A DNA stretch of 64,000 bases, taken from the NCBI GenBank assembly GCA_946885665.1, contig CAMPGT010000001.1, forward strand, positions 1-64,000, written 5' to 3'. The stretch is from an uncultured Chitinophagaceae bacterium. GTDB lineage: Bacteria > Bacteroidota > Bacteroidia > Chitinophagales > Chitinophagaceae. The notes under the pieces were generated by a model. It was not told the origin of the DNA and did not search any database. It saw only the letters and a list, made by a program, of their open reading frames with translations. Shown piece after piece: positions 1 through 64,000 of the stretch; position 1 is the stretch's first letter, and every line of letters starts with the position of its first letter. The position numbers and the translations under genes are program-made.

Positions 1-374
1 ATGTGTGAATGCACGCCGCCGTCGCTCACCAATCCCAACAAATGCAGCGTGGTGTTTTTTTGTTTCGCGTTCCTGATAGCTGCCAGCAAGGTTGAATTTT
101 TCGCAAAGCTTCCGTCACGAACGGCAACGTTTATGCGCTGAAGTTCCTGGTACACGATCCTTCCCGCTCCCAAATTGAGATGACCCACCTCTGAATTGCC
201 CATCTGCCCCTCCGGCAGGCCCACTGCTTCTCCGCACGTTACCAATGTTGTATTGGGAAACTTTGAATATAAGGAACTTACAAACGGCGCGTTTGCATTT
301 TGGATGGCATCAGCAGATTTAACTTTGCCTAATCCCCATCCGTCCATGATCACCAGGATAACCTTTTTTGACAT
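1..374 (-). CDS. gpmI: 2,3-bisphosphoglycerate-independent phosphoglycerate mutase, N-terminal part (cut by window edge)
   Basis: Cytosolic glycolytic enzyme interconverting 3- and 2-phosphoglycerate with two Mn ions. Only the first 124 codons are present; the gene runs off the left edge. The start is the ATG at 374. Visible are the metal-binding Asp11 in MDGWG, the catalytic Ser61 in the family signature [17 protein letters not shown], and the SDGGVHSH segment at the edge. These are diagnostic for the cofactor-independent family and exclude the dPGM type. A Bacteroidota -7 element lies about 34 bp upstream, so the gene probably has its own promoter. It is transcribed away from the DUF4783 gene. 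Confidence 0.96.
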
Positions 375-407
375 ACGCTAACTCTTATTAACAATTTTAA
401 TGCACCG

Positions 408-415
408 CAAAGGTA
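408..415 (-). promoter_or_regulatory. -7 promoter element of gpmI
   Basis: TACCTTTG on the minus strand, an exact match to the Bacteroidota -7 consensus TAnnTTTG, 34 bp upstream of the gpmI ATG. No convincing -33 TTG was found at the usual spacing. Confidence 0.6.
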
Positions 416-506
416 GTTGTATTGAGATTTTTTGGCATGTTTTTCGCAAATTTGCTGATAAACCGAATCGATCTCTGTTTTAACTAAAAAAGAAAACAAT
501 ATTCTC

Positions 507-896
507 ATGAAAAATTACCTGGGGATCGCGGTCACGATGATTACGCTTTTCCTTTCTTCATTTAGCCCCAACTACACCATTGACGACGTTCTCAAAGCTA
601 TACGCTCGGGCAATGCCTCCGAACTCGCAAAATACTTTGATACGCGCGTGGATATTTCGTTGCCCGGTAACAGCGATAATTTCAGCAAGAACCAGGCTGA
701 AATGATACTTCGCGACTTTTTTGCGAACAACTCTGTGAAAGGCTTCCAGGTGAAGCACAAAGGAGAAAATAACGGCTCACAATTTTGCATTGGTGTTTTG
801 CAGACGAAAAACGGAAATTTCAGAATGAAATTATACATGAAGCAGAAGGGTAATGAGCAGGTGGTGCAGGAAATTGCGTTCCAGGAAGAAGAATAG
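507..896 (+). CDS. DUF4783 family exported protein
   Basis: A 129-residue protein with a short hydrophobic N-terminal segment (about residues 5-20), probably an export signal. The rest resembles the small DUF4783 family common in Bacteroidota, which has an NTF2-like alpha/beta look: an early helix around IDDVLKAIRSGNASELAKYF, then a stretch ending in strands with QVVQEIAF. The function is unknown. It is followed by a clear terminator and then nadC. In related genomes such genes often sit beside nadC; here the terminator and separate promoter argue against one transcript. The family assignment rests on recognition of the pattern, not on a search. Confidence 0.8.
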   Translation: MKNYLGIAVTMITLFLSSFSPNYTIDDVLKAIRSGNASELAKYFDTRVDISLPGNSDNFSKNQAEMILRDFFANNSVKGFQVKHKGENNGSQFCIGVLQTKNGNFRMKLYMKQKGNEQVVQEIAFQEEE

Positions 897-923
897 CGAA
901 CAGGTTAACACATATTCACGATC

Positions 924-958
924 ACCCATGTGGCGAAAGCGCATGGGTTTTTTATTTT
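924..958 (+). terminator. Intrinsic terminator after the DUF4783 gene
   Basis: Inverted repeat ACCCATG (924-930) and CATGGGT (942-948) with an 11-base loop, followed by a T-rich run to 958. It separates the DUF4783 gene from the nadC promoter that starts 4 bp later. Confidence 0.8.
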
Positions 959-961
959 AGG

Positions 962-969
962 TAATTTTG
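962..969 (+). promoter_or_regulatory. -7 promoter element of nadC
   Basis: TAATTTTG, exact match to TAnnTTTG, ending 6 bp before the nadC ATG at 976. Transcription would start at or very near the start codon, so the mRNA may be leaderless. The TTG at 967 lies inside this element and should not be taken as the start codon. Confidence 0.65.
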
Positions 970-975
970 CACACG

Positions 976-1827
976 ATGCTCAATTTCGAACAACAACTGA
1001 AGGAGCTGGTCGCGATGGCGATAAAAGAAGACATTGGCGACGGCGACCACTCGAGCCTTTCCTGCATTCCAGCCGATGCACGCGGAAAGGCAGTGCTGAA
1101 AATAAAAGAAGATGGCGTGATTGCCGGCGTTAGCGTGGCTGAAAAAATATTTTCGTGGTACGACAGTTCATCGGTATTCACACCATTGAAGAAAGATGGC
1201 GATGTGATGACTGCCGGGGAAGATGCGTTTACAGTGGAGGGCCTGTCGCAAACCATCCTGAAACTGGAGAGACTGGTGCTGAATATCCTGCAGCGCATGA
1301 GTGGCATTACAACACTGACCCGGCAGTATGTAAATGCACTCGAGGGCTGCGCTACAAAAGTGCTGGATACGCGTAAAACGACACCTAATTTCAGGTTGCT
1401 GGAAAAAGAGGCGGTACGCATTGGCGGCGGACATAATCATCGCATGGGCCTGTACGATATGATCATGCTGAAAGACAACCATATTGATTATGCGGGCAGC
1501 CTTGAAAAAGCGATAGAGAAGGCGTGGCTGTACGCACAAAATGTAAAGCCGGGACTGAAGATAGAAGTGGAAACGAGAACCCTGGACGATGTAAAGCGGG
1601 TGGTGGCGACAGGAAAAGTGAACAGGGTGATGTTTGACAATTTTTCGATTGGGCAAATTGTGGAGGCCATGAAAATTACCGCTGGTAAAGTGGAAACGGA
1701 GGCCAGCGGTGGCATCAATTTGAAAAATATAAGGGAATACGCCGAAACCGGCGTTGACTACGTGAGCGTCGGCGCGTTGATTCATCAGGCCAGGAGCGTG
1801 GATTTGAGTTTGAAGGCGGAGAGATGA
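976..1827 (+). CDS. nadC: Nicotinate-nucleotide pyrophosphorylase (carboxylating)
   Basis: Converts quinolinate and PRPP to nicotinate mononucleotide, CO2 and PPi in de novo NAD synthesis. About 283 residues, normal for the family. Diagnostic segments are EDIGDGDHSS near the N-terminus, the LNILQRMSGI helix, TRKTTPNFRLLEKEAV with the PRPP/quinolinate-binding Arg and Lys, GGGHNHRMGLYD, MLKDNH, and the C-terminal EASGGI and YVSVGALIHQ motifs of the alpha/beta barrel. The ATG at 976 is preferred over the TTG at 967, which belongs to the promoter. The stop codon is followed immediately by a heptamer repeat array. No nadA or nadB is visible nearby. Confidence 0.97.
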   Translation: MLNFEQQLKELVAMAIKEDIGDGDHSSLSCIPADARGKAVLKIKEDGVIAGVSVAEKIFSWYDSSSVFTPLKKDGDVMTAGEDAFTVEGLSQTILKLERLVLNILQRMSGITTLTRQYVNALEGCATKVLDTRKTTPNFRLLEKEAVRIGGGHNHRMGLYDMIMLKDNHIDYAGSLEKAIEKAWLYAQNVKPGLKIEVETRTLDDVKRVVATGKVNRVMFDNFSIGQIVEAMKITAGKVETEASGGINLKNIREYAETGVDYVSVGALIHQARSVDLSLKAER

Positions 1828-1869
1828 GGGGCAATGGGCAATGGGCAATCGTGAGACGTGAGATTTCCC
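1828..1869. repeat. Heptamer tandem array, site 1 (3' of nadC)
   Basis: Begins at the base after the nadC stop. Units in strict 7-bp register: GGGGCAA, TGGGCAA, TGGGCAA, TCGTGAG, ACGTGAG, ATTTCCC. It leads straight into the 40-bp hairpin core. Confidence 0.85.
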
Positions 1870-1906
1870 CCGCTGGCGGGGGTGGTGCGAAGCGCCGGGG
1901 GTGGAC
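1867..1906 (+). repeat. 40-bp GC-rich hairpin core, copy 1
   Basis: One of three nearly identical 40-bp copies (others at 2312-2351 and 16825-16864, both inverted). Contains two potential hairpins: CCCCCGC with GCGGGGG around a TG loop, and a second around a GAA loop. It ends GGGGGTGGAC. Together with the inverted copy at 2312 it brackets the SUI1 gene. Confidence 0.85.
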
Positions 1907-1937
1907 CCAGCTTTAACTTTAATTCGTAATTTTTAAC

Positions 1938-2273
1938 GTGTCAAAGAAAAAAATATCAGCTAACGGCATCGTATATTCGACAGATCCTTCGTTCAGGCCC
2001 GCCGATGAAGCGCGCAGCCAGGAGGAAACGGTTGCGCCGGCAGCGCAGCCACTGAGACTCCGGCTCGACACGAAGCACCGGGGCGGAAAAACCGTGACGA
2101 TCGTCGAAGGATTTATCGGGAAAGACGACGACCTCGAAACGCTTGGCAAGCAGTTAAAAACCTTTTGCGGAACGGGTGGCAGTGTTAAGGATGGGCACAT
2201 AATCATCCAGGGCGATCATCGCCCGAAAGTGTTGCAGTGGTTGAAGAAGAACGGGTATGTGAAAGCGAAATGA
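1938..2273 (+). CDS. SUI1/eIF1-family translation initiation factor
   Basis: A 111-residue protein of the bacterial YciH/SUI1 family, homologous to eukaryotic eIF1, thought to act on start-codon fidelity at the ribosome. The N-terminal 50 residues are variable; the SUI1 domain follows (about residues 40-110) with KHRGGKTVTIVEGF, the CGTGGSVKDG loop and IIIQGDHRPKVLQWL, all typical. The start is GTG at 1938; no in-frame ATG fits. The gene stands alone, flanked on both sides by inverted copies of the 40-bp repeat core, which is unusual for a housekeeping gene. Confidence 0.92.
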   Translation: MSKKKISANGIVYSTDPSFRPADEARSQEETVAPAAQPLRLRLDTKHRGGKTVTIVEGFIGKDDDLETLGKQLKTFCGTGGSVKDGHIIIQGDHRPKVLQWLKKNGYVKAK

Positions 2274-2311
2274 ACCAGGTTAGAAATTTTTCTTGCTTTT
2301 TGATTGCCTTT

Positions 2312-2351
2312 GTCCACCCTCGGCGCTTCGCGCCACCCCGGCCAGCGGGGG
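2312..2351 (-). repeat. 40-bp GC-rich hairpin core, copy 2 (inverted)
   Basis: Reverse complement of the copy at 1867-1906 with three differences by eye. Followed by a small GCCC-TTC-GGGC hairpin (about 2360-2370) and a heptamer array. Confidence 0.85.
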
Positions 2352-2370
2352 AAACGGCTGCCCTTCGGGC

Positions 2371-2405
2371 AAAAGTTAAAAGATAAAAGTTAAAACTGAA
2401 AGCCG
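2371..2405. repeat. Heptamer tandem array, site 2 (between SUI1 and icd ends)
   Basis: Units AAAAGTT, AAAAGAT, AAAAGTT, AAAACTG, AAAGCCG in 7-bp register. A more degenerate T/C-rich stretch continues to the icd stop at 2445. The two flanking genes converge here. Confidence 0.75.
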
Positions 2406-2444
2406 TCTCGTTTCACCTTTGCCCTTTCCCTTTGCCATCTCCCC

Positions 2445-3986
2445 TCACTGCCCCTGCGCCAGGCTATACCCACGCTTGTCGCCCCACATATTCAGCAACT
2501 CGAGGCTCGCGATTTTAAAATCGCCGCTGAGGCTTACATACAAGCCGATAATATCCTGCTGGTTCAATGGCTCGCCATCGAGGCTTTCGAACCTGGCGTT
2601 GTACTGGTTCACCAGGTTGGTGAACCGGCTACCGGTTGGCCATACCTGCGTTCCCCTGTTGCTGATATTGATCAGCTTGAATTTCACACCTGCATGCCGC
2701 TCACATTTCTTCGCGATGTCGCTGGGCTGCATGTTGCTTTCGATAAACATGTCCACACCCACTATTTTCTCATTTTCGCCTTCCACACTTTCCATCATCG
2801 CATTTCTTTCGAGGTGGAGCACAGTGCAGGTGGTGGGAATATCCTCCAGATCCATTTTCGGATTGTGCGATGGTTTCTTTCCAAAGTTCGCAATCACCGC
2901 ATCGGCAAATCCCGTGGTGTTCACCGCCGGCTTCGACTTATCGCCAAAGTCGCCTGTGTGCACACCGTTCTCCAGCGTGTACAGCAATGCATTTTCTATC
3001 ATCACGGCGCTGTTGAGCAACCCGATATGCCTCAACATACCAAATCCGCTTAACAGCAATGCTGTTGGATTGGCAATATTCTTCCCGGCAATATCGGGGG
3101 CCGTGCCGTGCACCGCTTCGAATATCGAAATGTGATCGCCAATATTGGCTGAAGGTGCGAACCCCAATCCACCCACCAATCCTGCGCACAAATCACTCAC
3201 GATGTCGCCCTGCAGGTTGGTCAGCACCACCACATCGAAAGTGTCGGGCCGGGTCACCAGCTTCATGCAAAGGTCGTCCACGATAACATCGTCTGCCTTC
3301 AGTTCCGGGTAGCTTTTGGCCACCTCGTAAAAACATTCGAGGAACAGGCCGTCCGTTATCTTCATAATATTGGCCTTGTGACCGCAGGTGATGCGGCGCG
3401 CATTTTTCTGCTTCGCCATTTCGAATGCATATTTAATCACCTGCAGACTGCCCGGCCGCGTGATAAAGCGGCGGCTCAGCGCCACATCATGGGTGAGCAT
3501 ATGTTCGATGCCCCCGTACGTGTCTTCAATATTTTCCCTTACGATGGTGATATCGATCGGTATGCCCGCCTTACTGAAAACAGTATCAACGCCGTAAAGA
3601 GTTTGAAAGGTACGCTTGTTGGCATAGGTATTCCAGGTCTTTCTCGCGGTAACATTGATGCTTTTTACCCCCTTTCCTTTGGGTGTTTCCATCGGTCCTT
3701 TGAATAAAATACCCACGCTTTCGATGGTTTGAAGCGCCTCGGGCGTCATGCCATTATTAAAGCCCTTGTCGAACACCCACTTGCCCATGTCCACGAACTC
3801 ATATTTGAGCGGCACTTTCGCGGCATCAAAAATTTTGAGCACCGCATCCATTATTTCGGGACCGATGCCGTCACCCTTCGCAACGGCTATCGTGGTAACA
3901 GGTGTGTCCTTCTTTTGCTGCGTAGTTCCGCCTGATGCTTCAGTTGCAGGATGAAAATTGAACAGGCTCCGATTCATCAATATCAT
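2445..3986 (-). CDS. icd: NADP-dependent isocitrate dehydrogenase (Thermus-type, long form)
   Basis: TCA-cycle enzyme oxidising isocitrate to 2-oxoglutarate. 513 residues; the dehydrogenase core spans about 28-370 with AKGDGIGPEI near the start, the substrate-binding IVRENIEDTYGGIEH segment, GHKANIMKITDG, the DLQGD-like LTNLQGDIVSDL, and EAVHGTAPDIAGKNIANPTA. A C-terminal extension of roughly 140 residues (from about LEDIPTTCTV) matches the long Thermus-like subfamily rather than the E. coli form. Two in-frame ATGs exist (3986 and 3977); the first 25 residues are not conserved, so the start is uncertain by three codons. A near-match -7 sequence (TAATTTTA) lies upstream. Converges with SUI1 through a repeat array. 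Confidence 0.93.
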   Translation of the reverse strand: MILMNRSLFNFHPATEASGGTTQQKKDTPVTTIAVAKGDGIGPEIMDAVLKIFDAAKVPLKYEFVDMGKWVFDKGFNNGMTPEALQTIESVGILFKGPMETPKGKGVKSINVTARKTWNTYANKRTFQTLYGVDTVFSKAGIPIDITIVRENIEDTYGGIEHMLTHDVALSRRFITRPGSLQVIKYAFEMAKQKNARRITCGHKANIMKITDGLFLECFYEVAKSYPELKADDVIVDDLCMKLVTRPDTFDVVVLTNLQGDIVSDLCAGLVGGLGFAPSANIGDHISIFEAVHGTAPDIAGKNIANPTALLLSGFGMLRHIGLLNSAVMIENALLYTLENGVHTGDFGDKSKPAVNTTGFADAVIANFGKKPSHNPKMDLEDIPTTCTVLHLERNAMMESVEGENEKIVGVDMFIESNMQPSDIAKKCERHAGVKFKLINISNRGTQVWPTGSRFTNLVNQYNARFESLDGEPLNQQDIIGLYVSLSGDFKIASLELLNMWGDKRGYSLAQGQ

Positions 3987-4073
3987 TTTAACGTGTTTTA
4001 TCCGGTTAATTATCAGTGGTGGCGGTGGGTAAAATTAGCAAGCTTTTGATTACTTTTATGTCAAATCACCTGA

Positions 4074-4460
4074 ATGATATCGAAAATATCGGAAGGCATC
4101 GAGATTACTGTGGAGACATTTTATCAGCCGGATTACTCCAATCCTGTTTCAGGTGAATACATGTTCGCTTACAGAATTACCATCGAAAACCATAACAATT
4201 TTCCCGTTAAGCTTCACCGCCGCCATTGGTACATCATCGACAGTAACGGCACCACCCGCGAAGTGGAAGGAGAAGGCGTGGTGGGCGTGCAGCCCGTATT
4301 GCAGCCATCAGAAAAATACCAGTATGTGAGCGGCTGTAACCTGCGCACCGAATTTGGGAAGATGCATGGCACCTACACGATGGAAAACCTTAATAACAAA
4401 ACCACGTTCGAGGTGAACATCCCCATGTTCGAAATGATCGTGCCGTTTAAGATGAACTGA
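4074..4460 (+). CDS. apaG: ApaG family protein
   Basis: A 128-residue single-domain beta-sandwich protein of the ApaG family (DUF525), associated in enterobacteria with Co2+ resistance and Ap4A metabolism; the biochemical role is unresolved. Family hallmarks are clear: FAYRITIENHNNFPVKLHRRHW, then the GEGVVGVQPVLQPSEKYQYVSGC block and MHGTYTM. The start ATG at 4074 gives the usual family length. It is divergent from icd and converges with the OPT transporter gene, with a heptamer repeat pair in the gap. Confidence 0.95.
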   Translation: MISKISEGIEITVETFYQPDYSNPVSGEYMFAYRITIENHNNFPVKLHRRHWYIIDSNGTTREVEGEGVVGVQPVLQPSEKYQYVSGCNLRTEFGKMHGTYTMENLNNKTTFEVNIPMFEMIVPFKMN

Positions 4461-4475
4461 ATATTTCGGGGAAAT

Positions 4476-4604
4476 AAGTTAAAAGTTAAAACTTAAAAGT
4501 ATAAAGGGGACCCATTTCCATAAAAAGTTACTTGCAAAGGCCTTTCGCCGGCAACATTGCAAGCCTGAAGAAAGGGCTTTAACTTTTAAGTTTTAATCTT
4601 TCTT
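4476..4604. repeat. Paired heptamer arrays, site 3 (between apaG and OPT ends)
   Basis: Left arm 4476-4510: AAGTTAA, AAGTTAA, AACTTAA, AAGTATA, AAGGGGA. Right arm 4577-4604: CTTTAAC, TTTTAAG, TTTTAAT, CTTTCTT. The arms are largely reverse complements and could form a long stem around a loop that itself holds a CTTGCAA/TTGCAAG inverted repeat. The right arm includes the stop codon of the minus-strand OPT gene. It may work as a bidirectional terminator. Confidence 0.75.
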
Positions 4605-6644
4605 CCCCACCCTGTACAAGATCCATCCCATCATCAAAAAGAAAATAACACCCAGCACATAATACCCACTCTCTCCAATAAGATGCAGGAGCCCCTCCTC
4701 CATGTTCACCGCGGCTAAAAACCTTGAGCCTGCATCAGATCCTGCAAGGAAAGCGATCAGCACGCCGGCAACCGCACCACCCGCAACCAAACCCGTCGCG
4801 AATAAATTTCCCTTCCCGAGCTCTTCTTCTTCAACATCAACAACCGTCTTTTTCTTCTTCTTCTTCACAAAATCCACAAGTCCTTTCAGCGCACCGCCTG
4901 CAAAAATCGGCATCGTCGTCGACAAAGGCAGGTAGGCGCCCACGGCAAAGCTCAGCGATTTTACACCACACAGCTCCATCACAATGGCCATAAATACGCC
5001 CACGAATACATATTGCCAATCCAGGTTCTGCGATAAAATACCTTTGATCAGGGTGGCCATCAGCGTGGCCTGGGGCGCGGGGTATGTTTGGGTCCCTATC
5101 GCATGGGTAATACCCTGCTGCGCCATCTCAAGGGTGGGCCTGTCAAGAAACCTGATGGTAAAGCCTATCACTACAGAAGAAACAATGGCGCCGATAAACA
5201 GGGCGATTTGCTGGTTGCGCGGCGTGGCGCCCACAATGTACCCGCTTTTGAGGTCCTGCGAAGTGGCGCCGGCATTGGCCGCCGCGATGCACACCATGCC
5301 GCCCACAACAAGCACCAGCGGCTCATACACCTGGCCGGTCCAGCCCACCGTAATAAAAATGAGACTCGTGCCCATCACTGTTGCGATGGTCATGCCGCTT
5401 ACGGGGCTATTCGACGAACCGATGAGTCCCACGATCCTTGAAGCCACCGTAACGAACAGCGCGCCGAATAAAACGACGAGTATGCCGATGAGTATTTTTT
5501 GAAAAATGGAATCGCCCGGCACCTGCGGCAGCAAAGTGATGAGCACCACCAGCGCCAGACTGCCGAATCCCACGACCTTAATATTTAAATCGCGCTCGGT
5601 TCTGATTGCCTTTGGCGCACCCTGGTCGGTTGCCTGTTTCACCGAACTGATGCTGTCTCTCACCGAACTTACAATGGTGGGAATTGTTTTGGCCAGGGTG
5701 ATAATTCCTCCGGCGGCCACGGCCCCCGCGCCTACCTGGCGTATGAAAGCATAGTATAATGCAGATGAATAATCTGCAAACGTGTGTGTTTGCGGGTTCC
5801 ATAGTCCTTGTCCGCCCGCTTTCGAAATGTCGTCGAGGTAACCGAGTTTTACGAGTTGCAATGCTATGGTATCGGGCGGCACCAGCGTTGCCAGCAGCGG
5901 TATCAGCACCAGCCAGCTCAGTACGCCGCCGGCTACGAGTATACCCGCGATGCGCGGACCAATGATATAGCCAACGCCCAGGTATTCCGGTGTTATCTCA
6001 CCACTGAATTTTGCCGAGGGAAAAAATTTGTTGGTTTGCCGCGTAATGTAAACGGGCGCCTCTGCAATGATGTGCAGCACTTTTTGAAAAATGGCGTACA
6101 CGAGTGCCACGCCCAGTCCCCAGAAAGCTGTTCTCGCGAAGTCGCCGCCTTTTTCTCCTGCTTTCAGTACGTCGCCGCATGCGGTGCCTTCGGGGTACGG
6201 GAGGTTGCCGTGTTCGTTGACGATCAGCGATTTTCTAAGCGGGATCATCAGCAGTGTGCCGAGCAGGCCGCCGATAATGGCCAGTATGAGAATGGTGACA
6301 TAATTAAAATATTCTGCGCTGCTGTCGGATGATAGAAAGAGAAAACCCGGAAGGGTGAACACAACGCCTGCCGCGATGCTTTCGCCGGCGCTGCCGGTGG
6401 TTTGGATGATATTATTTTCGAGGATGGTTGTTTTGAAAAACCTTCTTCCCAGGGTGATGGCAATAACCGCGATGGGGATGCTTGCGCTGACGGTTAAACC
6501 CGCTTTTAGCGCGAGATAAACGGTCGCCGCGCCGAATATCACGCCAAACAGGCAGCCGAGGAGGATGGATTTTACAGTTAGTTCCCGGATATTTTGCTCC
6601 GGACCGATGAAGGGCTGGAATTTCTTGGGTGCCATAGCAATCAT
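4593..6644 (-). CDS. OPT family oligopeptide transporter
   Basis: A 683-residue polytopic inner-membrane protein of the oligopeptide transporter (OPT) superfamily, which takes up small peptides or metal chelates with protons. About 14-16 hydrophobic segments are visible. The conserved start PFIGPEQNIRELTVKSILLG, the glycine-rich GAATVYLALKAGLTVSASIP and the NLPYPEGTACGDVLKAGE motif are typical. A lysine run (KKKKKK) lies in a cytoplasmic loop about 95 residues before the C-terminus. Start at 6644 or the ATG at 6635 (MAPKK); the second is more likely. Six bases downstream of the POT gene, so co-transcribed with it. Its stop codon lies in a heptamer array. Confidence 0.93.
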   Translation of the reverse strand: MIAMAPKKFQPFIGPEQNIRELTVKSILLGCLFGVIFGAATVYLALKAGLTVSASIPIAVIAITLGRRFFKTTILENNIIQTTGSAGESIAAGVVFTLPGFLFLSSDSSAEYFNYVTILILAIIGGLLGTLLMIPLRKSLIVNEHGNLPYPEGTACGDVLKAGEKGGDFARTAFWGLGVALVYAIFQKVLHIIAEAPVYITRQTNKFFPSAKFSGEITPEYLGVGYIIGPRIAGILVAGGVLSWLVLIPLLATLVPPDTIALQLVKLGYLDDISKAGGQGLWNPQTHTFADYSSALYYAFIRQVGAGAVAAGGIITLAKTIPTIVSSVRDSISSVKQATDQGAPKAIRTERDLNIKVVGFGSLALVVLITLLPQVPGDSIFQKILIGILVVLFGALFVTVASRIVGLIGSSNSPVSGMTIATVMGTSLIFITVGWTGQVYEPLVLVVGGMVCIAAANAGATSQDLKSGYIVGATPRNQQIALFIGAIVSSVVIGFTIRFLDRPTLEMAQQGITHAIGTQTYPAPQATLMATLIKGILSQNLDWQYVFVGVFMAIVMELCGVKSLSFAVGAYLPLSTTMPIFAGGALKGLVDFVKKKKKKTVVDVEEEELGKGNLFATGLVAGGAVAGVLIAFLAGSDAGSRFLAAVNMEEGLLHLIGESGYYVLGVIFFLMMGWILYRVGKKD

Positions 6645-6650
6645 TATTTG

Positions 6651-8315
6651 TTAGTCATCCGAAGCGGTTGCTTCAACTACCACCTTATTGAGTTTCTTTG
6701 TTAGCGGGAACAAAATAAGTCCGGCAACAATAGCAGCTATTGCGCTGATCGCAAAAAAGACCGCTTTGTTGTCGAAAGTGTCCCAAAAACCGGCTAAAAT
6801 TCCGGATATCTTGCCCCCCAGTGAAGTGGTGAGCAGCCATCCACCCATCATAAGGGCGGTAAATCTTTTTGGCGACACTTTGGAGACTAACGAAAGTCCT
6901 ATGGGGCTCATAAAGAGCTCACTGACGGTAAACACACCATAACTGGCGAAGATCCATGCGGAGGATACCTTATTCTGATAAATATCAGTAGACAGTGCGG
7001 CGGCAACCATAACAAGCGAGGAAAGCCCAGCAATGATCACTCCCCACGCCATCTTACCGGGCGTGGAAGGCTCTTTTCGTCTTGAGCGGAGCCACCCGAA
7101 CAATCCAACGATGATTGGCGTCAATACGATAATCCAGAATGGATTGATGGACTGATAAATTTCCGTTGACACCAGTTTGAGATTTTCGCCCTGTTGCGGC
7201 CATTGTTCTTTCGGCAGATTTCTTAGATAGGGGTCAACGCCTGTTTCTATTTTGACTTTTCCATCGGGATCGGTCTGAACCCTGAATTGTTCATCAATAA
7301 CCTGCACCTGCTGTTCATTTGCCGTTACTGTTTGCATCAGGCCAAACGGTTTCAATGCGCCTTCAACTGCGGGCGGCATTTGCCGGTCGGTGTACGTTTC
7401 GGCCCAAATAGTGAGAGCCGTTGAGTTTTGATTGTAGATGTTCCAGAAGATAATGGCAACGGCAAACAGGGTGAGCAAAGTGCCCAGCCTGGCCCGGTCG
7501 AAGCCTTTTGCGCGTAACCACAGGGAAACATAGAAGATGACAATAGGGATACAGGCGAATATGAATGCATCGTTCGAATCGGAACCGATAAGGTTACCAG
7601 GTATAAACCATCCTATCACGCCGGCAATTGCGGCGGGCAAAAACACGTAGCCAAATATTTTGGATATCGGCATGTCATCCGGCTGCTGTGGCTTAATAAC
7701 ATCGGCATGCTTTACCCATCTTTTTCCAAATGCAAACCACAAAATTCCGAGAAGCATGCCAAACCCCGCTGCGGCGAATGCCGAACCCCATGAGTAGTTG
7801 TTTCTAAGAAAAGCGGCAACAAAATTGCAGGCAAAAGCGCCTATATTGATGCCCATGTAGAATATGTTATAGGCAGCATCCTTTTTTGGTTTTAGCTCCT
7901 CTTTGTTATACATGTTTCCCAGGAGGGTGCTGATGTTCGGCTTAAAAAAACCATTGCCGATAATGATGAGGAACAGGGCGCCATAAAGAAGTGTGTCGCT
8001 TCCGGGCACTGCTAGCAAAAAATAGCCAATGCACATCAGGCATCCGCCAATAAATATACTTTTCGAGTAACCGAGGTACCGGTCGGCGATCAGGCCACCG
8101 ATGAAAGGGGTAAGATAAACGAGGGCAACGTAGGTTCCAACAATATCAATAGAGGTGATCGTGTCAAAACCGCGGCCTCCATTAGCTGTTGTGTCTGAAA
8201 GATAAAGGAACAGTATTCCAATCATCAGGTAGTAACCGAACCGTTCCCACATTTCAGTAAAAAAAAGAACATAAAGCCCACGGGGGTGCTTTGCTTTTTG
8301 TTGTGATCCCTGCAT
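6651..8315 (-). CDS. POT family proton-dependent di/tripeptide transporter
   Basis: A 554-residue major-facilitator protein of the POT/PTR family. The signature ExxERFGYY-type motif is present as FTEMWERFGYYLMIG near residues 20-34, followed by the family loop FIGGLIADRYLGYSKSIFIGG and GNGFFKPNIS (PTR2 signature). Twelve or more membrane segments are visible, with a roughly 90-residue hydrophilic insertion between them (about residues 310-390). It probably imports di- and tripeptides with protons. It lies directly upstream of the OPT gene with a 6-bp gap, making a two-gene peptide-uptake operon. Confidence 0.95.
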   Translation of the reverse strand: MQGSQQKAKHPRGLYVLFFTEMWERFGYYLMIGILFLYLSDTTANGGRGFDTITSIDIVGTYVALVYLTPFIGGLIADRYLGYSKSIFIGGCLMCIGYFLLAVPGSDTLLYGALFLIIIGNGFFKPNISTLLGNMYNKEELKPKKDAAYNIFYMGINIGAFACNFVAAFLRNNYSWGSAFAAAGFGMLLGILWFAFGKRWVKHADVIKPQQPDDMPISKIFGYVFLPAAIAGVIGWFIPGNLIGSDSNDAFIFACIPIVIFYVSLWLRAKGFDRARLGTLLTLFAVAIIFWNIYNQNSTALTIWAETYTDRQMPPAVEGALKPFGLMQTVTANEQQVQVIDEQFRVQTDPDGKVKIETGVDPYLRNLPKEQWPQQGENLKLVSTEIYQSINPFWIIVLTPIIVGLFGWLRSRRKEPSTPGKMAWGVIIAGLSSLVMVAAALSTDIYQNKVSSAWIFASYGVFTVSELFMSPIGLSLVSKVSPKRFTALMMGGWLLTTSLGGKISGILAGFWDTFDNKAVFFAISAIAAIVAGLILFPLTKKLNKVVVEATASDD

Positions 8316-8452
8316 GTAAAAGTTTTTGTGAGGTAAGCTATTAATGGCGTAAAGTAATGATAAATTCTATTTTGCCTGCCGCACGTCGAATTTTATTGGA
8401 GAATCCACCATGGAATCACGAAATTTGCCGCTTGTAAAATCCCCAACTCGAT

Positions 8453-9730
8453 ATGAACCTTTTACTATTAGGCAGCGGTGGCAGAGAGCATGCGATAGCA
8501 TGGAAAATCACGAAAAGCCCCCTGTGCAAAAAACTATTCATTGCCCCGGGAAACGCAGGCACCGCACAATGCGGCACCAACGTCGAGATGAACGTCACCG
8601 ACTTTGACGCCATCAAAAAGTTTTGCGTCAACCAGGAGATCGACATGGTGATCGTAGGACCCGAAGAACCGCTGGTAAAAGGAATCGCCGACGTTTTTCT
8701 CGCCGACAATACAGTGAATCACATTCCCGTCATCGGACCCTCCGCCGAAGGCGCACAACTCGAAGGCAGCAAGTCGTTCGCCAAGCAATTCATGGAGCGC
8801 CATAACATCCCCACGGCAACCTACCGCGAATTCGACACCGATAATTTTAGTGAAGGCATTCCTTACCTGCAGGCCCATCCGCTGCCCATCGTGCTCAAAG
8901 CCGACGGTCTCGCAGCCGGCAAGGGAGTAATGATCTGCCAGTCGTACGTTGAAGCGATGAGCGAATACGAACTAATGATCAACCAAAGCAAATTCGGCGA
9001 GGCAAGCCGGAAAGTGGTGGTCGAAGAGTTTCTTGATGGCATCGAGATGAGCGTTTTCGTGCTCACCGACGGCAATAACCATATCGTACTTCCCGCAGCT
9101 AAAGATTACAAGCGGGTGAATGAAGGCGACAAAGGACCGAATACCGGTGGCATGGGCGCCATCAGCCCCGTGCCATTTGCCGACGACGGATTCATGAAGA
9201 AGGTGAACGACAGGATCATCATCCCAACGGTCGAAGGGTTGAAGAAAGACAGGATAGACTACAAGGGTTTCATCTTCATCGGGATCATCAAGGTGAAAGA
9301 TGAGCCAATGGTGATCGAATATAACTGCCGCCTGGGCGATCCCGAAACAGAGGTAGTGCTGCCGAGGCTCAGGAACGATCTGGTGGAGCTGTTCGTAGCC
9401 ACCGCCAACCAGAAGCTTTCAGATACCAGCGTAGACGAGGATCCGCGCGTTGCCTGCACGGTGGTGGCGGTAAGCGGCGGTTACCCGGGAACATACGAAA
9501 AGGGATTTCCGATATCCGGGCTCGACTTCAGGGTGCCGGGAACCCAGATCTTTCATGCGGGCACAACCGAGAAGGAGGGGCAGACGGTCACGAGCGGAGG
9601 GCGCGTGCTGTGCGTGACCTCATTTGGCGAATCCATAGAAGAAGCATCCGAGAGTGCAGTCGAAGTGATGGGCGAAATTGACTTCGACGGCATGTACTAT
9701 CGTCGCGACATTGGCTATGAATTCAAGTAA
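8453..9730 (+). CDS. purD: Phosphoribosylamine-glycine ligase
   Basis: GAR synthetase, second step of purine synthesis: phosphoribosylamine + glycine + ATP to GAR. 425 residues, normal length, ATP-grasp fold. Visible are the N-terminal MNLLLLGSGGREHAIAWK, VGPEEPLVKGI, the SKSFAKQFMERHNIPTA helix, ADGLAAGKGV (ATP binding), GPNTGGMGA, and the C-terminal IEYNCRLGDPETEVVLPRL signature. The ATG at 8453 fits the conserved N-terminus exactly. Monocistronic, without other pur genes nearby; divergent from the POT-OPT operon. Confidence 0.98.
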   Translation: MNLLLLGSGGREHAIAWKITKSPLCKKLFIAPGNAGTAQCGTNVEMNVTDFDAIKKFCVNQEIDMVIVGPEEPLVKGIADVFLADNTVNHIPVIGPSAEGAQLEGSKSFAKQFMERHNIPTATYREFDTDNFSEGIPYLQAHPLPIVLKADGLAAGKGVMICQSYVEAMSEYELMINQSKFGEASRKVVVEEFLDGIEMSVFVLTDGNNHIVLPAAKDYKRVNEGDKGPNTGGMGAISPVPFADDGFMKKVNDRIIIPTVEGLKKDRIDYKGFIFIGIIKVKDEPMVIEYNCRLGDPETEVVLPRLRNDLVELFVATANQKLSDTSVDEDPRVACTVVAVSGGYPGTYEKGFPISGLDFRVPGTQIFHAGTTEKEGQTVTSGGRVLCVTSFGESIEEASESAVEVMGEIDFDGMYYRRDIGYEFK

Positions 9731-9806
9731 AGAAAATCAAGGTTTCAGAGGGTTTAAAATAATAAAAGGAAGCATTTCTAGTTTATATTGAAAGTCATAG
9801 GTTTAC

Positions 9807-9838
9807 TTTGCTAGTTCGGATTATTTCCGGCAATTTTG
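9807..9838 (+). promoter_or_regulatory. Promoter of the mre-mrd operon
   Basis: TTTG at 9807-9810 and CAATTTTG at 9831-9838, separated by 20 bp. This fits the Bacteroidota -33/-7 layout with one mismatch in the -7 element. The mreB ATG lies 40 bp downstream. Confidence 0.6.
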
Positions 9839-9877
9839 CAGGCGTTAAGCCTTTTTTTAAAATCTGACCTTGATAAA

Positions 9878-10903
9878 ATGGGATTATTCAATTTTCTAAC
9901 ACAGGAAATCGCGATGGATCTGGGTACCGCGAATACCCTTATCATTCATAATGAAGAGATTGTTGTTAACGAACCAAGTATTGTAGCCCTGGATAGAAAC
10001 AATCCCAAAACAGTGCTCGCCGTAGGAAAAAGGGCGCTGATGATGCACGAAAAAACACACGAAAGCATAAGGACGGTCAGACCATTGAAAGACGGCGTAA
10101 TTGCCGACTTCAATGCAGCCGAGCTCATGATCAGGGAGATGATCAAAATGATCTACCCTAAAAAACCATTGTTCCCGCCGAGCTGGAGGATGATGATCTG
10201 CATTCCCAGCAGCATTACAGAGGTGGAGAAAAGAGCGGTGCGCGACAGTGCCGAACAGGCCGGCGCAAAAGAAGTTTACCTGCTCCATGAACCCATGGCA
10301 GCAGCGCTGGGTATCGGCATCGACGTTGAGGAACCCGTCGGGAACATGATCATCGACATCGGCGGCGGAACAACGGGCATAACAGTGATCGCCCTCGCAG
10401 GTATCGTATGCGACCAGTCGATACGCATTGCCGGCGATGAGTTCACTGCCGACATCATGGAAGCATTGAGAAGATATCACAGCCTGCTGATCGGTGAGAG
10501 AACGGCAGAACAAATAAAGATAAATATCGGGGCGGCGATGAAGGACCTTGAAACGGCTCCCGAAGATATGCCGGTAAACGGCCGCGACCTGGTGACGGGT
10601 ATTCCCAAGCAAATCATGGTAAGCTACCAGGAAGTTGCGGAGGCGCTCGACAAAAGCATCTTCAAGATTGAAGAAGCCATTTTAAAGGCATTGGAAATGA
10701 CACCTCCCGAACTGGCAGGTGATATTTACCGCAGGGGACTTTACCTTACAGGAGGTGGCGCCCTGCTGCGCGGACTGGACAAACGATTGAGTCAAAAAAT
10801 AAAACTTCCTGTTCATGTGGCCGACGATCCGCTGAAAAGCGTTGTGCGTGGAACAGGGCTTGCCCTCAAGCATTATGACCGTTATCCGTTTGTGATGCGG
10901 TAA
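9878..10903 (+). CDS. mreB: Rod shape-determining protein MreB
   Basis: Bacterial actin that forms membrane-bound filaments and directs the elongasome. 341 residues from the ATG at 9878; an upstream TTG at 9836 falls in the promoter and is rejected. The actin-fold motifs are in place: phosphate-1 EIAMDLGTANTLI, connect-1 GVIADFNAAELMI, phosphate-2 MIIDIGGGTTGI, the EPMAAALGIG segment and the adenosine motif LYLTGGGALLRGLD. First gene of a five-gene cell-elongation operon with mreC, mreD, mrdA and rodA. Confidence 0.98.
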   Translation: MGLFNFLTQEIAMDLGTANTLIIHNEEIVVNEPSIVALDRNNPKTVLAVGKRALMMHEKTHESIRTVRPLKDGVIADFNAAELMIREMIKMIYPKKPLFPPSWRMMICIPSSITEVEKRAVRDSAEQAGAKEVYLLHEPMAAALGIGIDVEEPVGNMIIDIGGGTTGITVIALAGIVCDQSIRIAGDEFTADIMEALRRYHSLLIGERTAEQIKINIGAAMKDLETAPEDMPVNGRDLVTGIPKQIMVSYQEVAEALDKSIFKIEEAILKALEMTPPELAGDIYRRGLYLTGGGALLRGLDKRLSQKIKLPVHVADDPLKSVVRGTGLALKHYDRYPFVMR

Positions 10904-10930
10904 TGCTTACATTCAAAACACTCAACCACT

Positions 10931-11782
10931 GTGCGTAATATATTTCTCTTCATCAGAAGGTATTTCAATTTTCTCTTCTTCCTGGTGTTGCAGATCATTG
11001 CCCTTTCCTTCCTGGTGAGGTACAACAAGTTTCATGAAGCGGCATTCATGGGCGTTGCCAACGAACTGACGGGACGTGTCAGCTCCAAATACAGCAACGT
11101 TCAGTATTATTTCCATCTTAAAAAAACAAACGAAGCGCTGGCGGCACAAAACGAACAACTGCTCAATGAGCTGCGCTCAAATTACCAGGGGGCAGATTCT
11201 CTTAGTCAAATCGTTGTCGATACCGCAAACAAAGACACGCTCGGCGCATACCGCAGATACGTTTGGCGCAGTGCGCGGGTGGTCAACAATTCGGTGGGCC
11301 TTCAGAATAACTATATCACCATACACCGCGGCGAGAAGCAAGGCGTCAGACAAGACATGGGCGTAGTGAGCGCAAACGGTATCGTGGGTATGGTGGTGAA
11401 CACCAGCGAAAACTTTGCAGTAGTCATGTCGATGCTCAACAGGCAAAGCAGTGTGAGCGCAAAGCTGAAGAATTCACGGGAGGTGGGAAAAGTGCAGTGG
11501 GATGGCAAGTCGCCGAACTATCTGACGATGATCAACATACCGAAAAACATTCGTGTGGTGCAGGGTGATTCAATTGTAACAAGCGGTTATTCACTGAGCT
11601 TTCCGCCAGACATCCTGATAGGAACCGTGAGCAATGTTGTAGATGATAGATCGAGTAATTTTTATACGCTCATTATAAAACCCGCCACTAACTTTTACAA
11701 CCTTGAGTACGTCACCGTAGTGGACAACCTTCAGAAAGACGAGCAGCGAAAACTCGAGGACGCAACAAGAAAGAATCAATGA
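10931..11782 (+). CDS. mreC: Rod shape-determining protein MreC
   Basis: Elongasome scaffold anchored by one N-terminal membrane helix (about residues 10-30), with a coiled coil (about 50-80) and a periplasmic beta-rich domain that binds PBP2. 283 residues. GIVGMVVNTSENFAVVMSMLNRQ is typical of the MreC core, as is the later VQGDSIVTSGYSLSFPPDILIGTV. The start is GTG at 10931; no in-frame ATG is available. The C-terminus overlaps mreD by 4 bp (ATGA), so the two are translationally coupled. Confidence 0.94.
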   Translation: MRNIFLFIRRYFNFLFFLVLQIIALSFLVRYNKFHEAAFMGVANELTGRVSSKYSNVQYYFHLKKTNEALAAQNEQLLNELRSNYQGADSLSQIVVDTANKDTLGAYRRYVWRSARVVNNSVGLQNNYITIHRGEKQGVRQDMGVVSANGIVGMVVNTSENFAVVMSMLNRQSSVSAKLKNSREVGKVQWDGKSPNYLTMINIPKNIRVVQGDSIVTSGYSLSFPPDILIGTVSNVVDDRSSNFYTLIIKPATNFYNLEYVTVVDNLQKDEQRKLEDATRKNQ

Positions 11783-12312
11783 GCAAGCTGGTGAAAAATA
11801 TTATCCGTTTTGTGCTGTTCATTTTTGTGCAGGTGTTCGTGCTTTTCCAGGTAACGCCTCTTCACCAGTTCATCGTTCCTTACCTGTATTTCCTCTATAT
11901 TTTGTGGTTGCCCTTCAATACGCCGAGGATCTCGCTCACTTTTGTGGGCTTCTTCTTCGGATTGTCGCTCGACTATTTCACCAAAACACCCGGGTTGCAT
12001 GCGGCGCCATGTGCACTGATCGCCTATGTGCGACCCTTTCTTGTCAATATCCTGATACGGCAGGAAGGCGCTGAGCAAAACTACGCGTCGCCATCGGTCA
12101 CCAGCATGGGACTGGCACCTTACGCCACTTATGTGTTTATTTTAACTTTGATTCACAACGGATATCTTGTATTTTTAGAATGGCTGCAGTTTGGATCGTT
12201 TATTTATTTCGTAGGAAAGGTTTTAGCGAGCACCGGAGTCAGTCTGCTACTTATCTTTGTAACAGAAATTCTTTTTTTCAGAAAGGAAAAATTCCGGACC
12301 AACACAGCTTAA
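11779..12312 (+). CDS. mreD: Rod shape-determining protein MreD
   Basis: A 177-residue inner-membrane protein with about five hydrophobic helices, placed by context and by the SLDYFTKTPGLHAAPCALIAYVRP segment, which resembles the conserved MreD loop (xDxxxxxPLGxxxL). It is a membrane partner of MreC and MreB. The start codon overlaps the mreC stop. Sequence conservation in MreD is weak, so operon position carries much of the call. Confidence 0.9.
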   Translation: MSKLVKNIIRFVLFIFVQVFVLFQVTPLHQFIVPYLYFLYILWLPFNTPRISLTFVGFFFGLSLDYFTKTPGLHAAPCALIAYVRPFLVNILIRQEGAEQNYASPSVTSMGLAPYATYVFILTLIHNGYLVFLEWLQFGSFIYFVGKVLASTGVSLLLIFVTEILFFRKEKFRTNTA

Positions 12313-12325
12313 TTCCCAAGATCCC

Positions 12326-14464
12326 ATGTCCGTTTTCAACCAGTCCAGAAGTACCATTATTCGCCTGATCTTTCTCGGAGTTTTTTTCATCATCATACTG
12401 CAGTTGTTCAACCTCCAGATATTGTCGGGGAAATACAAGCAGTTGGCGATGAACAACGCCGTCTTCAAGAAAGTGGTGTACCCCTACCGCGGTATCATCT
12501 ACGACAGGAATGGGAAGGCAATACTCAACAACACGATCATGTACGACCTGGTGGTAACACCGGTCGAAGTGAAAAATATCGATACGGCAAGTCTTTGTTT
12601 TCTGCTGCAAATCACTCCCGAAGAATTTACGGAGCGCATGCTGGAGGCGCGCATCAAGAATGGCAGGTACCGCCCGTCAATTTTCGAAGACCTGCTGCCG
12701 CCGGACATATACGCGAGAATAGACGAAAACATCTGGAAATTTCCGGGCTTCGCACTCGTAGAACGGCCGGTGAGGGTTTACCCTTTCAATGCCGCAGCGC
12801 ACATCATGGGATATGTAGGCGAGGCGGATTCCAACATTATCAAAAGGTCGCACGGGTTTTACCAGATGGGCGACTACGTGGGTCGAAGCGGGCTCGAGGC
12901 GTATTACGAAAGTGTGCTCATGGGGCAGCGGGGTATTCAAAATCTCATTAAAGACAACCGGAACAGGCTGGTGGGCAGCTACGAAAACGGCATCTATGAT
13001 ACGCCGGCAGTAGCGGGCAGGAGCCTGAGTACATATATAGATATAGAAGTGCAGCAGCTTGCCGAAAAGCTCATGAACGGAAAGGTAGGCGCAGCCGTGG
13101 CAATCGATCCGCAAACGGGAGGAATCATTGCGATGGCCTCCGGCCCCAGTTACAATCCGAACGACCTTACAGGTCCCAACAAGCAAAAGAATTATTCGCA
13201 CCTCGTGCTGGATGTGGCGGGTCCGCTCCTCAACCGTGCTGTGCAGGGCAATTATGAACCCGGCTCCACATTCAAACCGCTTGGCGCACTCATAGCGCTC
13301 GATGAGGGTATCATCACGGCTTCATATGGCTATCCCTGCAACGGGGCCTACCATGGTTGCAGCCGCGCGGTAAGGTGCACACACAATAGTCCCGGTCACG
13401 CCGCCAACCTGCGCCTGGGCATTGCGAATTCCTGCAACTCATATTTTTCGCATATCTATCGCTTAACGGTGGATAATCCGCGTTTCGGTTCAACCAGAAA
13501 AGGATACGAACATTGGAAAGAATACCTGAACGCATTTGGTCTTGGTACAAGGATAGGCGTGGATATACCGGGCGAGGACCGCGGCCTGGTGCCCGACACA
13601 AGCGTGTACAACAGGGTATACCGCAATTCATGGAACTCGTGTACTAACGTAACGCTCGGCATCGGACAGGATATGATGCAGGCAACGCCGCTCCAGTTGG
13701 CTAACGCCATGTGCATTATCGCCAATAAAGGATATTATTACCTGCCGCATTTTGTAAAGAACATTTCTGATGCACAAAAGTCGGATACCCTGTTGAACAG
13801 GTTTAAGGTAAAGCATGAGGTGCTCACGCGCATATCGGATCAGGACTATGAGGATGTCATGAGCGGCATGCAGGATGTGGTGGATCATGGAACCGCCAGG
13901 CTGGCGATGATACCCGGTATAAACATCTGCGCCAAAACCGGAACGGCTGAGAAATACAGGATCATTGACCGGAAAAGGGTAAAGCTGAAGGATAATTCCA
14001 TCTTCGTTTGCTTTGCGCCAAGAGAAAATCCGAAAATTGCCGTTGCGGTAATCGTCGAAAATGCAGGATTCGGATCCACCTGGGCCGCGCCGATTGCTTC
14101 GCTGATGATGGAAAAATACCTGAACGATACACTGAGGCCGGAACGAGTGAAGGAGATAGACAGGATATCGAAGGCGAACCTTATGCCGGGGTACCTGACG
14201 AGGTTGCAATACATTGAAGATTCAACGAGGGCGTTCAAGTGGTTCGAACTCACCAAAGACAGCGACTACATCAAAAAATATCTCGATAAAAGTCTTCGTG
14301 TAGAACCCTACCAGGATCCATCTGTTAAGAAAACAGTGTCTGCACCCGTTCCGCACAGGCAACCGGCAAAAAAACCGGGCAGTGACAACTCCGGGGAATT
14401 CACTTACATCAACCATTCTCCGTTGATCACAAGGCACAAAGACATTAAAATGACTTCTGCATGA
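12326..14464 (+). CDS. mrdA: Penicillin-binding protein 2 (elongasome transpeptidase)
   Basis: Class B PBP cross-linking peptidoglycan during side-wall growth. 712 residues: one N-terminal membrane helix (about 10-30), a pedestal domain with YRGIIYDRNGKAI and VERPVRVYPF, then the transpeptidase domain. Catalytic motifs: Ser314 in EPGSTFKP (SxxK), Ser369-Cys-Asn371 (SxN), and KTGT in ICAKTGTAEK. A low-complexity tail of about 70 residues after the domain is rich in Pro and Lys. Overlaps rodA by 4 bp (ATGA), as expected for its glycosyltransferase partner. Confidence 0.97.
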   Translation: MSVFNQSRSTIIRLIFLGVFFIIILQLFNLQILSGKYKQLAMNNAVFKKVVYPYRGIIYDRNGKAILNNTIMYDLVVTPVEVKNIDTASLCFLLQITPEEFTERMLEARIKNGRYRPSIFEDLLPPDIYARIDENIWKFPGFALVERPVRVYPFNAAAHIMGYVGEADSNIIKRSHGFYQMGDYVGRSGLEAYYESVLMGQRGIQNLIKDNRNRLVGSYENGIYDTPAVAGRSLSTYIDIEVQQLAEKLMNGKVGAAVAIDPQTGGIIAMASGPSYNPNDLTGPNKQKNYSHLVLDVAGPLLNRAVQGNYEPGSTFKPLGALIALDEGIITASYGYPCNGAYHGCSRAVRCTHNSPGHAANLRLGIANSCNSYFSHIYRLTVDNPRFGSTRKGYEHWKEYLNAFGLGTRIGVDIPGEDRGLVPDTSVYNRVYRNSWNSCTNVTLGIGQDMMQATPLQLANAMCIIANKGYYYLPHFVKNISDAQKSDTLLNRFKVKHEVLTRISDQDYEDVMSGMQDVVDHGTARLAMIPGINICAKTGTAEKYRIIDRKRVKLKDNSIFVCFAPRENPKIAVAVIVENAGFGSTWAAPIASLMMEKYLNDTLRPERVKEIDRISKANLMPGYLTRLQYIEDSTRAFKWFELTKDSDYIKKYLDKSLRVEPYQDPSVKKTVSAPVPHRQPAKKPGSDNSGEFTYINHSPLITRHKDIKMTSA

Positions 14465-15795
14465 ACCAGCGCAACGCTTCTATTTCAAAGGGTGCCGACT
14501 GGATCATGATCTGGTTATACATTGCGCTTGTTACGGTGGGTATACTCAGCATTTTTTCGGTGACGTACCGTGAAGGTGAAAATGTACTCGACGGTTTTAT
14601 CAAGATGCGCACCGACTATGGGAAGCAATTCTTGTTTTTCATCATCTCGCTCGTCATCGGCTTGTTTATCCTGCTCACCGACAGTAAATTTTTCACCGCC
14701 ACGGCCAACATCGGCTATGCTTTCGGCATCTTCATGCTGCTGCTCGTCTTCCCTTTTCATACTGAAGTGAAGGGCACGGAATCCATCATACGTTTCGGCA
14801 GCTTCAACTTTCAACCGGCCGATGTTTGTAAAATATTCGTGGCGCTCGCGCTGGCAAAATACCTGTCAAGGGTGGAAACCGATTTTGCGAGGCCGCGTTC
14901 GCAGCTCATCGCTTCGGGAATAGTACTGCTGCCGGCCCTGCTGGCCATTGCGCAGAAGGAAACCGGCCTGGCATTGGTATTCTTTGCATTTTTCCTGGTG
15001 ATGTTCAGGGAGGGCCTGCCCGCTGTTTACCTGGTGGTGGGTTTTTCTTTTGCTGCACTTGTTGTGGCCACCCTGATCGTTGAGAAAAACACGCTGGCGC
15101 TGACGCTTACAGCAATCGCCGGCCTCGCCGTTTTCTTGCAGCGCAAGCAGGTGAGAAAACGCAGGCAACGGCTGGTTACCATCCTCCTCATTTGGCTCGT
15201 TTGCGTGGGCGTGCAACGCTTTGCCGTTCCCTTTCTGTTCACCCATGTGTTGCAAAAGCACCAGGTAGAGCGAATATTTTCACTGATAGGAAGAGAAAAT
15301 CCCTACGCGGCCATCAACCTGGTGGAAGGCGAGGAATCGGCTCCCCGCTCGAGGGATACCGATTATAATGTACGGCAGAGCAAGATCGCGATAGGCAGTG
15401 GTGGCTTAGCCGGGCGTGGTTTCCTGAAGGGCACGCAAACCCGTTTCGACTTTGTGCCCGAGCAGCGTACCGATTTCATTTTCTGCACCATCGGCGAAGG
15501 CTTTGGCTTTATCGGCAGCTTTATCTTTCTTTCGCTTTATCTTATTTTATTGTTGCGGATAGTGAGTGTTGCCGAACGGCAGCGAAGCGTATTCAGCCGT
15601 TGCTACGCTTACGGGGTGGCGTCGGTCTTCTTCTTTCATATCGCTATCAACATCTGCATGACGATTGGGCTCGCGCCGGTCATCGGCATCCCCCTTCCAT
15701 TCATCAGCTATGGCGGCACATCGCTGGTCACCTTTTCGATCATGCTGGCCATCCTCATACGGCTGGATGCCGACAGGCAAATGGTGCTTAGGTAG
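14461..15795 (+). CDS. rodA: Rod shape-determining protein RodA (SEDS glycosyltransferase)
   Basis: SEDS-family peptidoglycan polymerase working with PBP2. 444 residues with about ten membrane helices, longer than the E. coli protein because of a segment between about residues 190 and 270. Conserved parts include GSFNFQPADVCKIFVALALAKYLSR, IGSGGLAGRGFLKGTQT, FVPEQRTDFIFCTIGEGFGF (with the expected Asp) and the C-terminal GIPLPFISYGGTS signature. Last gene of the mre operon; the transketolase half follows after 41 bp. Confidence 0.97.
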   Translation: MNQRNASISKGADWIMIWLYIALVTVGILSIFSVTYREGENVLDGFIKMRTDYGKQFLFFIISLVIGLFILLTDSKFFTATANIGYAFGIFMLLLVFPFHTEVKGTESIIRFGSFNFQPADVCKIFVALALAKYLSRVETDFARPRSQLIASGIVLLPALLAIAQKETGLALVFFAFFLVMFREGLPAVYLVVGFSFAALVVATLIVEKNTLALTLTAIAGLAVFLQRKQVRKRRQRLVTILLIWLVCVGVQRFAVPFLFTHVLQKHQVERIFSLIGRENPYAAINLVEGEESAPRSRDTDYNVRQSKIAIGSGGLAGRGFLKGTQTRFDFVPEQRTDFIFCTIGEGFGFIGSFIFLSLYLILLLRIVSVAERQRSVFSRCYAYGVASVFFFHIAINICMTIGLAPVIGIPLPFISYGGTSLVTFSIMLAILIRLDADRQMVLR

Positions 15796-15836
15796 TTGGT
15801 CAAAATTCACTTTCTTTGCAGCACCAAAAAACACCC

Positions 15837-16796
15837 ATGTTAAAAGATATTCAGTCCACAGGCCAGAAAGACACCCGCAGCGGTTTTGGTGACGGCATTG
15901 TTGAAGCGGCAAGAAAAAATTCGAATATTGTTGCGCTGACGGCCGACCTCGCCGGATCCATGAAACTCAACCAGTTCATCAAGGAATTTCCGGAAAGATA
16001 TTTCCAGGTAGGTATTGCCGAAGCCAACATGATCGGCATTGCCGCCGGACTTACCATCGGTGGAAAAATTCCTTTCACCACCACCTTTGCCAACTTCTCA
16101 ACGGGCCGCGTGTACGACCAGATCCGGCAGTCTGTTGCGTATTCAGGAAAAAACGTAAAGATATGCGCCTCTCACGCCGGGGTCACCCTCGGGGAAGATG
16201 GCGCCACGCACCAGATTCTCGAAGATATCGGCATGATGAAAATGCTGCCGGGCATGACCGTGGTGGTGCCGTGCGATTATAACCAGACAAAACTCGCCAC
16301 CCTTGCAGTGGCCGATTACAAGGGGCCCGTTTACCTGCGTTTCGGCAGACCCAGTTGGCCGATTTTTACATCAGCAACCGAGCCATTCGTTATTGGGAAG
16401 GCGCAGAAATTTTCAGAAGGAAAAGATGTGTCCATTTTCGCTTGCGGCCACATGGTGTGGAAGGCGATAGAGGCAGGAAAGATTTTGGAAGAAAAGGGAA
16501 TACAGGCAGAAATCATCAACATACATACCATTAAGCCGCTCGATAGCGAAGCGATAATTGCCTCGATAAGAAAAACGAAATGTGCGGTTACTGTGGAGGA
16601 GCATAATATCCTCGGCGGTTTGGGCGATTCAGTGGCTCACGTGGCCGGCGCGTCTTTTCCCATACCTATCGAATACGTGGGTACGAAAGATACGTTTGGA
16701 GAAAGCGGCACGCCAAACCAACTCCTCGCGAAGTATGGACTCGACACACCTAACATTATTGATGCTGTGGAGAAGGTGATGGCGAGGAAAAGTTAA
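15837..16796 (+). CDS. Transketolase, C-terminal subunit
   Basis: Pyrimidine-binding and C-terminal domains of a split transketolase (pentose phosphate pathway). About 319 residues from the ATG at 15837; the TTG at 15816 is within a TTTCTTTG promoter-like sequence and is rejected. Visible: DLAGSMKLNQF, the cofactor-activating Glu in YFQVGIAEANMIGIAAGL, FANFSTGRVYDQIR, HAGVTLGEDGATHQ, and the C-terminal domain with TVEEHNILGGLGDSVAHV. The partner half, with the ThDP diphosphate motif, is at 47309-48139 on the other strand, about 30.5 kb away. The stop codon lies inside a heptamer array. Confidence 0.95.
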   Translation: MLKDIQSTGQKDTRSGFGDGIVEAARKNSNIVALTADLAGSMKLNQFIKEFPERYFQVGIAEANMIGIAAGLTIGGKIPFTTTFANFSTGRVYDQIRQSVAYSGKNVKICASHAGVTLGEDGATHQILEDIGMMKMLPGMTVVVPCDYNQTKLATLAVADYKGPVYLRFGRPSWPIFTSATEPFVIGKAQKFSEGKDVSIFACGHMVWKAIEAGKILEEKGIQAEIINIHTIKPLDSEAIIASIRKTKCAVTVEEHNILGGLGDSVAHVAGASFPIPIEYVGTKDTFGESGTPNQLLAKYGLDTPNIIDAVEKVMARKS

Positions 16797-16917
16797 AAGT
16801 TAAAACCATTGTCGATTGTCGATTGTCCACCCCCGGTGCTTCGCGCCACCCCCGCCAGCGGGGGATACTCTCCCGTTTGCCGTCTCCCGTCTCCCGTTTG
16901 CCTATTGCCTATTCACC
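16788..16917. repeat. Composite heptamer array with hairpin core, site 4
   Basis: Left array 16788-16829: AAAAGTT, AAAAGTT, AAAACCA, TTGTCGA, TTGTCGA, TTGTCCA. Core at 16825-16864. Right array 16869-16917: TCTCCCG, TTTGCCG, TCTCCCG, TCTCCCG, TTTGCCT, ATTGCCT, ATTCACC. It contains the stop codon of the transketolase gene at one end and that of the metallo-hydrolase at the other. Confidence 0.88.
16825..16864 (-). repeat. 40-bp GC-rich hairpin core, copy 3 (inverted)
   Basis: Reverse complement of the 1867-1906 core with two differences by eye. Lies between convergent gene ends, flanked by heptamer arrays on both sides. Confidence 0.85.
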
Positions 16918-17645
16918 ACTGCCGACTTGATATCATGATAAAATAAAAACGTCCAGTGCTCCCTGGTGCCCTGGTCCCACCATTGGCGACGAAGCTCCAT
17001 GCATTTTTTCCCGTCGTAATCGTATTTCGCCATGTAGCGGCTCTTCATCTGTCCGTATTGCGGCGCATCATCGCCACCAAAGAAAATTGTTTTTCCTTCG
17101 ACAACAATGCGGAACACCTGGTGGAATTTGCTGTGGGCCGACGTGAGCTCATAGTGGATGTAATTATCTATAGTGCCATTGCCGTTGAGCAGCTCTACCT
17201 GCGGTGAGCCATCAAGACAGTATAAATCTTCCTTAATATAAGAAGCTGTTGTGTCGGCGAGTGCAGAGGCGAGCTCCTGCTGCTGGATGTAGTATTTTGC
17301 CGACGGAAAACTCAGCTTTGTATTGCCCGCCTCATCTGTGCAGCAAACGCCGCCCGAATGATCCTTGTGCAGGTGGCTCATTAATACCTTTGTAACTTCT
17401 GATGGGTTGATGCCATTGTCCATCAGGTTTTGGTGTATCTGCAAAACATTCCTGTCGTTGGTAAAGCCGAGGCCGGCATCCAGCAACAGGATATCGTTGT
17501 CTGTGATGATCAGGAATGGCTGTACCTCAACGAGCAGGCTGCCTGTTGATCTTTCCCGGATGTCGTCTTTATTTTCATCGAAAGGAACAAAAACCTTTGT
17601 CTTATCTATCGTAAAGGAACCTTCGCTCAGCGGGATGATTTTCAT
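16902..17645 (-). CDS. Metallo-beta-lactamase-fold hydrolase
   Basis: A 247-residue cytosolic protein of the metallo-beta-lactamase superfamily. The zinc motif HxHxDH is present as His91, His93, Asp95, His96 in SHLHKDHSGG. LLDAGLGF precedes it as in lactonase-like members; the later His in TSAHSKFH and the FFGGDDAPQYG segment supply likely remaining ligands. The substrate cannot be named: related proteins include acyl-homoserine lactonases and other hydrolases. The last residues (VVNRQ) and the TAG stop are contributed by a heptamer repeat, suggesting the original C-terminus was altered. No signal peptide. Confidence 0.88.
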   Translation of the reverse strand: MKIIPLSEGSFTIDKTKVFVPFDENKDDIRERSTGSLLVEVQPFLIITDNDILLLDAGLGFTNDRNVLQIHQNLMDNGINPSEVTKVLMSHLHKDHSGGVCCTDEAGNTKLSFPSAKYYIQQQELASALADTTASYIKEDLYCLDGSPQVELLNGNGTIDNYIHYELTSAHSKFHQVFRIVVEGKTIFFGGDDAPQYGQMKSRYMAKYDYDGKKCMELRRQWWDQGTREHWTFLFYHDIKSAVVNRQ

Positions 17646-17671
17646 TTTTTAACATGGGTTAGTTAATGGGT

Positions 17672-17769
17672 AAACGGGAGACGGCAAACGGCAAACGGGA
17701 GAGGAGAGAGGGTTTTCAGTTTTCAGTTTTAACTTTTAAGTTTTAACCGAAGGGCAATTGTCAATTCAA
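17672..17769. repeat. Heptamer tandem array, site 5 (14 units)
   Basis: Fourteen consecutive 7-bp frames, including AAACGGG, AGACGGC, AAACGGC, AAACGGG, then TTTCAGT twice, TTTAACT, TTTAAGT, TTTAACC, and finally AATTGTC, AATTCAA. The sequence class changes from G-rich to T-rich but the register does not. It reaches into the 3' end of galE, whose stop codon it contains. Confidence 0.85.
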
Positions 17770-18816
17770 ATCCACCGGCCGGCTCTGGAAAAATTTTTCG
17801 TCCACTTTTAAACGCTGCTCCCATTTCCATGCGGTGGACATCATATCGCCGAGCGAATACTTCGTCTGCCAGTTCAACTGCGTACGTGCGTAATCGTTAT
17901 TGGCATAGATCGCCACAACATCACCCGGGCGGCGCGGGCCGATCACATAATTCAGCTTCTGCCCGGTAACCTTTTCAAATGTCTTTATCGCCTCAAGAAC
18001 AGTGACCCCATTGCCCGTACCGAGATTGAACACCTCGCAGCGTTTGGATGTTTTGCCATCTACGAGGAACTGCACCGCCAGCGTGTGCGCATGCGCGATG
18101 TCGCACACATGTATAAAATCACGAACGCATGAGCCGTCTCTCGTTGGATAATCGTCGCCGAAAACCGTAACCTGCGGCAATTTACCGATGGCCGTTTGTG
18201 TGATGACAGGCACCAGGTTGGAAGGTTTGCCGATAGGCAGCTCACCGATCATTGCAGAAGGATGGGCGCCCACGGGGTTGAAATATCGCAGCAGGATGCT
18301 TTGTGAAGGATTTGCTTTCGAAAATTCGTTGATGATCTGTTCGCCCATCTGTTTGGTGTATCCATACGGCGACTCGGCAGGTTTGGGCGGCGTCGATTCG
18401 GTAACCGGTATCACGTCGGGGTTGCCGTAAACGGTGCACGAAGAAGAAAATACAAAATAGGGGATGTTGAACTCCTGCACGCATTTCAGCAGGTTGATCA
18501 GCGAAACCAGGTTGTTCTCGTAATACATCAACGGCTGTTCCACGGATTCACCTACCGCTTTATAGGCAGCGAAGTGGATGATCGCTTCGATATCTTCGTT
18601 CTCCTGGAAGATGGCGAAGGTGTCATCGAAATTGCAGAGATCAACCTTATAGTTCTTGATCTTTTTGCCCGTGATCTTTTCTATTCCTTCCAAAATTCTG
18701 GCGGATGACCTCGAATTGTTATCAACGGATATCACTTCGAATCCATTTTCGACCAGGTCAACAATGGTGTGCGAGCCAATATACCCACATCCGCCAGTAA
18801 CCAGAATTTTCTTCAT
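17761..18816 (-). CDS. galE: UDP-glucose 4-epimerase
   Basis: NAD-dependent short-chain dehydrogenase interconverting UDP-glucose and UDP-galactose, for the Leloir pathway and surface polysaccharide. 351 residues. The Rossmann motif VTGGCGYIGSHT opens the protein; FAAYKAVGESV, the catalytic Ser in FSSSCTVYG and the YxxxK pair in SPYGYTKQMGE follow; RYFNPVGAHPS and GSCVRDFIHVCDIA are GalE-specific. Upstream of it on the same strand is rmlA (36-bp gap), so both may be in one sugar-nucleotide operon. The stop lies in a heptamer array. Confidence 0.97.
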   Translation of the reverse strand: MKKILVTGGCGYIGSHTIVDLVENGFEVISVDNNSRSSARILEGIEKITGKKIKNYKVDLCNFDDTFAIFQENEDIEAIIHFAAYKAVGESVEQPLMYYENNLVSLINLLKCVQEFNIPYFVFSSSCTVYGNPDVIPVTESTPPKPAESPYGYTKQMGEQIINEFSKANPSQSILLRYFNPVGAHPSAMIGELPIGKPSNLVPVITQTAIGKLPQVTVFGDDYPTRDGSCVRDFIHVCDIAHAHTLAVQFLVDGKTSKRCEVFNLGTGNGVTVLEAIKTFEKVTGQKLNYVIGPRRPGDVVAIYANNDYARTQLNWQTKYSLGDMMSTAWKWEQRLKVDEKFFQSRPVDLN

Positions 18817-18852
18817 CGTTATAATATTATAATTATTTGCAATTGTTTATCA

Positions 18853-19719
18853 TTAACGTTCGTTGGCCACCCTTTTCAGGTATTCTCCGTAACCGCTTTT
18901 CAGCAGTGGTTGGGCCATTAAAATGAGCTGATCTTTCGTTATGAATCCTTTCCTGTACGCGATTTCCTCGATGCAGGCGATCTTGATGCCCTGGCGCTGT
19001 TCAATAACCTGAACGAACTGGCTGGCCTGCATCAGCGAATCGAAAGTGCCCGTGTCGAGCCAGGCCGTTCCCCTGTCGAGGATGGACACTTTTAACCTGC
19101 CCCTGCGAAGGTATTCTTTATTTACGTCGGTTATTTCATACTCGCCACGGGCGCTGGGTTTCAACGCTTTTGCAATGGGAACCACTTCATTATCATAAAA
19201 GTAAATGCCCGGCACGGCGTAGTCGCTTTTGGGCTCTTTGGGTTTTTCTTCTATCGAAATAGCCATGTCGTTGTCGTCGAATTCAACCACGCCATATCTT
19301 TCCGGATCACTTACCTGGTAGGCATACACGATGCCTCCGTCGGGGTGGGTATTTTTTGCGAGTTTCTCACCCAGCCCGGCCCCGTAAAATATATTGTCAC
19401 CCAGCACAAGCGCCACGCTGTCTTTCCCGATAAATTCTTCTCCAATCACGAAAGCCTGCGCGAGTCCGTTGGGCTCCTTCTGTTCGGCATACGAAAACCG
19501 AAGTCCAAGCTGCGAGCCATCTCCCAACAACCGCTTGAATTGTGGCAGGTCGTGGGGAGTGGAAATGATGAGGATCTCATGGATGCCGGCAAGGAGGAGC
19601 GTGGAAAGCGGGTAATAGATCATTGGTTTATCATACACCGGCATGATCTGTTTACTGATCGCATAGGTGATGGGATGTAGCCTCGTACCTGATCCTCCTG
19701 CCAAAATAATTCCTTTCAT
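18853..19719 (-). CDS. rmlA: Glucose-1-phosphate thymidylyltransferase
   Basis: Makes dTDP-glucose from dTTP and glucose-1-phosphate, first step to dTDP-rhamnose and related sugars. 288 residues from the ATG at 19719. The N-terminal [18 protein letters not shown] signature, [35 protein letters not shown] and [19 protein letters not shown] are standard. The rmlB, rmlC and rmlD partners are not in the window. A near-match promoter sequence (TTACTTTG) lies upstream, about 35 bp from the start. Transcribed ahead of galE. Confidence 0.97.
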
Positions 19720-19792
19720 CAGCGTATACAACTTTTAATGCCCCGGTTAAGTATAAGCTGCCAAAGTAATAAGAAACCCTTAGAAAATAAAG

Positions 19793-20830
19793 TTAGAAAA
19801 TCAGTTTCCCGATGTAATAGACTATTGCCGCGAGCAAGGCGCTGACGGGAATCGTCAGGATCCACGCCCACAGCAGGTTGATGGTGACGCCCCAGCGCAC
19901 TGCCGACAAGCGTTTGGTTGCGCCCACTCCGATAATGGCGCCCGTAATGGTATGCGTGGTGGAAACAGGGATGCCCAGGTGCTCCGTTATATATAATGTA
20001 GCGGCGCCGGCGGTTTCCGCGCTCACGCCTTCGAGAGGTGTAACCTTTGTGATGCGGCTGCCCATCGTCTTCACGATCTTCCATCCTCCGCTCATCGTAC
20101 CGATGGCAATCGCCGAAAAGCTGGCTATCGGCACCCACGTATTTTGCGAAACAAATTCATTAAACGACATTTCTACGCCGTGTTGTTTCTGGTAAAAGAT
20201 CATGGCAGCGCCAATGATACCCATTACTTTTTGGGCATCATTTCCGCCGTGCGCGAGGCTTAACATGGCGGATGACAGCAGTTGCAGTCGCCGGAACCAA
20301 CTGTCTGCCCGATACGGGTTCGCACGCTGGCACAGGTTCACAATGAGCACCGTGATGAGGAAGGCCACGAGCATACCGATAAGGGGAGCCAAAAATATAA
20401 ATGCCACGGTGGGAAGCACCTTCGCATAGTTGATGACGTCAATATTATTTTCAGACATGGCCCCGGCATGGGCGAGCGCCGCTCCAATGAAGCCGCCGAG
20501 CAGGGTGTGGGAGGAGCTGGAGGGTATCCCGAACCACCACGTCAGCAGGTTCCAGGCGATGGCAGCCACCAGCCCGGCGAAAATTACACCGAGGGTGATG
20601 AATTGTTCGTTGACGGATGAGGCGATGGTGTTGCCGATCTTGAATTCGCCGATGAGGTACTTGGACACAAAAAAGGCGGCAAAGTTGAAGAATGCCGCCC
20701 ACAACACCGCCTGGAACGGTGTTAGCACTTTGGTGGAAACGATCGTGGCAATGGAATTTGCCGCGTCGTGAAAGCCATTGATATAATCGAAGATCAGCGC
20801 AAGCGCTATAATCAATATCAGGAAAGTCAT
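19793..20830 (-). CDS. Inorganic phosphate transporter, Pit family
   Basis: A 345-residue inner-membrane phosphate:cation symporter with about ten helices in two inverted halves. Each half carries the Pit signature: GFHDAANSIATIVSTKVLTP near the N-terminus and LAHGGNDAQKVMGIIGAA near the middle. WNLLTWWFGIPSSSSHTLLGG and GIPVSTTHTITGAIIGVG are also typical. It lies 4 bp downstream of the DUF47 gene, the usual regulatory partner of Pit transporters. Placed in a Pho-regulated locus with a porin, a TonB receptor and PhoBR. Confidence 0.96.
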   Translation of the reverse strand: MTFLILIIALALIFDYINGFHDAANSIATIVSTKVLTPFQAVLWAAFFNFAAFFVSKYLIGEFKIGNTIASSVNEQFITLGVIFAGLVAAIAWNLLTWWFGIPSSSSHTLLGGFIGAALAHAGAMSENNIDVINYAKVLPTVAFIFLAPLIGMLVAFLITVLIVNLCQRANPYRADSWFRRLQLLSSAMLSLAHGGNDAQKVMGIIGAAMIFYQKQHGVEMSFNEFVSQNTWVPIASFSAIAIGTMSGGWKIVKTMGSRITKVTPLEGVSAETAGAATLYITEHLGIPVSTTHTITGAIIGVGATKRLSAVRWGVTINLLWAWILTIPVSALLAAIVYYIGKLIF

Positions 20831-20834
20831 TAAA

Positions 20835-21482
20835 TTAAGCGTATTTGATAATGATCGACTCTATAACGTTTGCTGCATCCTCGCATTTATCGGTTACGAT
20901 CTCCATTACCTGGTAGATCTCCCTTTTCTTAATGACCTCTTTGGCGTCGGGCTCCGTTTCAAAAAGTCGTTCGATACTCAGGTCGAAGATGTCGTCGGCC
21001 TGATTTTCTATGCTGTTCACTTTTACCAATGCCTCGGTGATCTTTCGCATATCGCGCATGTTTCTAAGTTCGTGTACGGCAAGGCGGATCTGCTCCGACC
21101 CCTGTTCGATGAGGTCGGCCATTTTCTGGATGCCCTGGTCGTTCGGATTGACCTTGTAAAAATTGATTTTTTTTGCAGTGGCGAAGATGTAGTCGCATAC
21201 ATCGTCGAGCGATGTTGCCAGGTAGTGGATGTCTTCGCGGTCGAACGGGGTGATAAAGTTCCGTCCCAATTCCGTGAAGATGTGGTGTGTTAGGTCGTCG
21301 TTTACGTGCTCCAGGTCTTCTATCTGCGCGATCAGTCCTGCCCTTTTGTCGAAATCCGGCTCCTTCACAACTTCTTTCAGCACTTTTCCCATTTTTCCCA
21401 TCGTATCTGCAACCTGTTCAAAAAGCGTGTAGAACACCCTGTCTTTAGGCATGAAGATCTTCATGATCGAATTCAATCCCAT
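20835..21482 (-). CDS. DUF47 (PhoU-like) Pit accessory protein
   Basis: A 215-residue cytosolic, all-helical DUF47 protein. Such PhoU-like proteins are almost always encoded next to a Pit transporter and modulate its activity or phosphate sensing. Typical features: an N-terminal MKIFMPKDRVFYTLFEQ, the metal-binding LEHVNDDLTHHI helix, PFDREDIHYLATSLDDVCDYI and IENQADDIFDLSIERLF. The start could be the ATG at 21482 or an internal ATG six codons on. First gene of the two-gene operon with pit; divergent from the porin gene, sharing a 124-bp regulatory gap. Confidence 0.93.
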   Translation of the reverse strand: MGLNSIMKIFMPKDRVFYTLFEQVADTMGKMGKVLKEVVKEPDFDKRAGLIAQIEDLEHVNDDLTHHIFTELGRNFITPFDREDIHYLATSLDDVCDYIFATAKKINFYKVNPNDQGIQKMADLIEQGSEQIRLAVHELRNMRDMRKITEALVKVNSIENQADDIFDLSIERLFETEPDAKEVIKKREIYQVMEIVTDKCEDAANVIESIIIKYA

Positions 21483-21502
21483 CTCTGATTTTTAGTTTGG
21501 CC

Positions 21503-21510
21503 CAAAATTA
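21503..21510 (-). promoter_or_regulatory. -7 promoter element of the DUF47-pit operon
   Basis: TAATTTTG on the minus strand, exact TAnnTTTG match, 20 bp upstream of the DUF47 start. Divergent from the porin promoter 73 bp away. Confidence 0.6.
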
Positions 21511-21557
21511 TAGCATAAACCCACGGATAAGGTATTGATTCAAATAGTAATGATTTC

Positions 21558-21590
21558 TTAACACGAAGTCATTCCCTTTAGATAATTTTG
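21558..21590 (+). promoter_or_regulatory. Porin promoter with a possible Pho box
   Basis: TAATTTTG at 21583-21590 is an exact -7 match. TTAACAC at 21558-21564 resembles the 7-bp box seen upstream of the TonB receptor, and 11 bp either side lie weaker matches (GTAATGA at 21547, TCATTCC at 21569). Spacing to the -7 is within 1 bp of that at the receptor promoter. The box call is tentative. Confidence 0.45.
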
Positions 21591-21606
21591 CCAGCTATTT
21601 CGGAAA

Positions 21607-22914
21607 ATGAAGGTAATGAAGGTAAGGTTTAGTTTTCACATACTTTTTTGTTTTGTGGTGGGAATGTTGGTGTGGCAACCGGTAAAGGCGCAGTTCCTGG
21701 TTGATATGATCGATACTACCTCGACCGTTGAAAAAGGGTTGTGGGCCATCTACCGGGAGAATGACCACCTCCAGATCAGTGGCTACTTTCAGCCGCAGTT
21801 CCAGGTGGCCCAGTCGAAGGGTGCAAAAAATTACAGCGGCGGCGATTTTTCCGATTTTTCCGATAACAGGTTCATGATCAGGAGGGCCCGGATCCGGTTC
21901 GACTACGAGCACTTTTCCAAAGACGGTCTGCCGCAGGCGCAGGTGGTGTTCCAGGTGAACGGCAGCGAACGGGGCGTGGTGATCCGCGATTTCTGGGCGA
22001 GGGTCTATGAAAACAAGTGGCAGTTGTTCTCTTTCACCACCGGCATGTTCGCGAGGCCCTTTGGGTACGAGGTGAACATGAGTTCCAGCGACCGCGAATC
22101 GCCCGAGCGCGGACGGATGTCGCAAATACTTATGCGTTCCGAGCGAGACCTCGGCGCGATGGTGTCGCTCGAGCCGCGGAAGAAAAACAGTCCGCTCCGG
22201 TGGTTGAAGGTGGATGCAGGCATTTTCAACGGCCAGGGTCTCACGGCAAAGGAAGAATACGACAGTTATAAAGATATCATCGGCCGGATTTCGGTTAAGC
22301 CCATCAAAATAACGCCGTCCATTTCTGTCACCGGCGGCGCTTCAATTTTCCAGGGTGGTATGCTGCAGAACACGAAGGACATCTACCGGATGGAGGATAA
22401 GCAATTTATCGTTGACTCGTCGCAGCAGAATGTCGGGACCAGGGTTCCGCGACGCTATCGCGGAGTGGACGCGCAGGTGACATTCGATAATCCCTGGGGC
22501 AAAACCCAGTTGCGGTCCGAATACTGGTGGGGTACGCAAACTGCCAGCGCGTTTGAATCCAACACGCCGGGCGTTGTGCTTGCCGAACCATCCTACATCC
22601 GCCAGTTCAACGGCGCCTTCTTTTATCTTGTGCAGGACGTTGTGAACGAAAAACACCAGGTTGTGTTGAGATACGATTTTTATGATCCCAACCGGCTGGT
22701 GGATGGAACACAGATTGGCAAACTGAATTCAAATACACATGAAGGCGACGTCAGGTTCAATACCTTCAGTGCCGGCTACCTGCATTATTTTAATGAACAC
22801 ATGAAGCTGATGCTTTGGTACGACTTTATAAAGAATGAGCACACATCCCTGAACGGTTATACCACCGACAGAAAAGACAACATCTTCACCTGCAGGATCC
22901 AGTTTGAATTCTGA
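21607..22914 (+). CDS. Phosphate-selective porin (OprO/OprP type)
   Basis: A 435-residue outer-membrane beta-barrel with a signal peptide (hydrophobic core about residues 8-25, cleavage probably after VKAQ). The mature protein shows the OprO/P pattern: LQISGYFQPQFQVAQSKG, then RFMIRRARIRFDYEH, ARPFGYEVNMSSSDRESPERGR with the characteristic RSERDLGAM, and a C-terminus ending in an aromatic-rich strand (IQFEF). It probably lets phosphate across the outer membrane. Position between the Pit operon and the TonB receptor supports this; phosphate selectivity itself is inferred. Confidence 0.88.
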   Translation: MKVMKVRFSFHILFCFVVGMLVWQPVKAQFLVDMIDTTSTVEKGLWAIYRENDHLQISGYFQPQFQVAQSKGAKNYSGGDFSDFSDNRFMIRRARIRFDYEHFSKDGLPQAQVVFQVNGSERGVVIRDFWARVYENKWQLFSFTTGMFARPFGYEVNMSSSDRESPERGRMSQILMRSERDLGAMVSLEPRKKNSPLRWLKVDAGIFNGQGLTAKEEYDSYKDIIGRISVKPIKITPSISVTGGASIFQGGMLQNTKDIYRMEDKQFIVDSSQQNVGTRVPRRYRGVDAQVTFDNPWGKTQLRSEYWWGTQTASAFESNTPGVVLAEPSYIRQFNGAFFYLVQDVVNEKHQVVLRYDFYDPNRLVDGTQIGKLNSNTHEGDVRFNTFSAGYLHYFNEHMKLMLWYDFIKNEHTSLNGYTTDRKDNIFTCRIQFEF

Positions 22915-22926
22915 TATTCGCCTGCC

Positions 22927-22966
22927 ATAACAATTCGATAATCTTCGGTTAACAATGCCTTAACAA
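22927..22966 (+). promoter_or_regulatory. Pho-box-like array: four 11-bp-spaced boxes
   Basis: Seven-base boxes ATAACAA, ATAATCT, TTAACAA and TTAACAA begin at 22927, 22938, 22949 and 22960, exactly 11 bp apart. The 7+4 layout matches the direct-repeat form of PhoB sites in other bacteria. The last box ends 8 bp before the -7 element, the place where an activator would replace -33 contacts. phoB itself is 7.7 kb away. Confidence 0.75.
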
Positions 22967-22974
22967 CGTCCTGA

Positions 22975-22982
22975 TAGTTTTG
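22975..22982 (+). promoter_or_regulatory. -7 promoter element of the TonB receptor operon
   Basis: TAGTTTTG, exact TAnnTTTG match, 24 bp upstream of the GTG start at 23007. There is no -33 TTG at the usual spacing; the Pho-box array occupies that place. Confidence 0.6.
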
Positions 22983-23006
22983 TGCCACAATTAAAACCAA
23001 ACAATT

Positions 23007-25805
23007 GTGGTATCAAGGACCGTTTTACTGCTGGCTGCATTTTTCATCTCCTTTATTGTTTCGGGCCAGCAGGTTCAGTTGAATGGCAAAGTGATCAACG
23101 CAAAGAACGAACCTTTGCCCGGAGCCACCATCCAGGTTGACGGAGCCGCTACGCCGGTGGCCGCCAATGTAGATGGACGGTTCACACTTTCGCTGGCTGC
23201 CGGTAACAAATATTCCATTCTGGTTACCAGCGTGGGTTACGCGGCAAAATCGGTTGAAGATGTGATGGTCGTTCCGAACCAGGAGAACACGCTCACGGTG
23301 GTACTGGAAGAAAATTCCACGCTCTCCGAAGTGGTGATCAAAACTTCTGTGAGAAGGGAAAGCACCAGCGCCCTGATCAATTTTCAACGAAACAATACCG
23401 CAGTTTCCAGTGGTATCGCTGCTGATTTCATCAAAAGAACGCCTGATAAAAACACCAGCGAGATACTGAAAAGAGTGAGCGGCACAAGCATACAGAATAA
23501 TAAATTTGTTGTGGTAAGGGGATTGGGAGACAGGTATAACACCGCTTTCCTGAATGGTGCGCAATTGCCAAGTTCAGAGCCGGATAAAAAAACGTTTTCG
23601 TTCGATGTGATCCCGTCGAGCGTTGTTGACAATATAATAGTCAATAAAACAGCGACGCCCGATCTTACGGGCGAGTTTGCCGGCGGGCTCATCCAGGTAA
23701 CCACGAAGGATGTTCCTTCTCACGATTTTATTACGGTAGGCGCAACATTGGGGTTCAACACCATTTCAACGGGAAAAGATTTTTACAGCAACAGGCGAAG
23801 CGCAACCGACTGGACGGGCTTCAGCGATGGAAGAAGAAAATTACCCGCTGGATTTCCCTCTACCAGGCAAGCCTACAACGGCAATGGCGAAAAACCCACC
23901 TCGCTCAACCAGAAATTGACCTACAGCAGGTTGTTCCGGGGCGATGTTTACGAACAACGGCGATCCACTGCGGCACCGATTCAAACGTATAACGTTGCAT
24001 GGGGTTCCGTAAAGCATCTTAAGAATGATGCGAAGTTTGGAAGCATCATTTCTGTGCTGTACAGGAAAAGTATGCTGCAGGCAGATGTTACCCGGCGGTT
24101 ATACGATGTCAATGGCGTGTCGCAACAGGAATATAGCGACGAACAGAATAAATACGACGTGAATGTTGGAGCGATGGCCAACTTCTCCTACGTGAAAGGG
24201 AAGCATAAAATATCATTCAAAAATTTATTCAACCGGTACTATGAGGACAATTATTACTTCCGTTCCGGCCCCAATCCCGATCGTGGCGGATTCGTTAACC
24301 TCTGGTCATCGGTGCTCAACCAACGTACATTTTACACAGGGATACTTGAAGGCAACCACCAATTGGGCAACAAGGGCATCAGAGCCTACTGGAACGCCGG
24401 GTATGCGCTGAATATTAAATCGCAGCCCGATCTGAGAACCACTGCCTATTTGAAACCCGAAGGCAGCAGCCGGTTACTGTGGGACCAGGACGACAGCCGC
24501 CGGTTCTTTTCCGACCTCGCGGACCACGGTTTTTCGGGTGCCGCATCGCTCACCATACCGTTCAGGATACTCGATCAACGTCAATCACTGAAGGTCGGTG
24601 GTTCCTCGCTGCTGCGTTTTCGTGATTTTAAATCCAGGATATTCCGGTATGTCGAAGCTTCCGGGTCAAATTTCGATGACAGTTATAACAGTCTGCCCTT
24701 CGATAAAATATTCGCCACATCGAATATTGCACCCAATGGATTCGTGATCGACGAGTTCACCAATAACGACGATAAATATTTTGGCATCTCATCTCTCAAC
24801 GCCGGCTATGCGATGTTTGACAACAAGCTCACCGAAGATCTAAGAGTGATCTGGGGTGCAAGAGTCGAATACTTCGAACAATTTTTGAACACGAAAGACA
24901 GGTCGGCAAAAAGAGTGATAGTAAATACTGAAGACTGGAAAGTTCTTCCTTCGATCAATATAAGCTACTCGCTGAATGCCAGTAACATTATCCGGGTGTC
25001 TGGTTCGCAAACAGTGTCGCGGCCGGAATTCAGGGAAATTGCACCGTTCCAGTTCTTCGACTATGAATCGAACTATGGTGTAAGAGGTGACATTGGCTTG
25101 AAATCAACCGACATCTACAACTTCGATGCGCGGTATGAAATCTATCCCGGCACAGGCGAGGCAATTACCTTCGGCGGCTTCTACAAAAGATTTATCAACC
25201 CGATAGAATTCAGGCTGAGCCCGGAAAGTGTGCTTACCCGCCGAAACTATTCTTACAACAATGCAAAGGACGCCGATACGTACGGATTAGAATTCGAGGT
25301 CAGGAAAAATCTAAGGTTCCTCGGCGGCGCAGGCATTCTCAGCGACTTTAGCGTGTTCGCCAATTTCACCTACATCTTCTCGCAGGTTCGGTTCAACGAT
25401 GACTTTGCCGGAAAGGTGGTGTCTGCCGACAGGCCCGTACAGGGGCAGAGCCCTTATCTCATCAATGGCGGATTGCAGTATAATTCTTCATCATCGGGCT
25501 GGAACGCCGGCATCCTGTACAACAGGGTGGGTAACCGCCTGGCGCTTGTGGGCTATAGCTCATTGTCGTTCCCCGACATTTACGAAAACCCGCGTGATGT
25601 TTTGGATATACAGGTTTCGAAAAAGATCATCAATAAAAAAGGAGAAATAAAGTTGACGGTGAGCGACATCCTGAACCAGGCATTCCTGTACTACGAAAAT
25701 GTAGATGGTTCGCGCACGTATGATAAAAATGTAGACCGGGTATTCAGTTCATACAAACCCGGATCCACGATTTCACTCGGTTTCAGTTACGACTTCGACT
25801 TATAA
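23007..25805 (+). CDS. TonB-dependent receptor with carboxypeptidase-regulatory-like domain, probably phosphate-regulated
   Basis: A 932-residue outer-membrane receptor. A signal peptide (about 1-20) ends at SGQ. A carboxypeptidase-D-regulatory-like beta-sandwich follows (about 22-105, VQLNGKVINAKNEPLPGATI), then the plug domain (about 125-240, with VVVRGLGDRYNTAFLNGAQLP and GEFAGGLIQVTTK), then the barrel. The C-terminus ends on an aromatic strand (SYDFDL). It is not SusC-like in layout and no SusD follows; the next gene, 16 bp on, encodes a beta-helix lipoprotein. Start is GTG at 23007. The four-box Pho-like array directly upstream suggests induction by phosphate limitation; the ligand could be phosphate, an organophosphate or a metal complex. 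Confidence 0.92.
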   Translation: MVSRTVLLLAAFFISFIVSGQQVQLNGKVINAKNEPLPGATIQVDGAATPVAANVDGRFTLSLAAGNKYSILVTSVGYAAKSVEDVMVVPNQENTLTVVLEENSTLSEVVIKTSVRRESTSALINFQRNNTAVSSGIAADFIKRTPDKNTSEILKRVSGTSIQNNKFVVVRGLGDRYNTAFLNGAQLPSSEPDKKTFSFDVIPSSVVDNIIVNKTATPDLTGEFAGGLIQVTTKDVPSHDFITVGATLGFNTISTGKDFYSNRRSATDWTGFSDGRRKLPAGFPSTRQAYNGNGEKPTSLNQKLTYSRLFRGDVYEQRRSTAAPIQTYNVAWGSVKHLKNDAKFGSIISVLYRKSMLQADVTRRLYDVNGVSQQEYSDEQNKYDVNVGAMANFSYVKGKHKISFKNLFNRYYEDNYYFRSGPNPDRGGFVNLWSSVLNQRTFYTGILEGNHQLGNKGIRAYWNAGYALNIKSQPDLRTTAYLKPEGSSRLLWDQDDSRRFFSDLADHGFSGAASLTIPFRILDQRQSLKVGGSSLLRFRDFKSRIFRYVEASGSNFDDSYNSLPFDKIFATSNIAPNGFVIDEFTNNDDKYFGISSLNAGYAMFDNKLTEDLRVIWGARVEYFEQFLNTKDRSAKRVIVNTEDWKVLPSINISYSLNASNIIRVSGSQTVSRPEFREIAPFQFFDYESNYGVRGDIGLKSTDIYNFDARYEIYPGTGEAITFGGFYKRFINPIEFRLSPESVLTRRNYSYNNAKDADTYGLEFEVRKNLRFLGGAGILSDFSVFANFTYIFSQVRFNDDFAGKVVSADRPVQGQSPYLINGGLQYNSSSSGWNAGILYNRVGNRLALVGYSSLSFPDIYENPRDVLDIQVSKKIINKKGEIKLTVSDILNQAFLYYENVDGSRTYDKNVDRVFSSYKPGSTISLGFSYDFDL

Positions 25806-25821
25806 AAATTAAAATCAGCAT

Positions 25822-27243
25822 ATGGTTTATTTAAAGCAGGCCGTGTTTATCATCATCAGCTCACTGGCGGTTATTTCGTGTGTCAAGGTAAATGTTGGCG
25901 ACGATTTAACCGGTGTTCCCGGCGATGGCGGCGACCCTAACGACTCAAAAGTTCTTACAGGAACAATAGACGAAAATCTAACCCTCGCAAAGGGAACTTA
26001 TACATTGAAAGGCTATGTATATGTTAACAATGGCGCGGTGCTCACGATCGAGCCGGGCACGATTGTAAAAAGCGATGTTGCCGAAAAAGGCGCCCTTATT
26101 GTCGAAAGAGGGTCGAAACTGGTCGCCGATGGTACTGCTGCCGAACCCATCGTGTTCACCTCCGGCAAACCTGCAGGTGACCGTGCCGCCGGCGACTGGG
26201 GAGGAATTATATTATTAGGGAATGCGCCAACGAACAGGCCAACTTCTCCTGCTCCGATCATCGAAGGAGGCGTTAACCGCCCGTATGGCGGAAGCGACGC
26301 CGAAGATAATTCAGGAATATTGCGGTACGTGAGAATTGAATTTTCGGGCATTGCCGCCGAGCCGGGTTCGGAAATTAACGGACTTACACTTGGCGGAGTG
26401 GGTGCCGGCACTATTTTAGAAAACATTCAGGTTTCATTTGGCGCCGACGATGCATATGAATTTTTTGGCGGCACGGTGAATGCGAAAAACCTGGTTGCAT
26501 TCGGAACTTACGATGATGATTTCGATTTTGATTTCGGATATTCCGGCAAGATCCAGTTTGCAGTGTCACTTCGCGACAAACCTGCCGACACCGACCAGGC
26601 AAACGGTATCGAGTGCGACAACGATGGTACCGGTTCGGATGCAACACCCAATACACATCCGCAGCTCAGCAATTTTACATTTATCGGTCCATACGACACC
26701 ACAGGTTCTTCCGCCAACCATGGTTTCAGCAACCGTTGGAGAAGAGGCGCGCAGTTTACGTTGAGTAATTCGATACTGCTTGGACACAGGAAAGCAGGAT
26801 TTTCGATGGAATCCGCAAACACTGTTAAAGGTTACCTCACTGATGGTGCATCGACCTTTAAAAATAATATTATCGCGGTGTACACAAAACCTTTCCTTGT
26901 TGATTCGGCTGGCGCCCGGGCAGTTACATCCGGCTATCCCGCCAACCCGATGTCGTCGGAAGACAGGTCGGCAATGATCAACGAGGCGATTGGTTTGGTG
27001 AAGACAAAGGCCGAATCGGAAGGCAACATTGTGCTCGACACACGCGAGGCCGTGCAGCTAACCGATCCCTTCAATTTCAATGCACCCAATTTTCTGCCGA
27101 TGGGCGGATCGCCAGCAGCCAGTGGCGCCAACTTCGCGGGCATGGATGGTTTCTTTACTGCCGTTTCGTACCGCGGAGCATTCGGTTCCGGGAACTGGGC
27201 GACCGGCTGGACGAATTTTGACCCTAAATCAAGCACCTACTGA
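25822..27243 (+). CDS. Surface lipoprotein with predicted right-handed beta-helix
   Basis: A 473-residue protein with a lipoprotein signal (hydrophobic residues 6-19, lipid Cys at about 20 in LAVISCVKV). After an acidic Gly/Asp linker comes repetitive beta structure: LTIEPGTIVKSDV, GALIVERGSKLVADGTAAEPIVFTS and DWGGIILLGNAP are typical of parallel beta-helix proteins. The acidic stretch TYDDDFDFDFGYSGK may bind cations. Nothing suggests an enzyme active site. Co-transcribed with the TonB receptor and likely its surface partner, in the place a SusD would occupy. A strong terminator follows. The precise role is unknown. Confidence 0.8.
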   Translation: MVYLKQAVFIIISSLAVISCVKVNVGDDLTGVPGDGGDPNDSKVLTGTIDENLTLAKGTYTLKGYVYVNNGAVLTIEPGTIVKSDVAEKGALIVERGSKLVADGTAAEPIVFTSGKPAGDRAAGDWGGIILLGNAPTNRPTSPAPIIEGGVNRPYGGSDAEDNSGILRYVRIEFSGIAAEPGSEINGLTLGGVGAGTILENIQVSFGADDAYEFFGGTVNAKNLVAFGTYDDDFDFDFGYSGKIQFAVSLRDKPADTDQANGIECDNDGTGSDATPNTHPQLSNFTFIGPYDTTGSSANHGFSNRWRRGAQFTLSNSILLGHRKAGFSMESANTVKGYLTDGASTFKNNIIAVYTKPFLVDSAGARAVTSGYPANPMSSEDRSAMINEAIGLVKTKAESEGNIVLDTREAVQLTDPFNFNAPNFLPMGGSPAASGANFAGMDGFFTAVSYRGAFGSGNWATGWTNFDPKSSTY

Positions 27244-27268
27244 TTTCTTGATTTTTAGTTGCTGTTTT

Positions 27269-27300
27269 ATCCCGCGGTTGACGCCGCGGGATTGTTTTTT
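27269..27300 (+). terminator. Intrinsic terminator of the receptor-lipoprotein operon
   Basis: Perfect stem ATCCCGCGG (27269-27277) and CCGCGGGAT (27284-27292) with a 6-base loop, then a T-rich run to 27300. Confidence 0.88.
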
Positions 27301-27429
27301 CGCGGCAGATCAGGAAGAAAATACCCACCATCTTGTGAGTATATACACTTGTTTGTCGGCAGCGTGGCGCCGTTACTTTGATAAAAAAAAGCGATGGTCA
27401 CATTTACGCAAACTTTCAGGATATATGAG

Positions 27430-27696
27430 ATGCTGAACAAATATTTCAGAAACGAAGATGATGCGAGGTCGCTTGCATCGGGCATAGAGGAAATGGTTAA
27501 CCACCGGTTTCAGTCGGAGAAAGAGCGGCTGGCCACCAAGATGGACATTATGGAATTGAAGGGAGATATTTCGCAGTTGAAGGTTAGGATGAAGATGGGA
27601 TTCAGGGATCAGTTGAAATTATTCATCACTGTAATGGCCGCATTTGCATTATTGATGATCATCGCCATCAGGCTGCTGCTTCTGGGCATGCATTAA
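27430..27696 (+). CDS. Small membrane-anchored coiled-coil protein, unknown function
   Basis: About 88 residues from the ATG at 27430. The first 60 residues are charged and helical, with a likely coiled coil (about 25-60, KERLATKMDIMELKGDISQL); a single C-terminal membrane helix (about 63-83) follows. The layout resembles small DUF1640-type coiled-coil membrane proteins, but this is not a firm match. A promoter-like TTTG, 17-bp spacer and TTACTTTG lies just upstream (about 27352-27380), so it seems to be transcribed separately from the lipoprotein. Confidence 0.6.
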   Translation: MLNKYFRNEDDARSLASGIEEMVNHRFQSEKERLATKMDIMELKGDISQLKVRMKMGFRDQLKLFITVMAAFALLMIIAIRLLLLGMH

Positions 27697-27718
27697 AGGC
27701 ATTCGGCCAGACATATTA

Positions 27719-28897
27719 TTAATACACGGTCATCTTTTCCGTAAAGCTTTCTTTGGTTTGTGTGTTTACCGCGCGGAGCACATACATTCCCGGCGAAAGT
27801 TGTGTGTTGGAAGGCACCCGGCCGGTCAGGGCGTTGTCGAAATTTTTTCTGCCGATGAGTTGGCCGGACATCGTATAGAGTTCGACCTGCCAGTCACCTC
27901 GCTGCTGGTGATCGAAAATGATGGTTGCTGCGCCTGCCCTGGAAGGGTTGGGAACGAGATGGATTTGTTGACGGTGCTGGTCGTTGCCGATGTCAACCAC
28001 TTTGAGATTCGAATACCTGGAAACACCATTCTGTTCCCTTTCCCTGATCCTGAAAATGAGTTTTCCTGATTCGCGCTGATGGGGGATGTAGCGAAAAGTA
28101 AATTTTCCGGAAGGCAGGCGTGTTATTGCGGACCCCGAAGCAACGGAGAAAAATTCTTTACCATCAGTGCTTTTCAGTAATTCAAAGCGTGTATTCGGCT
28201 GTTCGTTCCGGGAAAACCAGGAAAGATGGATGCTCTCCTCTTTCTTTTGTGCAACGAAGGAAGTGATGTTTGAAGAGAGGATGACGTTGCTGCAGTACAC
28301 GTACGTGATGGAAAACCTGATGTCGTCTGATGCTGCGTCGTTCGTGATATATGCACCGGAGGCGGGATTGGACGTCCTAAGCATCATGGTGCTGTAGTCG
28401 AACACGACGGTGCCCGAACCGATATAATCGGCCGTGTTGAAAATTGTTTCGTTCAGCAGCGTGTCATTATTGCGCAGATGGTAAGATGGAACGGAAAGAA
28501 AATCGGATCCCGAGCCGGTCACACCGTCGGATGCAGCAAGTGAATGATATTTCCATGGGGCTGCGTATTCGGCGCTTATAGGCAACATGAGTGATGCGCC
28601 CGATATTTCATCGAGGCGCTGCAGCCTAAGTGCATGCGTTCGTGAGGAACTAAGGGTATTTTCTATATTATATTCATAGGTAAGACTTACTACTGACGCA
28701 AGTCTTACTTCGGTTAAAGTGCCAAGGCTGCCATCAAACTTTGGAAATGTAAAGCTGTAGGGATCGATAGTGGATCCGATGCCTGTAACTGATGTGTCGT
28801 AAGTGATGGTTTGAACTGCGTTCGAGCACTGTGCAACAGCCTGAAAATGGGCAAATGAGAAAAATATAAATAAGAGGAACAGGTTCCCCGGTTTCAT
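27719..28897 (-). CDS. Secreted choice-of-anchor E protein with type IX sorting domain
   Basis: A 392-residue exported protein. Signal peptide at about 1-22 (ending AVAQ). The N-terminal half (about 25-210), with YSFTFPKFDGSLGTLTEVRL, resembles the choice-of-anchor E domain. A middle segment with IHLSWFSRNEQPNTRFELLKS looks like a fibronectin-III-type strand set. The C-terminal 75 residues are a type A T9SS sorting domain: LVPNPSRAGAATIIF, then the GQLIGRK-like strand and SPGMYVLRAVN. It would be secreted and attached to the surface by the type IX system. Function unknown; sits between the Pho transport genes and phoBR. Confidence 0.85.
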   Translation of the reverse strand: MKPGNLFLLFIFFSFAHFQAVAQCSNAVQTITYDTSVTGIGSTIDPYSFTFPKFDGSLGTLTEVRLASVVSLTYEYNIENTLSSSRTHALRLQRLDEISGASLMLPISAEYAAPWKYHSLAASDGVTGSGSDFLSVPSYHLRNNDTLLNETIFNTADYIGSGTVVFDYSTMMLRTSNPASGAYITNDAASDDIRFSITYVYCSNVILSSNITSFVAQKKEESIHLSWFSRNEQPNTRFELLKSTDGKEFFSVASGSAITRLPSGKFTFRYIPHQRESGKLIFRIREREQNGVSRYSNLKVVDIGNDQHRQQIHLVPNPSRAGAATIIFDHQQRGDWQVELYTMSGQLIGRKNFDNALTGRVPSNTQLSPGMYVLRAVNTQTKESFTEKMTVY

Positions 28898-28966
28898 AGG
28901 ATTAGGATTTTGCCAGTATTAACTCGATAAATGGGATTATAGTATCAAAGAAATACTAAAAAACTT

Positions 28967-30016
28967 TTATGCTCTTTTTGTGTCAAGTGTGAAGCCGATG
29001 GTGGTGCCCACTTCGGGGGTGCTGCGCACGTGGATGGTTTGGCCGTGTGCCTCTATGATGTGTTTGCAAATGGCAAGACCGAGGCCGGTGCCTCCTTTGT
29101 CGCGGCTGCGGGCCGCATCGGTGCGGTAAAACCTTTCGAAGATGCGCGTCACGTGATCCTCTTCGATACCGATGCCGTCATCACTGATCTCGACGAGCAC
29201 ATGCCGCTCATCGGTGGTGTAAATGCTCGCTGTAACCGTGCCGTTCTGTTTGCCATATTTTGTGGCATTCTCAACGAGGTTGATCAGCACCTGGCGAATT
29301 TTCTCTTTGTCTGCGAACACAGAGATGGGCGCTTCGCAGCCTTTTTTTATCCCTGCGGTGATTTTTTTCGCCTGCATCTGGATGGCCAACGAGTCGTACA
29401 CTTCGCGGATCTGTTCCTGGATGATGAAGTTTTGCTTGTATAGCAACTGCTCTCCGCTTTCCAGGCTCGTGATCTCATCCAGGTCGCGGATGAGGTGCAC
29501 CAGGCGTTCGGCGTTCCTCGCCGTGTTTTCAAGGAATTTTTTCCTGATGGCCTCTTCTTCCATAGCGCCGCTCAGCAGCGTTTCAACATACCCCTGTATA
29601 GCGAAGATGGGTGTTTTGAACTCATGCGCCAGGTTTTGAAGAAATTCTTTGCGGTATGCTTCATTTTTTTGAAGCAGCTCGATCTGCTGGTTTTTTTTGG
29701 TCATCCAGTCTTCAACGTCCTGGCGAACTTCATCGATATTTTTCGGGGGCAGCAGGTACTTGAAATAAACTTCTTCTTTGCGCGTGGCTTTCGTTTGATT
29801 AATCAGCTTGTAGATCAGCTTGATCTTACGGTATATGAATTTTTCGAATGTGAAGCGGATCAATCCATAACTGCCTATCCAGATAATCACAAAAGATATC
29901 GCTGCAGTAACGACGTTTTGGGTGATCAAAAAAATGCCGGCGGCAATAGGAAAACTTAGCGCAAGTGAGGCAAAAGCCGAAAGCTGGTTCGGGGAAAGGT
30001 TCTTTTCGTGGAGCAT
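28967..30016 (-). CDS. phoR: Sensor histidine kinase, PhoR-like
   Basis: A 349-residue membrane kinase. Two closely spaced helices (about 10-30 and 35-55) with almost no periplasmic part, as in PhoR. A linker leads to the phosphoacceptor helix with His131 in NLAHEFKTPIFAIQGYVETL, whose GYVETLLSGA sequence is PhoR-like. The ATPase domain carries the N box (LINLVENATKYG), G1 (SDDGIGIEED) and RFYRTDAARSRDKGGTGLGLAICK. Encoded 14 bp downstream of phoB. Assigned to phosphate sensing from the PhoR-type domain, the PhoB partner and the neighbouring Pit, porin and receptor genes. Confidence 0.88.
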   Translation of the reverse strand: MLHEKNLSPNQLSAFASLALSFPIAAGIFLITQNVVTAAISFVIIWIGSYGLIRFTFEKFIYRKIKLIYKLINQTKATRKEEVYFKYLLPPKNIDEVRQDVEDWMTKKNQQIELLQKNEAYRKEFLQNLAHEFKTPIFAIQGYVETLLSGAMEEEAIRKKFLENTARNAERLVHLIRDLDEITSLESGEQLLYKQNFIIQEQIREVYDSLAIQMQAKKITAGIKKGCEAPISVFADKEKIRQVLINLVENATKYGKQNGTVTASIYTTDERHVLVEISDDGIGIEEDHVTRIFERFYRTDAARSRDKGGTGLGLAICKHIIEAHGQTIHVRSTPEVGTTIGFTLDTKRA

Positions 30017-30030
30017 CAGACTAAGGTAAT

Positions 30031-30711
30031 TTATAAATCAAATTTGTAACCCACCCCTTTTACGGTGGTAATACAGTCCACACCAAGTTTCTGGCGGATT
30101 TTCCTGATGTGTACGTCTATTGTTCTGTCGCCAACGATCACGTCATTGCCCCATACCTGGTTCAGAATTTCATTGCGGAGAAAAACCCGCCCGGGTTTCG
30201 AGGCGAGCATGTACAGCAGCTCGAACTCCTTTTTCGCCAGTGTTACCTGGCGGCCTTCGATCACTACCTCGTATTTGACAGGGTCAATTTCCAGGTTGCC
30301 GGTACGGATGGCGGTGAGACCTGATTCCGGCTTCAGCCTTCTGAAAAGGGCGGTCACTTTACTCAGCAACACCTTGGGGCTGATCGGTTTGCTGATGTAA
30401 TCGTCGGCACCCGTTTCCAAGCCCCTGATGTGCGACGTTTCATCATTGAGGGCGGTCAGGAAGATGATCAGCGTGTCGCGGAAGGCCGGCTGCTGGCGAA
30501 GCAGTGTGCACACTTCGATACCTGTTTTTTTCGGCATCATAATGTCCAGTATGATCAGCTCCGGCCGAAAAACTTTGGCTTTCGACTGTGCTTCGTCGCC
30601 ATCTTTGGCGGGGTGTACAATATATCCCTCCCTTGTGAGGTTATAGCTGATGATTTCCAAAATATCCGGCTCATCATCGGCGATCAGTATTCGTTTAGGC
30701 GAGGCCTCCAT
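30031..30711 (-). CDS. phoB: Response regulator, PhoB-like (OmpR family)
   Basis: A 226-residue regulator. Receiver domain at about 7-122 with acidic DDE (12-14), phosphoacceptor Asp56 in LIILDIMMPKKTG, Thr in FLTALND and Lys in DYISKPISPK. Winged-helix DNA-binding domain at about 135-224 with LAKKEFELLYMLASKPGRVF, DVIVGDRTIDVHIRKIRQKLG and TVKGVGYKF. The start is the ATG at 30711; the upstream in-frame TTG at 30729 lies in the -7 promoter element. Two Pho-like boxes upstream suggest autoregulation. Confidence 0.92.
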   Translation of the reverse strand: MEASPKRILIADDEPDILEIISYNLTREGYIVHPAKDGDEAQSKAKVFRPELIILDIMMPKKTGIEVCTLLRQQPAFRDTLIIFLTALNDETSHIRGLETGADDYISKPISPKVLLSKVTALFRRLKPESGLTAIRTGNLEIDPVKYEVVIEGRQVTLAKKEFELLYMLASKPGRVFLRNEILNQVWGNDVIVGDRTIDVHIRKIRQKLGVDCITTVKGVGYKFDL

Positions 30712-30726
30712 GCCAAAAAATTTACG

Positions 30727-30734
30727 CAAAGTTA
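30727..30734 (-). promoter_or_regulatory. -7 promoter element of phoB-phoR
   Basis: TAACTTTG on the minus strand, exact TAnnTTTG match, 15 bp upstream of the phoB ATG. A TTG lies 21 bp further upstream, within the accepted range for -33. Confidence 0.65.
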
Positions 30735-30763
30735 ATTTTCTGGCACCAGTGGATGCAAGGATG

Positions 30764-30781
30764 AGATTATCAAATTGTTAA
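30764..30781 (-). promoter_or_regulatory. Two Pho-like boxes between phoB and the divergent gene
   Basis: On the minus strand TTAACAA (30781-30775) and ATAATCT (30770-30764) are 11 bp apart. The 18 bases match the first two boxes at 22927-22944 with two differences. They lie 29 bp upstream of the phoB -7 and 32 bp upstream of the divergent -7, so could act on either. Confidence 0.55.
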
Positions 30782-30813
30782 GTGGTAAAACGATGCAGAC
30801 AAGCTTTAAATCG

Positions 30814-30821
30814 TACTTTTG
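30814..30821 (+). promoter_or_regulatory. -7 promoter element of the gene at 30834
   Basis: TACTTTTG, exact TAnnTTTG match, 12 bp before the ATG at 30834. The TTG at 30819 is part of this element, not a start codon. Confidence 0.6.
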
Positions 30822-30833
30822 CGGAATAGAATT

Positions 30834-33029
30834 ATGAATCCACGCCTATTAACCATTTTACTGTTGGTGCTGCCTTGCGCGGTGATGTCCCAAACGTCCT
30901 ATCCGTTCAAGATTGCCACGGTAAGAATGTTGTTTCACGATATGATCGACAACCAGCAGAAGCTGTTGCTCGACAAGAACGATTCCCTGAAACTTTCCAA
31001 CGACGAAACGATCAATTTGCAGGTGGCAGACGTGTTGCTGCGCCAGGTTGACGAGCTGCAGGAAAAAATTGAGCTGGATTCAACACTCACCAGCCAGGAG
31101 AAGGTGAAGTCGCTGAAGGGCATTGAAACGATGCTGAAGGGTTACAATCGCCTGAAAGGCGGAAAAGACTATCCGGTTTCCATGGCGCCGGCCATGCTCG
31201 ATGCCCTCAAGGAATGCCTGGTACTCGACAGGAACGGTAAAAGCATAGAACCGGTGATCGCCAAAAATGATTATGGCGTGGGCAAGATATTGCTCGAGTG
31301 TTTTACATTTCCTGAAAATCCGGGTGTGCGGCCGTCAAGAACGATACTCACCAGGAAATATCTTGAAGCCAACCCCGACGAGATACTTCCCGAGCTGAAT
31401 AAAAATCCCAAGCTTCCTTTTACCAATCAGTTCATACAGATCGCCGCGCACCGCGACATTCGTAAATTATACGATTATGCCGCTGCTCACAATACCCTGG
31501 GCAACAAGATCAGGAACCACCCGGATTCATTGGTGCGCATGATCGGAAGGATCGCATCGAGCAGGAGCGGACAATTGTATTTTCCGTTTCTCGATAACCT
31601 CATGCGCAACAAGATCACCATCGAGGATATCGACAAAGTAAAGAACAACGATTTCGAATATTACCGGTTGATGGTGAGAACCAAGATCGAATATGCAAAG
31701 CGCCAACTGCCGCCATTCAATGATTCTGTAATGGGCATACAGGCGCTTACCGACAGGATGTCGAGCAAGGCAAAACAGTTTTTCATCCGGGAAATCAATG
31801 CCCTGCACGTGGAAGAAAATGAAAAGGTGCGCTTCAAAAGAATTGAAGGGTTGACGCCGCAGGAACTCTATTACCTGATCGTGCTCGGTGAAGACGAGAT
31901 GTACACCTCCAGCTATCTTGGCGTTTACAAAAGAATATTTGAGCGGATGACGGTGCCACGCAGCGACAGCCTGCTGCTGAGTGTTAACGGTGATTATTTC
32001 AGAAAATTCCTGAAGATGTCGGCTGGGTACAACACGCTGAATGATTTCCTGAGCAAGATGGATACGCTGAATATTTCGACCACCATGAAGGCATTTGTGA
32101 TTCACCTGGAAAACACAAAAGGGCTGGAAGAAGCGGTTGACGTGGCAGACTCTTACAGCAGCATCATGGATAAAAATCCGAAGCTTGCCCGCTTCATACT
32201 GCACGAAGTCAAAACGAATCTTGAAACGAATGTTGCCAACAGCAACAAAAGAGGCATCGTTATTTATAACCTGCTTAATCTTCTGTTTCAGTCGGCAGAC
32301 ACGACCAATAAAGTGGATCTCTCCAAAGAACTGGGCATTTCCTCTATTTATGGGCAGGATTACCAGTCGCTCACAGACGACAGCGGCCGCGTGATCCAGC
32401 AGGTTTTTTTCTATGGTGATGAAGACAAGGACGGCCAGAACTCTTATGCGAACTTCATGAAGATGTTCACCAATAAGAAGGAGTGGGATGTGCAGTCGAA
32501 CGACGAATGGACAACGATCACCTCCCTGAAAGGCAGGCCGGTGTTGATATTCGCGAATAAGCCGCTGCTCGGTGAGGACGATCCCGATGCCAAGGCGCAG
32601 GCAAAGCTCAACGAATACCTCGCTGAGAAAAAAATGCAGCCTACCATCGTGATCCACCGGGGGCACAGTTATCATCTTCCCTACACGCTGAAGCAACTGG
32701 CGCCAACGGCGAAAATTGTGGTGCTCGGCTCGTGCGGCGGTTATAATAATTTGAATGAAGTGTTAAAGGTGTGTGAAGAAGCGCACATCATTTCCACGAA
32801 ACAGGTGGGCACAAAAACAGTGAACGAGCCTATTTTGCAGGCAATCAACAACGATCTTGTTGCCGGCCAGAACATCGACTGGATCACCCTTTGGAGATCG
32901 CTGGGGTCGAGGTTCACGGATTCGGCGGCGCAGGAAAAATTCGACGATTACATTCCTCCCTATAAGAATTTGGGCGCCATTTTTATTAAGGCATACAGGA
33001 AATCCATGGAAGGCGAAGTGGAAGAATAA
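30834..33029 (+). CDS. Exported protein of unknown family with a possible caspase-like (clan CD) C-terminal domain
   Basis: 731 residues from the ATG at 30834. A signal peptide (about 1-19, ending VMSQ) leads to a long helical region (about 20-560) without recognised domain. The C-terminal part (about 565-725) alternates strands and helices and contains TIVIHRGHSYHL (His608, His611, His614) followed 20-26 residues later by KIVVLGSCGGYNN (Cys634). A strand ending in His, then a strand ending in Cys with small residues, is the layout of clan CD cysteine peptidases such as gingipain, clostripain, caspase and CHAT proteins. This is an inference by pattern only. Divergent from phoB with a shared Pho-like box; the ABC exporter follows by 26 bp. 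Confidence 0.55.
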   Translation: MNPRLLTILLLVLPCAVMSQTSYPFKIATVRMLFHDMIDNQQKLLLDKNDSLKLSNDETINLQVADVLLRQVDELQEKIELDSTLTSQEKVKSLKGIETMLKGYNRLKGGKDYPVSMAPAMLDALKECLVLDRNGKSIEPVIAKNDYGVGKILLECFTFPENPGVRPSRTILTRKYLEANPDEILPELNKNPKLPFTNQFIQIAAHRDIRKLYDYAAAHNTLGNKIRNHPDSLVRMIGRIASSRSGQLYFPFLDNLMRNKITIEDIDKVKNNDFEYYRLMVRTKIEYAKRQLPPFNDSVMGIQALTDRMSSKAKQFFIREINALHVEENEKVRFKRIEGLTPQELYYLIVLGEDEMYTSSYLGVYKRIFERMTVPRSDSLLLSVNGDYFRKFLKMSAGYNTLNDFLSKMDTLNISTTMKAFVIHLENTKGLEEAVDVADSYSSIMDKNPKLARFILHEVKTNLETNVANSNKRGIVIYNLLNLLFQSADTTNKVDLSKELGISSIYGQDYQSLTDDSGRVIQQVFFYGDEDKDGQNSYANFMKMFTNKKEWDVQSNDEWTTITSLKGRPVLIFANKPLLGEDDPDAKAQAKLNEYLAEKKMQPTIVIHRGHSYHLPYTLKQLAPTAKIVVLGSCGGYNNLNEVLKVCEEAHIISTKQVGTKTVNEPILQAINNDLVAGQNIDWITLWRSLGSRFTDSAAQEKFDDYIPPYKNLGAIFIKAYRKSMEGEVEE

Positions 33030-33043
33030 GCGCACAGTTGCCT

Positions 33044-33051
33044 TAAATTTG
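33044..33051 (+). promoter_or_regulatory. -7 promoter element of the ABC exporter gene
   Basis: TAAATTTG, exact TAnnTTTG match, ending only 4 bp before the ATG at 33056. A transcript from here would be leaderless or nearly so. Confidence 0.5.
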
Positions 33052-33055
33052 CGGA

Positions 33056-34876
33056 ATGCCCAGGAGTTCCGTTGCGAAGAAAATATTCGACTTTAGCTTG
33101 TTGAGAAGGGTGCTCACTTTCGCTTCGCCTTACAAAACGCGATTCTTTATTTCACTGGCACTCGCTATTATTCTCGCATTGTTTTCGCCCGTAAGACCAT
33201 TTCTTGTACAGGTAACCATTAACGATTACATACGCACCGGCGTTAATTCGACCGGAGGGGTGAAGATGAGAATGGAGGAACTGGTCATCTGGATCACCAT
33301 CATACAGGTTGGTCTGCTGCTGCTCGAATCGGCGCTTCGCTTTTACTTTACCTTTCTTACTTCGTGGCTCGGACAAACAGTGGTGAAGGACCTGCGCGTA
33401 AAAGTGTATGACAAGATATTGGGGCTTAACCTTTCGCAGTTCGACAAAACACCCATCGGTACACTTACCACCCGGACCATCAATGACATTGAAGCCATCA
33501 ACGATATTTTTGCAGAAGGGCTGATACCGATAATTGCCGACCTGCTTTCCATTGTGGCGGTGCTCGGTTACATGTTTTATATAGACTGGCGGCTCACCCT
33601 CGTTTGCCTCGCTCCTTTTCCCATACTGCTCGTGGCCACGTGGATATTCAAGGAGAGCGTGAACAAATCTTTCATAAGGGTACGAAATGCGGTGGCCCAT
33701 CTGAATGCATTCGTGCAGGAGCACATCACCGGCATGCAGATCGTTCAATCCTTTGCCGCAGAAGACAAAGAATTCAAGAAGTTCACGAAAATCAACAGGG
33801 AGCATCGGAACGCGAACATCAATGCCATATTTGCCTATTCCATTTTCTTTCCGATCGTGGAAATAGTGCTGGCGGCGGGAACGGCGCTGATGGTGTGGTG
33901 GGGCGCCACCAATGCGCTGGATATGACGGCGGAAGATGCGGCCACGCTGCCTGGAAAGCTCACTGCTTTTTATCTGTGTCTCAACCTGCTTTTCCGTCCG
34001 CTGCGCGTCATCGCCGATAAATTTAACGTATTGCAAATGGGCATGGTGGCCAGCGACCGTGTGTTCAAGGTGCTTGATAACAACGATTACCTGAAGAATG
34101 AAGGGAAATATGATCCGAAAAAAATAAAAGGTAAGATCGAGTTCGACGATGTGTGGTTTGCTTACACCGACGAACGCTACGTGTTGAAGAATATCACCTT
34201 TACTGCCGAACCCGGTGAAACGGTGGCGATCGTTGGTCATACCGGCAGCGGTAAAACATCGATCATCAGTTTGATGAACAGGCTGTACGGCATCCAAAAA
34301 GGCTCGATCCGCATTGATGGCACGCCGGTCCGGGATTATAAGGTGGAGGCGTTAAGGAGAGACATCGGCGTGGTGCTGCAGGATGTGTTTCTTTTTTCGG
34401 GATCGGTGATGGATAATATTACATTACGCAATCCGGCGATTACGCGGGAGCAGGTTGTTGAAGCCGCGAAATTGATAGACGTGCACGACTTCATCATGCA
34501 GTTGCCGGGCGGGTACGATTACAATGTGATGGAGCGGGGCAGCACGCTTTCACTTGGGCAGCGGCAATTGATTTCGTTTATCCGTGCCCTTTTGTACGAT
34601 CCTTCGATCCTCATCCTCGATGAGGCCACATCATCAATAGACACCGAAAGCGAACTGCTGATACAGCGGGCCATCGACACCCTTATTTCGGGCCGTACAT
34701 CGGTGGTTATTGCCCATCGTTTATCCACGATTCGCAAGGCCAGCAAAATCATTGTGCTGGACAAAGGCGAGATAAAAGAAGTGGGCACCCACGAAGAGCT
34801 GATGGCGCTCGGAGGGTTCTATGCGAACCTCCATTTCATGCAGGCTCCGGAGGGAATTGGTTTGAACCCGGATTAA
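33056..34876 (+). CDS. ABC transporter, fused permease-ATPase (MsbA/LmrA-type exporter)
   Basis: A 606-residue half-transporter working as a dimer in the inner membrane. Six membrane helices (about residues 20-330) form the type I exporter domain, then the nucleotide-binding domain (about 355-595): Walker A GHTGSGKT, Q-loop VVLQDVFLFSG, signature STLSLGQRQ, Walker B LILDEATSSID and the H-loop VVIAHRLSTI. The order fits the multidrug/lipid exporter group (MdlB/MsbA-like); the substrate cannot be read from sequence. Although it lies 26 bp after the preceding exported protein, a -7 element directly before its ATG suggests it also has its own promoter. Confidence 0.95.
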   Translation: MPRSSVAKKIFDFSLLRRVLTFASPYKTRFFISLALAIILALFSPVRPFLVQVTINDYIRTGVNSTGGVKMRMEELVIWITIIQVGLLLLESALRFYFTFLTSWLGQTVVKDLRVKVYDKILGLNLSQFDKTPIGTLTTRTINDIEAINDIFAEGLIPIIADLLSIVAVLGYMFYIDWRLTLVCLAPFPILLVATWIFKESVNKSFIRVRNAVAHLNAFVQEHITGMQIVQSFAAEDKEFKKFTKINREHRNANINAIFAYSIFFPIVEIVLAAGTALMVWWGATNALDMTAEDAATLPGKLTAFYLCLNLLFRPLRVIADKFNVLQMGMVASDRVFKVLDNNDYLKNEGKYDPKKIKGKIEFDDVWFAYTDERYVLKNITFTAEPGETVAIVGHTGSGKTSIISLMNRLYGIQKGSIRIDGTPVRDYKVEALRRDIGVVLQDVFLFSGSVMDNITLRNPAITREQVVEAAKLIDVHDFIMQLPGGYDYNVMERGSTLSLGQRQLISFIRALLYDPSILILDEATSSIDTESELLIQRAIDTLISGRTSVVIAHRLSTIRKASKIIVLDKGEIKEVGTHEELMALGGFYANLHFMQAPEGIGLNPD

Positions 34877-34909
34877 ATAAATGCTTTCGTTTTTTTATCC
34901 CTGCATGCT

Positions 34910-34917
34910 TATCTTTG
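34910..34917 (+). promoter_or_regulatory. -7 promoter element of the atp operon
   Basis: TATCTTTG, exact TAnnTTTG match, 19 bp upstream of the atpB ATG. Confidence 0.6.
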
Positions 34918-34936
34918 CGCCAAATTAACGACAGGT

Positions 34937-36351
<1,415 letters not shown>

Positions 36352-36361
36352 GCCAATTTTG

Positions 36362-36401
36362 TACTGCATTCAAAGCACAGGGCGGCGAATGCAGTATTTT
36401 C
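36362..36401 (+). terminator. Hairpin between atpE and atpF (attenuator or mRNA-stabilising stem)
   Basis: Perfect 10-bp stem TACTGCATTC (36362-36371) with GAATGCAGTA (36387-36396), 15-base loop, followed by TTTTC. It lies within the atp operon, just after the c-subunit gene. It may reduce read-through or protect the atpE 3' end, giving more subunit c than b. Confidence 0.55.
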
Positions 36402-36441
36402 AAATTTCGAATTCAGTTATCAACAATACACACAATAAAAA

Positions 36442-36936
36442 ATGGACTTACTAATACCTTCCTTCGGCCTTATCATCTGGACGCTGGTGGCATTTCTCCT
36501 CGTCTTCTTCATTTTGAAGAAATACGCATGGAAGCCCATCCTGAAGTCGCTCAATGACAGGGAAGCCACAATTGCCGATTCACTGGCAACAGCGGAAAGG
36601 ATGAAAGCCGAAATGGCCCAGTTCAAAAGTGAGAATGAGGCGCTGCTTGCCAAGGCCCGTGAAGAACGCGCCGTGCTGCTGAAGGAAGCCCGCGACACGA
36701 AGGACAAGATCATCAATGAGGCGAAAGAACAGGCCAAGCTGGAAGCGAATAAGATCATCACCGACGCGCAGAGTGCCATTCAGCAACAGAAAATGGCGGC
36801 ATTGACCGACGTAAAGAACCAGGTGGGACAGCTCGTGATCGAAGTTTCTAAAAAAGTGCTCCGCCGCGAATTGTCGAACAAAACAGATCAGGAAACATAC
36901 ATCAGGCAGTTAACCGAAGAAGTTAAATTAAACTAG
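36442..36936 (+). CDS. atpF: ATP synthase F0 subunit b
   Basis: A 164-residue peripheral-stalk protein. One N-terminal membrane helix (about 5-27, LIIWTLVAFLLVFFILKKYAWKP) is followed by a long charged coiled coil with LARAREER-like heptads (EALLAKAREERAVLLKEARD). This matches the b family in length and layout. Between atpE and atpH. Confidence 0.96.
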   Translation: MDLLIPSFGLIIWTLVAFLLVFFILKKYAWKPILKSLNDREATIADSLATAERMKAEMAQFKSENEALLAKAREERAVLLKEARDTKDKIINEAKEQAKLEANKIITDAQSAIQQQKMAALTDVKNQVGQLVIEVSKKVLRRELSNKTDQETYIRQLTEEVKLN

Positions 36937-36962
36937 GCGCCATAGCCGCTCATTTATAAATT

Positions 36963-37526
36963 ATGATGAATCCGCGATTAGCACGCAGGTATGCGAAGTC
37001 CATTTTGGACCTTTCCATCGAAACGAACCAACTGGATGTTGTTTATCACGACATGCAATATCTCCAGGCGGTTGCAGCGGTGAACCGGGAGTTCGTGGTG
37101 GTGCTGAAGAGCCCCGTTATTTCACCCGACAAGAAGGTGGCTATTCTCGATGCCGTTACAAAAGGCAACATCAGCGAACTGACCGACTCTTTCATACGGC
37201 TGCTGAACTGGAAGGGAAGGGAAATGAACCTCCCCGAAATTGCCGGCGCATTCATTGAACAATACAAGAAGTACAAGGAAATATATTCCATTAAACTGAC
37301 GACCGCCGGACCGGTAAGCGAGGAGATTAAAAAGGAAATTGTGGAAAAGGTGAAGAGCCAGTCGGACATGAAAAATATTGAACTTACCACAGCGGTTGAT
37401 GAGGACCTTATCGGCGGATTTGTACTGGAGATCGGAGGTACCCTGGTGGATGCAAGCGTGGCGTATGACCTCAATGCCATCCGGAAGCAATTTTTAGATA
37501 ACGATTTTATATACAAGATCAGATAA
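36963..37526 (+). CDS. atpH: ATP synthase F1 subunit delta
   Basis: A 187-residue stalk protein joining F1 to subunit b. The N-terminal RLARRYAKSILDLSIE helix, the middle NRFVVV-type segment (NREFVVVLKSPVISPDKKVAILDA) and the C-terminal motif DLIGGFVLEIGGTLVDASV are characteristic. Two adjacent ATGs (36963, 36966) could serve as the start. Confidence 0.96.
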   Translation: MMNPRLARRYAKSILDLSIETNQLDVVYHDMQYLQAVAAVNREFVVVLKSPVISPDKKVAILDAVTKGNISELTDSFIRLLNWKGREMNLPEIAGAFIEQYKKYKEIYSIKLTTAGPVSEEIKKEIVEKVKSQSDMKNIELTTAVDEDLIGGFVLEIGGTLVDASVAYDLNAIRKQFLDNDFIYKIR

Positions 37527-37535
37527 ACACAAAAT

Positions 37536-39113
37536 ATGGTTGAAATTAAATCGGATGAAATATCGGCGATATTGCGCCAGCAGCTAAGCAACTTCAACGC
37601 GGCTGCCGACCTCGAAGAAGTGGGATCGGTTTTGCAGGTGGGAGATGGCATCGCCCGCGTTTACGGCCTCAACAACGTTCGCAGCGGTGAGCTCGTGGAA
37701 TTTGAGACCGGCATCAAGGCGATTGCCCTGAACCTCGAAGAAGATAATGTGGGTGTGGTACTCATGGGCGACTGGGCAGGTATCAAGGAAGGCTCCAAAG
37801 TGCGCCGCACCGGCAAGATCGCCTCCATTGACGTGGGCGAAGGAATGCTCGGCCGCGTGGTTAACGCGCTCGGTTACCCGATAGACGGAAAAGGTCCGAT
37901 CAAGGGCGAAACCTATGAGATGCCCCTCGAACGCAAGGCCCCGGGCGTTATCTACCGCGAACCCGTTAAGGAACCCCTGCAAACGGGTCTAAAGGCCATC
38001 GATGCGATGATCCCCATCGGCCGCGGACAAAGGGAGCTCATCATCGGCGACCGCCAAACCGGTAAAACGGCCATCGCCATAGATACCATTATCAACCAAA
38101 AAGAATTTTACCAGGCCGGCAAGCCAGTGTATTGCATATACGTTGCCATCGGTCAAAAAGCATCCACCATTGCAGGAGTGATGAAAACGCTCGAAGACAA
38201 TGGCGCGATGGCCTATTCGACCATCGTCGCGGCTTCTGCATCCGATCCCGCTCCGCTGCAGTTCTATGCGCCGTTTGCTGGCGCCGCCATCGGCGAATAT
38301 TTCCGCGACACCGGCCGCCCTGCACTCATCATCTTCGATGACCTTTCCAAACAGGCCGTGGCTTACCGGGAGGTTTCCCTCCTGCTGCGCAGGCCCCCCG
38401 GCCGCGAGGCATATCCCGGCGACGTATTCTACCTTCACAGCCGCCTTCTCGAAAGGGCAGCGAAAGTGATCAGTGATGACGCCGTGGCAAAGAACATGAA
38501 TGATCTTCCTGATTCCATCAGGCACCTGGTGAAAGGGGGCGGATCGCTTACGGCCCTGCCGATTATCGAGACACAGGCCGGCGACGTATCCGCATATATC
38601 CCGACAAACGTGATTTCTATTACCGACGGACAGATATTCCTCGAGTCGAACCTGTTCAACGCAGGTATTCGCCCGGCGATCAACGTGGGTATCTCTGTGA
38701 GCCGCGTGGGCGGTAACGCGCAGATCAAATCCATGAAGAAGGTGGCCGGTACCCTCAAGCTCGACCAGGCTCTTTATCGTGAAATGGAAGCGTTCTCCAA
38801 GTTCGGTGGTGACCTGGATGCGGCCACAAGGCTGGTGATCGACAAGGGCGCCAGGAACGTGGAGATACTGAAACAACCCCAGTACACACCTTACCCTGTT
38901 GAAAAGCAGGTAGCTATCATCTACCTGGGCACGCAGGGACTGGTAAGGCAGGTGCCGGTTAGGCGCATGAAGGAGTTTGAAGAGCATTTCCTGCTGGAAA
39001 TGGAGAACAAATATCCTGAGGTGCTCGCCGACTTCAAAAAAGGCAACCTTTCAGAAGAGAGCCTCAAGAAAGTAACAGACCTCGCGGCCAGCCTCGTTCC
39101 GCAGTTTAAATAG
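37536..39113 (+). CDS. atpA: ATP synthase F1 subunit alpha
   Basis: A 525-residue non-catalytic nucleotide-binding subunit. Walker [14 protein letters not shown] at about residues 170-182, [15 protein letters not shown] segment, the [45 protein letters not shown] block with the conserved Arg, and the C-terminal helical domain ending [15 protein letters not shown] terminator follows directly; atpG, which usually comes next, is absent from the window, as are atpD and atpC. Confidence 0.99.
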
Positions 39114-39130
39114 CTCAAATCGATGAGATT

Positions 39131-39159
39131 AAAAAACCGCCTTTGGGCGGTTTTTTTTT
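39131..39159 (+). terminator. Intrinsic terminator of the atp operon
   Basis: AAAAAACCGCC, loop TTTG, GGCGGTTTTTTTTT. A strong, nearly symmetrical hairpin 17 bp after the atpA stop, likely able to work from both sides. Confidence 0.92.
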
Positions 39160-39177
39160 AAAAAAACGGCCCGAACA

Positions 39178-39209
39178 TTTGCAGTTTCAGAAAACCCGTG
39201 CAATCTTTG
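39178..39209 (+). promoter_or_regulatory. Promoter with a long leader ahead of the 39358 gene
   Basis: TTTG at 39178-39181, a 20-bp spacer and AATCTTTG at 39202-39209 (one mismatch to TAnnTTTG). The next start codon is 148 bp away, so the leader is long; it contains a TACTGAT/ATCAGTA inverted repeat (about 39295-39346). Nothing else is recognised between the terminator and the gene. Confidence 0.45.
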
Positions 39210-39357
39210 TTCAGGCATCACGCCGTTCCAATCCTCGGATTTACCCGTTTTAAGCCTCCAATCTTCTTTACCGTTTTCTCCAATATCTCAGGAATTACTG
39301 ATTTCTACCCATTTATCCCGTGGCCCAATCGTTCCGTAATCAGTACCTATAGATAAT

Positions 39358-39795
39358 ATGAAAACGTTGTACCCAACAATTCAAAAAATTCCGGTTGTGC
39401 TGCTCGCCATCCTGGTAGCCGCCACCGCAAATGCACAAAAAGGCGATTACGCCACCAATTCACGATCCACAGCTTCCTATTCCACGCCAACCAATGTCAT
39501 CGCCGGACCAGTTATCCGCGTAAGGGCAAGATCAGCAAATAAGATTGTACTCTCCTGGGCCCCCTTCAGTGAAGGAGTGAGTCACTATGTTCTGGAGCGC
39601 AGCCCGGACGGACGCCATTTTGAAGAAGCCGGACTGTTTTTTACGGGCGAATGGGGTAATGAGCCGGCGTATGTTTATACGGATAAGCTGAGGCATGCCT
39701 ATGAGGGCCCCGTGTTTTACAGGCTGAGAATTGTGGGTCAGGATGGATCAGAGCTGTATACCACCGTGAGCATCGCCGAACCGACAGCCAGTTAG
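39358..39795 (+). CDS. Small exported protein with one fibronectin-III-like domain
   Basis: A 145-residue protein. Signal peptide at about 1-26 (LLAILVAATANAQ). The rest (about 50-140) reads as a single fibronectin-III/Ig-like beta domain: IRVRARSANKIVLSWAPF, then VSHYVLERSPDGRHFEEAG and PVFYRLRIVGQDG. No sorting domain or lipobox, so it is probably periplasmic or secreted. Function unknown; similar small domains occur in T9SS cargo, such as the protein at 27719-28897. Confidence 0.7.
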   Translation: MKTLYPTIQKIPVVLLAILVAATANAQKGDYATNSRSTASYSTPTNVIAGPVIRVRARSANKIVLSWAPFSEGVSHYVLERSPDGRHFEEAGLFFTGEWGNEPAYVYTDKLRHAYEGPVFYRLRIVGQDGSELYTTVSIAEPTAS

Positions 39796-39819
39796 TATCT
39801 AACCATATTCAAGAATTTT

Positions 39820-39884
39820 TTTAAAGGGTACGATCAACAAACGGCCGGACCTTTCCAGGTCTGGCCAATTTTCTTAAAGAATTA
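39820..39884 (+). repeat. Duplicated segment, copy A (non-coding, hairpin)
   Basis: Closely resembles 40035-40093. Starts with an identical run of about 20 bases (TAAAGGGTACGATCAACAAA) and continues with a GGCC-rich hairpin and a T-rich stretch, so it may act as the terminator of the 39358 gene. Read in the matching frame it gives FKGYDQQT, the same peptide encoded in copy B, and ends in a stop, as if it were a decayed gene end. Confidence 0.7.
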
Positions 39885-39894
39885 AAAGTTGATT

Positions 39895-40113
39895 ATGAGC
39901 ACCATCACCACATTATTAGGAAGTTCTCTGATCATTAAATCAGTAAAGTCATTTTTCGACCTGCGTACCACGCCTGCTTACAGGAAGAGCCGCATCATCA
40001 GGCGCGGCACGAAGGCATTTGAAGAGTTTATTTTTAAAGGGTACGATCAACAAACGCCGGGCCTTTTCAGGCCTGGCTATTTTAAGGAGCTGAAGATGCT
40101 GTGCAAGAATTAG
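39895..40113 (+). CDS. Small basic protein of unknown function
   Basis: A 72-residue protein from the ATG at 39895 (an upstream TTG at 39889 is less likely). A short hydrophobic stretch (about 5-15) precedes a basic middle (TPAYRKSRIIRRGTKAFEEF). The 3' third is duplicated upstream as a non-coding copy at 39820-39884. No family is recognised. The stop codon begins a heptamer repeat array. It may be a genuine small gene or a fragment; codon composition and the start are plausible but not decisive. Confidence 0.45.
   Translation: MSTITTLLGSSLIIKSVKSFFDLRTTPAYRKSRIIRRGTKAFEEFIFKGYDQQTPGLFRPGYFKELKMLCKN
40035..40093 (+). repeat. Duplicated segment, copy B (coding)
   Basis: Second copy of 39820-39884, here inside the 72-residue gene (encoding FKGYDQQTPGLFRPGYFKEL). 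It keeps a hairpin-forming GCCGGGCC/GGCCTGGC pair. Confidence 0.65.
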
Positions 40114-40230
40114 AAGTTGAAACTTAAAACTTAAAAGTGAAAAGTGAAAGGCATGCGATGCTTGATTTGAATGATGCGCTGGCATGAAATTTCAAGTTTA
40201 AGTTTTAACTTTTGACTTTTAACTTATTTT
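40112..40230. repeat. Heptamer tandem array, site 6 (about 17 frames)
   Basis: Left part AGAAGTT, GAAACTT, AAAACTT, AAAAGTG, AAAAGTG, AAAGGCA; right part ATTTCAA, GTTTAAG, TTTTAAC, TTTTGAC, TTTTAAC, TTATTTT. The outer parts are roughly reverse complements and keep one 7-bp register across a degenerate middle. It begins in the stop codon of the upstream gene and ends 2 bp before the next ATG. Confidence 0.8.
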
Positions 40231-40232
40231 GG

Positions 40233-41060
40233 ATGACTCTCGACAGCCACGTTCATTTCTGGAAGTACAACAAAGAAGACTATTCATGGATCGACAGGGA
40301 CATGAAAGTGTTGAGAAAAGACTACCTGCCCACCGACATCGAGCTCACTCTCAAAAGAAATAATATCGACGGCTGCATAGCCGTTCAGGCCACCACCACA
40401 GCGCTGGAAACACGGTTCCTTGCCGAGCTGGCCAAAACGCATCCCGTGATCAAAGGAGTTGTAGGCTGGGCCGACCTCCGGTCGCCGGAGGTTGCGAAAT
40501 ATCTCGATGAACTGCGGCAATACCCGTCAATCGCCGGCATACGGCATATCGTGCAGTCCGAACCCGACGATTTTTTGTACAATGAAAAATTCAGGGCGGG
40601 AATATCGCTGCTCAGCGAATACAATTACACTTTCGACATATTGATCTTTCCGCGGCAGCTCAAAGCCGCGACAGATCTTGTCGCCGCCTTTCCGCAGCAG
40701 CAGTTTATACTCGATCATTGCGCCAAGCCCAATATCAAAGGCAGGGAGCTCGAGCCATGGAAGGCGGCCATCGGTGAACTGGCGGCTCACCCGAACGTGG
40801 CGTGCAAGCTCTCCGGATTGTTTACCGAAGCGGAATGGAAACAATGGAGCCCGCATGATTTTTATCCCTACCTCGATGTGGTGTTCGGGGCTTTTGGCAC
40901 CGGCCGGCTAATGTTTGGGAGTGATTGGCCGGTGATGCTTTTATCGGGCATCTATGTGCAATGGAAGAGCCTGATTGAGAAGTACATGGAAGAAATACTG
41001 CCGGAAGAGCAGGAGAATGTGATGGGACTTAATGCCCGGAAAATATATGGTGTAATATAA
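40233..41060 (+). CDS. Amidohydrolase family protein (lactonase-like, COG3618)
   Basis: A 275-residue TIM-barrel metal hydrolase from the ATG at 40233. The metal-binding HxH is in LDSHVHFW at the very N-terminus; IAGIRHIVQSEP, FILDHCAKPNI with the catalytic His, and FGSDWPV with the conserved Asp follow in the order seen in amidohydrolase-2 proteins such as L-fuconolactonase and rhamnonolactonase. Substrate cannot be given without sugar-catabolic neighbours, which are absent. The upstream 120 bp is a heptamer array. Confidence 0.9.
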   Translation: MTLDSHVHFWKYNKEDYSWIDRDMKVLRKDYLPTDIELTLKRNNIDGCIAVQATTTALETRFLAELAKTHPVIKGVVGWADLRSPEVAKYLDELRQYPSIAGIRHIVQSEPDDFLYNEKFRAGISLLSEYNYTFDILIFPRQLKAATDLVAAFPQQQFILDHCAKPNIKGRELEPWKAAIGELAAHPNVACKLSGLFTEAEWKQWSPHDFYPYLDVVFGAFGTGRLMFGSDWPVMLLSGIYVQWKSLIEKYMEEILPEEQENVMGLNARKIYGVI

Positions 41061-41091
41061 ATTTCCTTATCTTCCCTTACCGAAACTAACT

Positions 41092-41646
41092 GTGAAGCAG
41101 ACTGCCACGATATTGCTGATATTATTGCTTGCATTCAATTGGATGGGATACAGGTTGCTCTCAGGATATTTTGAATACACTTCCGACGTTTCTCTCGCCA
41201 AAAAAATAGACAATTCCGGGTATAACGAAGCCGAGCTTATTGAATTAAAGACACCGCTGCACGCGCCTTACCTGGCAACGAATTCCACCGACTTTGAAAG
41301 GGTCGACGGCGAAATTGAACTCGGAGGCAAACACTACCGGTATGTAAAAAGAAAAGTTGAAGATGGACAGCTCGTGCTGCTGTGTTTACCGGACGAAAAG
41401 AAAACCGATATTCAGAATGCAAGAGTTGAATTCTTCAAACTGGTCAACGATATCGATCAATCTTCTTCACAGAGCAAAAGCAAGAATTCCGCTTCTTTTA
41501 AAAATACTACTACCGACTACAAGCAGGAAGTTAATTCATGGAGCATCGCTGCATGGGTTGTTGTACAGCCGAAAACCTTTGTCGGCAACAACGTATCTGT
41601 TTCCGAAGGCTACGATGTCATACACAAACAGCCACCCCGGGCATAA
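41092..41646 (+). CDS. Exported or membrane-anchored hypothetical protein
   Basis: A 184-residue protein starting at GTG 41092. One N-terminal hydrophobic segment (about 5-23, ILLILLLAFNWMGYRLL) may be an anchor or uncleaved signal. A short predicted beta region around FERVDGEIELGGKHYRYVKRKVEDG and a Ser/Lys-rich low-complexity stretch (SSSQSKSKNSASFKN) can be seen. No enzyme motif. It lies 70 bp upstream of the beta-barrel gene, so the two may form an unit; the role is unknown. Confidence 0.65.
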   Translation: MKQTATILLILLLAFNWMGYRLLSGYFEYTSDVSLAKKIDNSGYNEAELIELKTPLHAPYLATNSTDFERVDGEIELGGKHYRYVKRKVEDGQLVLLCLPDEKKTDIQNARVEFFKLVNDIDQSSSQSKSKNSASFKNTTTDYKQEVNSWSIAAWVVVQPKTFVGNNVSVSEGYDVIHKQPPRA

Positions 41647-41716
41647 GCAGATTACCCAACTAACTTAGAATTCTATCTTTTTTACATTATTTGTTCCAAT
41701 TAACTAACTGAGTGTC

Positions 41717-42805
41717 ATGAAAAAAATATTTTTCCTAGCGTTATTATTTGTTATTGCCTATCAGTCATCAAATGCACAGGGCTGTGTGGCCATCCGGAGC
41801 ACCGGCGCCGTTTGTACAAAGCAGGATCCTTCCCATGACGGAAAGGGCTGGCAGTTGAATACGGCATACCGTTATTTCAAATCCTTTCGCCATTTTGTGG
41901 GCACCGAAGAGCAGAAGCACCGTATGGAAGAGCACACCGAGGTGATCAATCACCAGCACACGCTTAACCTTACGCTGGTGAAACATATCAATATGCGTTC
42001 TTCCATTACGATAGATGTTCCGTTGCTGCTCAACAAACGGTCGTCCCTCTACGAACACGGAGGCAACAGCGCCGGCCAGGCAGGAAGGCACAACACCGGC
42101 TCATCCGGCGTTGGCGACATTCGCATAACGGGATACCACTGGCTGCTCGATCCCATGAAATCTATGAAGGGCAACATCCAGTTGGGTTTGGGTGTTAAGC
42201 TGCCTACCGGCAACGAGAACGTACAGGATGTATTTGTGAAAAGCGACTCATTGAAACTTCGCGGCCCTGTTGACCAGTCCATTCAATTGGGCGATGGCGG
42301 ATTTGGTGTAACCGCTGAAGTGAATGCATTTTATAATTTCACGCACCGCGTGGGTGTTTACGGTAATTTTTATTACCTCATTAACCCGAAGGGTGAGAAC
42401 GGCGTGTCAACAGGAAGAGGTGGCAAACCTTCGCAAACGGCTATCGATTATAAAACTGCGACGATGAGCGTACCCGATCAGTACATGGCCAGGGCAGGTG
42501 TGAATGTTACCTTCAGCCGCCTCACAACTTCTGCAGGATTGCGTTTTGAGTGCATTCCTTCCAGCGATTTGATCGGCAACGATGAGGGATTCCGCAGGCC
42601 GGGTTATGTGTTTTCTGTAGAGCCGGGAGCAGCTTATTCTTTCAATAAATTCGTTGCTTTTGCCACAGTGCCCGTTGCCTTGCAACGTAACCGCACACAG
42701 AGTTATTCGGACAAATTAAGAACTGCCGCAACAGGACAGTATGTGAAGGGTGACGCTGCATTTGCTGATCTGTCTATTAATATCGGCGCATCATTCAGAC
42801 TCTGA
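41717..42805 (+). CDS. Outer-membrane beta-barrel protein, transporter-like
   Basis: A 362-residue protein with a signal peptide (about 1-21, ending SNAQ) and a mature region of alternating amphipathic strands, closing with an aromatic-type terminal strand (GASFRL). QLGLGVKLPTGNENV resembles the MetA-pathway/aromatic-transport barrel family (Phenol_MetA_deg). A His-rich stretch after residue 60 (HRMEEHTEVINHQHT) might bind metal. The preceding gene and this one could be a small metal- or solute-related pair, which is a guess. Confidence 0.7.
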   Translation: MKKIFFLALLFVIAYQSSNAQGCVAIRSTGAVCTKQDPSHDGKGWQLNTAYRYFKSFRHFVGTEEQKHRMEEHTEVINHQHTLNLTLVKHINMRSSITIDVPLLLNKRSSLYEHGGNSAGQAGRHNTGSSGVGDIRITGYHWLLDPMKSMKGNIQLGLGVKLPTGNENVQDVFVKSDSLKLRGPVDQSIQLGDGGFGVTAEVNAFYNFTHRVGVYGNFYYLINPKGENGVSTGRGGKPSQTAIDYKTATMSVPDQYMARAGVNVTFSRLTTSAGLRFECIPSSDLIGNDEGFRRPGYVFSVEPGAAYSFNKFVAFATVPVALQRNRTQSYSDKLRTAATGQYVKGDAAFADLSINIGASFRL

Positions 42806-42838
42806 GGTTTTTGCATGGGACCGAATAGAAATTGAAGT

Positions 42839-42846
42839 TACCTTTG
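42839..42846 (+). promoter_or_regulatory. -7 promoter element of the beta-lactamase-like gene
   Basis: TACCTTTG, exact TAnnTTTG match, 14 bp upstream of the ATG at 42861. Confidence 0.55.
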
Positions 42847-42860
42847 CGCCAAATTTTTTG

Positions 42861-43655
42861 ATGTACAGGTTACTTTGTTTTTTCATCATCGCGATCGCCC
42901 TGGATTCGTGTTCGCCGAACAATGCGACCATCGACGACTCGCTTGAAAAATATTTTAAAGAGAATAATGTCACCGGAACATTCGGCATGTTTGACAATGG
43001 AACAGGAGAATTTACCATTTACAACATGCCGAGGTTTCGCGACAGCGCCTACCTGCCGGCGTCCACCTTCGATATTGTTAACGCTGTTGTAGGGATAGAA
43101 ACGGGAAGAGCACAGGATTCATCATTCGTCATTCCGGCAGACGGCAAAAGCCTGAGCATGATGCAGGCATTTACACAATCATCGGCGCCGGTGTTCCGGG
43201 AACTCGCGCGAAGGATAGGGAAAGATACCATGCAGCATTGGCTGGATACCCTTGGCTATGCCAGTTCACAGCAAAAGCCCGTTATCAAAGATAACCTGGA
43301 CACCTTCTGGCTCGACAACACCGTAAAAGTCACTGCCGACGAGCAATTGGGATTGGTGAAAAAATTGTACTTCACCCAACTGCCCTTTCAGCCCCGCTCC
43401 CAAAGAATGGTTAAAAATATGATGACGCGGGAGGAAAACGCCAACTACATCCTTTGCTATGCCACCGGACGAGGCACCAGCGATAAGGGGCGTGAAATTG
43501 GCTGGAACATCGGCTGGATAGAAGAGAACAGGCATCCCTATTTTTTCGTATTGCAGATAGAATCGGCCGATACCAGTTACGACATGGCTGCACATCGTGA
43601 AAAGATGCTGAAGGACATTCTACGACAATACGACTTTATGGAGGGTAAAAGATGA
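42861..43655 (+). CDS. Class D beta-lactamase homologue with degenerate active site (lipoprotein)
   Basis: 264 residues from the ATG at 42861. An N-terminal hydrophobic stretch ends in LDSC, a possible lipobox (Cys17). The OXA-type frame is recognisable: PAST at 66-69, QSSAPVFRELARRIG, TFWLDN and GWNIGWIEENRHPYFFVLQIE. But key residues differ: SxxK is S68-T-F-D71 (Lys replaced by Asp), SxV is S107-S-A109, YGN is Y133-A-S135, and KTG is A201-T-G203. Without the carbamylated Lys it cannot hydrolyse beta-lactams in the usual way. It may be a binding or regulatory protein. It starts 13 bp before batB and could be co-transcribed. Confidence 0.82.
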   Translation: MYRLLCFFIIAIALDSCSPNNATIDDSLEKYFKENNVTGTFGMFDNGTGEFTIYNMPRFRDSAYLPASTFDIVNAVVGIETGRAQDSSFVIPADGKSLSMMQAFTQSSAPVFRELARRIGKDTMQHWLDTLGYASSQQKPVIKDNLDTFWLDNTVKVTADEQLGLVKKLYFTQLPFQPRSQRMVKNMMTREENANYILCYATGRGTSDKGREIGWNIGWIEENRHPYFFVLQIESADTSYDMAAHREKMLKDILRQYDFMEGKR

Positions 43656-43668
43656 GTAAATTTGCAGG

Positions 43669-44670
43669 ATGGGTCTTCAATACCAGCATCCTGAGTTTAT
43701 CCTTGCCCTGCTTGTGCTGCCGCTGGTAGCCATGCTTTTCTGGTATGTGCTCCAGTGGAAGAAGGATGTTGCGAAGAAGATCGGCGACGAGAACCTCGTG
43801 AAGGAACTGACCGTTGCGTACTCCCCCTCGAAATTCCTGCTCAAGTTTCTGTTGGTGACCGCCGCTTTTATTGCGGTGGTGCTCGCCATCATCAATCCCC
43901 GGCGGCCGGGAAACATGGATAAAATTGAAAGAAAGGGCGTGGATGTGATGATAGCGCTCGACGTGAGCAACAGTATGCTGGCCGAAGACATCAAGCCCAA
44001 CAGGCTGGAGCGGGCAAAACAGATGGTCGACAATTTGATCACCGCACTCGAAAATGACAGGGTCGGGCTCGTGCTTTTCGCCGGCCGTGCATATTTGCAG
44101 ATGCCGCTGACTACCGACCATGCCGCCGCGAAAATGTATGTCAGAAATGCCGGTCCCCAGGTAGTGCCCACACAAGGCACGATGATATCGGAGGCGCTGA
44201 AGCTTTGCGCGTCGGCGTTCAACAGTAAAGAGAGAAAATATAAAGCCATCGTTCTTATTACCGATGGGGAGGACCATGACCCTGCTTCGCTCGAAGTGGC
44301 AAAGCAACTCACTGCCAACGGCGTGGTGATTAGCACGGTGGGCATAGGATCTCCGTTGGGCACGCCGATACCTGACCCGGCAACAGGTCAGTTCAAGAAA
44401 GATGAACTGGGGAACACCATCCTGTCGAAACTTAACGAACAGGAGCTGAAGGAGCTGGCTGCCATTACCAAAGGAGTGTATGCCAATACCGAAGATGTTA
44501 ACCAGGCTTCGGCCGCCATTATAAAAAAATTATCAACCATTGAGCAGACTGCGGTGGAGGATGCTGCGTTCAGGGATTATATCCATTACTTTCAGTGGTT
44601 CGCGGGCCTTGCGTTGCTGGTGCTGCTGGTGGAATTTTTGGTACCGGAAAGAAAAATGAATATGGCATGA
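43669..44670 (+). CDS. BatB-like von Willebrand factor A domain protein
   Basis: A 333-residue inner-membrane protein. Two hydrophobic helices near the N-terminus (about 8-28 and 58-78), a VWA domain (about 88-290) with the MIDAS motif DVSNSM, the later Thr in TQGT and Asp in LITDGEDHD, then a C-terminal helix (about 305-325). This is the aerotolerance-operon (Bat) layout. Only BatB and BatC appear; MoxR ATPase, DUF58, BatA, BatD and BatE, usual partners, are absent from the window. Overlaps batC by 4 bp. Confidence 0.9.
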   Translation: MGLQYQHPEFILALLVLPLVAMLFWYVLQWKKDVAKKIGDENLVKELTVAYSPSKFLLKFLLVTAAFIAVVLAIINPRRPGNMDKIERKGVDVMIALDVSNSMLAEDIKPNRLERAKQMVDNLITALENDRVGLVLFAGRAYLQMPLTTDHAAAKMYVRNAGPQVVPTQGTMISEALKLCASAFNSKERKYKAIVLITDGEDHDPASLEVAKQLTANGVVISTVGIGSPLGTPIPDPATGQFKKDELGNTILSKLNEQELKELAAITKGVYANTEDVNQASAAIIKKLSTIEQTAVEDAAFRDYIHYFQWFAGLALLVLLVEFLVPERKMNMA

Positions 44671-45296
44671 AGAAATCTGTGTGCATATTGGTGGTGTTTG
44701 CTTTTCATGCGGCCGTCTTTGGCCAGCACATCAACAAACACCTCATCGATGCCAACAAATTGTACAAGCAGGGGAAGTATGAGCCGGCACTTGCCGAATA
44801 CAGGAAGTCGCTGGAAAATAACAACGATCCCATCGCCAGCTATAATCTTGGCAACGCTTATTTCAAAACAAAAAGCTATGATGAGGCGGCTAAGGCCTAC
44901 GGAAGGCTTTTGTCGGTAAACAAAGACCCGCAGTTGAGGCAAAAAACATTTTACAACCAGGGTGTTGCCTTCTCAAAACAAAATAAACTGGAAGAAAGCA
45001 TTGAAGCTTATAAGAATGCGGTGCTGCTCGATCCGGCAGACGAAGATGCCCGGGTGAATTTGCAGAAGGCGCTGATGGAACTAAAAAAGAAACAGCCCCG
45101 GCAACAACAGAAGAAAGAAGATCAGAATAAGAAACAAAACAAAAATAACAAACAGCAAAAGCAACCGCCGCAAAGCAACCTTACGAGAAAGCAGGTGGAG
45201 CAATTGCTGAAGGCCCTTGAACAGCGCGAACAGCAGGTTCAGCAAAGAATGCAGCAGCGCAACAGGACCGCAGGAAAAGAAGAGAAAGACTGGTGA
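44667..45296 (+). CDS. BatC-like tetratricopeptide-repeat protein
   Basis: 209 residues from the ATG at 44667, which overlaps the batB stop (ATGA). Signal peptide at about 1-20 (ending VFGQ). Three TPR repeats (about 24-135: KLYKQGKYEPALAEYRKSL, NLGNAYFKTKSYDEAAKAYGRLL, NQGVAFSKQNKLEESIEAYKNAVLL). A Lys/Gln-rich low-complexity tail (about 140-205) ends the protein. It fits BatC of the Bat operon; a periplasmic partner of BatB is likely. Confidence 0.87.
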   Translation: MKKSVCILVVFAFHAAVFGQHINKHLIDANKLYKQGKYEPALAEYRKSLENNNDPIASYNLGNAYFKTKSYDEAAKAYGRLLSVNKDPQLRQKTFYNQGVAFSKQNKLEESIEAYKNAVLLDPADEDARVNLQKALMELKKKQPRQQQKKEDQNKKQNKNNKQQKQPPQSNLTRKQVEQLLKALEQREQQVQQRMQQRNRTAGKEEKDW

Positions 45297-45301
45297 AAAA
45301 A

Positions 45302-45336
45302 AGTTAATAGTTAAAAGTTAAAACTTAAAAGTGGAG
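45302..45336. repeat. Heptamer tandem array, site 7 (5' of ispG)
   Basis: Units AGTTAAT, AGTTAAA, AGTTAAA, ACTTAAA, AGTGGAG. The last unit contains the GTG start codon of ispG, so the array forms the translation initiation region. Confidence 0.8.
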
Positions 45337-47307
45337 ATCATCAGCGATATATCACGGTTACAAACACTTGAGGTGAAAGTGGGCGACCTGTTGCTGGGCA
45401 ACCTGCATCCGGTGCGCGTGCAAACAATGACCACCACCGACACGATGGACACACTCGCGACGATCGACCAGTCGATACGCTGCATCGAAGCCGGCGCAGA
45501 ACTGGTGCGCATCACCGCACCCAGCAAGAAAGAAGCCGAGAATCTGCTCAACATCAGGAACGGCTTGCACGAAAGAGGTTACCACACGCCGCTGGTTGCA
45601 GACATACACTTTACGCCCAATGCTGCAGAAATTGCTGCACGCATTGTCGAAAAAGTTCGTGTGAATCCCGGCAACTATGTGGACCGTAAAAAATTCGAGT
45701 TCATCGAATATACCGACAGGGCATACCACGAGGAAATTGAAAGGATCAGGGACAGATTTACGCCGTTGGTAAAAATCTGCAAAGAATACGGCACCGCCAT
45801 GCGCATAGGCACCAATCACGGTTCATTAAGCGACCGTATCATGAGCCGTTATGGCGACACCGCAATGGGCATGGTGGAAAGCGCGATGGAGTTTCTTCGC
45901 ATTTCACGAGACGAGAATTACCACAACATTGTACTGAGCATGAAATCGAGCAATCCGCTCGTAATGGTACAAGCCTACCGGCTCCTTGTTCAAACCATGC
46001 AAAACGAGTTCGGTGTTGTTTATCCGCTTCATCTCGGTGTAACAGAAGCCGGCGATGGTGAAGACGGCCGTATCAAATCTGCCATCGGCATCGGCACGCT
46101 GATGGAAGACGGTATCGGTGACACGATACGAGTATCGTTGACGGAAGATCCGGAATTCGAAATTCCGGTGTGCAAAGACCTGGTAAAAAGATATGCCAAC
46201 CGTTCGTTCGATCACGCGCAGCCGCAGAAAGATGTGCTGCTGCCACTGCCGTATTCTCCTTTCGAATACCAAAGAAGATCAACGCACAATGTGTCGAATA
46301 TCGGCGGCCGGCACGTGCCGGTTGTCGTTGCCGATTATTCGCAAACCGGACCGCTAAGTGTACACGATCTGAAATCGGCGGGCTATACCTACGATGAAGC
46401 CACGGATAAATGGACGATCCGCGACGCGGCGGCGGATTACATTTACACGGCCGATCAGTTGCCCGCCTTCGCTCTTCCCGGTTCCCTGCAGGTACTGTGC
46501 AATTATGATACATGGATCAAAGCCACTGATAAACAAAAATTCCATCCGTTGGTACCTGCAGCATCATATATTCAGATGCATTCTTCGGTGACTGATGTTT
46601 GCTTTGTACAGGTGGATGCTCATGAGAAGAAAATCGCATCTCCCTTGCGAAACATCATTCGCGACAAAAACAACGTTGTGCTGTGTTTACATTCTTCGGC
46701 CGCTGTTCCTATGCCTTCTGCAAGGGATTTCCTGGTTGAATTGATGAAGGAGAAAATAAAGACGCCCGTCATCCTGGTGGTGGAAAGCAGCGATGCGACG
46801 ATCGATGAACAGCTTATCCACTTTTCGGCTGAAGCGGGCGCGTTGCTCCTGGATGGGATGGGCGATGGTGTGTGGCTGAAGAATGATCCGTCACGACTGT
46901 CGAACCGGAAGATTAGCGGCCGCACCTATCTCGAAGCGAAGGATAACCGGCAGTTTATCAACAACACCTCTTTTTCGATATTGCAGGCAACGCGTACGCG
47001 CATCAGCAAAACCGAATATATCTCGTGCCCATCGTGTGGCCGAACGTTGTTCGACTTGCAGGAAACGACTGCAAAGATCCGCGCCGTTACGCATCATCTC
47101 AAAGGAGTGAAGATTGCGATCATGGGATGTATCGTAAATGGTCCGGGAGAAATGGCTGATGCAGATTTCGGCTATGTTGGCAGTGGGCCGGGCAAGATCA
47201 CCCTCTATAAAGGCAAGGAGGTGGTGAAACGGTCGGTCAACAGCGATATTGCCGTGGAAGAGCTGGTTACCCTGCTCAAGGAAAATGGCGCCTGGGTGGA
47301 ACCGTGA
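45331..47307 (+). CDS. ispG: 4-hydroxy-3-methylbut-2-enyl diphosphate synthase, three-domain form
   Basis: MEP isoprenoid pathway enzyme with a 4Fe-4S cluster. 658 residues, the large form found in Bacteroidota, Chlamydiae and plants: a TIM barrel (about 10-290; VRVQTMTTTDTMDT, VADIHFTPNAA, RIGTNHGSLSDRI), an inserted domain (about 300-545), and the C-terminal cluster domain. The cluster ligands are Cys566 and Cys569 (CPSCGRTLFDLQ) and Cys600 (MGCIVNGPGEMADADFGYVG). The start is GTG 45331, in the last unit of a heptamer array; no upstream in-frame start exists before a stop. It converges with the transketolase half, 1 bp apart. Confidence 0.95.
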   Translation: MEIISDISRLQTLEVKVGDLLLGNLHPVRVQTMTTTDTMDTLATIDQSIRCIEAGAELVRITAPSKKEAENLLNIRNGLHERGYHTPLVADIHFTPNAAEIAARIVEKVRVNPGNYVDRKKFEFIEYTDRAYHEEIERIRDRFTPLVKICKEYGTAMRIGTNHGSLSDRIMSRYGDTAMGMVESAMEFLRISRDENYHNIVLSMKSSNPLVMVQAYRLLVQTMQNEFGVVYPLHLGVTEAGDGEDGRIKSAIGIGTLMEDGIGDTIRVSLTEDPEFEIPVCKDLVKRYANRSFDHAQPQKDVLLPLPYSPFEYQRRSTHNVSNIGGRHVPVVVADYSQTGPLSVHDLKSAGYTYDEATDKWTIRDAAADYIYTADQLPAFALPGSLQVLCNYDTWIKATDKQKFHPLVPAASYIQMHSSVTDVCFVQVDAHEKKIASPLRNIIRDKNNVVLCLHSSAAVPMPSARDFLVELMKEKIKTPVILVVESSDATIDEQLIHFSAEAGALLLDGMGDGVWLKNDPSRLSNRKISGRTYLEAKDNRQFINNTSFSILQATRTRISKTEYISCPSCGRTLFDLQETTAKIRAVTHHLKGVKIAIMGCIVNGPGEMADADFGYVGSGPGKITLYKGKEVVKRSVNSDIAVEELVTLLKENGAWVEP

Positions 47308-47308
47308 T

Positions 47309-48139
47309 TTAATAGTCTGCCAACGCAGGAAGTTGTGCGAGGGCTTTGGCAAGCTGCTCATCATTGGGTGCGATACCGTGCCAGTTGTGATCGTTCTCCA
47401 TAAAATCCACTCCTTTGCCCATTACGGTATGCATCATGATGGCAACCGGCTTTCCCTTAAAGGCGAGTTCCTTCGCTTTATTCAATCCTGCAATCACTTC
47501 GTCCATGTCGTTGCCATTCATTTCAAGCGTTTGCCAGCCGAACGTCTCAAGCTTTTCACGGATGTTTCCGAGGTCGAGCACTTTGCTGGTTGGTCCGTCA
47601 ATTTGCTGGCCATTCACATCAACTGTCGAGATAAGGTTGTCCACTTTGTTGAACGACGCGTACATGATCGCTTCCCAATTTTGCCCTTCTTCAAGTTCGC
47701 CATCGCCATGAAGTGAATACACCAGGTTCTTTTCGCCGTTCAGTTTTTTCGCCAGTGCCGCGCCGATGGCAACACTTAATCCCTGGCCAAGAGAGCCCGA
47801 TGCCACGCGAACACCCGGCAGGTGTTCATGGGTGGCAGGGTGGCCCTGCAGCCGCGAATTTATTTTACGGAAGGTGGCGAGTTCTTTTATATCAAAATAA
47901 CCAGTTCGTGCAAGTGTTGCATAAAACACGGGAGAAATGTGGCCGTTAGACAGGAAAAATACGTCTTCGTTGGTGCCATCCATATTGAATTTCGGATCAT
48001 GCTTCATTATTTTGAAGTACAGCGCCGTAAAGAAATCGACGCATCCGAGTGAACCCCCGGGATGTCCGCTGGCCGCGCCGTGGACCATCCTTACGATATC
48101 TCTCCTGATCTGTGATGCCATGGCCTTTAAATCTTCCAT
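47309..48139 (-). CDS. Transketolase, N-terminal subunit
   Basis: ThDP-diphosphate-binding half of a split transketolase. 276 residues: MVHGAASGHPGGSLGCVDFFTALYF with the conserved His, HISPVFYATLARTGYF, RLQGHPATHEHLPGV, the ThDP motif GDGELEEGQNWEAIMYAS followed by LISTVDVNGQQIDG, and KGKPVAIMMHTVMGKGV. The partner with the pyrimidine domain is at 15837-16796 on the other strand. Split transketolases are usually adjacent genes; here they are separated. It has its own promoter and converges with ispG. Confidence 0.95.
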   Translation of the reverse strand: MEDLKAMASQIRRDIVRMVHGAASGHPGGSLGCVDFFTALYFKIMKHDPKFNMDGTNEDVFFLSNGHISPVFYATLARTGYFDIKELATFRKINSRLQGHPATHEHLPGVRVASGSLGQGLSVAIGAALAKKLNGEKNLVYSLHGDGELEEGQNWEAIMYASFNKVDNLISTVDVNGQQIDGPTSKVLDLGNIREKLETFGWQTLEMNGNDMDEVIAGLNKAKELAFKGKPVAIMMHTVMGKGVDFMENDHNWHGIAPNDEQLAKALAQLPALADY

Positions 48140-48159
48140 CTGGTGTGTTTTATTGGCCG

Positions 48160-48167
48160 CAAAACTA
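48160..48167 (-). promoter_or_regulatory. -7 promoter element of the transketolase N-terminal gene
   Basis: TAGTTTTG on the minus strand, exact TAnnTTTG match, 20 bp upstream of the ATG at 48139. Divergent from the WecA-like gene, for which TTG (48241-48243), a 19-bp spacer and TTAATTTG (48263-48270) is a candidate promoter. Confidence 0.55.
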
Positions 48168-48327
48168 CGGGAATGGACAATAATTTGTCATTATTGCGTT
48201 TTATTATTTGAGAGGAATTGTGAACACGACCGGAAAAAACTTGTTTATGCAAAACGGGCTGGTTAATTTGCAACGGATGATCGTGCGCTATGTGCTTTCC
48301 GTAATTCGATAAAAACAAAACTGGCTG

Positions 48328-49461
48328 ATGTTCGATGTTCTGCTTTCGCTGGCCATTTCCTTTTCCATCACCTTCCTTGCCATTCCCGTCATCATCAGGG
48401 TAGCGGAATCCAAAAAATTATTCGACGTTCCTAACGAACGCAAGATCCACACCCGCCTGATTCCCGCACTGGGGGGCCTCGGAATTTTCGCAGGGTTTTT
48501 ACTTGCCTGTCTGCTGAGCATCCGGTTATATACTGCACCCGAATTTCAATATTTCATTGCCGCGGCACTCGTAATGTTTTTCCTGGGGCTTAAAGACGAC
48601 ATCCTCGTCATTTCTCCTATAAAGAAGTTTTTGGGACAGGTGATTGCGGCTACGCTCATCATTTATATGGGCGGCGTACAGATCACCAGCATGCATGGGT
48701 TTCTCGGCATCCATGAACTGCCGGAAATGTTCAGCATACTGCTTACCTACTTCACGGTTATTGTCATCATCAATTCTTTCAACCTCATCGATGGCATCGA
48801 CGGATTGGCGGGCACGCTGGGCATCATTGCTTCTTCCATGTTCGGCTTCTATTTTTTGAAAGCGGGCATGACGCCGTACGCGGTGATGGGGTTCGCACTT
48901 TCCGGCAGCCTTGCCGCCTTTCTCATATTCAACTATAATCCTGCTAAAATATTTATGGGCGACACCGGTTCGATGCTTATCGGCCTCGTCAATGCCGTGC
49001 TCGTCGTCAAATTCATAGCCGTAGCCGAACAGCCGGGTATCAATATCCCGGTTGTGGCATCGCCGGCTATCGGGTTCACCATCCTCCTGATCCCGCTGCT
49101 CGACACGCTGCGCGTTTTCGGCATCAGGATCTTTCATCAGCGTTCTCCCTTCAGTCCGGACAGGAACCACATCCATCACCTGATGCTCGACAAGGGGTGG
49201 TCGCATACCACCATCACCTGTACTTTGGCGGCCTTCAGCGTACTGCTGGTGGGAGCAGCTTATTTTTTCCGTGAATTCGGATGTACCTGGGTGATACTGG
49301 CAGGCATAGTGATCTTCTTCGGTGGCATTGCGGCGCTGTACTACACCACCAGTCATTCGCGCATGTTCGTTACCCGCCAGGCCATCAAAACCAAAGAGGA
49401 AGAGATCACGAAGATCGTTCCCATCAACAAGGAGATACTTCTCGAAAAGCAAAATCTCTGA
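48328..49461 (+). CDS. Undecaprenyl-phosphate sugar-1-phosphate transferase, WecA/TagO type
   Basis: A 377-residue polytopic membrane enzyme (about 10-11 helices) that starts polysaccharide synthesis by placing a HexNAc-1-phosphate (probably GlcNAc) on undecaprenyl phosphate. Family motifs: RKIHTRLIPALGGLGIF, the Mg-binding Asp pair in FLGLKDD, NSFNLIDGIDGLAGTLG, FNYNPAKIFMGDTGSMLIG, and the sugar-binding His cluster in DRNHIHHLMLDKGW. It is distinguished from MraY by RKIHTRLIPALGG and the His cluster. A hydrophilic C-terminal tail of about 35 residues is cytoplasmic. No polysaccharide cluster lies next to it; galE and rmlA are 30 kb away. Confidence 0.92.
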   Translation: MFDVLLSLAISFSITFLAIPVIIRVAESKKLFDVPNERKIHTRLIPALGGLGIFAGFLLACLLSIRLYTAPEFQYFIAAALVMFFLGLKDDILVISPIKKFLGQVIAATLIIYMGGVQITSMHGFLGIHELPEMFSILLTYFTVIVIINSFNLIDGIDGLAGTLGIIASSMFGFYFLKAGMTPYAVMGFALSGSLAAFLIFNYNPAKIFMGDTGSMLIGLVNAVLVVKFIAVAEQPGINIPVVASPAIGFTILLIPLLDTLRVFGIRIFHQRSPFSPDRNHIHHLMLDKGWSHTTITCTLAAFSVLLVGAAYFFREFGCTWVILAGIVIFFGGIAALYYTTSHSRMFVTRQAIKTKEEEITKIVPINKEILLEKQNL

Positions 49462-49512
49462 CACCCGCGCTCGCTTTTTTCAGCCTCATTTTGTCTGCTA
49501 TTTGATTTAATG

Positions 49513-49520
49513 TACGTTTG
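49513..49520 (+). promoter_or_regulatory. -7 promoter element of frr
   Basis: TACGTTTG, exact TAnnTTTG match, 20 bp upstream of the frr ATG. Confidence 0.55.
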
Positions 49521-49540
49521 CACGGATTAATTCCACCAGT

Positions 49541-50104
49541 ATGTCAGATGAATTAACCCTTATTATTGAGGAGTCCACGGAATCGATGGACAAAGCGATC
49601 AATCACCTTCAGTCAGAGTTAATAAAGGTTCGTGCAGGTAAGGCCACTCCGAATATCGTAGATGGCATTGTTGTCGATTACTATGGCAACCCTACGCCTA
49701 TTCAGCAGGTCGGTAACATTTCCGTAGCCGATGCGCGCACACTCACTATTCAGCCATGGGAGAAGAATATGCTGCAGCCCATTGAGCGGGCCATCATTGC
49801 TGCCAACATCGGCATCAATCCGCAGAACGATGGCAACATGATCAGGCTGTTTCTGCCACCGTTAACCGAGGAGCGCAGGAAGGAGCTCGTGAAAAGGGCC
49901 CAAAATGAAGGAGAGCAATCCAAAGTGGCCATTCGGGCCATTCGGCGCGAGTCAATGGAACAGATCAAGAAGCTGCAAAAGAACGGCTTAAGTGAAGATG
50001 TGACCAAAGATGCCGAGAACTCCATCCAGGTACTTACGGATAAGTACATATCCCTCGTGGATAAATACTTAGGAACTAAGGAGAAAGAAATCATGACCGT
50101 TTAG
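49541..50104 (+). CDS. frr: Ribosome recycling factor
   Basis: Splits post-termination ribosomes together with EF-G. 187 residues, standard length. The tRNA-like shape is indicated by the helical ends and the beta region: LQSELIKVRAGKATPNIVDGI, then VDYYGNPTPIQQVGNISVADARTLTIQPWEK, INPQNDGNMIRLFLPPLTEERRKELVK and the C-terminal helix. pyrH, a common neighbour, is not present. The mscL gene follows by 48 bp. Confidence 0.98.
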   Translation: MSDELTLIIEESTESMDKAINHLQSELIKVRAGKATPNIVDGIVVDYYGNPTPIQQVGNISVADARTLTIQPWEKNMLQPIERAIIAANIGINPQNDGNMIRLFLPPLTEERRKELVKRAQNEGEQSKVAIRAIRRESMEQIKKLQKNGLSEDVTKDAENSIQVLTDKYISLVDKYLGTKEKEIMTV

Positions 50105-50152
50105 CCGGAAACTTTACCTTTAATTATTCTCTAACATCAAAAGCTAACGCAT

Positions 50153-50578
50153 ATGAGCTTCTTAAAAGAGTTCAAAGATTTTGCCGTCAGGGGAAATGTT
50201 ATAGATCTGGCCGTTGCGGTCATCATTGGTGCAGCATTCAATAAGATTGTTGACTCCCTTATCAAGGATCTGATCATGCCGCTCGTGGCGGTGATCATCG
50301 GTTCTCCCGATTTCAGCAATGCATACATCGCCTTCGGCGACGTTCCCGCGGGGACGCCGCTCGCCAAAGCGCAGGAAATGGGTCCCGTGTTTGCCTATGG
50401 CAATTTCATCACCGTATTAATCAACTTCCTGCTTCTTGCAGTCATCATCTTCATGCTTGTCAGGTTCATCAATAAACTGAAAAGAAAGGAACCCCCACCT
50501 CAATCTACGAAGGCAGAGCTTTCCAGTACTGACAAACTTTTAATTGAAATCCGCGACGAATTAAGGAAAAAAGAGTAA
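50153..50578 (+). CDS. mscL: Large-conductance mechanosensitive channel
   Basis: A 141-residue inner-membrane protein that opens under hypo-osmotic stress. The N-terminal FLKEFKDFAVRGNVIDLAVAVIIGAAFNKIVDSLIKDLIMPL is highly conserved (first helix with the Gly/Ala gate), followed by a periplasmic loop, second helix (about 80-105) and a charged cytoplasmic helix. Its periplasmic loop, with AYIAFGDVPAGTP and ALAKAQEMG-like residues, is normal in length. Confidence 0.97.
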   Translation: MSFLKEFKDFAVRGNVIDLAVAVIIGAAFNKIVDSLIKDLIMPLVAVIIGSPDFSNAYIAFGDVPAGTPLAKAQEMGPVFAYGNFITVLINFLLLAVIIFMLVRFINKLKRKEPPPQSTKAELSSTDKLLIEIRDELRKKE

Positions 50579-50586
50579 TAATAAAT

Positions 50587-51504
50587 ATGATCAGGAAATT
50601 ATTGGTTGGTGCCGTGCTGCATCTTTTCATCATGCATGCAGGGGCACAGGACAGTTCCATCAAAGGATTACGCGAAAACACCACCAGGAAAATTGCAGAA
50701 GACACCGCCCACAAAGATGGATGGAAAACAGGCGGCCTGTTTACCCTTAATCTGGCCCAGGGATCGTTATCGAACTGGCAGGGGGGAGGAGATAAATCAT
50801 CGTTTTCGGCGGTGGGCTTCGTCAACCTTTTTGCCGCCTGGCGGGAAGGAAAGCACGTGTGGAACAACACCCTTGACCTGGGATACGGCTACATCAATAC
50901 CACCAGCCTGGGAGCAAGAAAGAGCGACGACCGTATCGACCTTCTTTCCAAATACGGCTACGAGATATCCAAAAACCTCTATGCCAGCGCCCTGTTCAAC
51001 TTCCGGTCGCAGTTTGCCGCTGGTTATGCGTATGCATCCGACCCCAATGGTGTTGAAACGAAAAACCTCACCTCCGAATTCATGGCGCCGGGCTACATGC
51101 TGATATCTTTGGGGTTGGACTATAAACCACAGCCGTACCTGTCGGTGTTTGCTTCGCCTTTTACAGAAAGATGGGTGTTCGTGGCTAACGACCTGCTGTC
51201 ATCGCAGGGGGCATATGGTGTTGACACGGGAGCAACTTCCCGGAATGAATTCGGTGCCTTTTTGAGCACCGAATTCAACAAAGACATCATGACAAACGTA
51301 TCGTTAAAGTCCAGGCTGGACCTCTTTTCCAATTACAAGAACAGGCCGGGCAACATTGATATTTTTTGGACAAACGTGCTGGCAATGAAAATCAACAAGT
51401 ACCTTACAGCCAACGTTGCTCTCGATCTGCTGTATGATGACAATGCCATCGCGAGGATGCAGATAAGGCAGTTATTGGGAATAGGATTTTCCGCTAAATT
51501 TTAA
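50587..51504 (+). CDS. DUF3078 family outer-membrane protein
   Basis: A 305-residue protein with a signal peptide (about 1-20, ending AGAQ). The mature part matches the Bacteroidota DUF3078 family: DGWKTGGLFTLNLAQGSLSNW near the N-terminus, then alternating strands, GYMLISLGLDYKPQPYLSVFASPFTERW, and a C-terminal barrel-like strand (GIGFSAKF). Probably a small beta-barrel; function unknown. It lies 8 bp after mscL and 3 bp before scpA, so is in an operon-like run. Confidence 0.85.
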   Translation: MIRKLLVGAVLHLFIMHAGAQDSSIKGLRENTTRKIAEDTAHKDGWKTGGLFTLNLAQGSLSNWQGGGDKSSFSAVGFVNLFAAWREGKHVWNNTLDLGYGYINTTSLGARKSDDRIDLLSKYGYEISKNLYASALFNFRSQFAAGYAYASDPNGVETKNLTSEFMAPGYMLISLGLDYKPQPYLSVFASPFTERWVFVANDLLSSQGAYGVDTGATSRNEFGAFLSTEFNKDIMTNVSLKSRLDLFSNYKNRPGNIDIFWTNVLAMKINKYLTANVALDLLYDDNAIARMQIRQLLGIGFSAKF

Positions 51505-51507
51505 CAA

Positions 51508-52290
51508 GTGAGCCAACAGTCGTACCAGATAAAGTTACCGCAGTTTGAAGGACCGTTCGACCTGCTGCTGTTCTTCATAGAACGTGATGAGCTGGATATC
51601 TACAACATTCCGATCACGAGGATCATCACCGACTTTCTCGCTTATATCCATTCCCAGGACGACCCCAACATCGAACTGTCGAGTGAGTTTATCCTGTTCG
51701 TATCAACGCTTATGCGCATTAAAGCCAGGTTGCTGCTGCCACGCAAGGAAGTTGATGAGCAGGGTAACGAGATAGATCCGCGCCAGGAGCTGGTGGATAA
51801 GATACTCGAATACCGAAGGTTCAAGGAAGCGGCGGCCAGCCTTGCCAATATGGAAGCGACGAGGATGCTGATGGTGAGGCGTGGCAACCTGCAGAAGGAG
51901 ATTGCGGCCATCGGTGAAGAATCGGGCGAGGGTACCGAAATACAGGCCATCACGCTGTTTAAGCTGATGAAAGCCTTCGAGAAGGTGATGAAGAGGCTCG
52001 AGGAGCGCAACAAGAAGCCGGTTCATACCGTGGTGCGGTACAACTATACGATGGAGGAAAGCCGTGAACAGATGCTGGTGATGGCACAAAAAGAAAAAGT
52101 GTTGTCGTTCGATAAGATCTTTGAGGTGTGCGAGGAAAGGCTGCAGGCGATCTTCACTTTTTTATCGTTGCTGGAACTGGTGCAGCAGAATTACCTTTCA
52201 ATAATCATCGGCGAGGGAAAGAACAATTTTATTATTGAATATAATCAGGACAGGCAAGAGGATGTGACAGAGGAGACCGCGCAATCGTGA
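51508..52290 (+). CDS. scpA: Segregation and condensation protein A
   Basis: Kleisin of the SMC-ScpAB condensin complex. 260 residues. The N-terminal SMC-head-binding segment (LPQFEGPFDLLLFFIERDELDIYNIPI, IITDFLAYI) is very typical; the middle (LLLPRKEVDEQGNEIDPRQELVDKILEYRRFKEAA) and the C-terminal winged-helix (about 180-250, VLSFDKIFEVCEERLQAIFTFLSLLELVQQ) follow. Start is GTG 51508. scpB is not in the window. It converges with dxs with only 2 bp between the stop codons. Confidence 0.96.
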   Translation: MSQQSYQIKLPQFEGPFDLLLFFIERDELDIYNIPITRIITDFLAYIHSQDDPNIELSSEFILFVSTLMRIKARLLLPRKEVDEQGNEIDPRQELVDKILEYRRFKEAAASLANMEATRMLMVRRGNLQKEIAAIGEESGEGTEIQAITLFKLMKAFEKVMKRLEERNKKPVHTVVRYNYTMEESREQMLVMAQKEKVLSFDKIFEVCEERLQAIFTFLSLLELVQQNYLSIIIGEGKNNFIIEYNQDRQEDVTEETAQS

Positions 52291-52292
52291 TG

Positions 52293-54227
52293 TCATCCCA
52301 GCAAATTATTCACATAAATCACATCCTTCATCATTTCCCTGACGGTGGAGGCAATGCCTTCGGCATCAAAACCACATTCTTTCTGTAATTCTTTTACTGA
52401 GCCGTGTTCAACGATCCTGTCGGGAATTCCGAGCATCTTCACCTGGGCCGAATAGTTATGCGCCGCCATGAACTCAAGCACCGCGGATCCAAAGCCACCG
52501 AGAATGGTTCCGTCTTCAACGGTCAGTATTTTCGGATACTTGCTAAACACCTCGTGCAACAACGCTTCGTCGAGCGGTTTTGCAAAGCGCATGTCGTAAT
52601 GGCCCGGATCGATGCCTTCCGTTCTTAACTGCCGTATGGCCGTTGCCGCAAAATTTCCCGGGTGCCCAAAGCTGAGAATGGCGATATCCCTTCCATCTTT
52701 CAGCTTTCGTCCCTTGCCAACAGGTATCTCCTGCAAAGGCGTTCTCCATTCCGGCGTAACACCTTCTCCGCGAGGGTAGCGAATCACCATCGGATTTACC
52801 GTTGTATCGAGCTGCGCTGTATACATCAGGTTGCGCAACTCCGATTCGTTCATCGGTGCACTCACGATCATATTCGGAATGCAGCGCATGTACGCAATGT
52901 CATAGGCTCCATGATGCGTTGGTCCGTCTTCGCCCACCAATCCTGCCCTGTCGAGACAGAAAATGACTGGCAGGTTTTGTATGGCCACGTCATGCACCGC
53001 CTGGTCGTACGAGCGCTGCATGAACGACGAGTAAATATTACAAAACACTTTCATCCCCTGCGTGGCCATCCCTGCGCTCAGCGTTACCGCATGCTGCTCG
53101 CAGATCCCCACATCGAATGCCCTGTCCGGCATCTTTTCCATCATAAATTTAAGTGAGGATCCTGATGGCATCGCCGGTGTTATTCCGAAAATCCTGTCGT
53201 TTTTTTCGGCCAGTTCTATGATGGTTTGACCAAATACATCCTGGTATTTTGGCGGTTGCGGAAGCTCATACTTTTTCTTATAAATTTCACCGGTAATCTT
53301 ATCGAACAAACCCGGCGCGTGCCAAACGGTTTGATCTTTTTCGGCGAGTGCGTACCCCTTTCCCTTGACGGTAATGATATGCAGGAGCTTGGGACCGGGA
53401 ATGTCTCTAAGATCCTTCAGCGTGTCCACCAGCTTCGTGATATTATGGCCGTCTATCGGTCCAAAATACCTCAGTTTGAGCGATTCGAAAAGATTACTGC
53501 TTTTGTTGATGAATCCTTTGATGCTGTGTTCCACCTTCGATGCCATCTCGCGCGTAAAATTCGCTCCGAGGGGCAGCTTGCCCAGCGCCTTCCACACGTC
53601 GTCTTTCACCTTGTTGTAGGTGGGGGAGGTGGTAATGTCTGTAAGATATTCTTTTAGGGCACCTACGTTTGGATCGATGCTCATGCAGTTGTCGTTCAAA
53701 ATGATGAGCATGTCTGTGTCGGCCACCCCCGCGTGGTTCATTGCCTCGAAAGCCTGGCCGGCGGTGAGGGCGCCGTCGCCGATGATGGCCACCGATTTGC
53801 GGTTTTCCTTTTTATATTTTGCCGCCATCGCCATGCCCAGTGCCGCCGAAATGGAAGTGGAGGAATGGCCCACGCCGAACGTATCAAATTCGCTTTCGGT
53901 TCTCTTGGGAAAGCCGCTTAGTCCGCCGTATTTACGATTGGTGAGGAACGAGTCGCGCCTGCCGGTAAGTATTTTATGCCCGTAGGCCTGGTGGCCCACG
54001 TCCCAAACGAGCTGGTCGTAGGGAGTGTTGTAGATGTAATGCAGGGCAACGGTGAGTTCGATGACGCCGAGGGTGGCCGCAAAGTGGCCGCCATGCACGC
54101 TCACCACATCAATGATGTATTGCCGCAGTTCATCTGCCACCGATTGCAACCGGTCACGATCAAGGTTTCTGAGATCTTCGGGCGAATTGATCTGCTGGAG
54201 CAATGGACCGGACGTGATTTCCATCAT
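52293..54227 (-). CDS. dxs: 1-deoxy-D-xylulose-5-phosphate synthase
   Basis: First enzyme of the MEP isoprenoid pathway, from pyruvate and glyceraldehyde-3-phosphate. 644 residues, full length. N-terminal domain with HGGHFAATLGVIELTVALHYI, WDVGHQAYGHKILTGRRD, GVGHSSTSISAALGMA, and the ThDP motif GDGALTAGQAFEAMNHAG ending LNDN; middle domain with the catalytic Glu in FDVGICEQHAVTLSAGMA and GPTHHGAYDIAYMR; C-terminal GFGSAVLEF. Start is one of two adjacent ATGs (54227, 54224). Shares the pathway with ispG, 5 kb away, but is transcribed separately. Confidence 0.98.
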   Translation of the reverse strand: MMEITSGPLLQQINSPEDLRNLDRDRLQSVADELRQYIIDVVSVHGGHFAATLGVIELTVALHYIYNTPYDQLVWDVGHQAYGHKILTGRRDSFLTNRKYGGLSGFPKRTESEFDTFGVGHSSTSISAALGMAMAAKYKKENRKSVAIIGDGALTAGQAFEAMNHAGVADTDMLIILNDNCMSIDPNVGALKEYLTDITTSPTYNKVKDDVWKALGKLPLGANFTREMASKVEHSIKGFINKSSNLFESLKLRYFGPIDGHNITKLVDTLKDLRDIPGPKLLHIITVKGKGYALAEKDQTVWHAPGLFDKITGEIYKKKYELPQPPKYQDVFGQTIIELAEKNDRIFGITPAMPSGSSLKFMMEKMPDRAFDVGICEQHAVTLSAGMATQGMKVFCNIYSSFMQRSYDQAVHDVAIQNLPVIFCLDRAGLVGEDGPTHHGAYDIAYMRCIPNMIVSAPMNESELRNLMYTAQLDTTVNPMVIRYPRGEGVTPEWRTPLQEIPVGKGRKLKDGRDIAILSFGHPGNFAATAIRQLRTEGIDPGHYDMRFAKPLDEALLHEVFSKYPKILTVEDGTILGGFGSAVLEFMAAHNYSAQVKMLGIPDRIVEHGSVKELQKECGFDAEGIASTVREMMKDVIYVNNLLG

Positions 54228-54241
54228 GATGCTTTAAACGG

Positions 54242-54249
54242 CAAATTTA
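54242..54249 (-). promoter_or_regulatory. -7 promoter element of dxs
   Basis: TAAATTTG on the minus strand, exact TAnnTTTG match, 14 bp upstream of the dxs start. Confidence 0.6.
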
Positions 54250-54269
54250 CTTGAAAAGTGTGGGAAAAA

Positions 54270-54310
54270 GACGGGAGACGGGAGACGGAAGACGGAAGAC
54301 GGGGGTGGAC
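54270..54310. repeat. Heptamer tandem array with truncated core, site 8
   Basis: Units GACGGGA, GACGGGA, GACGGAA, GACGGAA, GACGGGG at 54270-54304. Its end runs into GGGGGTGGAC (54301-54310), identical to the last 10 bp of the 40-bp core, whose first 30 bp are missing. It lies between two divergent promoters (dxs and the histidine kinase), so not at a gene end. Confidence 0.82.
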
Positions 54311-54322
54311 TACCACTTATCC

Positions 54323-54330
54323 TATTTTTG
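54323..54330 (+). promoter_or_regulatory. -7 promoter element of the LytS-like kinase gene
   Basis: TATTTTTG, exact TAnnTTTG match, 40 bp upstream of the ATG at 54371. Confidence 0.5.
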
Positions 54331-54370
54331 CCCAAAAAGCAACGCAAAAAAGTACATTTGAAACAGGTTA

Positions 54371-55414
54371 ATGAGCTTTTTGCAAAAAATATCATACTAC
54401 TGGTGGTGCCAAATCGCGGGGTGGGGAATAGTGGCGCTTTCCTTCCTGTTCTTTGCCGGTTCATTCGGACAGGGCATCACGCGGGAGTACCTCCTGAAAA
54501 TCATTATCATCGTGGTTTGCGGCATCTTCAGCACACACATGCTCCGCTTGTTCATGCTGGCCAAAAACTGGCTGTTGCTTCCCATAGAAAAACTGCTCAT
54601 CCGCCTTTGCGCCGCTGTCATTGTGACGCTGATCTTCAACGGACTGCTGGTAATAGTAATGGATCAATTGGCCGGCATCGATGCAAACCGCCGCAACCTC
54701 GATTTCATTACGCGGCTCATCGGTAACATGATCGACAGCGGTATCTGGATCATCCCCTGGGTTTTGCTGTATTATTTCTACCACTACTACATGAAGAGCC
54801 GCCGCCAGCAACTCGACACCCTCAAACTCGAGGCCCTCGTAAAAGAACTGGAGCTGAAAACCATAAAGGCCCACATCAACCCGCATTTTATTTTCAATTC
54901 ACTCAACAGCATCCGCGCACTGATCGATGAAAACCCCGGCAGGGCCCGCAATGCCGTTACCAACCTGAGCAACATCCTGCGCAGCAGCATGCAGGCCGAA
55001 AAAACAGAAACCGTTGCGCTTGAAAGGGAATTGAATATTGTGAAAGATTACCTGGCGCTTGAATATATCCGGTTCGAGGACCGGCTCAAAATTGAATACA
55101 ACATCGATATTGAAACGCTGAACCAGCCGGTGCCGCCGATGATGTTGCAAACGCTCGTGGAAAATGCCATCAAGCACGGTATCGGCAAACAGATCAACGG
55201 CGGGATAGTTAAAGTGACATCTGATTTCAATAACGATTACCATGAACTGATCGTTCAGAATTCGGGCCGCCTGAACGGTAGTATAAACGACAATGGATTT
55301 GGGTTATCGAGCACCCGCAACCGCCTTTATCTTTTGTTTGGCGACAAAGCAAAATTTGACATCGCACAGGTGGGCGAACTTGTTGTGGCCCGGGTGCTGA
55401 TTCCCAAATCATAA
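54371..55414 (+). CDS. Sensor histidine kinase, LytS/YehU family
   Basis: A 347-residue membrane kinase. Four or so helices in the first 140 residues (about 12-35, 42-62, 75-100, 120-140), a short coiled linker, then the His_kinase domain: HINPHFIFNSLNSIRALI (phosphoacceptor probably His172), and the ATPase part with PPMMLQTLVENAIKHGI and a GFGLSSTRNRL motif. No extracellular sensor domain is visible, so the signal is unknown. Paired with the LytTR regulator 32 bp downstream. Such pairs are common in Bacteroidota and usually regulate neighbouring or surface genes. Confidence 0.93.
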   Translation: MSFLQKISYYWWCQIAGWGIVALSFLFFAGSFGQGITREYLLKIIIIVVCGIFSTHMLRLFMLAKNWLLLPIEKLLIRLCAAVIVTLIFNGLLVIVMDQLAGIDANRRNLDFITRLIGNMIDSGIWIIPWVLLYYFYHYYMKSRRQQLDTLKLEALVKELELKTIKAHINPHFIFNSLNSIRALIDENPGRARNAVTNLSNILRSSMQAEKTETVALERELNIVKDYLALEYIRFEDRLKIEYNIDIETLNQPVPPMMLQTLVENAIKHGIGKQINGGIVKVTSDFNNDYHELIVQNSGRLNGSINDNGFGLSSTRNRLYLLFGDKAKFDIAQVGELVVARVLIPKS

Positions 55415-55446
55415 CATCTTCGATACGGAAATTAAAAAACAAACGG

Positions 55447-56178
55447 ATGAAAGCTATAATCATAGATGATGAGCGGCTTGCCCGCAACGAGCTGAAAAAA
55501 ATGCTGACCGAATTTCCTGAGGTCGAAGTGGTTGCCGAAGCCGCAAATGCCGATGAAGGCATGGAGAAAATAGAAAGTTTTGCACCCGACCTGGTGTTCC
55601 TCGACATCCAGATGCCCGGAAAAACCGGCTTCGACATGCTCGCAGAACTGGACAAGGCGCCCAACGTGATCTTTACAACGGCATACGATGAATTTGCGCT
55701 CAAAGCCTTTGAAGTGAACGCGCTCGATTACCTCCTTAAGCCGGTGGAAACAAAACGCCTTGCCGATGCCATCCAAAAATATCATTCATTTGAAGAGAGG
55801 GAAGACCAACCTTCTCAACCGGCAAATTATAACCGCTCGGTGCTCAACGAAACGGACCAGGTGTTCGTGAAGGATGGGGAACGCTGCTGGTTCGTAAAGC
55901 TGACGGACATCCGCCTCTTCGAAAGCGTCGGCAATTATGCGAAAGTATATTTCGGAGCGAATAAACCCCTCATCCTGAAATCGCTGAATGCATTGGAAGA
56001 AAGGCTCGACGAAAAGATCTTTTTCAGGGCGAACAGGAAACACATTGTGAACCTGAGGTTGATAGAAAAAATAGAACCCTATTTTAACGGCGGGCTGCTG
56101 CTTGAACTGAAAGGGGGCGAGAAGATCGAAGTGAGCCGCCGGCAAACCGTTAAGTTCAAAGAGATGATGAGCCTCTGA
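55447..56178 (+). CDS. Response regulator with LytTR DNA-binding domain
   Basis: A 243-residue regulator. Receiver at about 1-118 with DDER, phosphoacceptor Asp53 in LVFLDIQMPGKTGFDML, Thr in FTTAYDE and Lys in DYLLKPVE; LytTR domain at about 140-240 with DGERCWFVKLTDIRLFESVGNYAKVYFG, FFRANRKHIVNLRLIEKIEPYFNGGLLLEL and SRRQTVKFKEMM. Cognate to the kinase just upstream. Confidence 0.95.
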   Translation: MKAIIIDDERLARNELKKMLTEFPEVEVVAEAANADEGMEKIESFAPDLVFLDIQMPGKTGFDMLAELDKAPNVIFTTAYDEFALKAFEVNALDYLLKPVETKRLADAIQKYHSFEEREDQPSQPANYNRSVLNETDQVFVKDGERCWFVKLTDIRLFESVGNYAKVYFGANKPLILKSLNALEERLDEKIFFRANRKHIVNLRLIEKIEPYFNGGLLLELKGGEKIEVSRRQTVKFKEMMSL

Positions 56179-56190
56179 GCGGAACCTTAC

Positions 56191-57000
56191 TCATGATTTG
56201 ACCGCGTAAATCATTATATCGCTGCCGGGATTTTTTGGGAAAAGTATTTTTGACGTTGCCCGGTAACGGTGCCGCTTCAACAATGCAATGAATTGCTCAA
56301 GCCGATCCGCACCGTGCATGCTTCGGTGAAACTCGATAATAAATTGCCGGATCTTTCCTGACTGCAACGTTTCATGATGCTCGAGATCCGAAAGAATGTC
56401 TATTTCAGCTCCTTCCACATCTATTTTTACCAGCTCGATATTTTCAAAACGCTGCAAAAATCCGGACAACCTGGTGGCGCGTACTTCCTCGGTTAGTGCG
56501 TTGCGGTTCGTTGCTTCAAGAGAAGCATTGATGACAGAATCCGCCACATGCAGAGTCATCGCGCGGTCAACGTTCGACAAAGCGTTTTCATGAATGAATA
56601 CATTGTTCAGTTTGTTTTCTTCTATATTTCTTCGGAGAAAATAGAGTGCTTTGCTGTATGGTTCAAAACAATGAATAACTGCATCGGGAAACAATGATCT
56701 GAAGTATAACGCGGATATGCCGATGTTCGCACCGCAGTCAATAATGACGGGCGATTTTATTGATGCTGCGAAATGGTACTCCTGGTCCACAAATTTCTCT
56801 TTGATCAGTTGGCTGGCGACGGCATGGGCGGGGGCATGAATGATGAATCGTCCGAGCCGGACATGCACGCTGCCCGTTTTCTTTCCGAATCTTTTGGACA
56901 ATGCAAGAGTAACCAGCGCACGCAACAAGGCAAAGCGCGACACCGCAGGGTTTCTTTTGAAGGCGGCGACTAAAAATGGTTTGATGAGTGTAAAAAGCAT
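56191..57000 (-). CDS. FkbM family methyltransferase
   Basis: A 269-residue SAM-dependent methyltransferase from the ATG at 57000 (a TTG at 57015 is possible). The FkbM core has IIDCGANIGISALYFRSLFPDAVIHCFEPYSKAL (SAM-binding motif), a SNVDRAMTL segment and LVKIDVEGAEIDIL. FkbM proteins O-methylate sugars, lipids or peptides; the substrate here is not predictable. It is 21 bp downstream of the GH9 gene and may be co-transcribed. Confidence 0.88.
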   Translation of the reverse strand: MLFTLIKPFLVAAFKRNPAVSRFALLRALVTLALSKRFGKKTGSVHVRLGRFIIHAPAHAVASQLIKEKFVDQEYHFAASIKSPVIIDCGANIGISALYFRSLFPDAVIHCFEPYSKALYFLRRNIEENKLNNVFIHENALSNVDRAMTLHVADSVINASLEATNRNALTEEVRATRLSGFLQRFENIELVKIDVEGAEIDILSDLEHHETLQSGKIRQFIIEFHRSMHGADRLEQFIALLKRHRYRATSKILFPKNPGSDIMIYAVKS

Positions 57001-57021
57001 TTGCGTGCGCTTCAATGCTTG

Positions 57022-58791
57022 TTACTTCTTTGTCTTTTGCGCTTCGGCTTCTCTTGCAGCGAGCAGGTAAATCAGCGAAGCGGTGCCGTCCATCGTCGGT
57101 TCGTTGGTGCTGTAATCGCCGAAATCGTCATGATACACTGCCAGGTCGCTCTGAAACTGCGCATATTGATCGGGGTTATATAGCCTGAGGCCGATCAGGT
57201 TTTTGAAGATGCTGGTGTAAACCGGGCCGTCAACGAGGCCACCGTCGATTGGGTAATTTTTCAGGTGGGTGAATGAAGAATGTGGATCCACCGGCGTGTC
57301 GCCCCAAGCCGGTAATCCATACACCATGGATGTGCCCCAGGGGTTACATCCAAAGAGCCAGTCGAAATTGGCTTGTGCCAGTTCGTCGTACTGTGCGTTG
57401 CCGGAAAGTTTTTTATACCAGTAGCACTGAATGGCAAAGGAGGTGGTGAGATTGTTGCTGCACCAAATGAAAGGTATCGCCCGGTAAAAAGCATTTTTTT
57501 CAGCTTTTTCCCATACCCGGTTGATGCCGTCCCTGTAATAATTGATCACTTGCGTTTTATCGCCGCCTTTCAATCCTTTTGCAAGCTCGTAATGCCCGAG
57601 GTTGATAAAGGGGTACCACTGATAGTGTTTGGCGGTGTCTGCCCCGAGCCAGGGTGTTACCGGTTCTTGCTGTGCGTATTTCCCGGCCTCATCATAACGC
57701 CTGAGCCACGCGGCCGCCAGCTCCATATCGTCCACCCAGTTGTCCTCTGCATAGATGTAAGGAGACAAAACAGAAACCGTTTGTGTAACGCCTGGTTTTT
57801 TTAAAGCAAAGGCATAGGCCGATGCAGCTTTACGGGCCAGTGTTTTACTATAGGTTTTGTCGGTTCGTTTATACAGTTCGGCGCCGAGCGAAAAGGCGCT
57901 GCTGAATTTGGCGGCGGTTGACGAGGTCCCCTTTGTGTCGTTCATGAACTTTCCTCTTTGCTGCGGTTCGCCATTGATAAAATATACCGGGCGTTCATAG
58001 CCACGGTTGTACTGGCTGTCTTGTTTGGGAATGCGCATGGAGATGTGATCCCTGTCGTCGGCGATCTGGTTGAAGAGCCATTCATCTTTCGGATGCATCT
58101 TCAACAGCCAGTCGAGTCCCCATTTCGCTTCGTCGAGCACATCAGCCACGCCGTTTTTCCCGTCGAGGCCGTTCGATTGTTTGGTATCGGTGAATACTTT
58201 TGAGAAGTCGCGGTAAGCGGCGAGCAGGTGATAGGTAGCGTTGGCTGAAGTTGTAGAATACTGGAGATAGTCGGTGGCATCGTGCCATCCTCCCACTACG
58301 TCTATGTGCGTGCTGTCAGGAAGGCCCGCATCTTTTCCATACAGCACGTAGCCGTCATGCGTATGGCAGCTATCTTTAAGAAAGGGATTAAACCCGGTGC
58401 GTTGCTGGCGCATGTACCTCAAGCAGAAATCGGCTGCTCCCTTGTACACGTCATTGTTAATGCTGAAGTACGGTGATTTGGCCCCACCTGCCGAAATGCA
58501 GTAAATGCCCGGTTTTTTAAAAGATGAAAAGTTGAGGCGGTACGTTTGCGAAAAAGGGCCGTAGGCGCCAAATGCTGTACCTGCCTTGCTTGTAAAAACT
58601 GTTTTACCGGAGATTGAATCGATCACTGAAAATTCGCTGATGCTTTCATTTACCTTGCCGCACCAGATGGCTACTTTAATTCCCGACGGCGTATAGCCCA
58701 ACATGTTTATTCTTATCCACGCGTTCTCCTGAGCCTGTAGCAAGGATGATGATATAAGAAAGATCAATGCAAGCGTAGCAAGCGGTCTCAT
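57022..58791 (-). CDS. Glycoside hydrolase family 9 (cellulase-type)
   Basis: A 589-residue exported enzyme (signal peptide about 1-20, ending LLQAQ). An N-terminal Ig-like CelD_N domain (about 24-110, WIRINMLGYTPSGIKVAIW) precedes the GH9 (alpha/alpha)6 barrel. Catalytic candidates: the nucleophile/base Asp pair in GGWHDATDYLQY (Asp171, Asp174) and acid Glu564 in YSTNEPTMDG. GCNPWGTSMVYGLP is a conserved GH9 segment. Probably an endo-beta-glucanase or related beta-glucan/exo-acting enzyme; whether it is active on cellulose is unknown. No dockerin or T9SS domain, so possibly periplasmic. Confidence 0.93.
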   Translation of the reverse strand: MRPLATLALIFLISSSLLQAQENAWIRINMLGYTPSGIKVAIWCGKVNESISEFSVIDSISGKTVFTSKAGTAFGAYGPFSQTYRLNFSSFKKPGIYCISAGGAKSPYFSINNDVYKGAADFCLRYMRQQRTGFNPFLKDSCHTHDGYVLYGKDAGLPDSTHIDVVGGWHDATDYLQYSTTSANATYHLLAAYRDFSKVFTDTKQSNGLDGKNGVADVLDEAKWGLDWLLKMHPKDEWLFNQIADDRDHISMRIPKQDSQYNRGYERPVYFINGEPQQRGKFMNDTKGTSSTAAKFSSAFSLGAELYKRTDKTYSKTLARKAASAYAFALKKPGVTQTVSVLSPYIYAEDNWVDDMELAAAWLRRYDEAGKYAQQEPVTPWLGADTAKHYQWYPFINLGHYELAKGLKGGDKTQVINYYRDGINRVWEKAEKNAFYRAIPFIWCSNNLTTSFAIQCYWYKKLSGNAQYDELAQANFDWLFGCNPWGTSMVYGLPAWGDTPVDPHSSFTHLKNYPIDGGLVDGPVYTSIFKNLIGLRLYNPDQYAQFQSDLAVYHDDFGDYSTNEPTMDGTASLIYLLAAREAEAQKTKK

Positions 58792-58801
58792 AAAAAAGAA
58801 A

Positions 58802-60100
58802 TTAAAATTTATGCATCACCTTGTCCATTTCCTGCACGATATTTTCATTATGCAAATTACCGATACTGCCTTCGTGCGTGTGCTTCAGCCCTTTTGAAAA
58901 ATCGAATGAGAAGTTCCCCTTTTCAATTTGATCACCCACTGTTTTATATGCTTCGCGAAAAGGAACGCCTTTGTTCACGAGTTCGTTCACCGCCTCGACG
59001 CTGAAAATGTATTTATACTTCTCGTCTTTCAGTATATCTTTTCTAAAGCTGATATTCGAGATCATCAATTTCGTCATGTGCAAACAGGAAGTTAGTTCAG
59101 TAAACACAGGAAACAAAATTTCTTTGGTGAGCTGCAGGTCGCGGTGATAACCCGATGGAAGATTGTTCACGAGCAGTGTCAGTTCATTGGGGACCGACTG
59201 AATCCGGTTGCAATGCGCGCGCACCAGTTCGAACACATCGGGGTTCTTTTTATGCGGCATAATGCTGCTGCCCGTTGTAAGTTCGGAAGGGAAATAAATG
59301 AAGTTGAAGTTCTGGTTAAGGTACAGGCAGCAATCCATGGCAAGCTTTCCGAGCGTTGCGGCTATCGAAGCAAGTGCCTGTGCAACGATCTTTTCCGTTT
59401 TGCCCCTGCTCATCTGCGCATACACGGAATTGTGGTTTATCGTTCCGAAATGCAGCAATTCGGTGGTGAGCGTTCGGTTAAGAGGAAATGACGATCCGTA
59501 ACCGGCGCCACTGCCCAGTGGATTTTTATTGGCGATGGCATAGGCGGCGGATAAAAGTTCCGCATCATCCACAAGGCTTTCGGCATATGCGCCGAGCCAG
59601 AGTCCCGCAGACGAAGGCATGGCGATTTGCAAATGCGTATACCCGGGAATAAGGATGTCCCTGTGTTTCTCGCTTTGTGCGATGAGCAGATCGAACAGGC
59701 TTCTTACTTCCTCTTTTATTTTTAAGATTTCGGCGCGCAGAAACAATTTGATATCAACCGCTACCTGGTCGTTCCTGCTCCTCCCGCTGTGTATTTTTTT
59801 GCCGGCGTCTCCGATTCTCTCTGTAAGCATCAGCTCTACCTGTGAGTGGATGTCTTCTACCCCTTCGTCTATTTTAAAGTTGCCAGCTTTTATTTCGTTT
59901 AGGATAACGCGCAATCCTGCCAACGCTTTTTCTGCCTCGTCTTTTTCCATCAGCCCCGTTTGCTGCAGCATCGTCACGTGCGCGATGGTGCCGGTAACAT
60001 CATGTTCCGCCAGTTGCAGGTCAAATTCATTGTCGCGGCCAACCGTGAATGTTTCGATCTGTTGCGAGGTGCTTGTATTTTCTTTGCTCCAGAGTTTCAT
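58802..60100 (-). CDS. argH: Argininosuccinate lyase
   Basis: Final step of arginine synthesis: argininosuccinate to arginine and fumarate. 432 residues from the ATG at 60100 (a TTG at 60103 adjoins). Conserved: DIHSQVELMLTERIGDAGKKIHSGRSRNDQVAVD (active-site region), PGYTHLQIAMPSSAGLWLGAY, the GS flexible loop in TTGSSIMPHKKNPDVFEL, and the C-terminal helices. Follows argE by 10 bp in the arg operon, last gene of the run. Confidence 0.97.
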   Translation of the reverse strand: MKLWSKENTSTSQQIETFTVGRDNEFDLQLAEHDVTGTIAHVTMLQQTGLMEKDEAEKALAGLRVILNEIKAGNFKIDEGVEDIHSQVELMLTERIGDAGKKIHSGRSRNDQVAVDIKLFLRAEILKIKEEVRSLFDLLIAQSEKHRDILIPGYTHLQIAMPSSAGLWLGAYAESLVDDAELLSAAYAIANKNPLGSGAGYGSSFPLNRTLTTELLHFGTINHNSVYAQMSRGKTEKIVAQALASIAATLGKLAMDCCLYLNQNFNFIYFPSELTTGSSIMPHKKNPDVFELVRAHCNRIQSVPNELTLLVNNLPSGYHRDLQLTKEILFPVFTELTSCLHMTKLMISNISFRKDILKDEKYKYIFSVEAVNELVNKGVPFREAYKTVGDQIEKGNFSFDFSKGLKHTHEGSIGNLHNENIVQEMDKVMHKF

Positions 60101-60110
60101 CAAACTTTTT

Positions 60111-61178
60111 TTAATATAGGATATTTTTCAGCAGGTTGATGTAAATATCAATGCCTTCTTTGATTTCTTCTGTATAAATAAATTCATCGGCCGTGTGGCT
60201 CCTGGCCGAGTCGCCGGGCCCCATTTTCAATGCCGGGAAAGGCATCAGCGCTTTGTCGGACGTGGTTGGCGAGCCGTAGTAAGTTCTTCCGAGTTTGATG
60301 CCCGATTGCACAACGGGATGACTAACGGGTATCAGCGACGACCGCATTCTCATGCTTCTGGGTTTCACTTCGGCGGTTACATTCTTCTTTATTTCAGCAA
60401 GCAATTCGTCAAAGGTGTACAATTCATTGACCCTGATGTCGGCAACAAAAGCGCATTGCGGCGGCACAACGTTGTGGGCCTTGTTATCGGTATGTATAAC
60501 GGTCACCGACATTTTTACCGGACCCAAAAGTTCGGATACTTTTGGAAACTGGAAACTGCGGAACCAGTCGATATCTTTCATTGCTTTGTAAATGGCATTC
60601 TCGCCTTCGTTACGCGCCGCGTGCCCCGCTTTCCCGGTAGCCGTACAATCCAATACCAGCAGTCCTTTCTCTGCTATTGCCATTTGCATTTGCGTGGGTT
60701 CGCCTACGATGGCAAAGAAAATGTTGCCGAGGGAGGGCAGCAGTTTTTCGATGCCGTTGTGGCCCGATATTTCTTCCTCGGCTGTAGCGGCAAGCGCAAT
60801 ATTATACTGAAGCGAGGGCTCATTATAAAAGTGAAGAAACGTTGCCATAAGGCTTACCAGCGGGCCGCCCGCGTCGTTGCTGCCGAGGCCGAACAGCTTA
60901 CCGTGTTTTTCGATCGGGGAGAAAGGATCATGGGTGTATCCCTGGTTGGGCTTTACCGTGTCGTGATGCGAGTTAAGGAGAATCGTGGGCCTTGACGCGT
61001 CAAAGAATTTGTTGAATGCGAATACGTTGTTGGCGATCCGGGAATGTTCGATGCCCCGCTCGCCCAGGAAACGGGCGATGGCGCCCGCCGTCTGGTCTTC
61101 CTCCCTGCTGAATGAGGGGATGGAGATCAGCTCTTTGAGCAGGCCAAGCGCTTCGTTATAGGTATTTGTTGCGTTCAT
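60111..61178 (-). CDS. argE: M20 family deacylase (N-acyl-ornithine/citrulline deacetylase)
   Basis: A 355-residue dizinc peptidase-family hydrolase from the ATG at 61178. Motifs: SHHDTVKPNQG (first zinc His/Asp), LGSNDAGGPLVSL (bridging Asp), ALAATAEEEISGHNGIEKLL (catalytic Glu pair), VGEPTQMQMAIAEKG, and GPGDSARSHTADEFI near the C-terminus. With a carbamoyltransferase of the succinylornithine type next door, the natural substrate is probably N-succinyl- or N-acetylcitrulline rather than acetylornithine. Upstream sequence up to the argB stop is a heptamer array. Confidence 0.9.
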   Translation of the reverse strand: MNATNTYNEALGLLKELISIPSFSREEDQTAGAIARFLGERGIEHSRIANNVFAFNKFFDASRPTILLNSHHDTVKPNQGYTHDPFSPIEKHGKLFGLGSNDAGGPLVSLMATFLHFYNEPSLQYNIALAATAEEEISGHNGIEKLLPSLGNIFFAIVGEPTQMQMAIAEKGLLVLDCTATGKAGHAARNEGENAIYKAMKDIDWFRSFQFPKVSELLGPVKMSVTVIHTDNKAHNVVPPQCAFVADIRVNELYTFDELLAEIKKNVTAEVKPRSMRMRSSLIPVSHPVVQSGIKLGRTYYGSPTTSDKALMPFPALKMGPGDSARSHTADEFIYTEEIKEGIDIYINLLKNILY

Positions 61179-61196
61179 TTTTTTGGGATTGGTTAT

Positions 61197-61259
61197 ACGG
61201 CAGTCGGCAATGGGCAATGTAATTAGGTTGCCGGTTGCTGTTTGCCGTTTGCCGGCTCT
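61197..61259. repeat. Heptamer tandem array, site 9 (overlaps argB 3' end)
   Basis: Frames ACGGCAG, TCGGCAA, TGGGCAA, TGTAATT, AGGTTGC, CGGTTGC, TGTTTGC, CGTTTGC, CGGCTCT. The second half is the coding sequence of the last dozen residues of argB; the stop codon is in the middle of the array. Confidence 0.85.
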
Positions 61260-62041
61260 GTTTCCACCAGCCTTGTGCCGCATGCGCCGGTGATAAGATC
61301 GCCCAGGCGTTCGGCGCTGCCGATGATGACAGCTTTCACGCCCCTGTTAATGGCTGCAAAAGCATTTTCGAGCTTTGGAATCATCCCGGCAAAGATTACT
61401 TTTTCGGCCTTCAGCTTCTCGAAATCCGTTGCATTGATCACCGGGATCGCGGTCTCGTCATTGTCTGCATCCATCAGTACGCCTGCTTTTTCAAAACCAT
61501 ATACCAGCGTCACTTCGTACTTACCGCTCATCGCTGTGGCAATTTCCTGCGCAATGGTATCTGCATTCGTATTCAGCAACTGCCCGTTGCCGTCATGGGT
61601 AATCGGGGCCACAACAACGTCGAGCTCCTGTTGCAGCAGGCTATGAAAAAAGCCGGTGTTCACTGCATCCACATCGCCCGCGAAGCCATAATCGATGGCG
61701 GCATTCACACGTTTATGCGCCATTATCGCATTTCCGTCGGCGCCGGAAATGCCCAGTGCATTGCAGCCGTGCTGCTGCAATTGTGAAACAATATTCTTGT
61801 TGATGTACCCGCCGTACACCATTGTAACGATCTTCAGCGTTTCAGCGTCGGTGATGCGCCTGCCCTCTACCAACTGCTGTTCGATGCCGAGCCTTTCCGC
61901 CATTTTCGTCGCGAGCTTTCCACCGCCATGCACCAGTATCTTCTTCTCTTTGATATGTGAAAATTCGCGAAGAAAGGCCCTCAGTTTACTATCGTTGTCA
62001 ATAATATTTCCACCGATCTTGATTACGAGGAGCCTGTTCAT
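61223..62041 (-). CDS. argB: Acetylglutamate (acylglutamate) kinase
   Basis: Phosphorylates the N-acylated glutamate in arginine synthesis. 272 residues from the ATG at 62041. Amino-acid-kinase fold: LLVIKIGGNIIDND, KILVHGGGKLATKMAERLGI, VVAPITHDGNGQLLNTNADTIA, ATDFEKLKAEKVIFAGMIPKLENA. The family's normal end is near ACGTRLV; the remaining ETEPANGKQQPAT is encoded by a heptamer repeat and is probably extra. Its start overlaps the argF' stop by 4 bp (ATGA). Feedback-inhibition helices seen in some enzymes are absent. Confidence 0.95.
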   Translation of the reverse strand: MNRLLVIKIGGNIIDNDSKLRAFLREFSHIKEKKILVHGGGKLATKMAERLGIEQQLVEGRRITDAETLKIVTMVYGGYINKNIVSQLQQHGCNALGISGADGNAIMAHKRVNAAIDYGFAGDVDAVNTGFFHSLLQQELDVVVAPITHDGNGQLLNTNADTIAQEIATAMSGKYEVTLVYGFEKAGVLMDADNDETAIPVINATDFEKLKAEKVIFAGMIPKLENAFAAINRGVKAVIIGSAERLGDLITGACGTRLVETEPANGKQQPAT

Positions 62042-63006
62042 CTTGCGAGCCCGTTTGCGTGAAGGATTTCGGACAATACGGCCTGTGCCGCCCACACGCG
62101 GTTGGAGGCCTGCAGGGTTACAATGCTGTTGGGCCCGTCGAGCACCTCGTCACTGAGTTCGATATTTCTCCTCACCGGCAGGCAGTGCATCACCTTTGCG
62201 TTGTTGGTTTGCGATAATTTTTCGTTGGTGAGCATCCAGTCGGGATCGTTGCTGTAGATTTTGCCGTAATCTTCAAACGTGCTCCAGTTTTTCACGTACA
62301 CGAAGTCAGCGTTTTTGAGCGCTTCTTCCTGGTCATGGGTGATGGTGGCGCCTTTGGTAAATTGCGTATCGAGTTCGTAATCTTCAGGATGGGTAATGAC
62401 AAAATCGGCTTTGCACCAGGCGTTGATCCATTGTGAAAAGCTGTTGGCCACACATTGGGGAAGCGGCTTGACGTGCGGCGCCCAGGTGAGGACAATCTTT
62501 GGTTTTTTTGCCGGCTGCTGCAAATGTTCAGTGATGGTGATCACATCGGTGAGGCTTTGCAGGGGGTGCAGTGTTGCGCTCTCGAGGCTCACCACCGGAA
62601 CGCCTGAGTACCTGATGAATTGTTTGATATAGAGTTCGCTGTAATCGTATTCCCTGTTCTTGAGCGAAGGGAACGTGCGGACGCACAGTATGTCAAAATA
62701 TTTACCCATCACGGGTGCCGCGTCTTTAACATGTTCCACGGTGGTGCCGCTCATGATGGCTTCGTCTTCGAATTCGAGTGCCCAGCCTTCCTGGGTTATG
62801 TTGAACACGATTGGTTCCATCCCGAGGTTTTGCGCGGCGATCTGTGTGCTGAGGCGCGTACGCATGCTGGGGTTTAAAAACAATAAACCGATTTTTCTGT
62901 TCTTTCCGAGTTGATGGTCCTTCAGGGGATTGGCTTTATAGTTCAGCGCTTTGCTGACGAGCGTATCTATTGAAGGAACATCGTTGGCGGAAATGAAATT
63001 TTGCAT
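62038..63006 (-). CDS. argF': N-succinylornithine carbamoyltransferase (ArgF' type)
   Basis: Carbamoylates an N-acylated ornithine, the Bacteroidota variant of arginine synthesis. 322 residues. Carbamoyl-phosphate site SMRTR at 47-51; VRTFPSLKNREYDY; HPLQSLTDVITI; MTWAP-type TWAPHVKPLPQCVANSFSQW; HCLPVRRN. The specificity loop at 86-92 reads SGTTVEH, with Val90 where the Bacteroides fragilis succinylornithine enzyme has Pro90 and the Xanthomonas acetylornithine enzyme has Glu92. This excludes the classical ornithine enzyme and favours succinylornithine. Co-transcribed with argB (ATGA overlap) after argD. Confidence 0.93.
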   Translation of the reverse strand: MQNFISANDVPSIDTLVSKALNYKANPLKDHQLGKNRKIGLLFLNPSMRTRLSTQIAAQNLGMEPIVFNITQEGWALEFEDEAIMSGTTVEHVKDAAPVMGKYFDILCVRTFPSLKNREYDYSELYIKQFIRYSGVPVVSLESATLHPLQSLTDVITITEHLQQPAKKPKIVLTWAPHVKPLPQCVANSFSQWINAWCKADFVITHPEDYELDTQFTKGATITHDQEEALKNADFVYVKNWSTFEDYGKIYSNDPDWMLTNEKLSQTNNAKVMHCLPVRRNIELSDEVLDGPNSIVTLQASNRVWAAQAVLSEILHANGLAR

Positions 63007-63046
63007 TGATGAAGGAATTTTTTTATGAATCGATAGTCATTTTTTC

Positions 63047-64000
63047 TCACGCCTCCCGCAACACCTCCTCCCGCACAGCGTCCAAAAACTCATCCGCATC
63101 TTTCTTCCGCAGCGCGAGCGATGGCAACAAACGAATCACATTGGGTTTCGCCTCGCCGGTAAAAATCTTGTGATTCCACAACAGGTTTTTCCTAAGGTCA
63201 TTGAATGCTTCCTGCACGTCAAAACCAATCATCAACCCCCGGCCACGTACATTATTCAATACGGAAATCTGTTTGAGTTCATTGATGAGATAGTCGCCCG
63301 TTGTCCGCGCATTTTCCATCAGCTTCTCTTCCTTCATCACCTCCAGTACGGCAAGCGCCGCCGCACATGCCAGGTGATTGCCACCGAACGTAGTGCCGAG
63401 CATGCCGTGCTTTGCCTTGATTTTGGGAGAGATGATGATGCCGCCAACAGGGAAACCATTTCCCATGCCTTTCGCCATCGTGTAGATGTCGGCATCTACA
63501 CCAGCATAATCATGTGAAAAGAATTTGCCGGTTCTTCCATAACCGCACTGCACGCTGTCGGCAATGAACACCGCATTGTGCTTGTCGCACAGGTTGCGGA
63601 TGGCGCGTAAAAATTCTGCATCGGCCACGTTGATGCCGCCAACGCCCTGTATGCCCTCGATGATCACCGAAGAAATTTCATTGCCCTTTTCGCTGAATTT
63701 TTTTTCGAGTGCCTCAACGTCATTGAAGGGCACGAACGCAACATTATCCGTTTCGTTTACGGGTGCAACGATGGCACGGTTATCCGTTGCCGCCACAGCA
63801 AGCGATGTTCTTCCATGAAAGGATTTACTGAAAGCGATCACTTTCTTTCTTCCATTGTGGAACGATGCAAGTTTCAATGCGTTTTCATTTGCTTCTGCAC
63901 CTGAGTTGCACAGGAAAAGGCTGTAATCGGGCCTGCCGCTCAGTTCTCCCAGTTTGCGCGCAAGTTCCTGCTGCAACGGGATCTTTACTGAATTTGAATA
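63047..64000 (-). CDS. argD: Acylornithine aminotransferase, C-terminal part (cut by window edge)
   Basis: PLP-dependent class III aminotransferase acting on N-acetyl- or N-succinylornithine in arginine synthesis. The gene enters from the right edge, so its N-terminus is missing; 317 codons are visible. LFLCNSGAEANENALKLA, SFHGRTSLAVAATDN, FIADSVQCGYGRTGKFFSHDY, and the PLP Lys in YTMAKGMGNGFPVGG are standard, as are GTFGGNHLACAAALAVLEV and RGRGLMIGFDV. First visible gene of the arg run on this strand. Confidence 0.96.
   Translation of the reverse strand, partial: YSNSVKIPLQQELARKLGELSGRPDYSLFLCNSGAEANENALKLASFHNGRKKVIAFSKSFHGRTSLAVAATDNRAIVAPVNETDNVAFVPFNDVEALEKKFSEKGNEISSVIIEGIQGVGGINVADAEFLRAIRNLCDKHNAVFIADSVQCGYGRTGKFFSHDYAGVDADIYTMAKGMGNGFPVGGIIISPKIKAKHGMLGTTFGGNHLACAAALAVLEVMKEEKLMENARTTGDYLINELKQISVLNNVRGRGLMIGFDVQEAFNDLRKNLLWNHKIFTGEAKPNVIRLLPSLALRKKDADEFLDAVREEVLREA

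Follow-up and report, generated by a model that had tools for sequence, protein, structure and literature searches.

Among the cyanobacteria, STRR repeats have a period of 7 and occur with several units. REP/BIME elements with their RAYT transposases are intergenic palindromes located past stop codons, and in the fold-back elements of Drosophila, inverted arms of short tandem subrepeats flank a variable middle. Published work on bacterial heptamer arrays consists mainly of two studies (PMC4692102 and PMC4679880). Rehm et al. (2015; PMC4692102) described GGGAATC heptamers in Xanthomonas and GGGGA(C/T)T in Nostoc PCC 7120, mentioned three Calothrix heptamers, and found 70 and 75 inverted pairs, in 'convergent orientation', in two Xanthomonas genomes. 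MacGregor (2015; PMC4679880) described TAACTGA direct repeats in Beggiatoaceae, Cyanobacteria, and five Bacteroidetes. Our literature search for Chitinophaga with intergenic or palindromic tandem repeats found nothing relevant.

Here, we analyzed a window (the whole stretch of 64,000 nt) together with relatives of its host. Like the Xanthomonas and Nostoc repeats (PMC4692102), the arrays are intergenic heptamers that lie on the sense strand close to or across stop codons and are few between divergent genes. In the relatives, same-unit neighbours are mostly inverted and purine-first as in Xanthomonas, since we read 'convergent orientation' as the same order; such inverted pairs were reported to be few in Nostoc PCC 7120. 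However, one G-rich unit type was studied per genome there, whereas many unrelated units, several of them AT-rich and without G-runs, are found here, and the window contains AAAAGTT, ACGGGAG, GGGCAAT, and others instead of GGGNATC. While 83% of the repeats were kept between two Xanthomonas species, 13 of 20 array spacers are common to sister genomes of 96% identity here, and different units occupy one orthologous spacer. The TAACTGA repeats (PMC4679880) are likewise intergenic heptamer arrays; heptamers of more than one kind are mixed in some of the Bacteroidetes and Cyanobacteria, and indels between two close Cyanothece strains are mostly in 7-nt steps. Unlike our arrays, the TAACTGA repeats comprise one unit, and the BOGUAY copies lie mostly just 5' of start codons, one case being inverted. 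Tandem TAACTGA does not occur in the window.

The preliminary description of this DNA named the cyanobacterial STRR as the nearest parallel. The arrays are indeed close to cyanobacterial heptamers in their period of 7 and their several units, but Xanthomonas GGGAATC and TAACTGA are nearer, and the Chitinophagaceae-like host sets the window apart from STRR members. A thin sample for comparison, one Trichormus plasmid, held 4 arrays (score of at least 12) in 200 kb. The arrays were also said to differ from dispersed REP elements, which holds with regard to the arms, as these are tandem heptamers, but three REP-like double hairpins occupy array-bearing spacers. The Drosophila fold-back elements share the inverted short-subrepeat arms around a core, but are eukaryotic and far larger. 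As in heptameric simple-sequence repeats, tandem 7-bp units occur beyond chance and mainly in intergenic DNA, and copy number changes by whole units in sister relatives. Rfam gave 0 matches in the whole window at the gathering threshold.

Period-7 arrays of the window

A lag scan with inspection of the window confirmed all nine sites named earlier as period-7 intergenic arrays. At a score of at least 13, the whole window gave 12 lag-7 segments vs none in any of 10 Markov shuffles, and lags of 2-24 that are not multiples of 7 gave at most 1 segment. The proposed comparison with shuffled spacers agreed: at a score of at least 10, the 33 callable spacers held 12 lag-7 arrays vs a mean of 0.09 and a maximum of 1 in 300 shuffles, and lags of 2-20 except 7 and 14 gave at most 1. 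All features are summarized in Table 1, where arrays beyond the earlier list are marked as additional. What had been described as one array of 14 frames at 17672-17769 turned out to be two adjoining arrays with unrelated units, and its last three claimed frames (17749-17769) show no repetition. A phase kept across a change of unit, as described earlier, would look no different from a change of phase, since a periodic run has its period in every phase.

Table 1. Heptamer arrays and hairpins of the window, by position.
Position	Strand	Feature	Context
1829-1863	+	array GGGCAAT x3, then CGTGAGA x2	starts 1 bp past nadC stop (nadC 967-1827)
1867-1906	-	REP-like double hairpin, copy 1/3, imperfect	adjoins array 1829-1863
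2312-2351	+	REP-like double hairpin, copy 2/3
2371-2401	+	degenerate array AAAAGTT x4	in spacer of two convergent genes, SUI1/YciH-like and isocitrate dehydrogenase
2411-2443	-	degenerate pyrimidine-rich run, CTTTGCC/CTTTCCC words read by eye (Tandem Repeats Finder period 13)	adjoins end of gene 2445-3986
4476-4506	+	left purine-rich arm AAGTTAA/AACTTAA of fold-back element	15 bp past ApaG-domain gene stop
4578-4601	-	right arm, AAGTTAA/AACTTAA unit inverted (TTTAACTTTTAAG)	additional; score 9.5, under pairing rule
16788-16805	+	array AAAAGTT x2.6	overlaps stop codon of transketolase-like gene 15816-16796
16808-16827	+	array ATTGTCG x3	additional
16825-16864	+	REP-like double hairpin, copy 3/3
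16873-16913	-	pyrimidine-rich array TCTCCCG/TTTGCCG	additional; enters 3' end of lactamase-fold gene 16902-17645(-)
17674-17711	+	purine-rich array ACGGGAG/ACGGCAA
17712-17746	-	pyrimidine-rich array GTTTTCA/GTTTTAA	immediately after 17674-17711; 15 bp from galE 3' end (17761-18816, -)
40114-40149	+	left arm AAACTTA/AAAAGTG of fold-back element
40197-40225	-	right inverted arm (TTTAAGTTTTAACTTTTGAC) of fold-back element 40114-40225	additional
45299-45330	+	single array AAAAGTT	fills spacer between TPR-protein gene (ORF end 45296) and ispG (ORF from 45331)
54269-54302	+	single array AGACGGG x5	in spacer of a divergent gene pair, DXP-synthase (52293-54227, -) and histidine kinase (54371-55414, +)
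61198-61219	+	left arm CGGCAAT/GGGCAAT of short hairpin element
61226-61254	-	right arm GGTTGCC/GTTTGCC	additional; overlaps 3' end of amino-acid-kinase gene 61223-62095(-)

Besides its arrays, the window holds three hairpins of fold-back form. The elements 4476-4601 and 40114-40225 each fold into a single hairpin (z -2.2 and -2.5, respectively), and the short element 61198-61254 has a fold z of -2.7. Of the window's 5 neighbour pairs, 1 is inverted by the pairing rule and 3 by eye and fold. The window's word, searched as an 18-mer with at most one mismatch, occurs at 10 places in the 64 kb. The same search in the family gave matches in 64 of 195 genomes with a maximum of 19 per whole genome, and the reversed control gave approximately 600 matches in one family genome; the word is thus present elsewhere in the family, but nowhere at the density of the window.

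Arrays and inverted pairs in relatives

The arrays had been suspected to be genome-wide, and they are spread over the genomes of three relatives, with 41 per 400 kb in Chitinophaga japonensis, 32 in Flaviaesturariibacter aridisoli, and 45 in Niastella caeni, vs 0 in one Markov shuffle each. They are not universal, as 22 of 80 family loci (3-22 kb each) carried an array at the score cut-off applied. The 7-bp step is not absolute either, because Niastella has 26 lag-8 arrays besides its heptamers. Many unrelated heptamer units coexist within one genome of the relatives. Across 72 arrays, 3.6 of the 7 columns were invariant compared with 2.9 expected by random placing, an excess that shared descent of units can yield.

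The preliminary description was right about the repeats and their period, but missed that in several relatives they often form inverted pairs around a core, i.e., the arms of hairpins. A frequent architecture there is a purine-rich array, a core, and a pyrimidine-rich array that repeats the unit in inverted orientation. Adjacent arrays at most 220 bp apart were inverted in 74 cases, direct in 8, and without a common unit in 32; this tally covers the window, the 80 family loci, and parts of eight genomes, and the elements of the sister genomes G040 and G063 are partly common by descent. With the same overlap by descent, 54 inverted pairs were purine-first, 2 pyrimidine-first, and 18 mixed, and all 9 pairs of Pinibacter soli were purine-first. 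Whole elements folded with z<-2 in 78 of 89 cases, an excess partly built in by the selection of inverted pairs, and cores alone in 18 of 89.

The share of arrays inside a recognised inverted pair was only 12-59% in six sampled genomes. It amounted to 36/61 (G011), 26/57 (G040), 20/50 (G063), 18/49 (G013), and 18/34 (G004), followed by 10/84 in Niastella G003, 16/73 in the 80 loci, and 2/14 in the window, where two further pairs outside this count were recognised by eye and fold. Since Niastella neighbours were inverted in 5 cases, direct in 4, and without a shared unit in 20, the hairpin model suits Chitinophaga better than it does the window and the named relatives closest to it.

Some of the elements are related copies. 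Core pairs scoring at least 26 made up 28 of 2211 real comparisons and 0 of 6633 shuffled ones, and 23 of these 28 belong to a single cluster, made up of 14 AATTAAT-type elements, so that this unit family partly exists as dispersed related copies. Among the 19 elements of the AATTAAT family in G011, arms matched their own partner (0.912) no better than the arms of other copies (0.913, permutation p 0.58), so that arm-to-arm homogenisation was not seen in this family. One 121-bp core had a single copy in its own genome and was not found in four relatives. No target-site duplication was apparent by eye in approximately 20 element flanks. A loss of mismatch repair was rejected as the cause of the arrays, as mutS1 was above the cut-off in 21 of 21 genomes. 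The hairpin nuclease SbcD passed the cut-off in 5 of 21, namely in 4 of 11 genomes taken as array-rich and 1 of 10 not so classed.

Placement and turnover in spacers

The arrays begin at or across stop codons. The distance from stop to array was at most 5 bp in 66 of 171 cases, compared with approximately 28 expected from a rough formula for uniform placement, and array-bearing spacers numbered 1.03 per kb between convergent, 0.88 between co-directional, and 0.25 between divergent genes. Terminator-like cores (a GC-rich stem with a T run) were found in 3 of 101 cases, and although this is above the 0.15 in shuffles, we rejected a seeding of the arms by terminators.

The proposed alignment of orthologous spacers was carried out in sister relatives and revealed both presence or absence of arrays and shifts by whole heptamers. 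For the sisters G063 and G040 (median gene identity 96%, 94 spacers compared), arrays were present in both at 13 spacers and in one sister only at 4 and 3. The alignments display empty and filled sites, which may stem from gain or from loss, and array lengths that differ by whole heptamers. One core is reverse-complemented relative to its orthologue although its arms are nearly the same in both sisters; the local score was 49 inverted vs 8 direct, with a shuffle maximum of 17. A misassembly may be the source of this single clear inversion. A second apparent inversion (spacer 50) scored 15 vs a shuffle maximum of 14 and was not counted.

The spacer between nuoM and nuoN was surveyed in the best 30 of 60 Chitinophaga genomes. 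Among these, 19 had 23-30 bp, 7 had other longer DNA, and 4 had heptamers, which read AAATTCC in G011, GTCCATG in G040, and TTTTACC in G036, with a decayed form resembling that of G040 in G063. Hence, one orthologous spacer carries different heptamer words in related species. In the relatives, elements of this kind are quick to appear, to vanish, and to exchange their word.

Origin of the arrays and meaning for the family

We see an even chance that many arrays are the arms of small intergenic fold-back (hairpin) elements, mostly neutral or selfish, which would arise by slippage, template switching, and some copying; other arrays are perhaps leftovers of arms. This reading brings together what is observed in the relatives, i.e., architecture, arm polarity, placement, whole-heptamer length change, presence or absence between sisters, unit differences at one site, the single core inversion, and the partly dispersed AATTAAT family. 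Slippage by 7 bp would lengthen and shorten the arrays, and a template switch across inverted arms during replication would produce the second arm and the inversion of the core. According to PMC8604942, template switching between inverted-repeat arms can flip the spacer. Part of the elements would spread as copies by some route, and most, being neutral or selfish, would persist where they do least harm, past stop codons and distant from promoters. Slippage and template switching had both been suggested before, and are favoured here; as a whole, the earlier interpretation is partly supported.

The arrays could also be plain simple-sequence repeats, each arising independently by slippage with a preferred 7-nt step and without any element. 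Among long simple repeats, those of 7 nt are the most frequent in the majority of genomes examined (Mrazek 2007, as cited in PMC4679880). In addition, copy number shifts by 7 bp, most arrays of Niastella, of the 80 loci, and of the window are unpaired, and many neighbours in Niastella and the window have unrelated units. However, plain slippage predicts neither the inversion of same-unit neighbours (74 vs 8) with its purine-first order (54 vs 2) nor dispersed copies with related cores, and, since inverted pairing among the relatives already weakens it, this explanation appears possible though doubtful. Selection for a function at 3' ends, as terminators, mRNA-stabilising hairpins, or a binding platform, would suit the location directly past stop codons, the rarity in divergent spacers, the hairpin potential, and the Xanthomonas repeats, which are mostly transcribed besides being largely kept between species (PMC4692102). 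We regard it as unlikely, as intrinsic terminators are resembled by so few cores, some elements lie between nuoM and nuoN, where 26 of 30 genomes have no heptamers, and tolerated insertions would show identical placement. Moreover, a conserved binding word is absent, because units differ at orthologous sites.

A mobilisation as REP-type elements by RAYT/Y1 transposases would fit palindromes past stop codons in intergenic DNA, the REP-like hairpins in three window spacers, and the Y1_Tnp (PF01797) matches in array-rich G003 (2), G004 (3), and G013 (7) among 8 of 14 genomes with matches. Yet array-rich G007, G011, G012, G040, and G064 gave no match to PF01797, and with arms made of tandem heptamers such a mobilisation is highly improbable. 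The retro-type mechanism suggested earlier, or a telomerase-like templated addition of heptamers, would explain a variable unit of strict length, but it would require many templates because many unrelated units share a genome, and arms that mirror each other misfit it; it is unsupported and scarcely credible.

The kind of repeat is already known from Xanthomonas GGGAATC, Nostoc, and TAACTGA, and the detail added here is the word replacement together with one core inversion. Tentatively, and with more doubt than confidence, the fold-back elements may belong to a general class in several phyla, i.e., hairpins with arms of 7-nt step and any word, the purine-rich arm first, in which the word is swapped whole in both arms within the lifetime of a genus. 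If so, spacer hairpins would be written and rewritten by a replication-linked process (slippage and template switching with a 7-nt step) and would not form a family inherited by sequence. In practice, the elements may mislead the prediction of promoters, terminators, and small RNAs, and they can occupy coding sequence, as in the ispG linker, where 4 of 80 species have an in-frame heptamer array. The cause of the heptamer preference among long bacterial simple repeats is unsettled (Mrazek 2007, as cited in PMC4679880). Within the Chitinophagaceae, a genus-level series in which one spacer is empty or carries one word or another makes birth, growth, flipping, and loss traceable, and would let the 7-nt step be examined directly.

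Heptamer arrays in the window and its relatives

Period-7 arrays in the window are real. With a purpose-made ungapped lag score (thresholds 8 to 16 depending on the analysis), 12 lag-7 segments scoring at least 13 were found over the whole window and none in ten Markov shuffles, and the other lags from 2 to 24, multiples of 7 apart, gave at most one segment each. All nine places named in the preliminary description were verified, and five extra arrays adjoin them. The comparison with shuffled spacers that it had proposed yielded 12 arrays (score at least 10) in the 33 spacers delimitable by a simple ORF caller, against a mean of 0.09 and a maximum of 1 in 300 shuffles. The stretch 17672-17769, read there as a single array of 14 frames, is actually two adjacent arrays with unrelated words.

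The window's ispG shares 58-74% identity with the best 80 of 573 confirmed genome-contig relatives. Among these 80, nearly all labels are Chitinophagaceae or Bacteroidetes, with Chitinophagaceae bacterium PMP191F and Niastella at the top ranks; the Williamsia and Beijerinckiaceae labels are probably mislabelled bins. At least one array was present in 22 of the 80 family loci (3-22 kb each). Genome-wide occurrence was examined in relatives' genomes sampled by stretch, and 400-kb samples held 45 (Niastella caeni, G003), 41 (Chitinophaga japonensis, G011) and 32 (Flaviaesturariibacter aridisoli, G013) lag-7 arrays scoring at least 13, compared with none in one Markov shuffle per sample. The Niastella sample additionally held 26 lag-8 arrays. 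Octamer arrays occur in the N. caeni loci L129-L148, where some likewise form inverted pairs and one consists of approximately 16 perfect AGTTATTC units.

Paired architecture and placement

In several genomes, two arrays of one word often stand opposite each other on either side of a core. Among arrays at most 220 bp apart in the window, the 80 loci and stretches of eight genomes, 74 neighbours were inverted, 8 were direct and 32 had no common word; the pairs of G040 and G063 are non-independent events, since these Chitinophaga sisters hold elements common by descent. The purine-rich arm came first in 54 inverted pairs and the pyrimidine-rich arm in 2, with 18 mixed (55/45% cut-offs). The share of arrays within a recognised inverted pair was 59% in G011, 53% in the family genome G004, 46% in G040, 40% in G063, 37% in G013, 22% in the 80 loci and 12% in Niastella. 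The window, whose pairing pattern resembles that of Niastella, has 2 of its 14 arrays so paired. The rule recognises one inverted pair in the window. Visual inspection combined with folding identifies three hairpin elements there; six other window stretches folded with z of -1.1 or higher.

Neighbouring arrays by sample
Sample	Inverted	Direct	No common word
Window	1	0	4
G011	18	1	0
G040	13	1	1
G063	10	0	2
G013	9	1	0
G003	5	4	20
80 loci	8	1	3
G004	9	0	2
G064	1	0	0
G006	0	0	0

Compound arrays flank a lactamase-fold gene of the window in mirror order, and three REP-like double hairpins (GGCGC-TTC-GCGCC type plus CCCCCGC-CA-GCGGGGG type) each share their spacer with heptamer arrays.

In the window and five genomes, convergent spacers had arrays in 35 of 191 cases, co-directional ones in 101 of 750 and divergent ones in 12 of 199 (1.03, 0.88 and 0.25 per kb), counts that rest on mechanical ORF calls with unreliable starts and include two sister genomes. 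The nearest array started no more than 5 bp from the stop codon, or lay over it, in 66 of 171 cases, where a rough formula for uniform placing gives approximately 28. Four of 80 species carry an in-frame array inside ispG, in the linker joining its two halves, and the word differs in each of the four; in L002, L007, L008 and L044, other palindrome-like repeats seem by eye to be present in this linker.

Locations of arrays, elements and associated features
Feature	Sequence	Position	Detail
ispG	window	45331-47307	
Lactamase-fold gene	window	16902-17645	
Flanking compound arrays	window	16788-17746	AAAAGTT ... CTCCCGT, gene, ACGGGAG ... TTTTAAC
REP-like double hairpin	window	1867-1906	
REP-like double hairpin	window	2312-2351	
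REP-like double hairpin	window	16825-16864	
Hairpin element	window	4476-4601	z -2.2
Hairpin element	window	40114-40225	z -2.5
Hairpin element	window	61198-61254	z -2.7
ispG-linker array	L003	10858-10896	in frame
ispG-linker array	L019	10897-10922	in frame
ispG-linker array	L020	10868-10905	in frame
ispG-linker array	L073	10861-10912	in frame
Octamer array	L140	8264-8465	
Octamer array	L137	6049-6181	
AATTAAG run	G064	C1:1925506-1925714	~30 units
nuoM-nuoN spacer	G011		AAATTCC element
nuoM-nuoN spacer	G040, relative of G011		GTCCATG element
nuoM-nuoN spacer	G063		decayed, resembling the G040 element
nuoM-nuoN spacer	G036		TTTTACC run

Turnover, with probable copying and in-place birth

The comparison of G063 with G040, whose genes have a median identity of 96%, covered 94 spacers after exclusion of 32 neighbour pairs for want of match, length or adjacency; 74 were array-free, 13 held arrays in both, and 4 and 3 in one only. 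Aligning orthologous spacers for gain and loss, as had been suggested, revealed whole heptamers lost or gained (for instance 21 bp) and two elements found in just one sister. In one further element the core is reverse-complemented relative to its orthologue (local score 49 for the inverted and 8 for the direct comparison, against a maximum of 17 in 200 shuffles), while the arms differ at the outer end only; an assembly error could mimic this pattern. In the comparison with the more distant G011 (103 spacers), arrays were in both, in one only and in neither in 5, 10 and 14, and 72 cases against G063 and in 4, 5 and 6, and 33 against G040; array presence thus coincides weakly. In the 30 Chitinophaga genomes that scored best out of 60, the nuoM-nuoN spacer measured 23-30 bp in 19, held longer non-heptamer DNA in 7 and heptamers in 4. 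The non-heptamer fillings, in the nuoM-nuoN locus L193 and others (e.g. GATTTGAGGATTTTC repeated), suggest that the spacer itself is insertion-prone.

The evidence points to both copying and in-place birth. In a set of 67 elements from G011, G040 and G063, 28 of 2211 core pairs were linked by similarity versus 0 of 6633 shuffled, and 23 of these links fell within a single cluster, made up of 14 AATTAAT-type elements (13 from G011, 1 from G063); this family therefore spread at least partly as copies. Six more AATTAAT elements of G011 lie outside the cluster, and the five remaining linked pairs include one locus sampled twice and one comparison of orthologues. Most other cores are unrelated, even when arms have a common word, and a 121-bp core occurs once in its own genome, with no match in four relatives. 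Of 60 Chitinophaga genomes, 8 contain the AATTAAN word. One AATTAAG run in G064 is far longer than the 4-5 units that are usual. The window's AAAAGTT word, searched as an 18-mer with at most one mismatch, was found at 10 places in the 64 kb of the window. It had matches in 64 of the 195 genomes of the family, none with more than 19, so lineage vocabularies overlap, yet differ greatly in weight. Its reversed control (TTGAAAA type) is a very common heptamer word in its own right in four family genomes, G083, G250, G004 and G127, with approximately 120 to 600 matching places.

Precedents, mechanism and function

According to Rehm et al. (PMC4692102), Xanthomonas GGGAATC heptamers form 70 and 75 inverted pairs, lie close to or across stop codons, are rare in divergent spacers and have related repeats in Nostoc. 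MacGregor (PMC4679880) reports TAACTGA repeats in hosts that include Bacteroidetes, where the heptamers are mixed, and refers to Mrazek 2007, according to which heptamers are the commonest long repeats. The window's arrays therefore vary on something already described. Many-word vocabularies of Chitinophagaceae, differing words at one orthologous spacer, arm polarity as a rule across words and core inversion were not found in the available portions of the searched literature, these two papers included.

Slippage in 7-bp steps would explain the changes in array length, and template switching between inverted-repeat arms would produce mirrored arms and a flipped core; such switching is described in PMC8604942 as homogenising arms and inverting the spacer. 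In the AATTAAT family, however, arms were as like their own partner as the arms of other copies (0.912 versus 0.913, p 0.58, 19 elements), and there copying, not homogenisation, therefore explains the likeness. As candidate movers of such copies, Y1 transposases had no match in five array-rich genomes and matches in three others; visual inspection of the flanks showed no target duplication. The mutS1 gene was present in 21 of 21 genomes tested. SbcD, a hairpin nuclease subunit, exceeded the NCBIfam cut-off in 5 of 21 Chitinophagaceae genomes, a distribution that might bear on tolerance of palindromes. Terminator-like cores numbered 3 of 101. Because of the turnover, and because elements lie within the nuo gene pair, a conserved function is unlikely; the elements may nevertheless have a general role at 3' ends.
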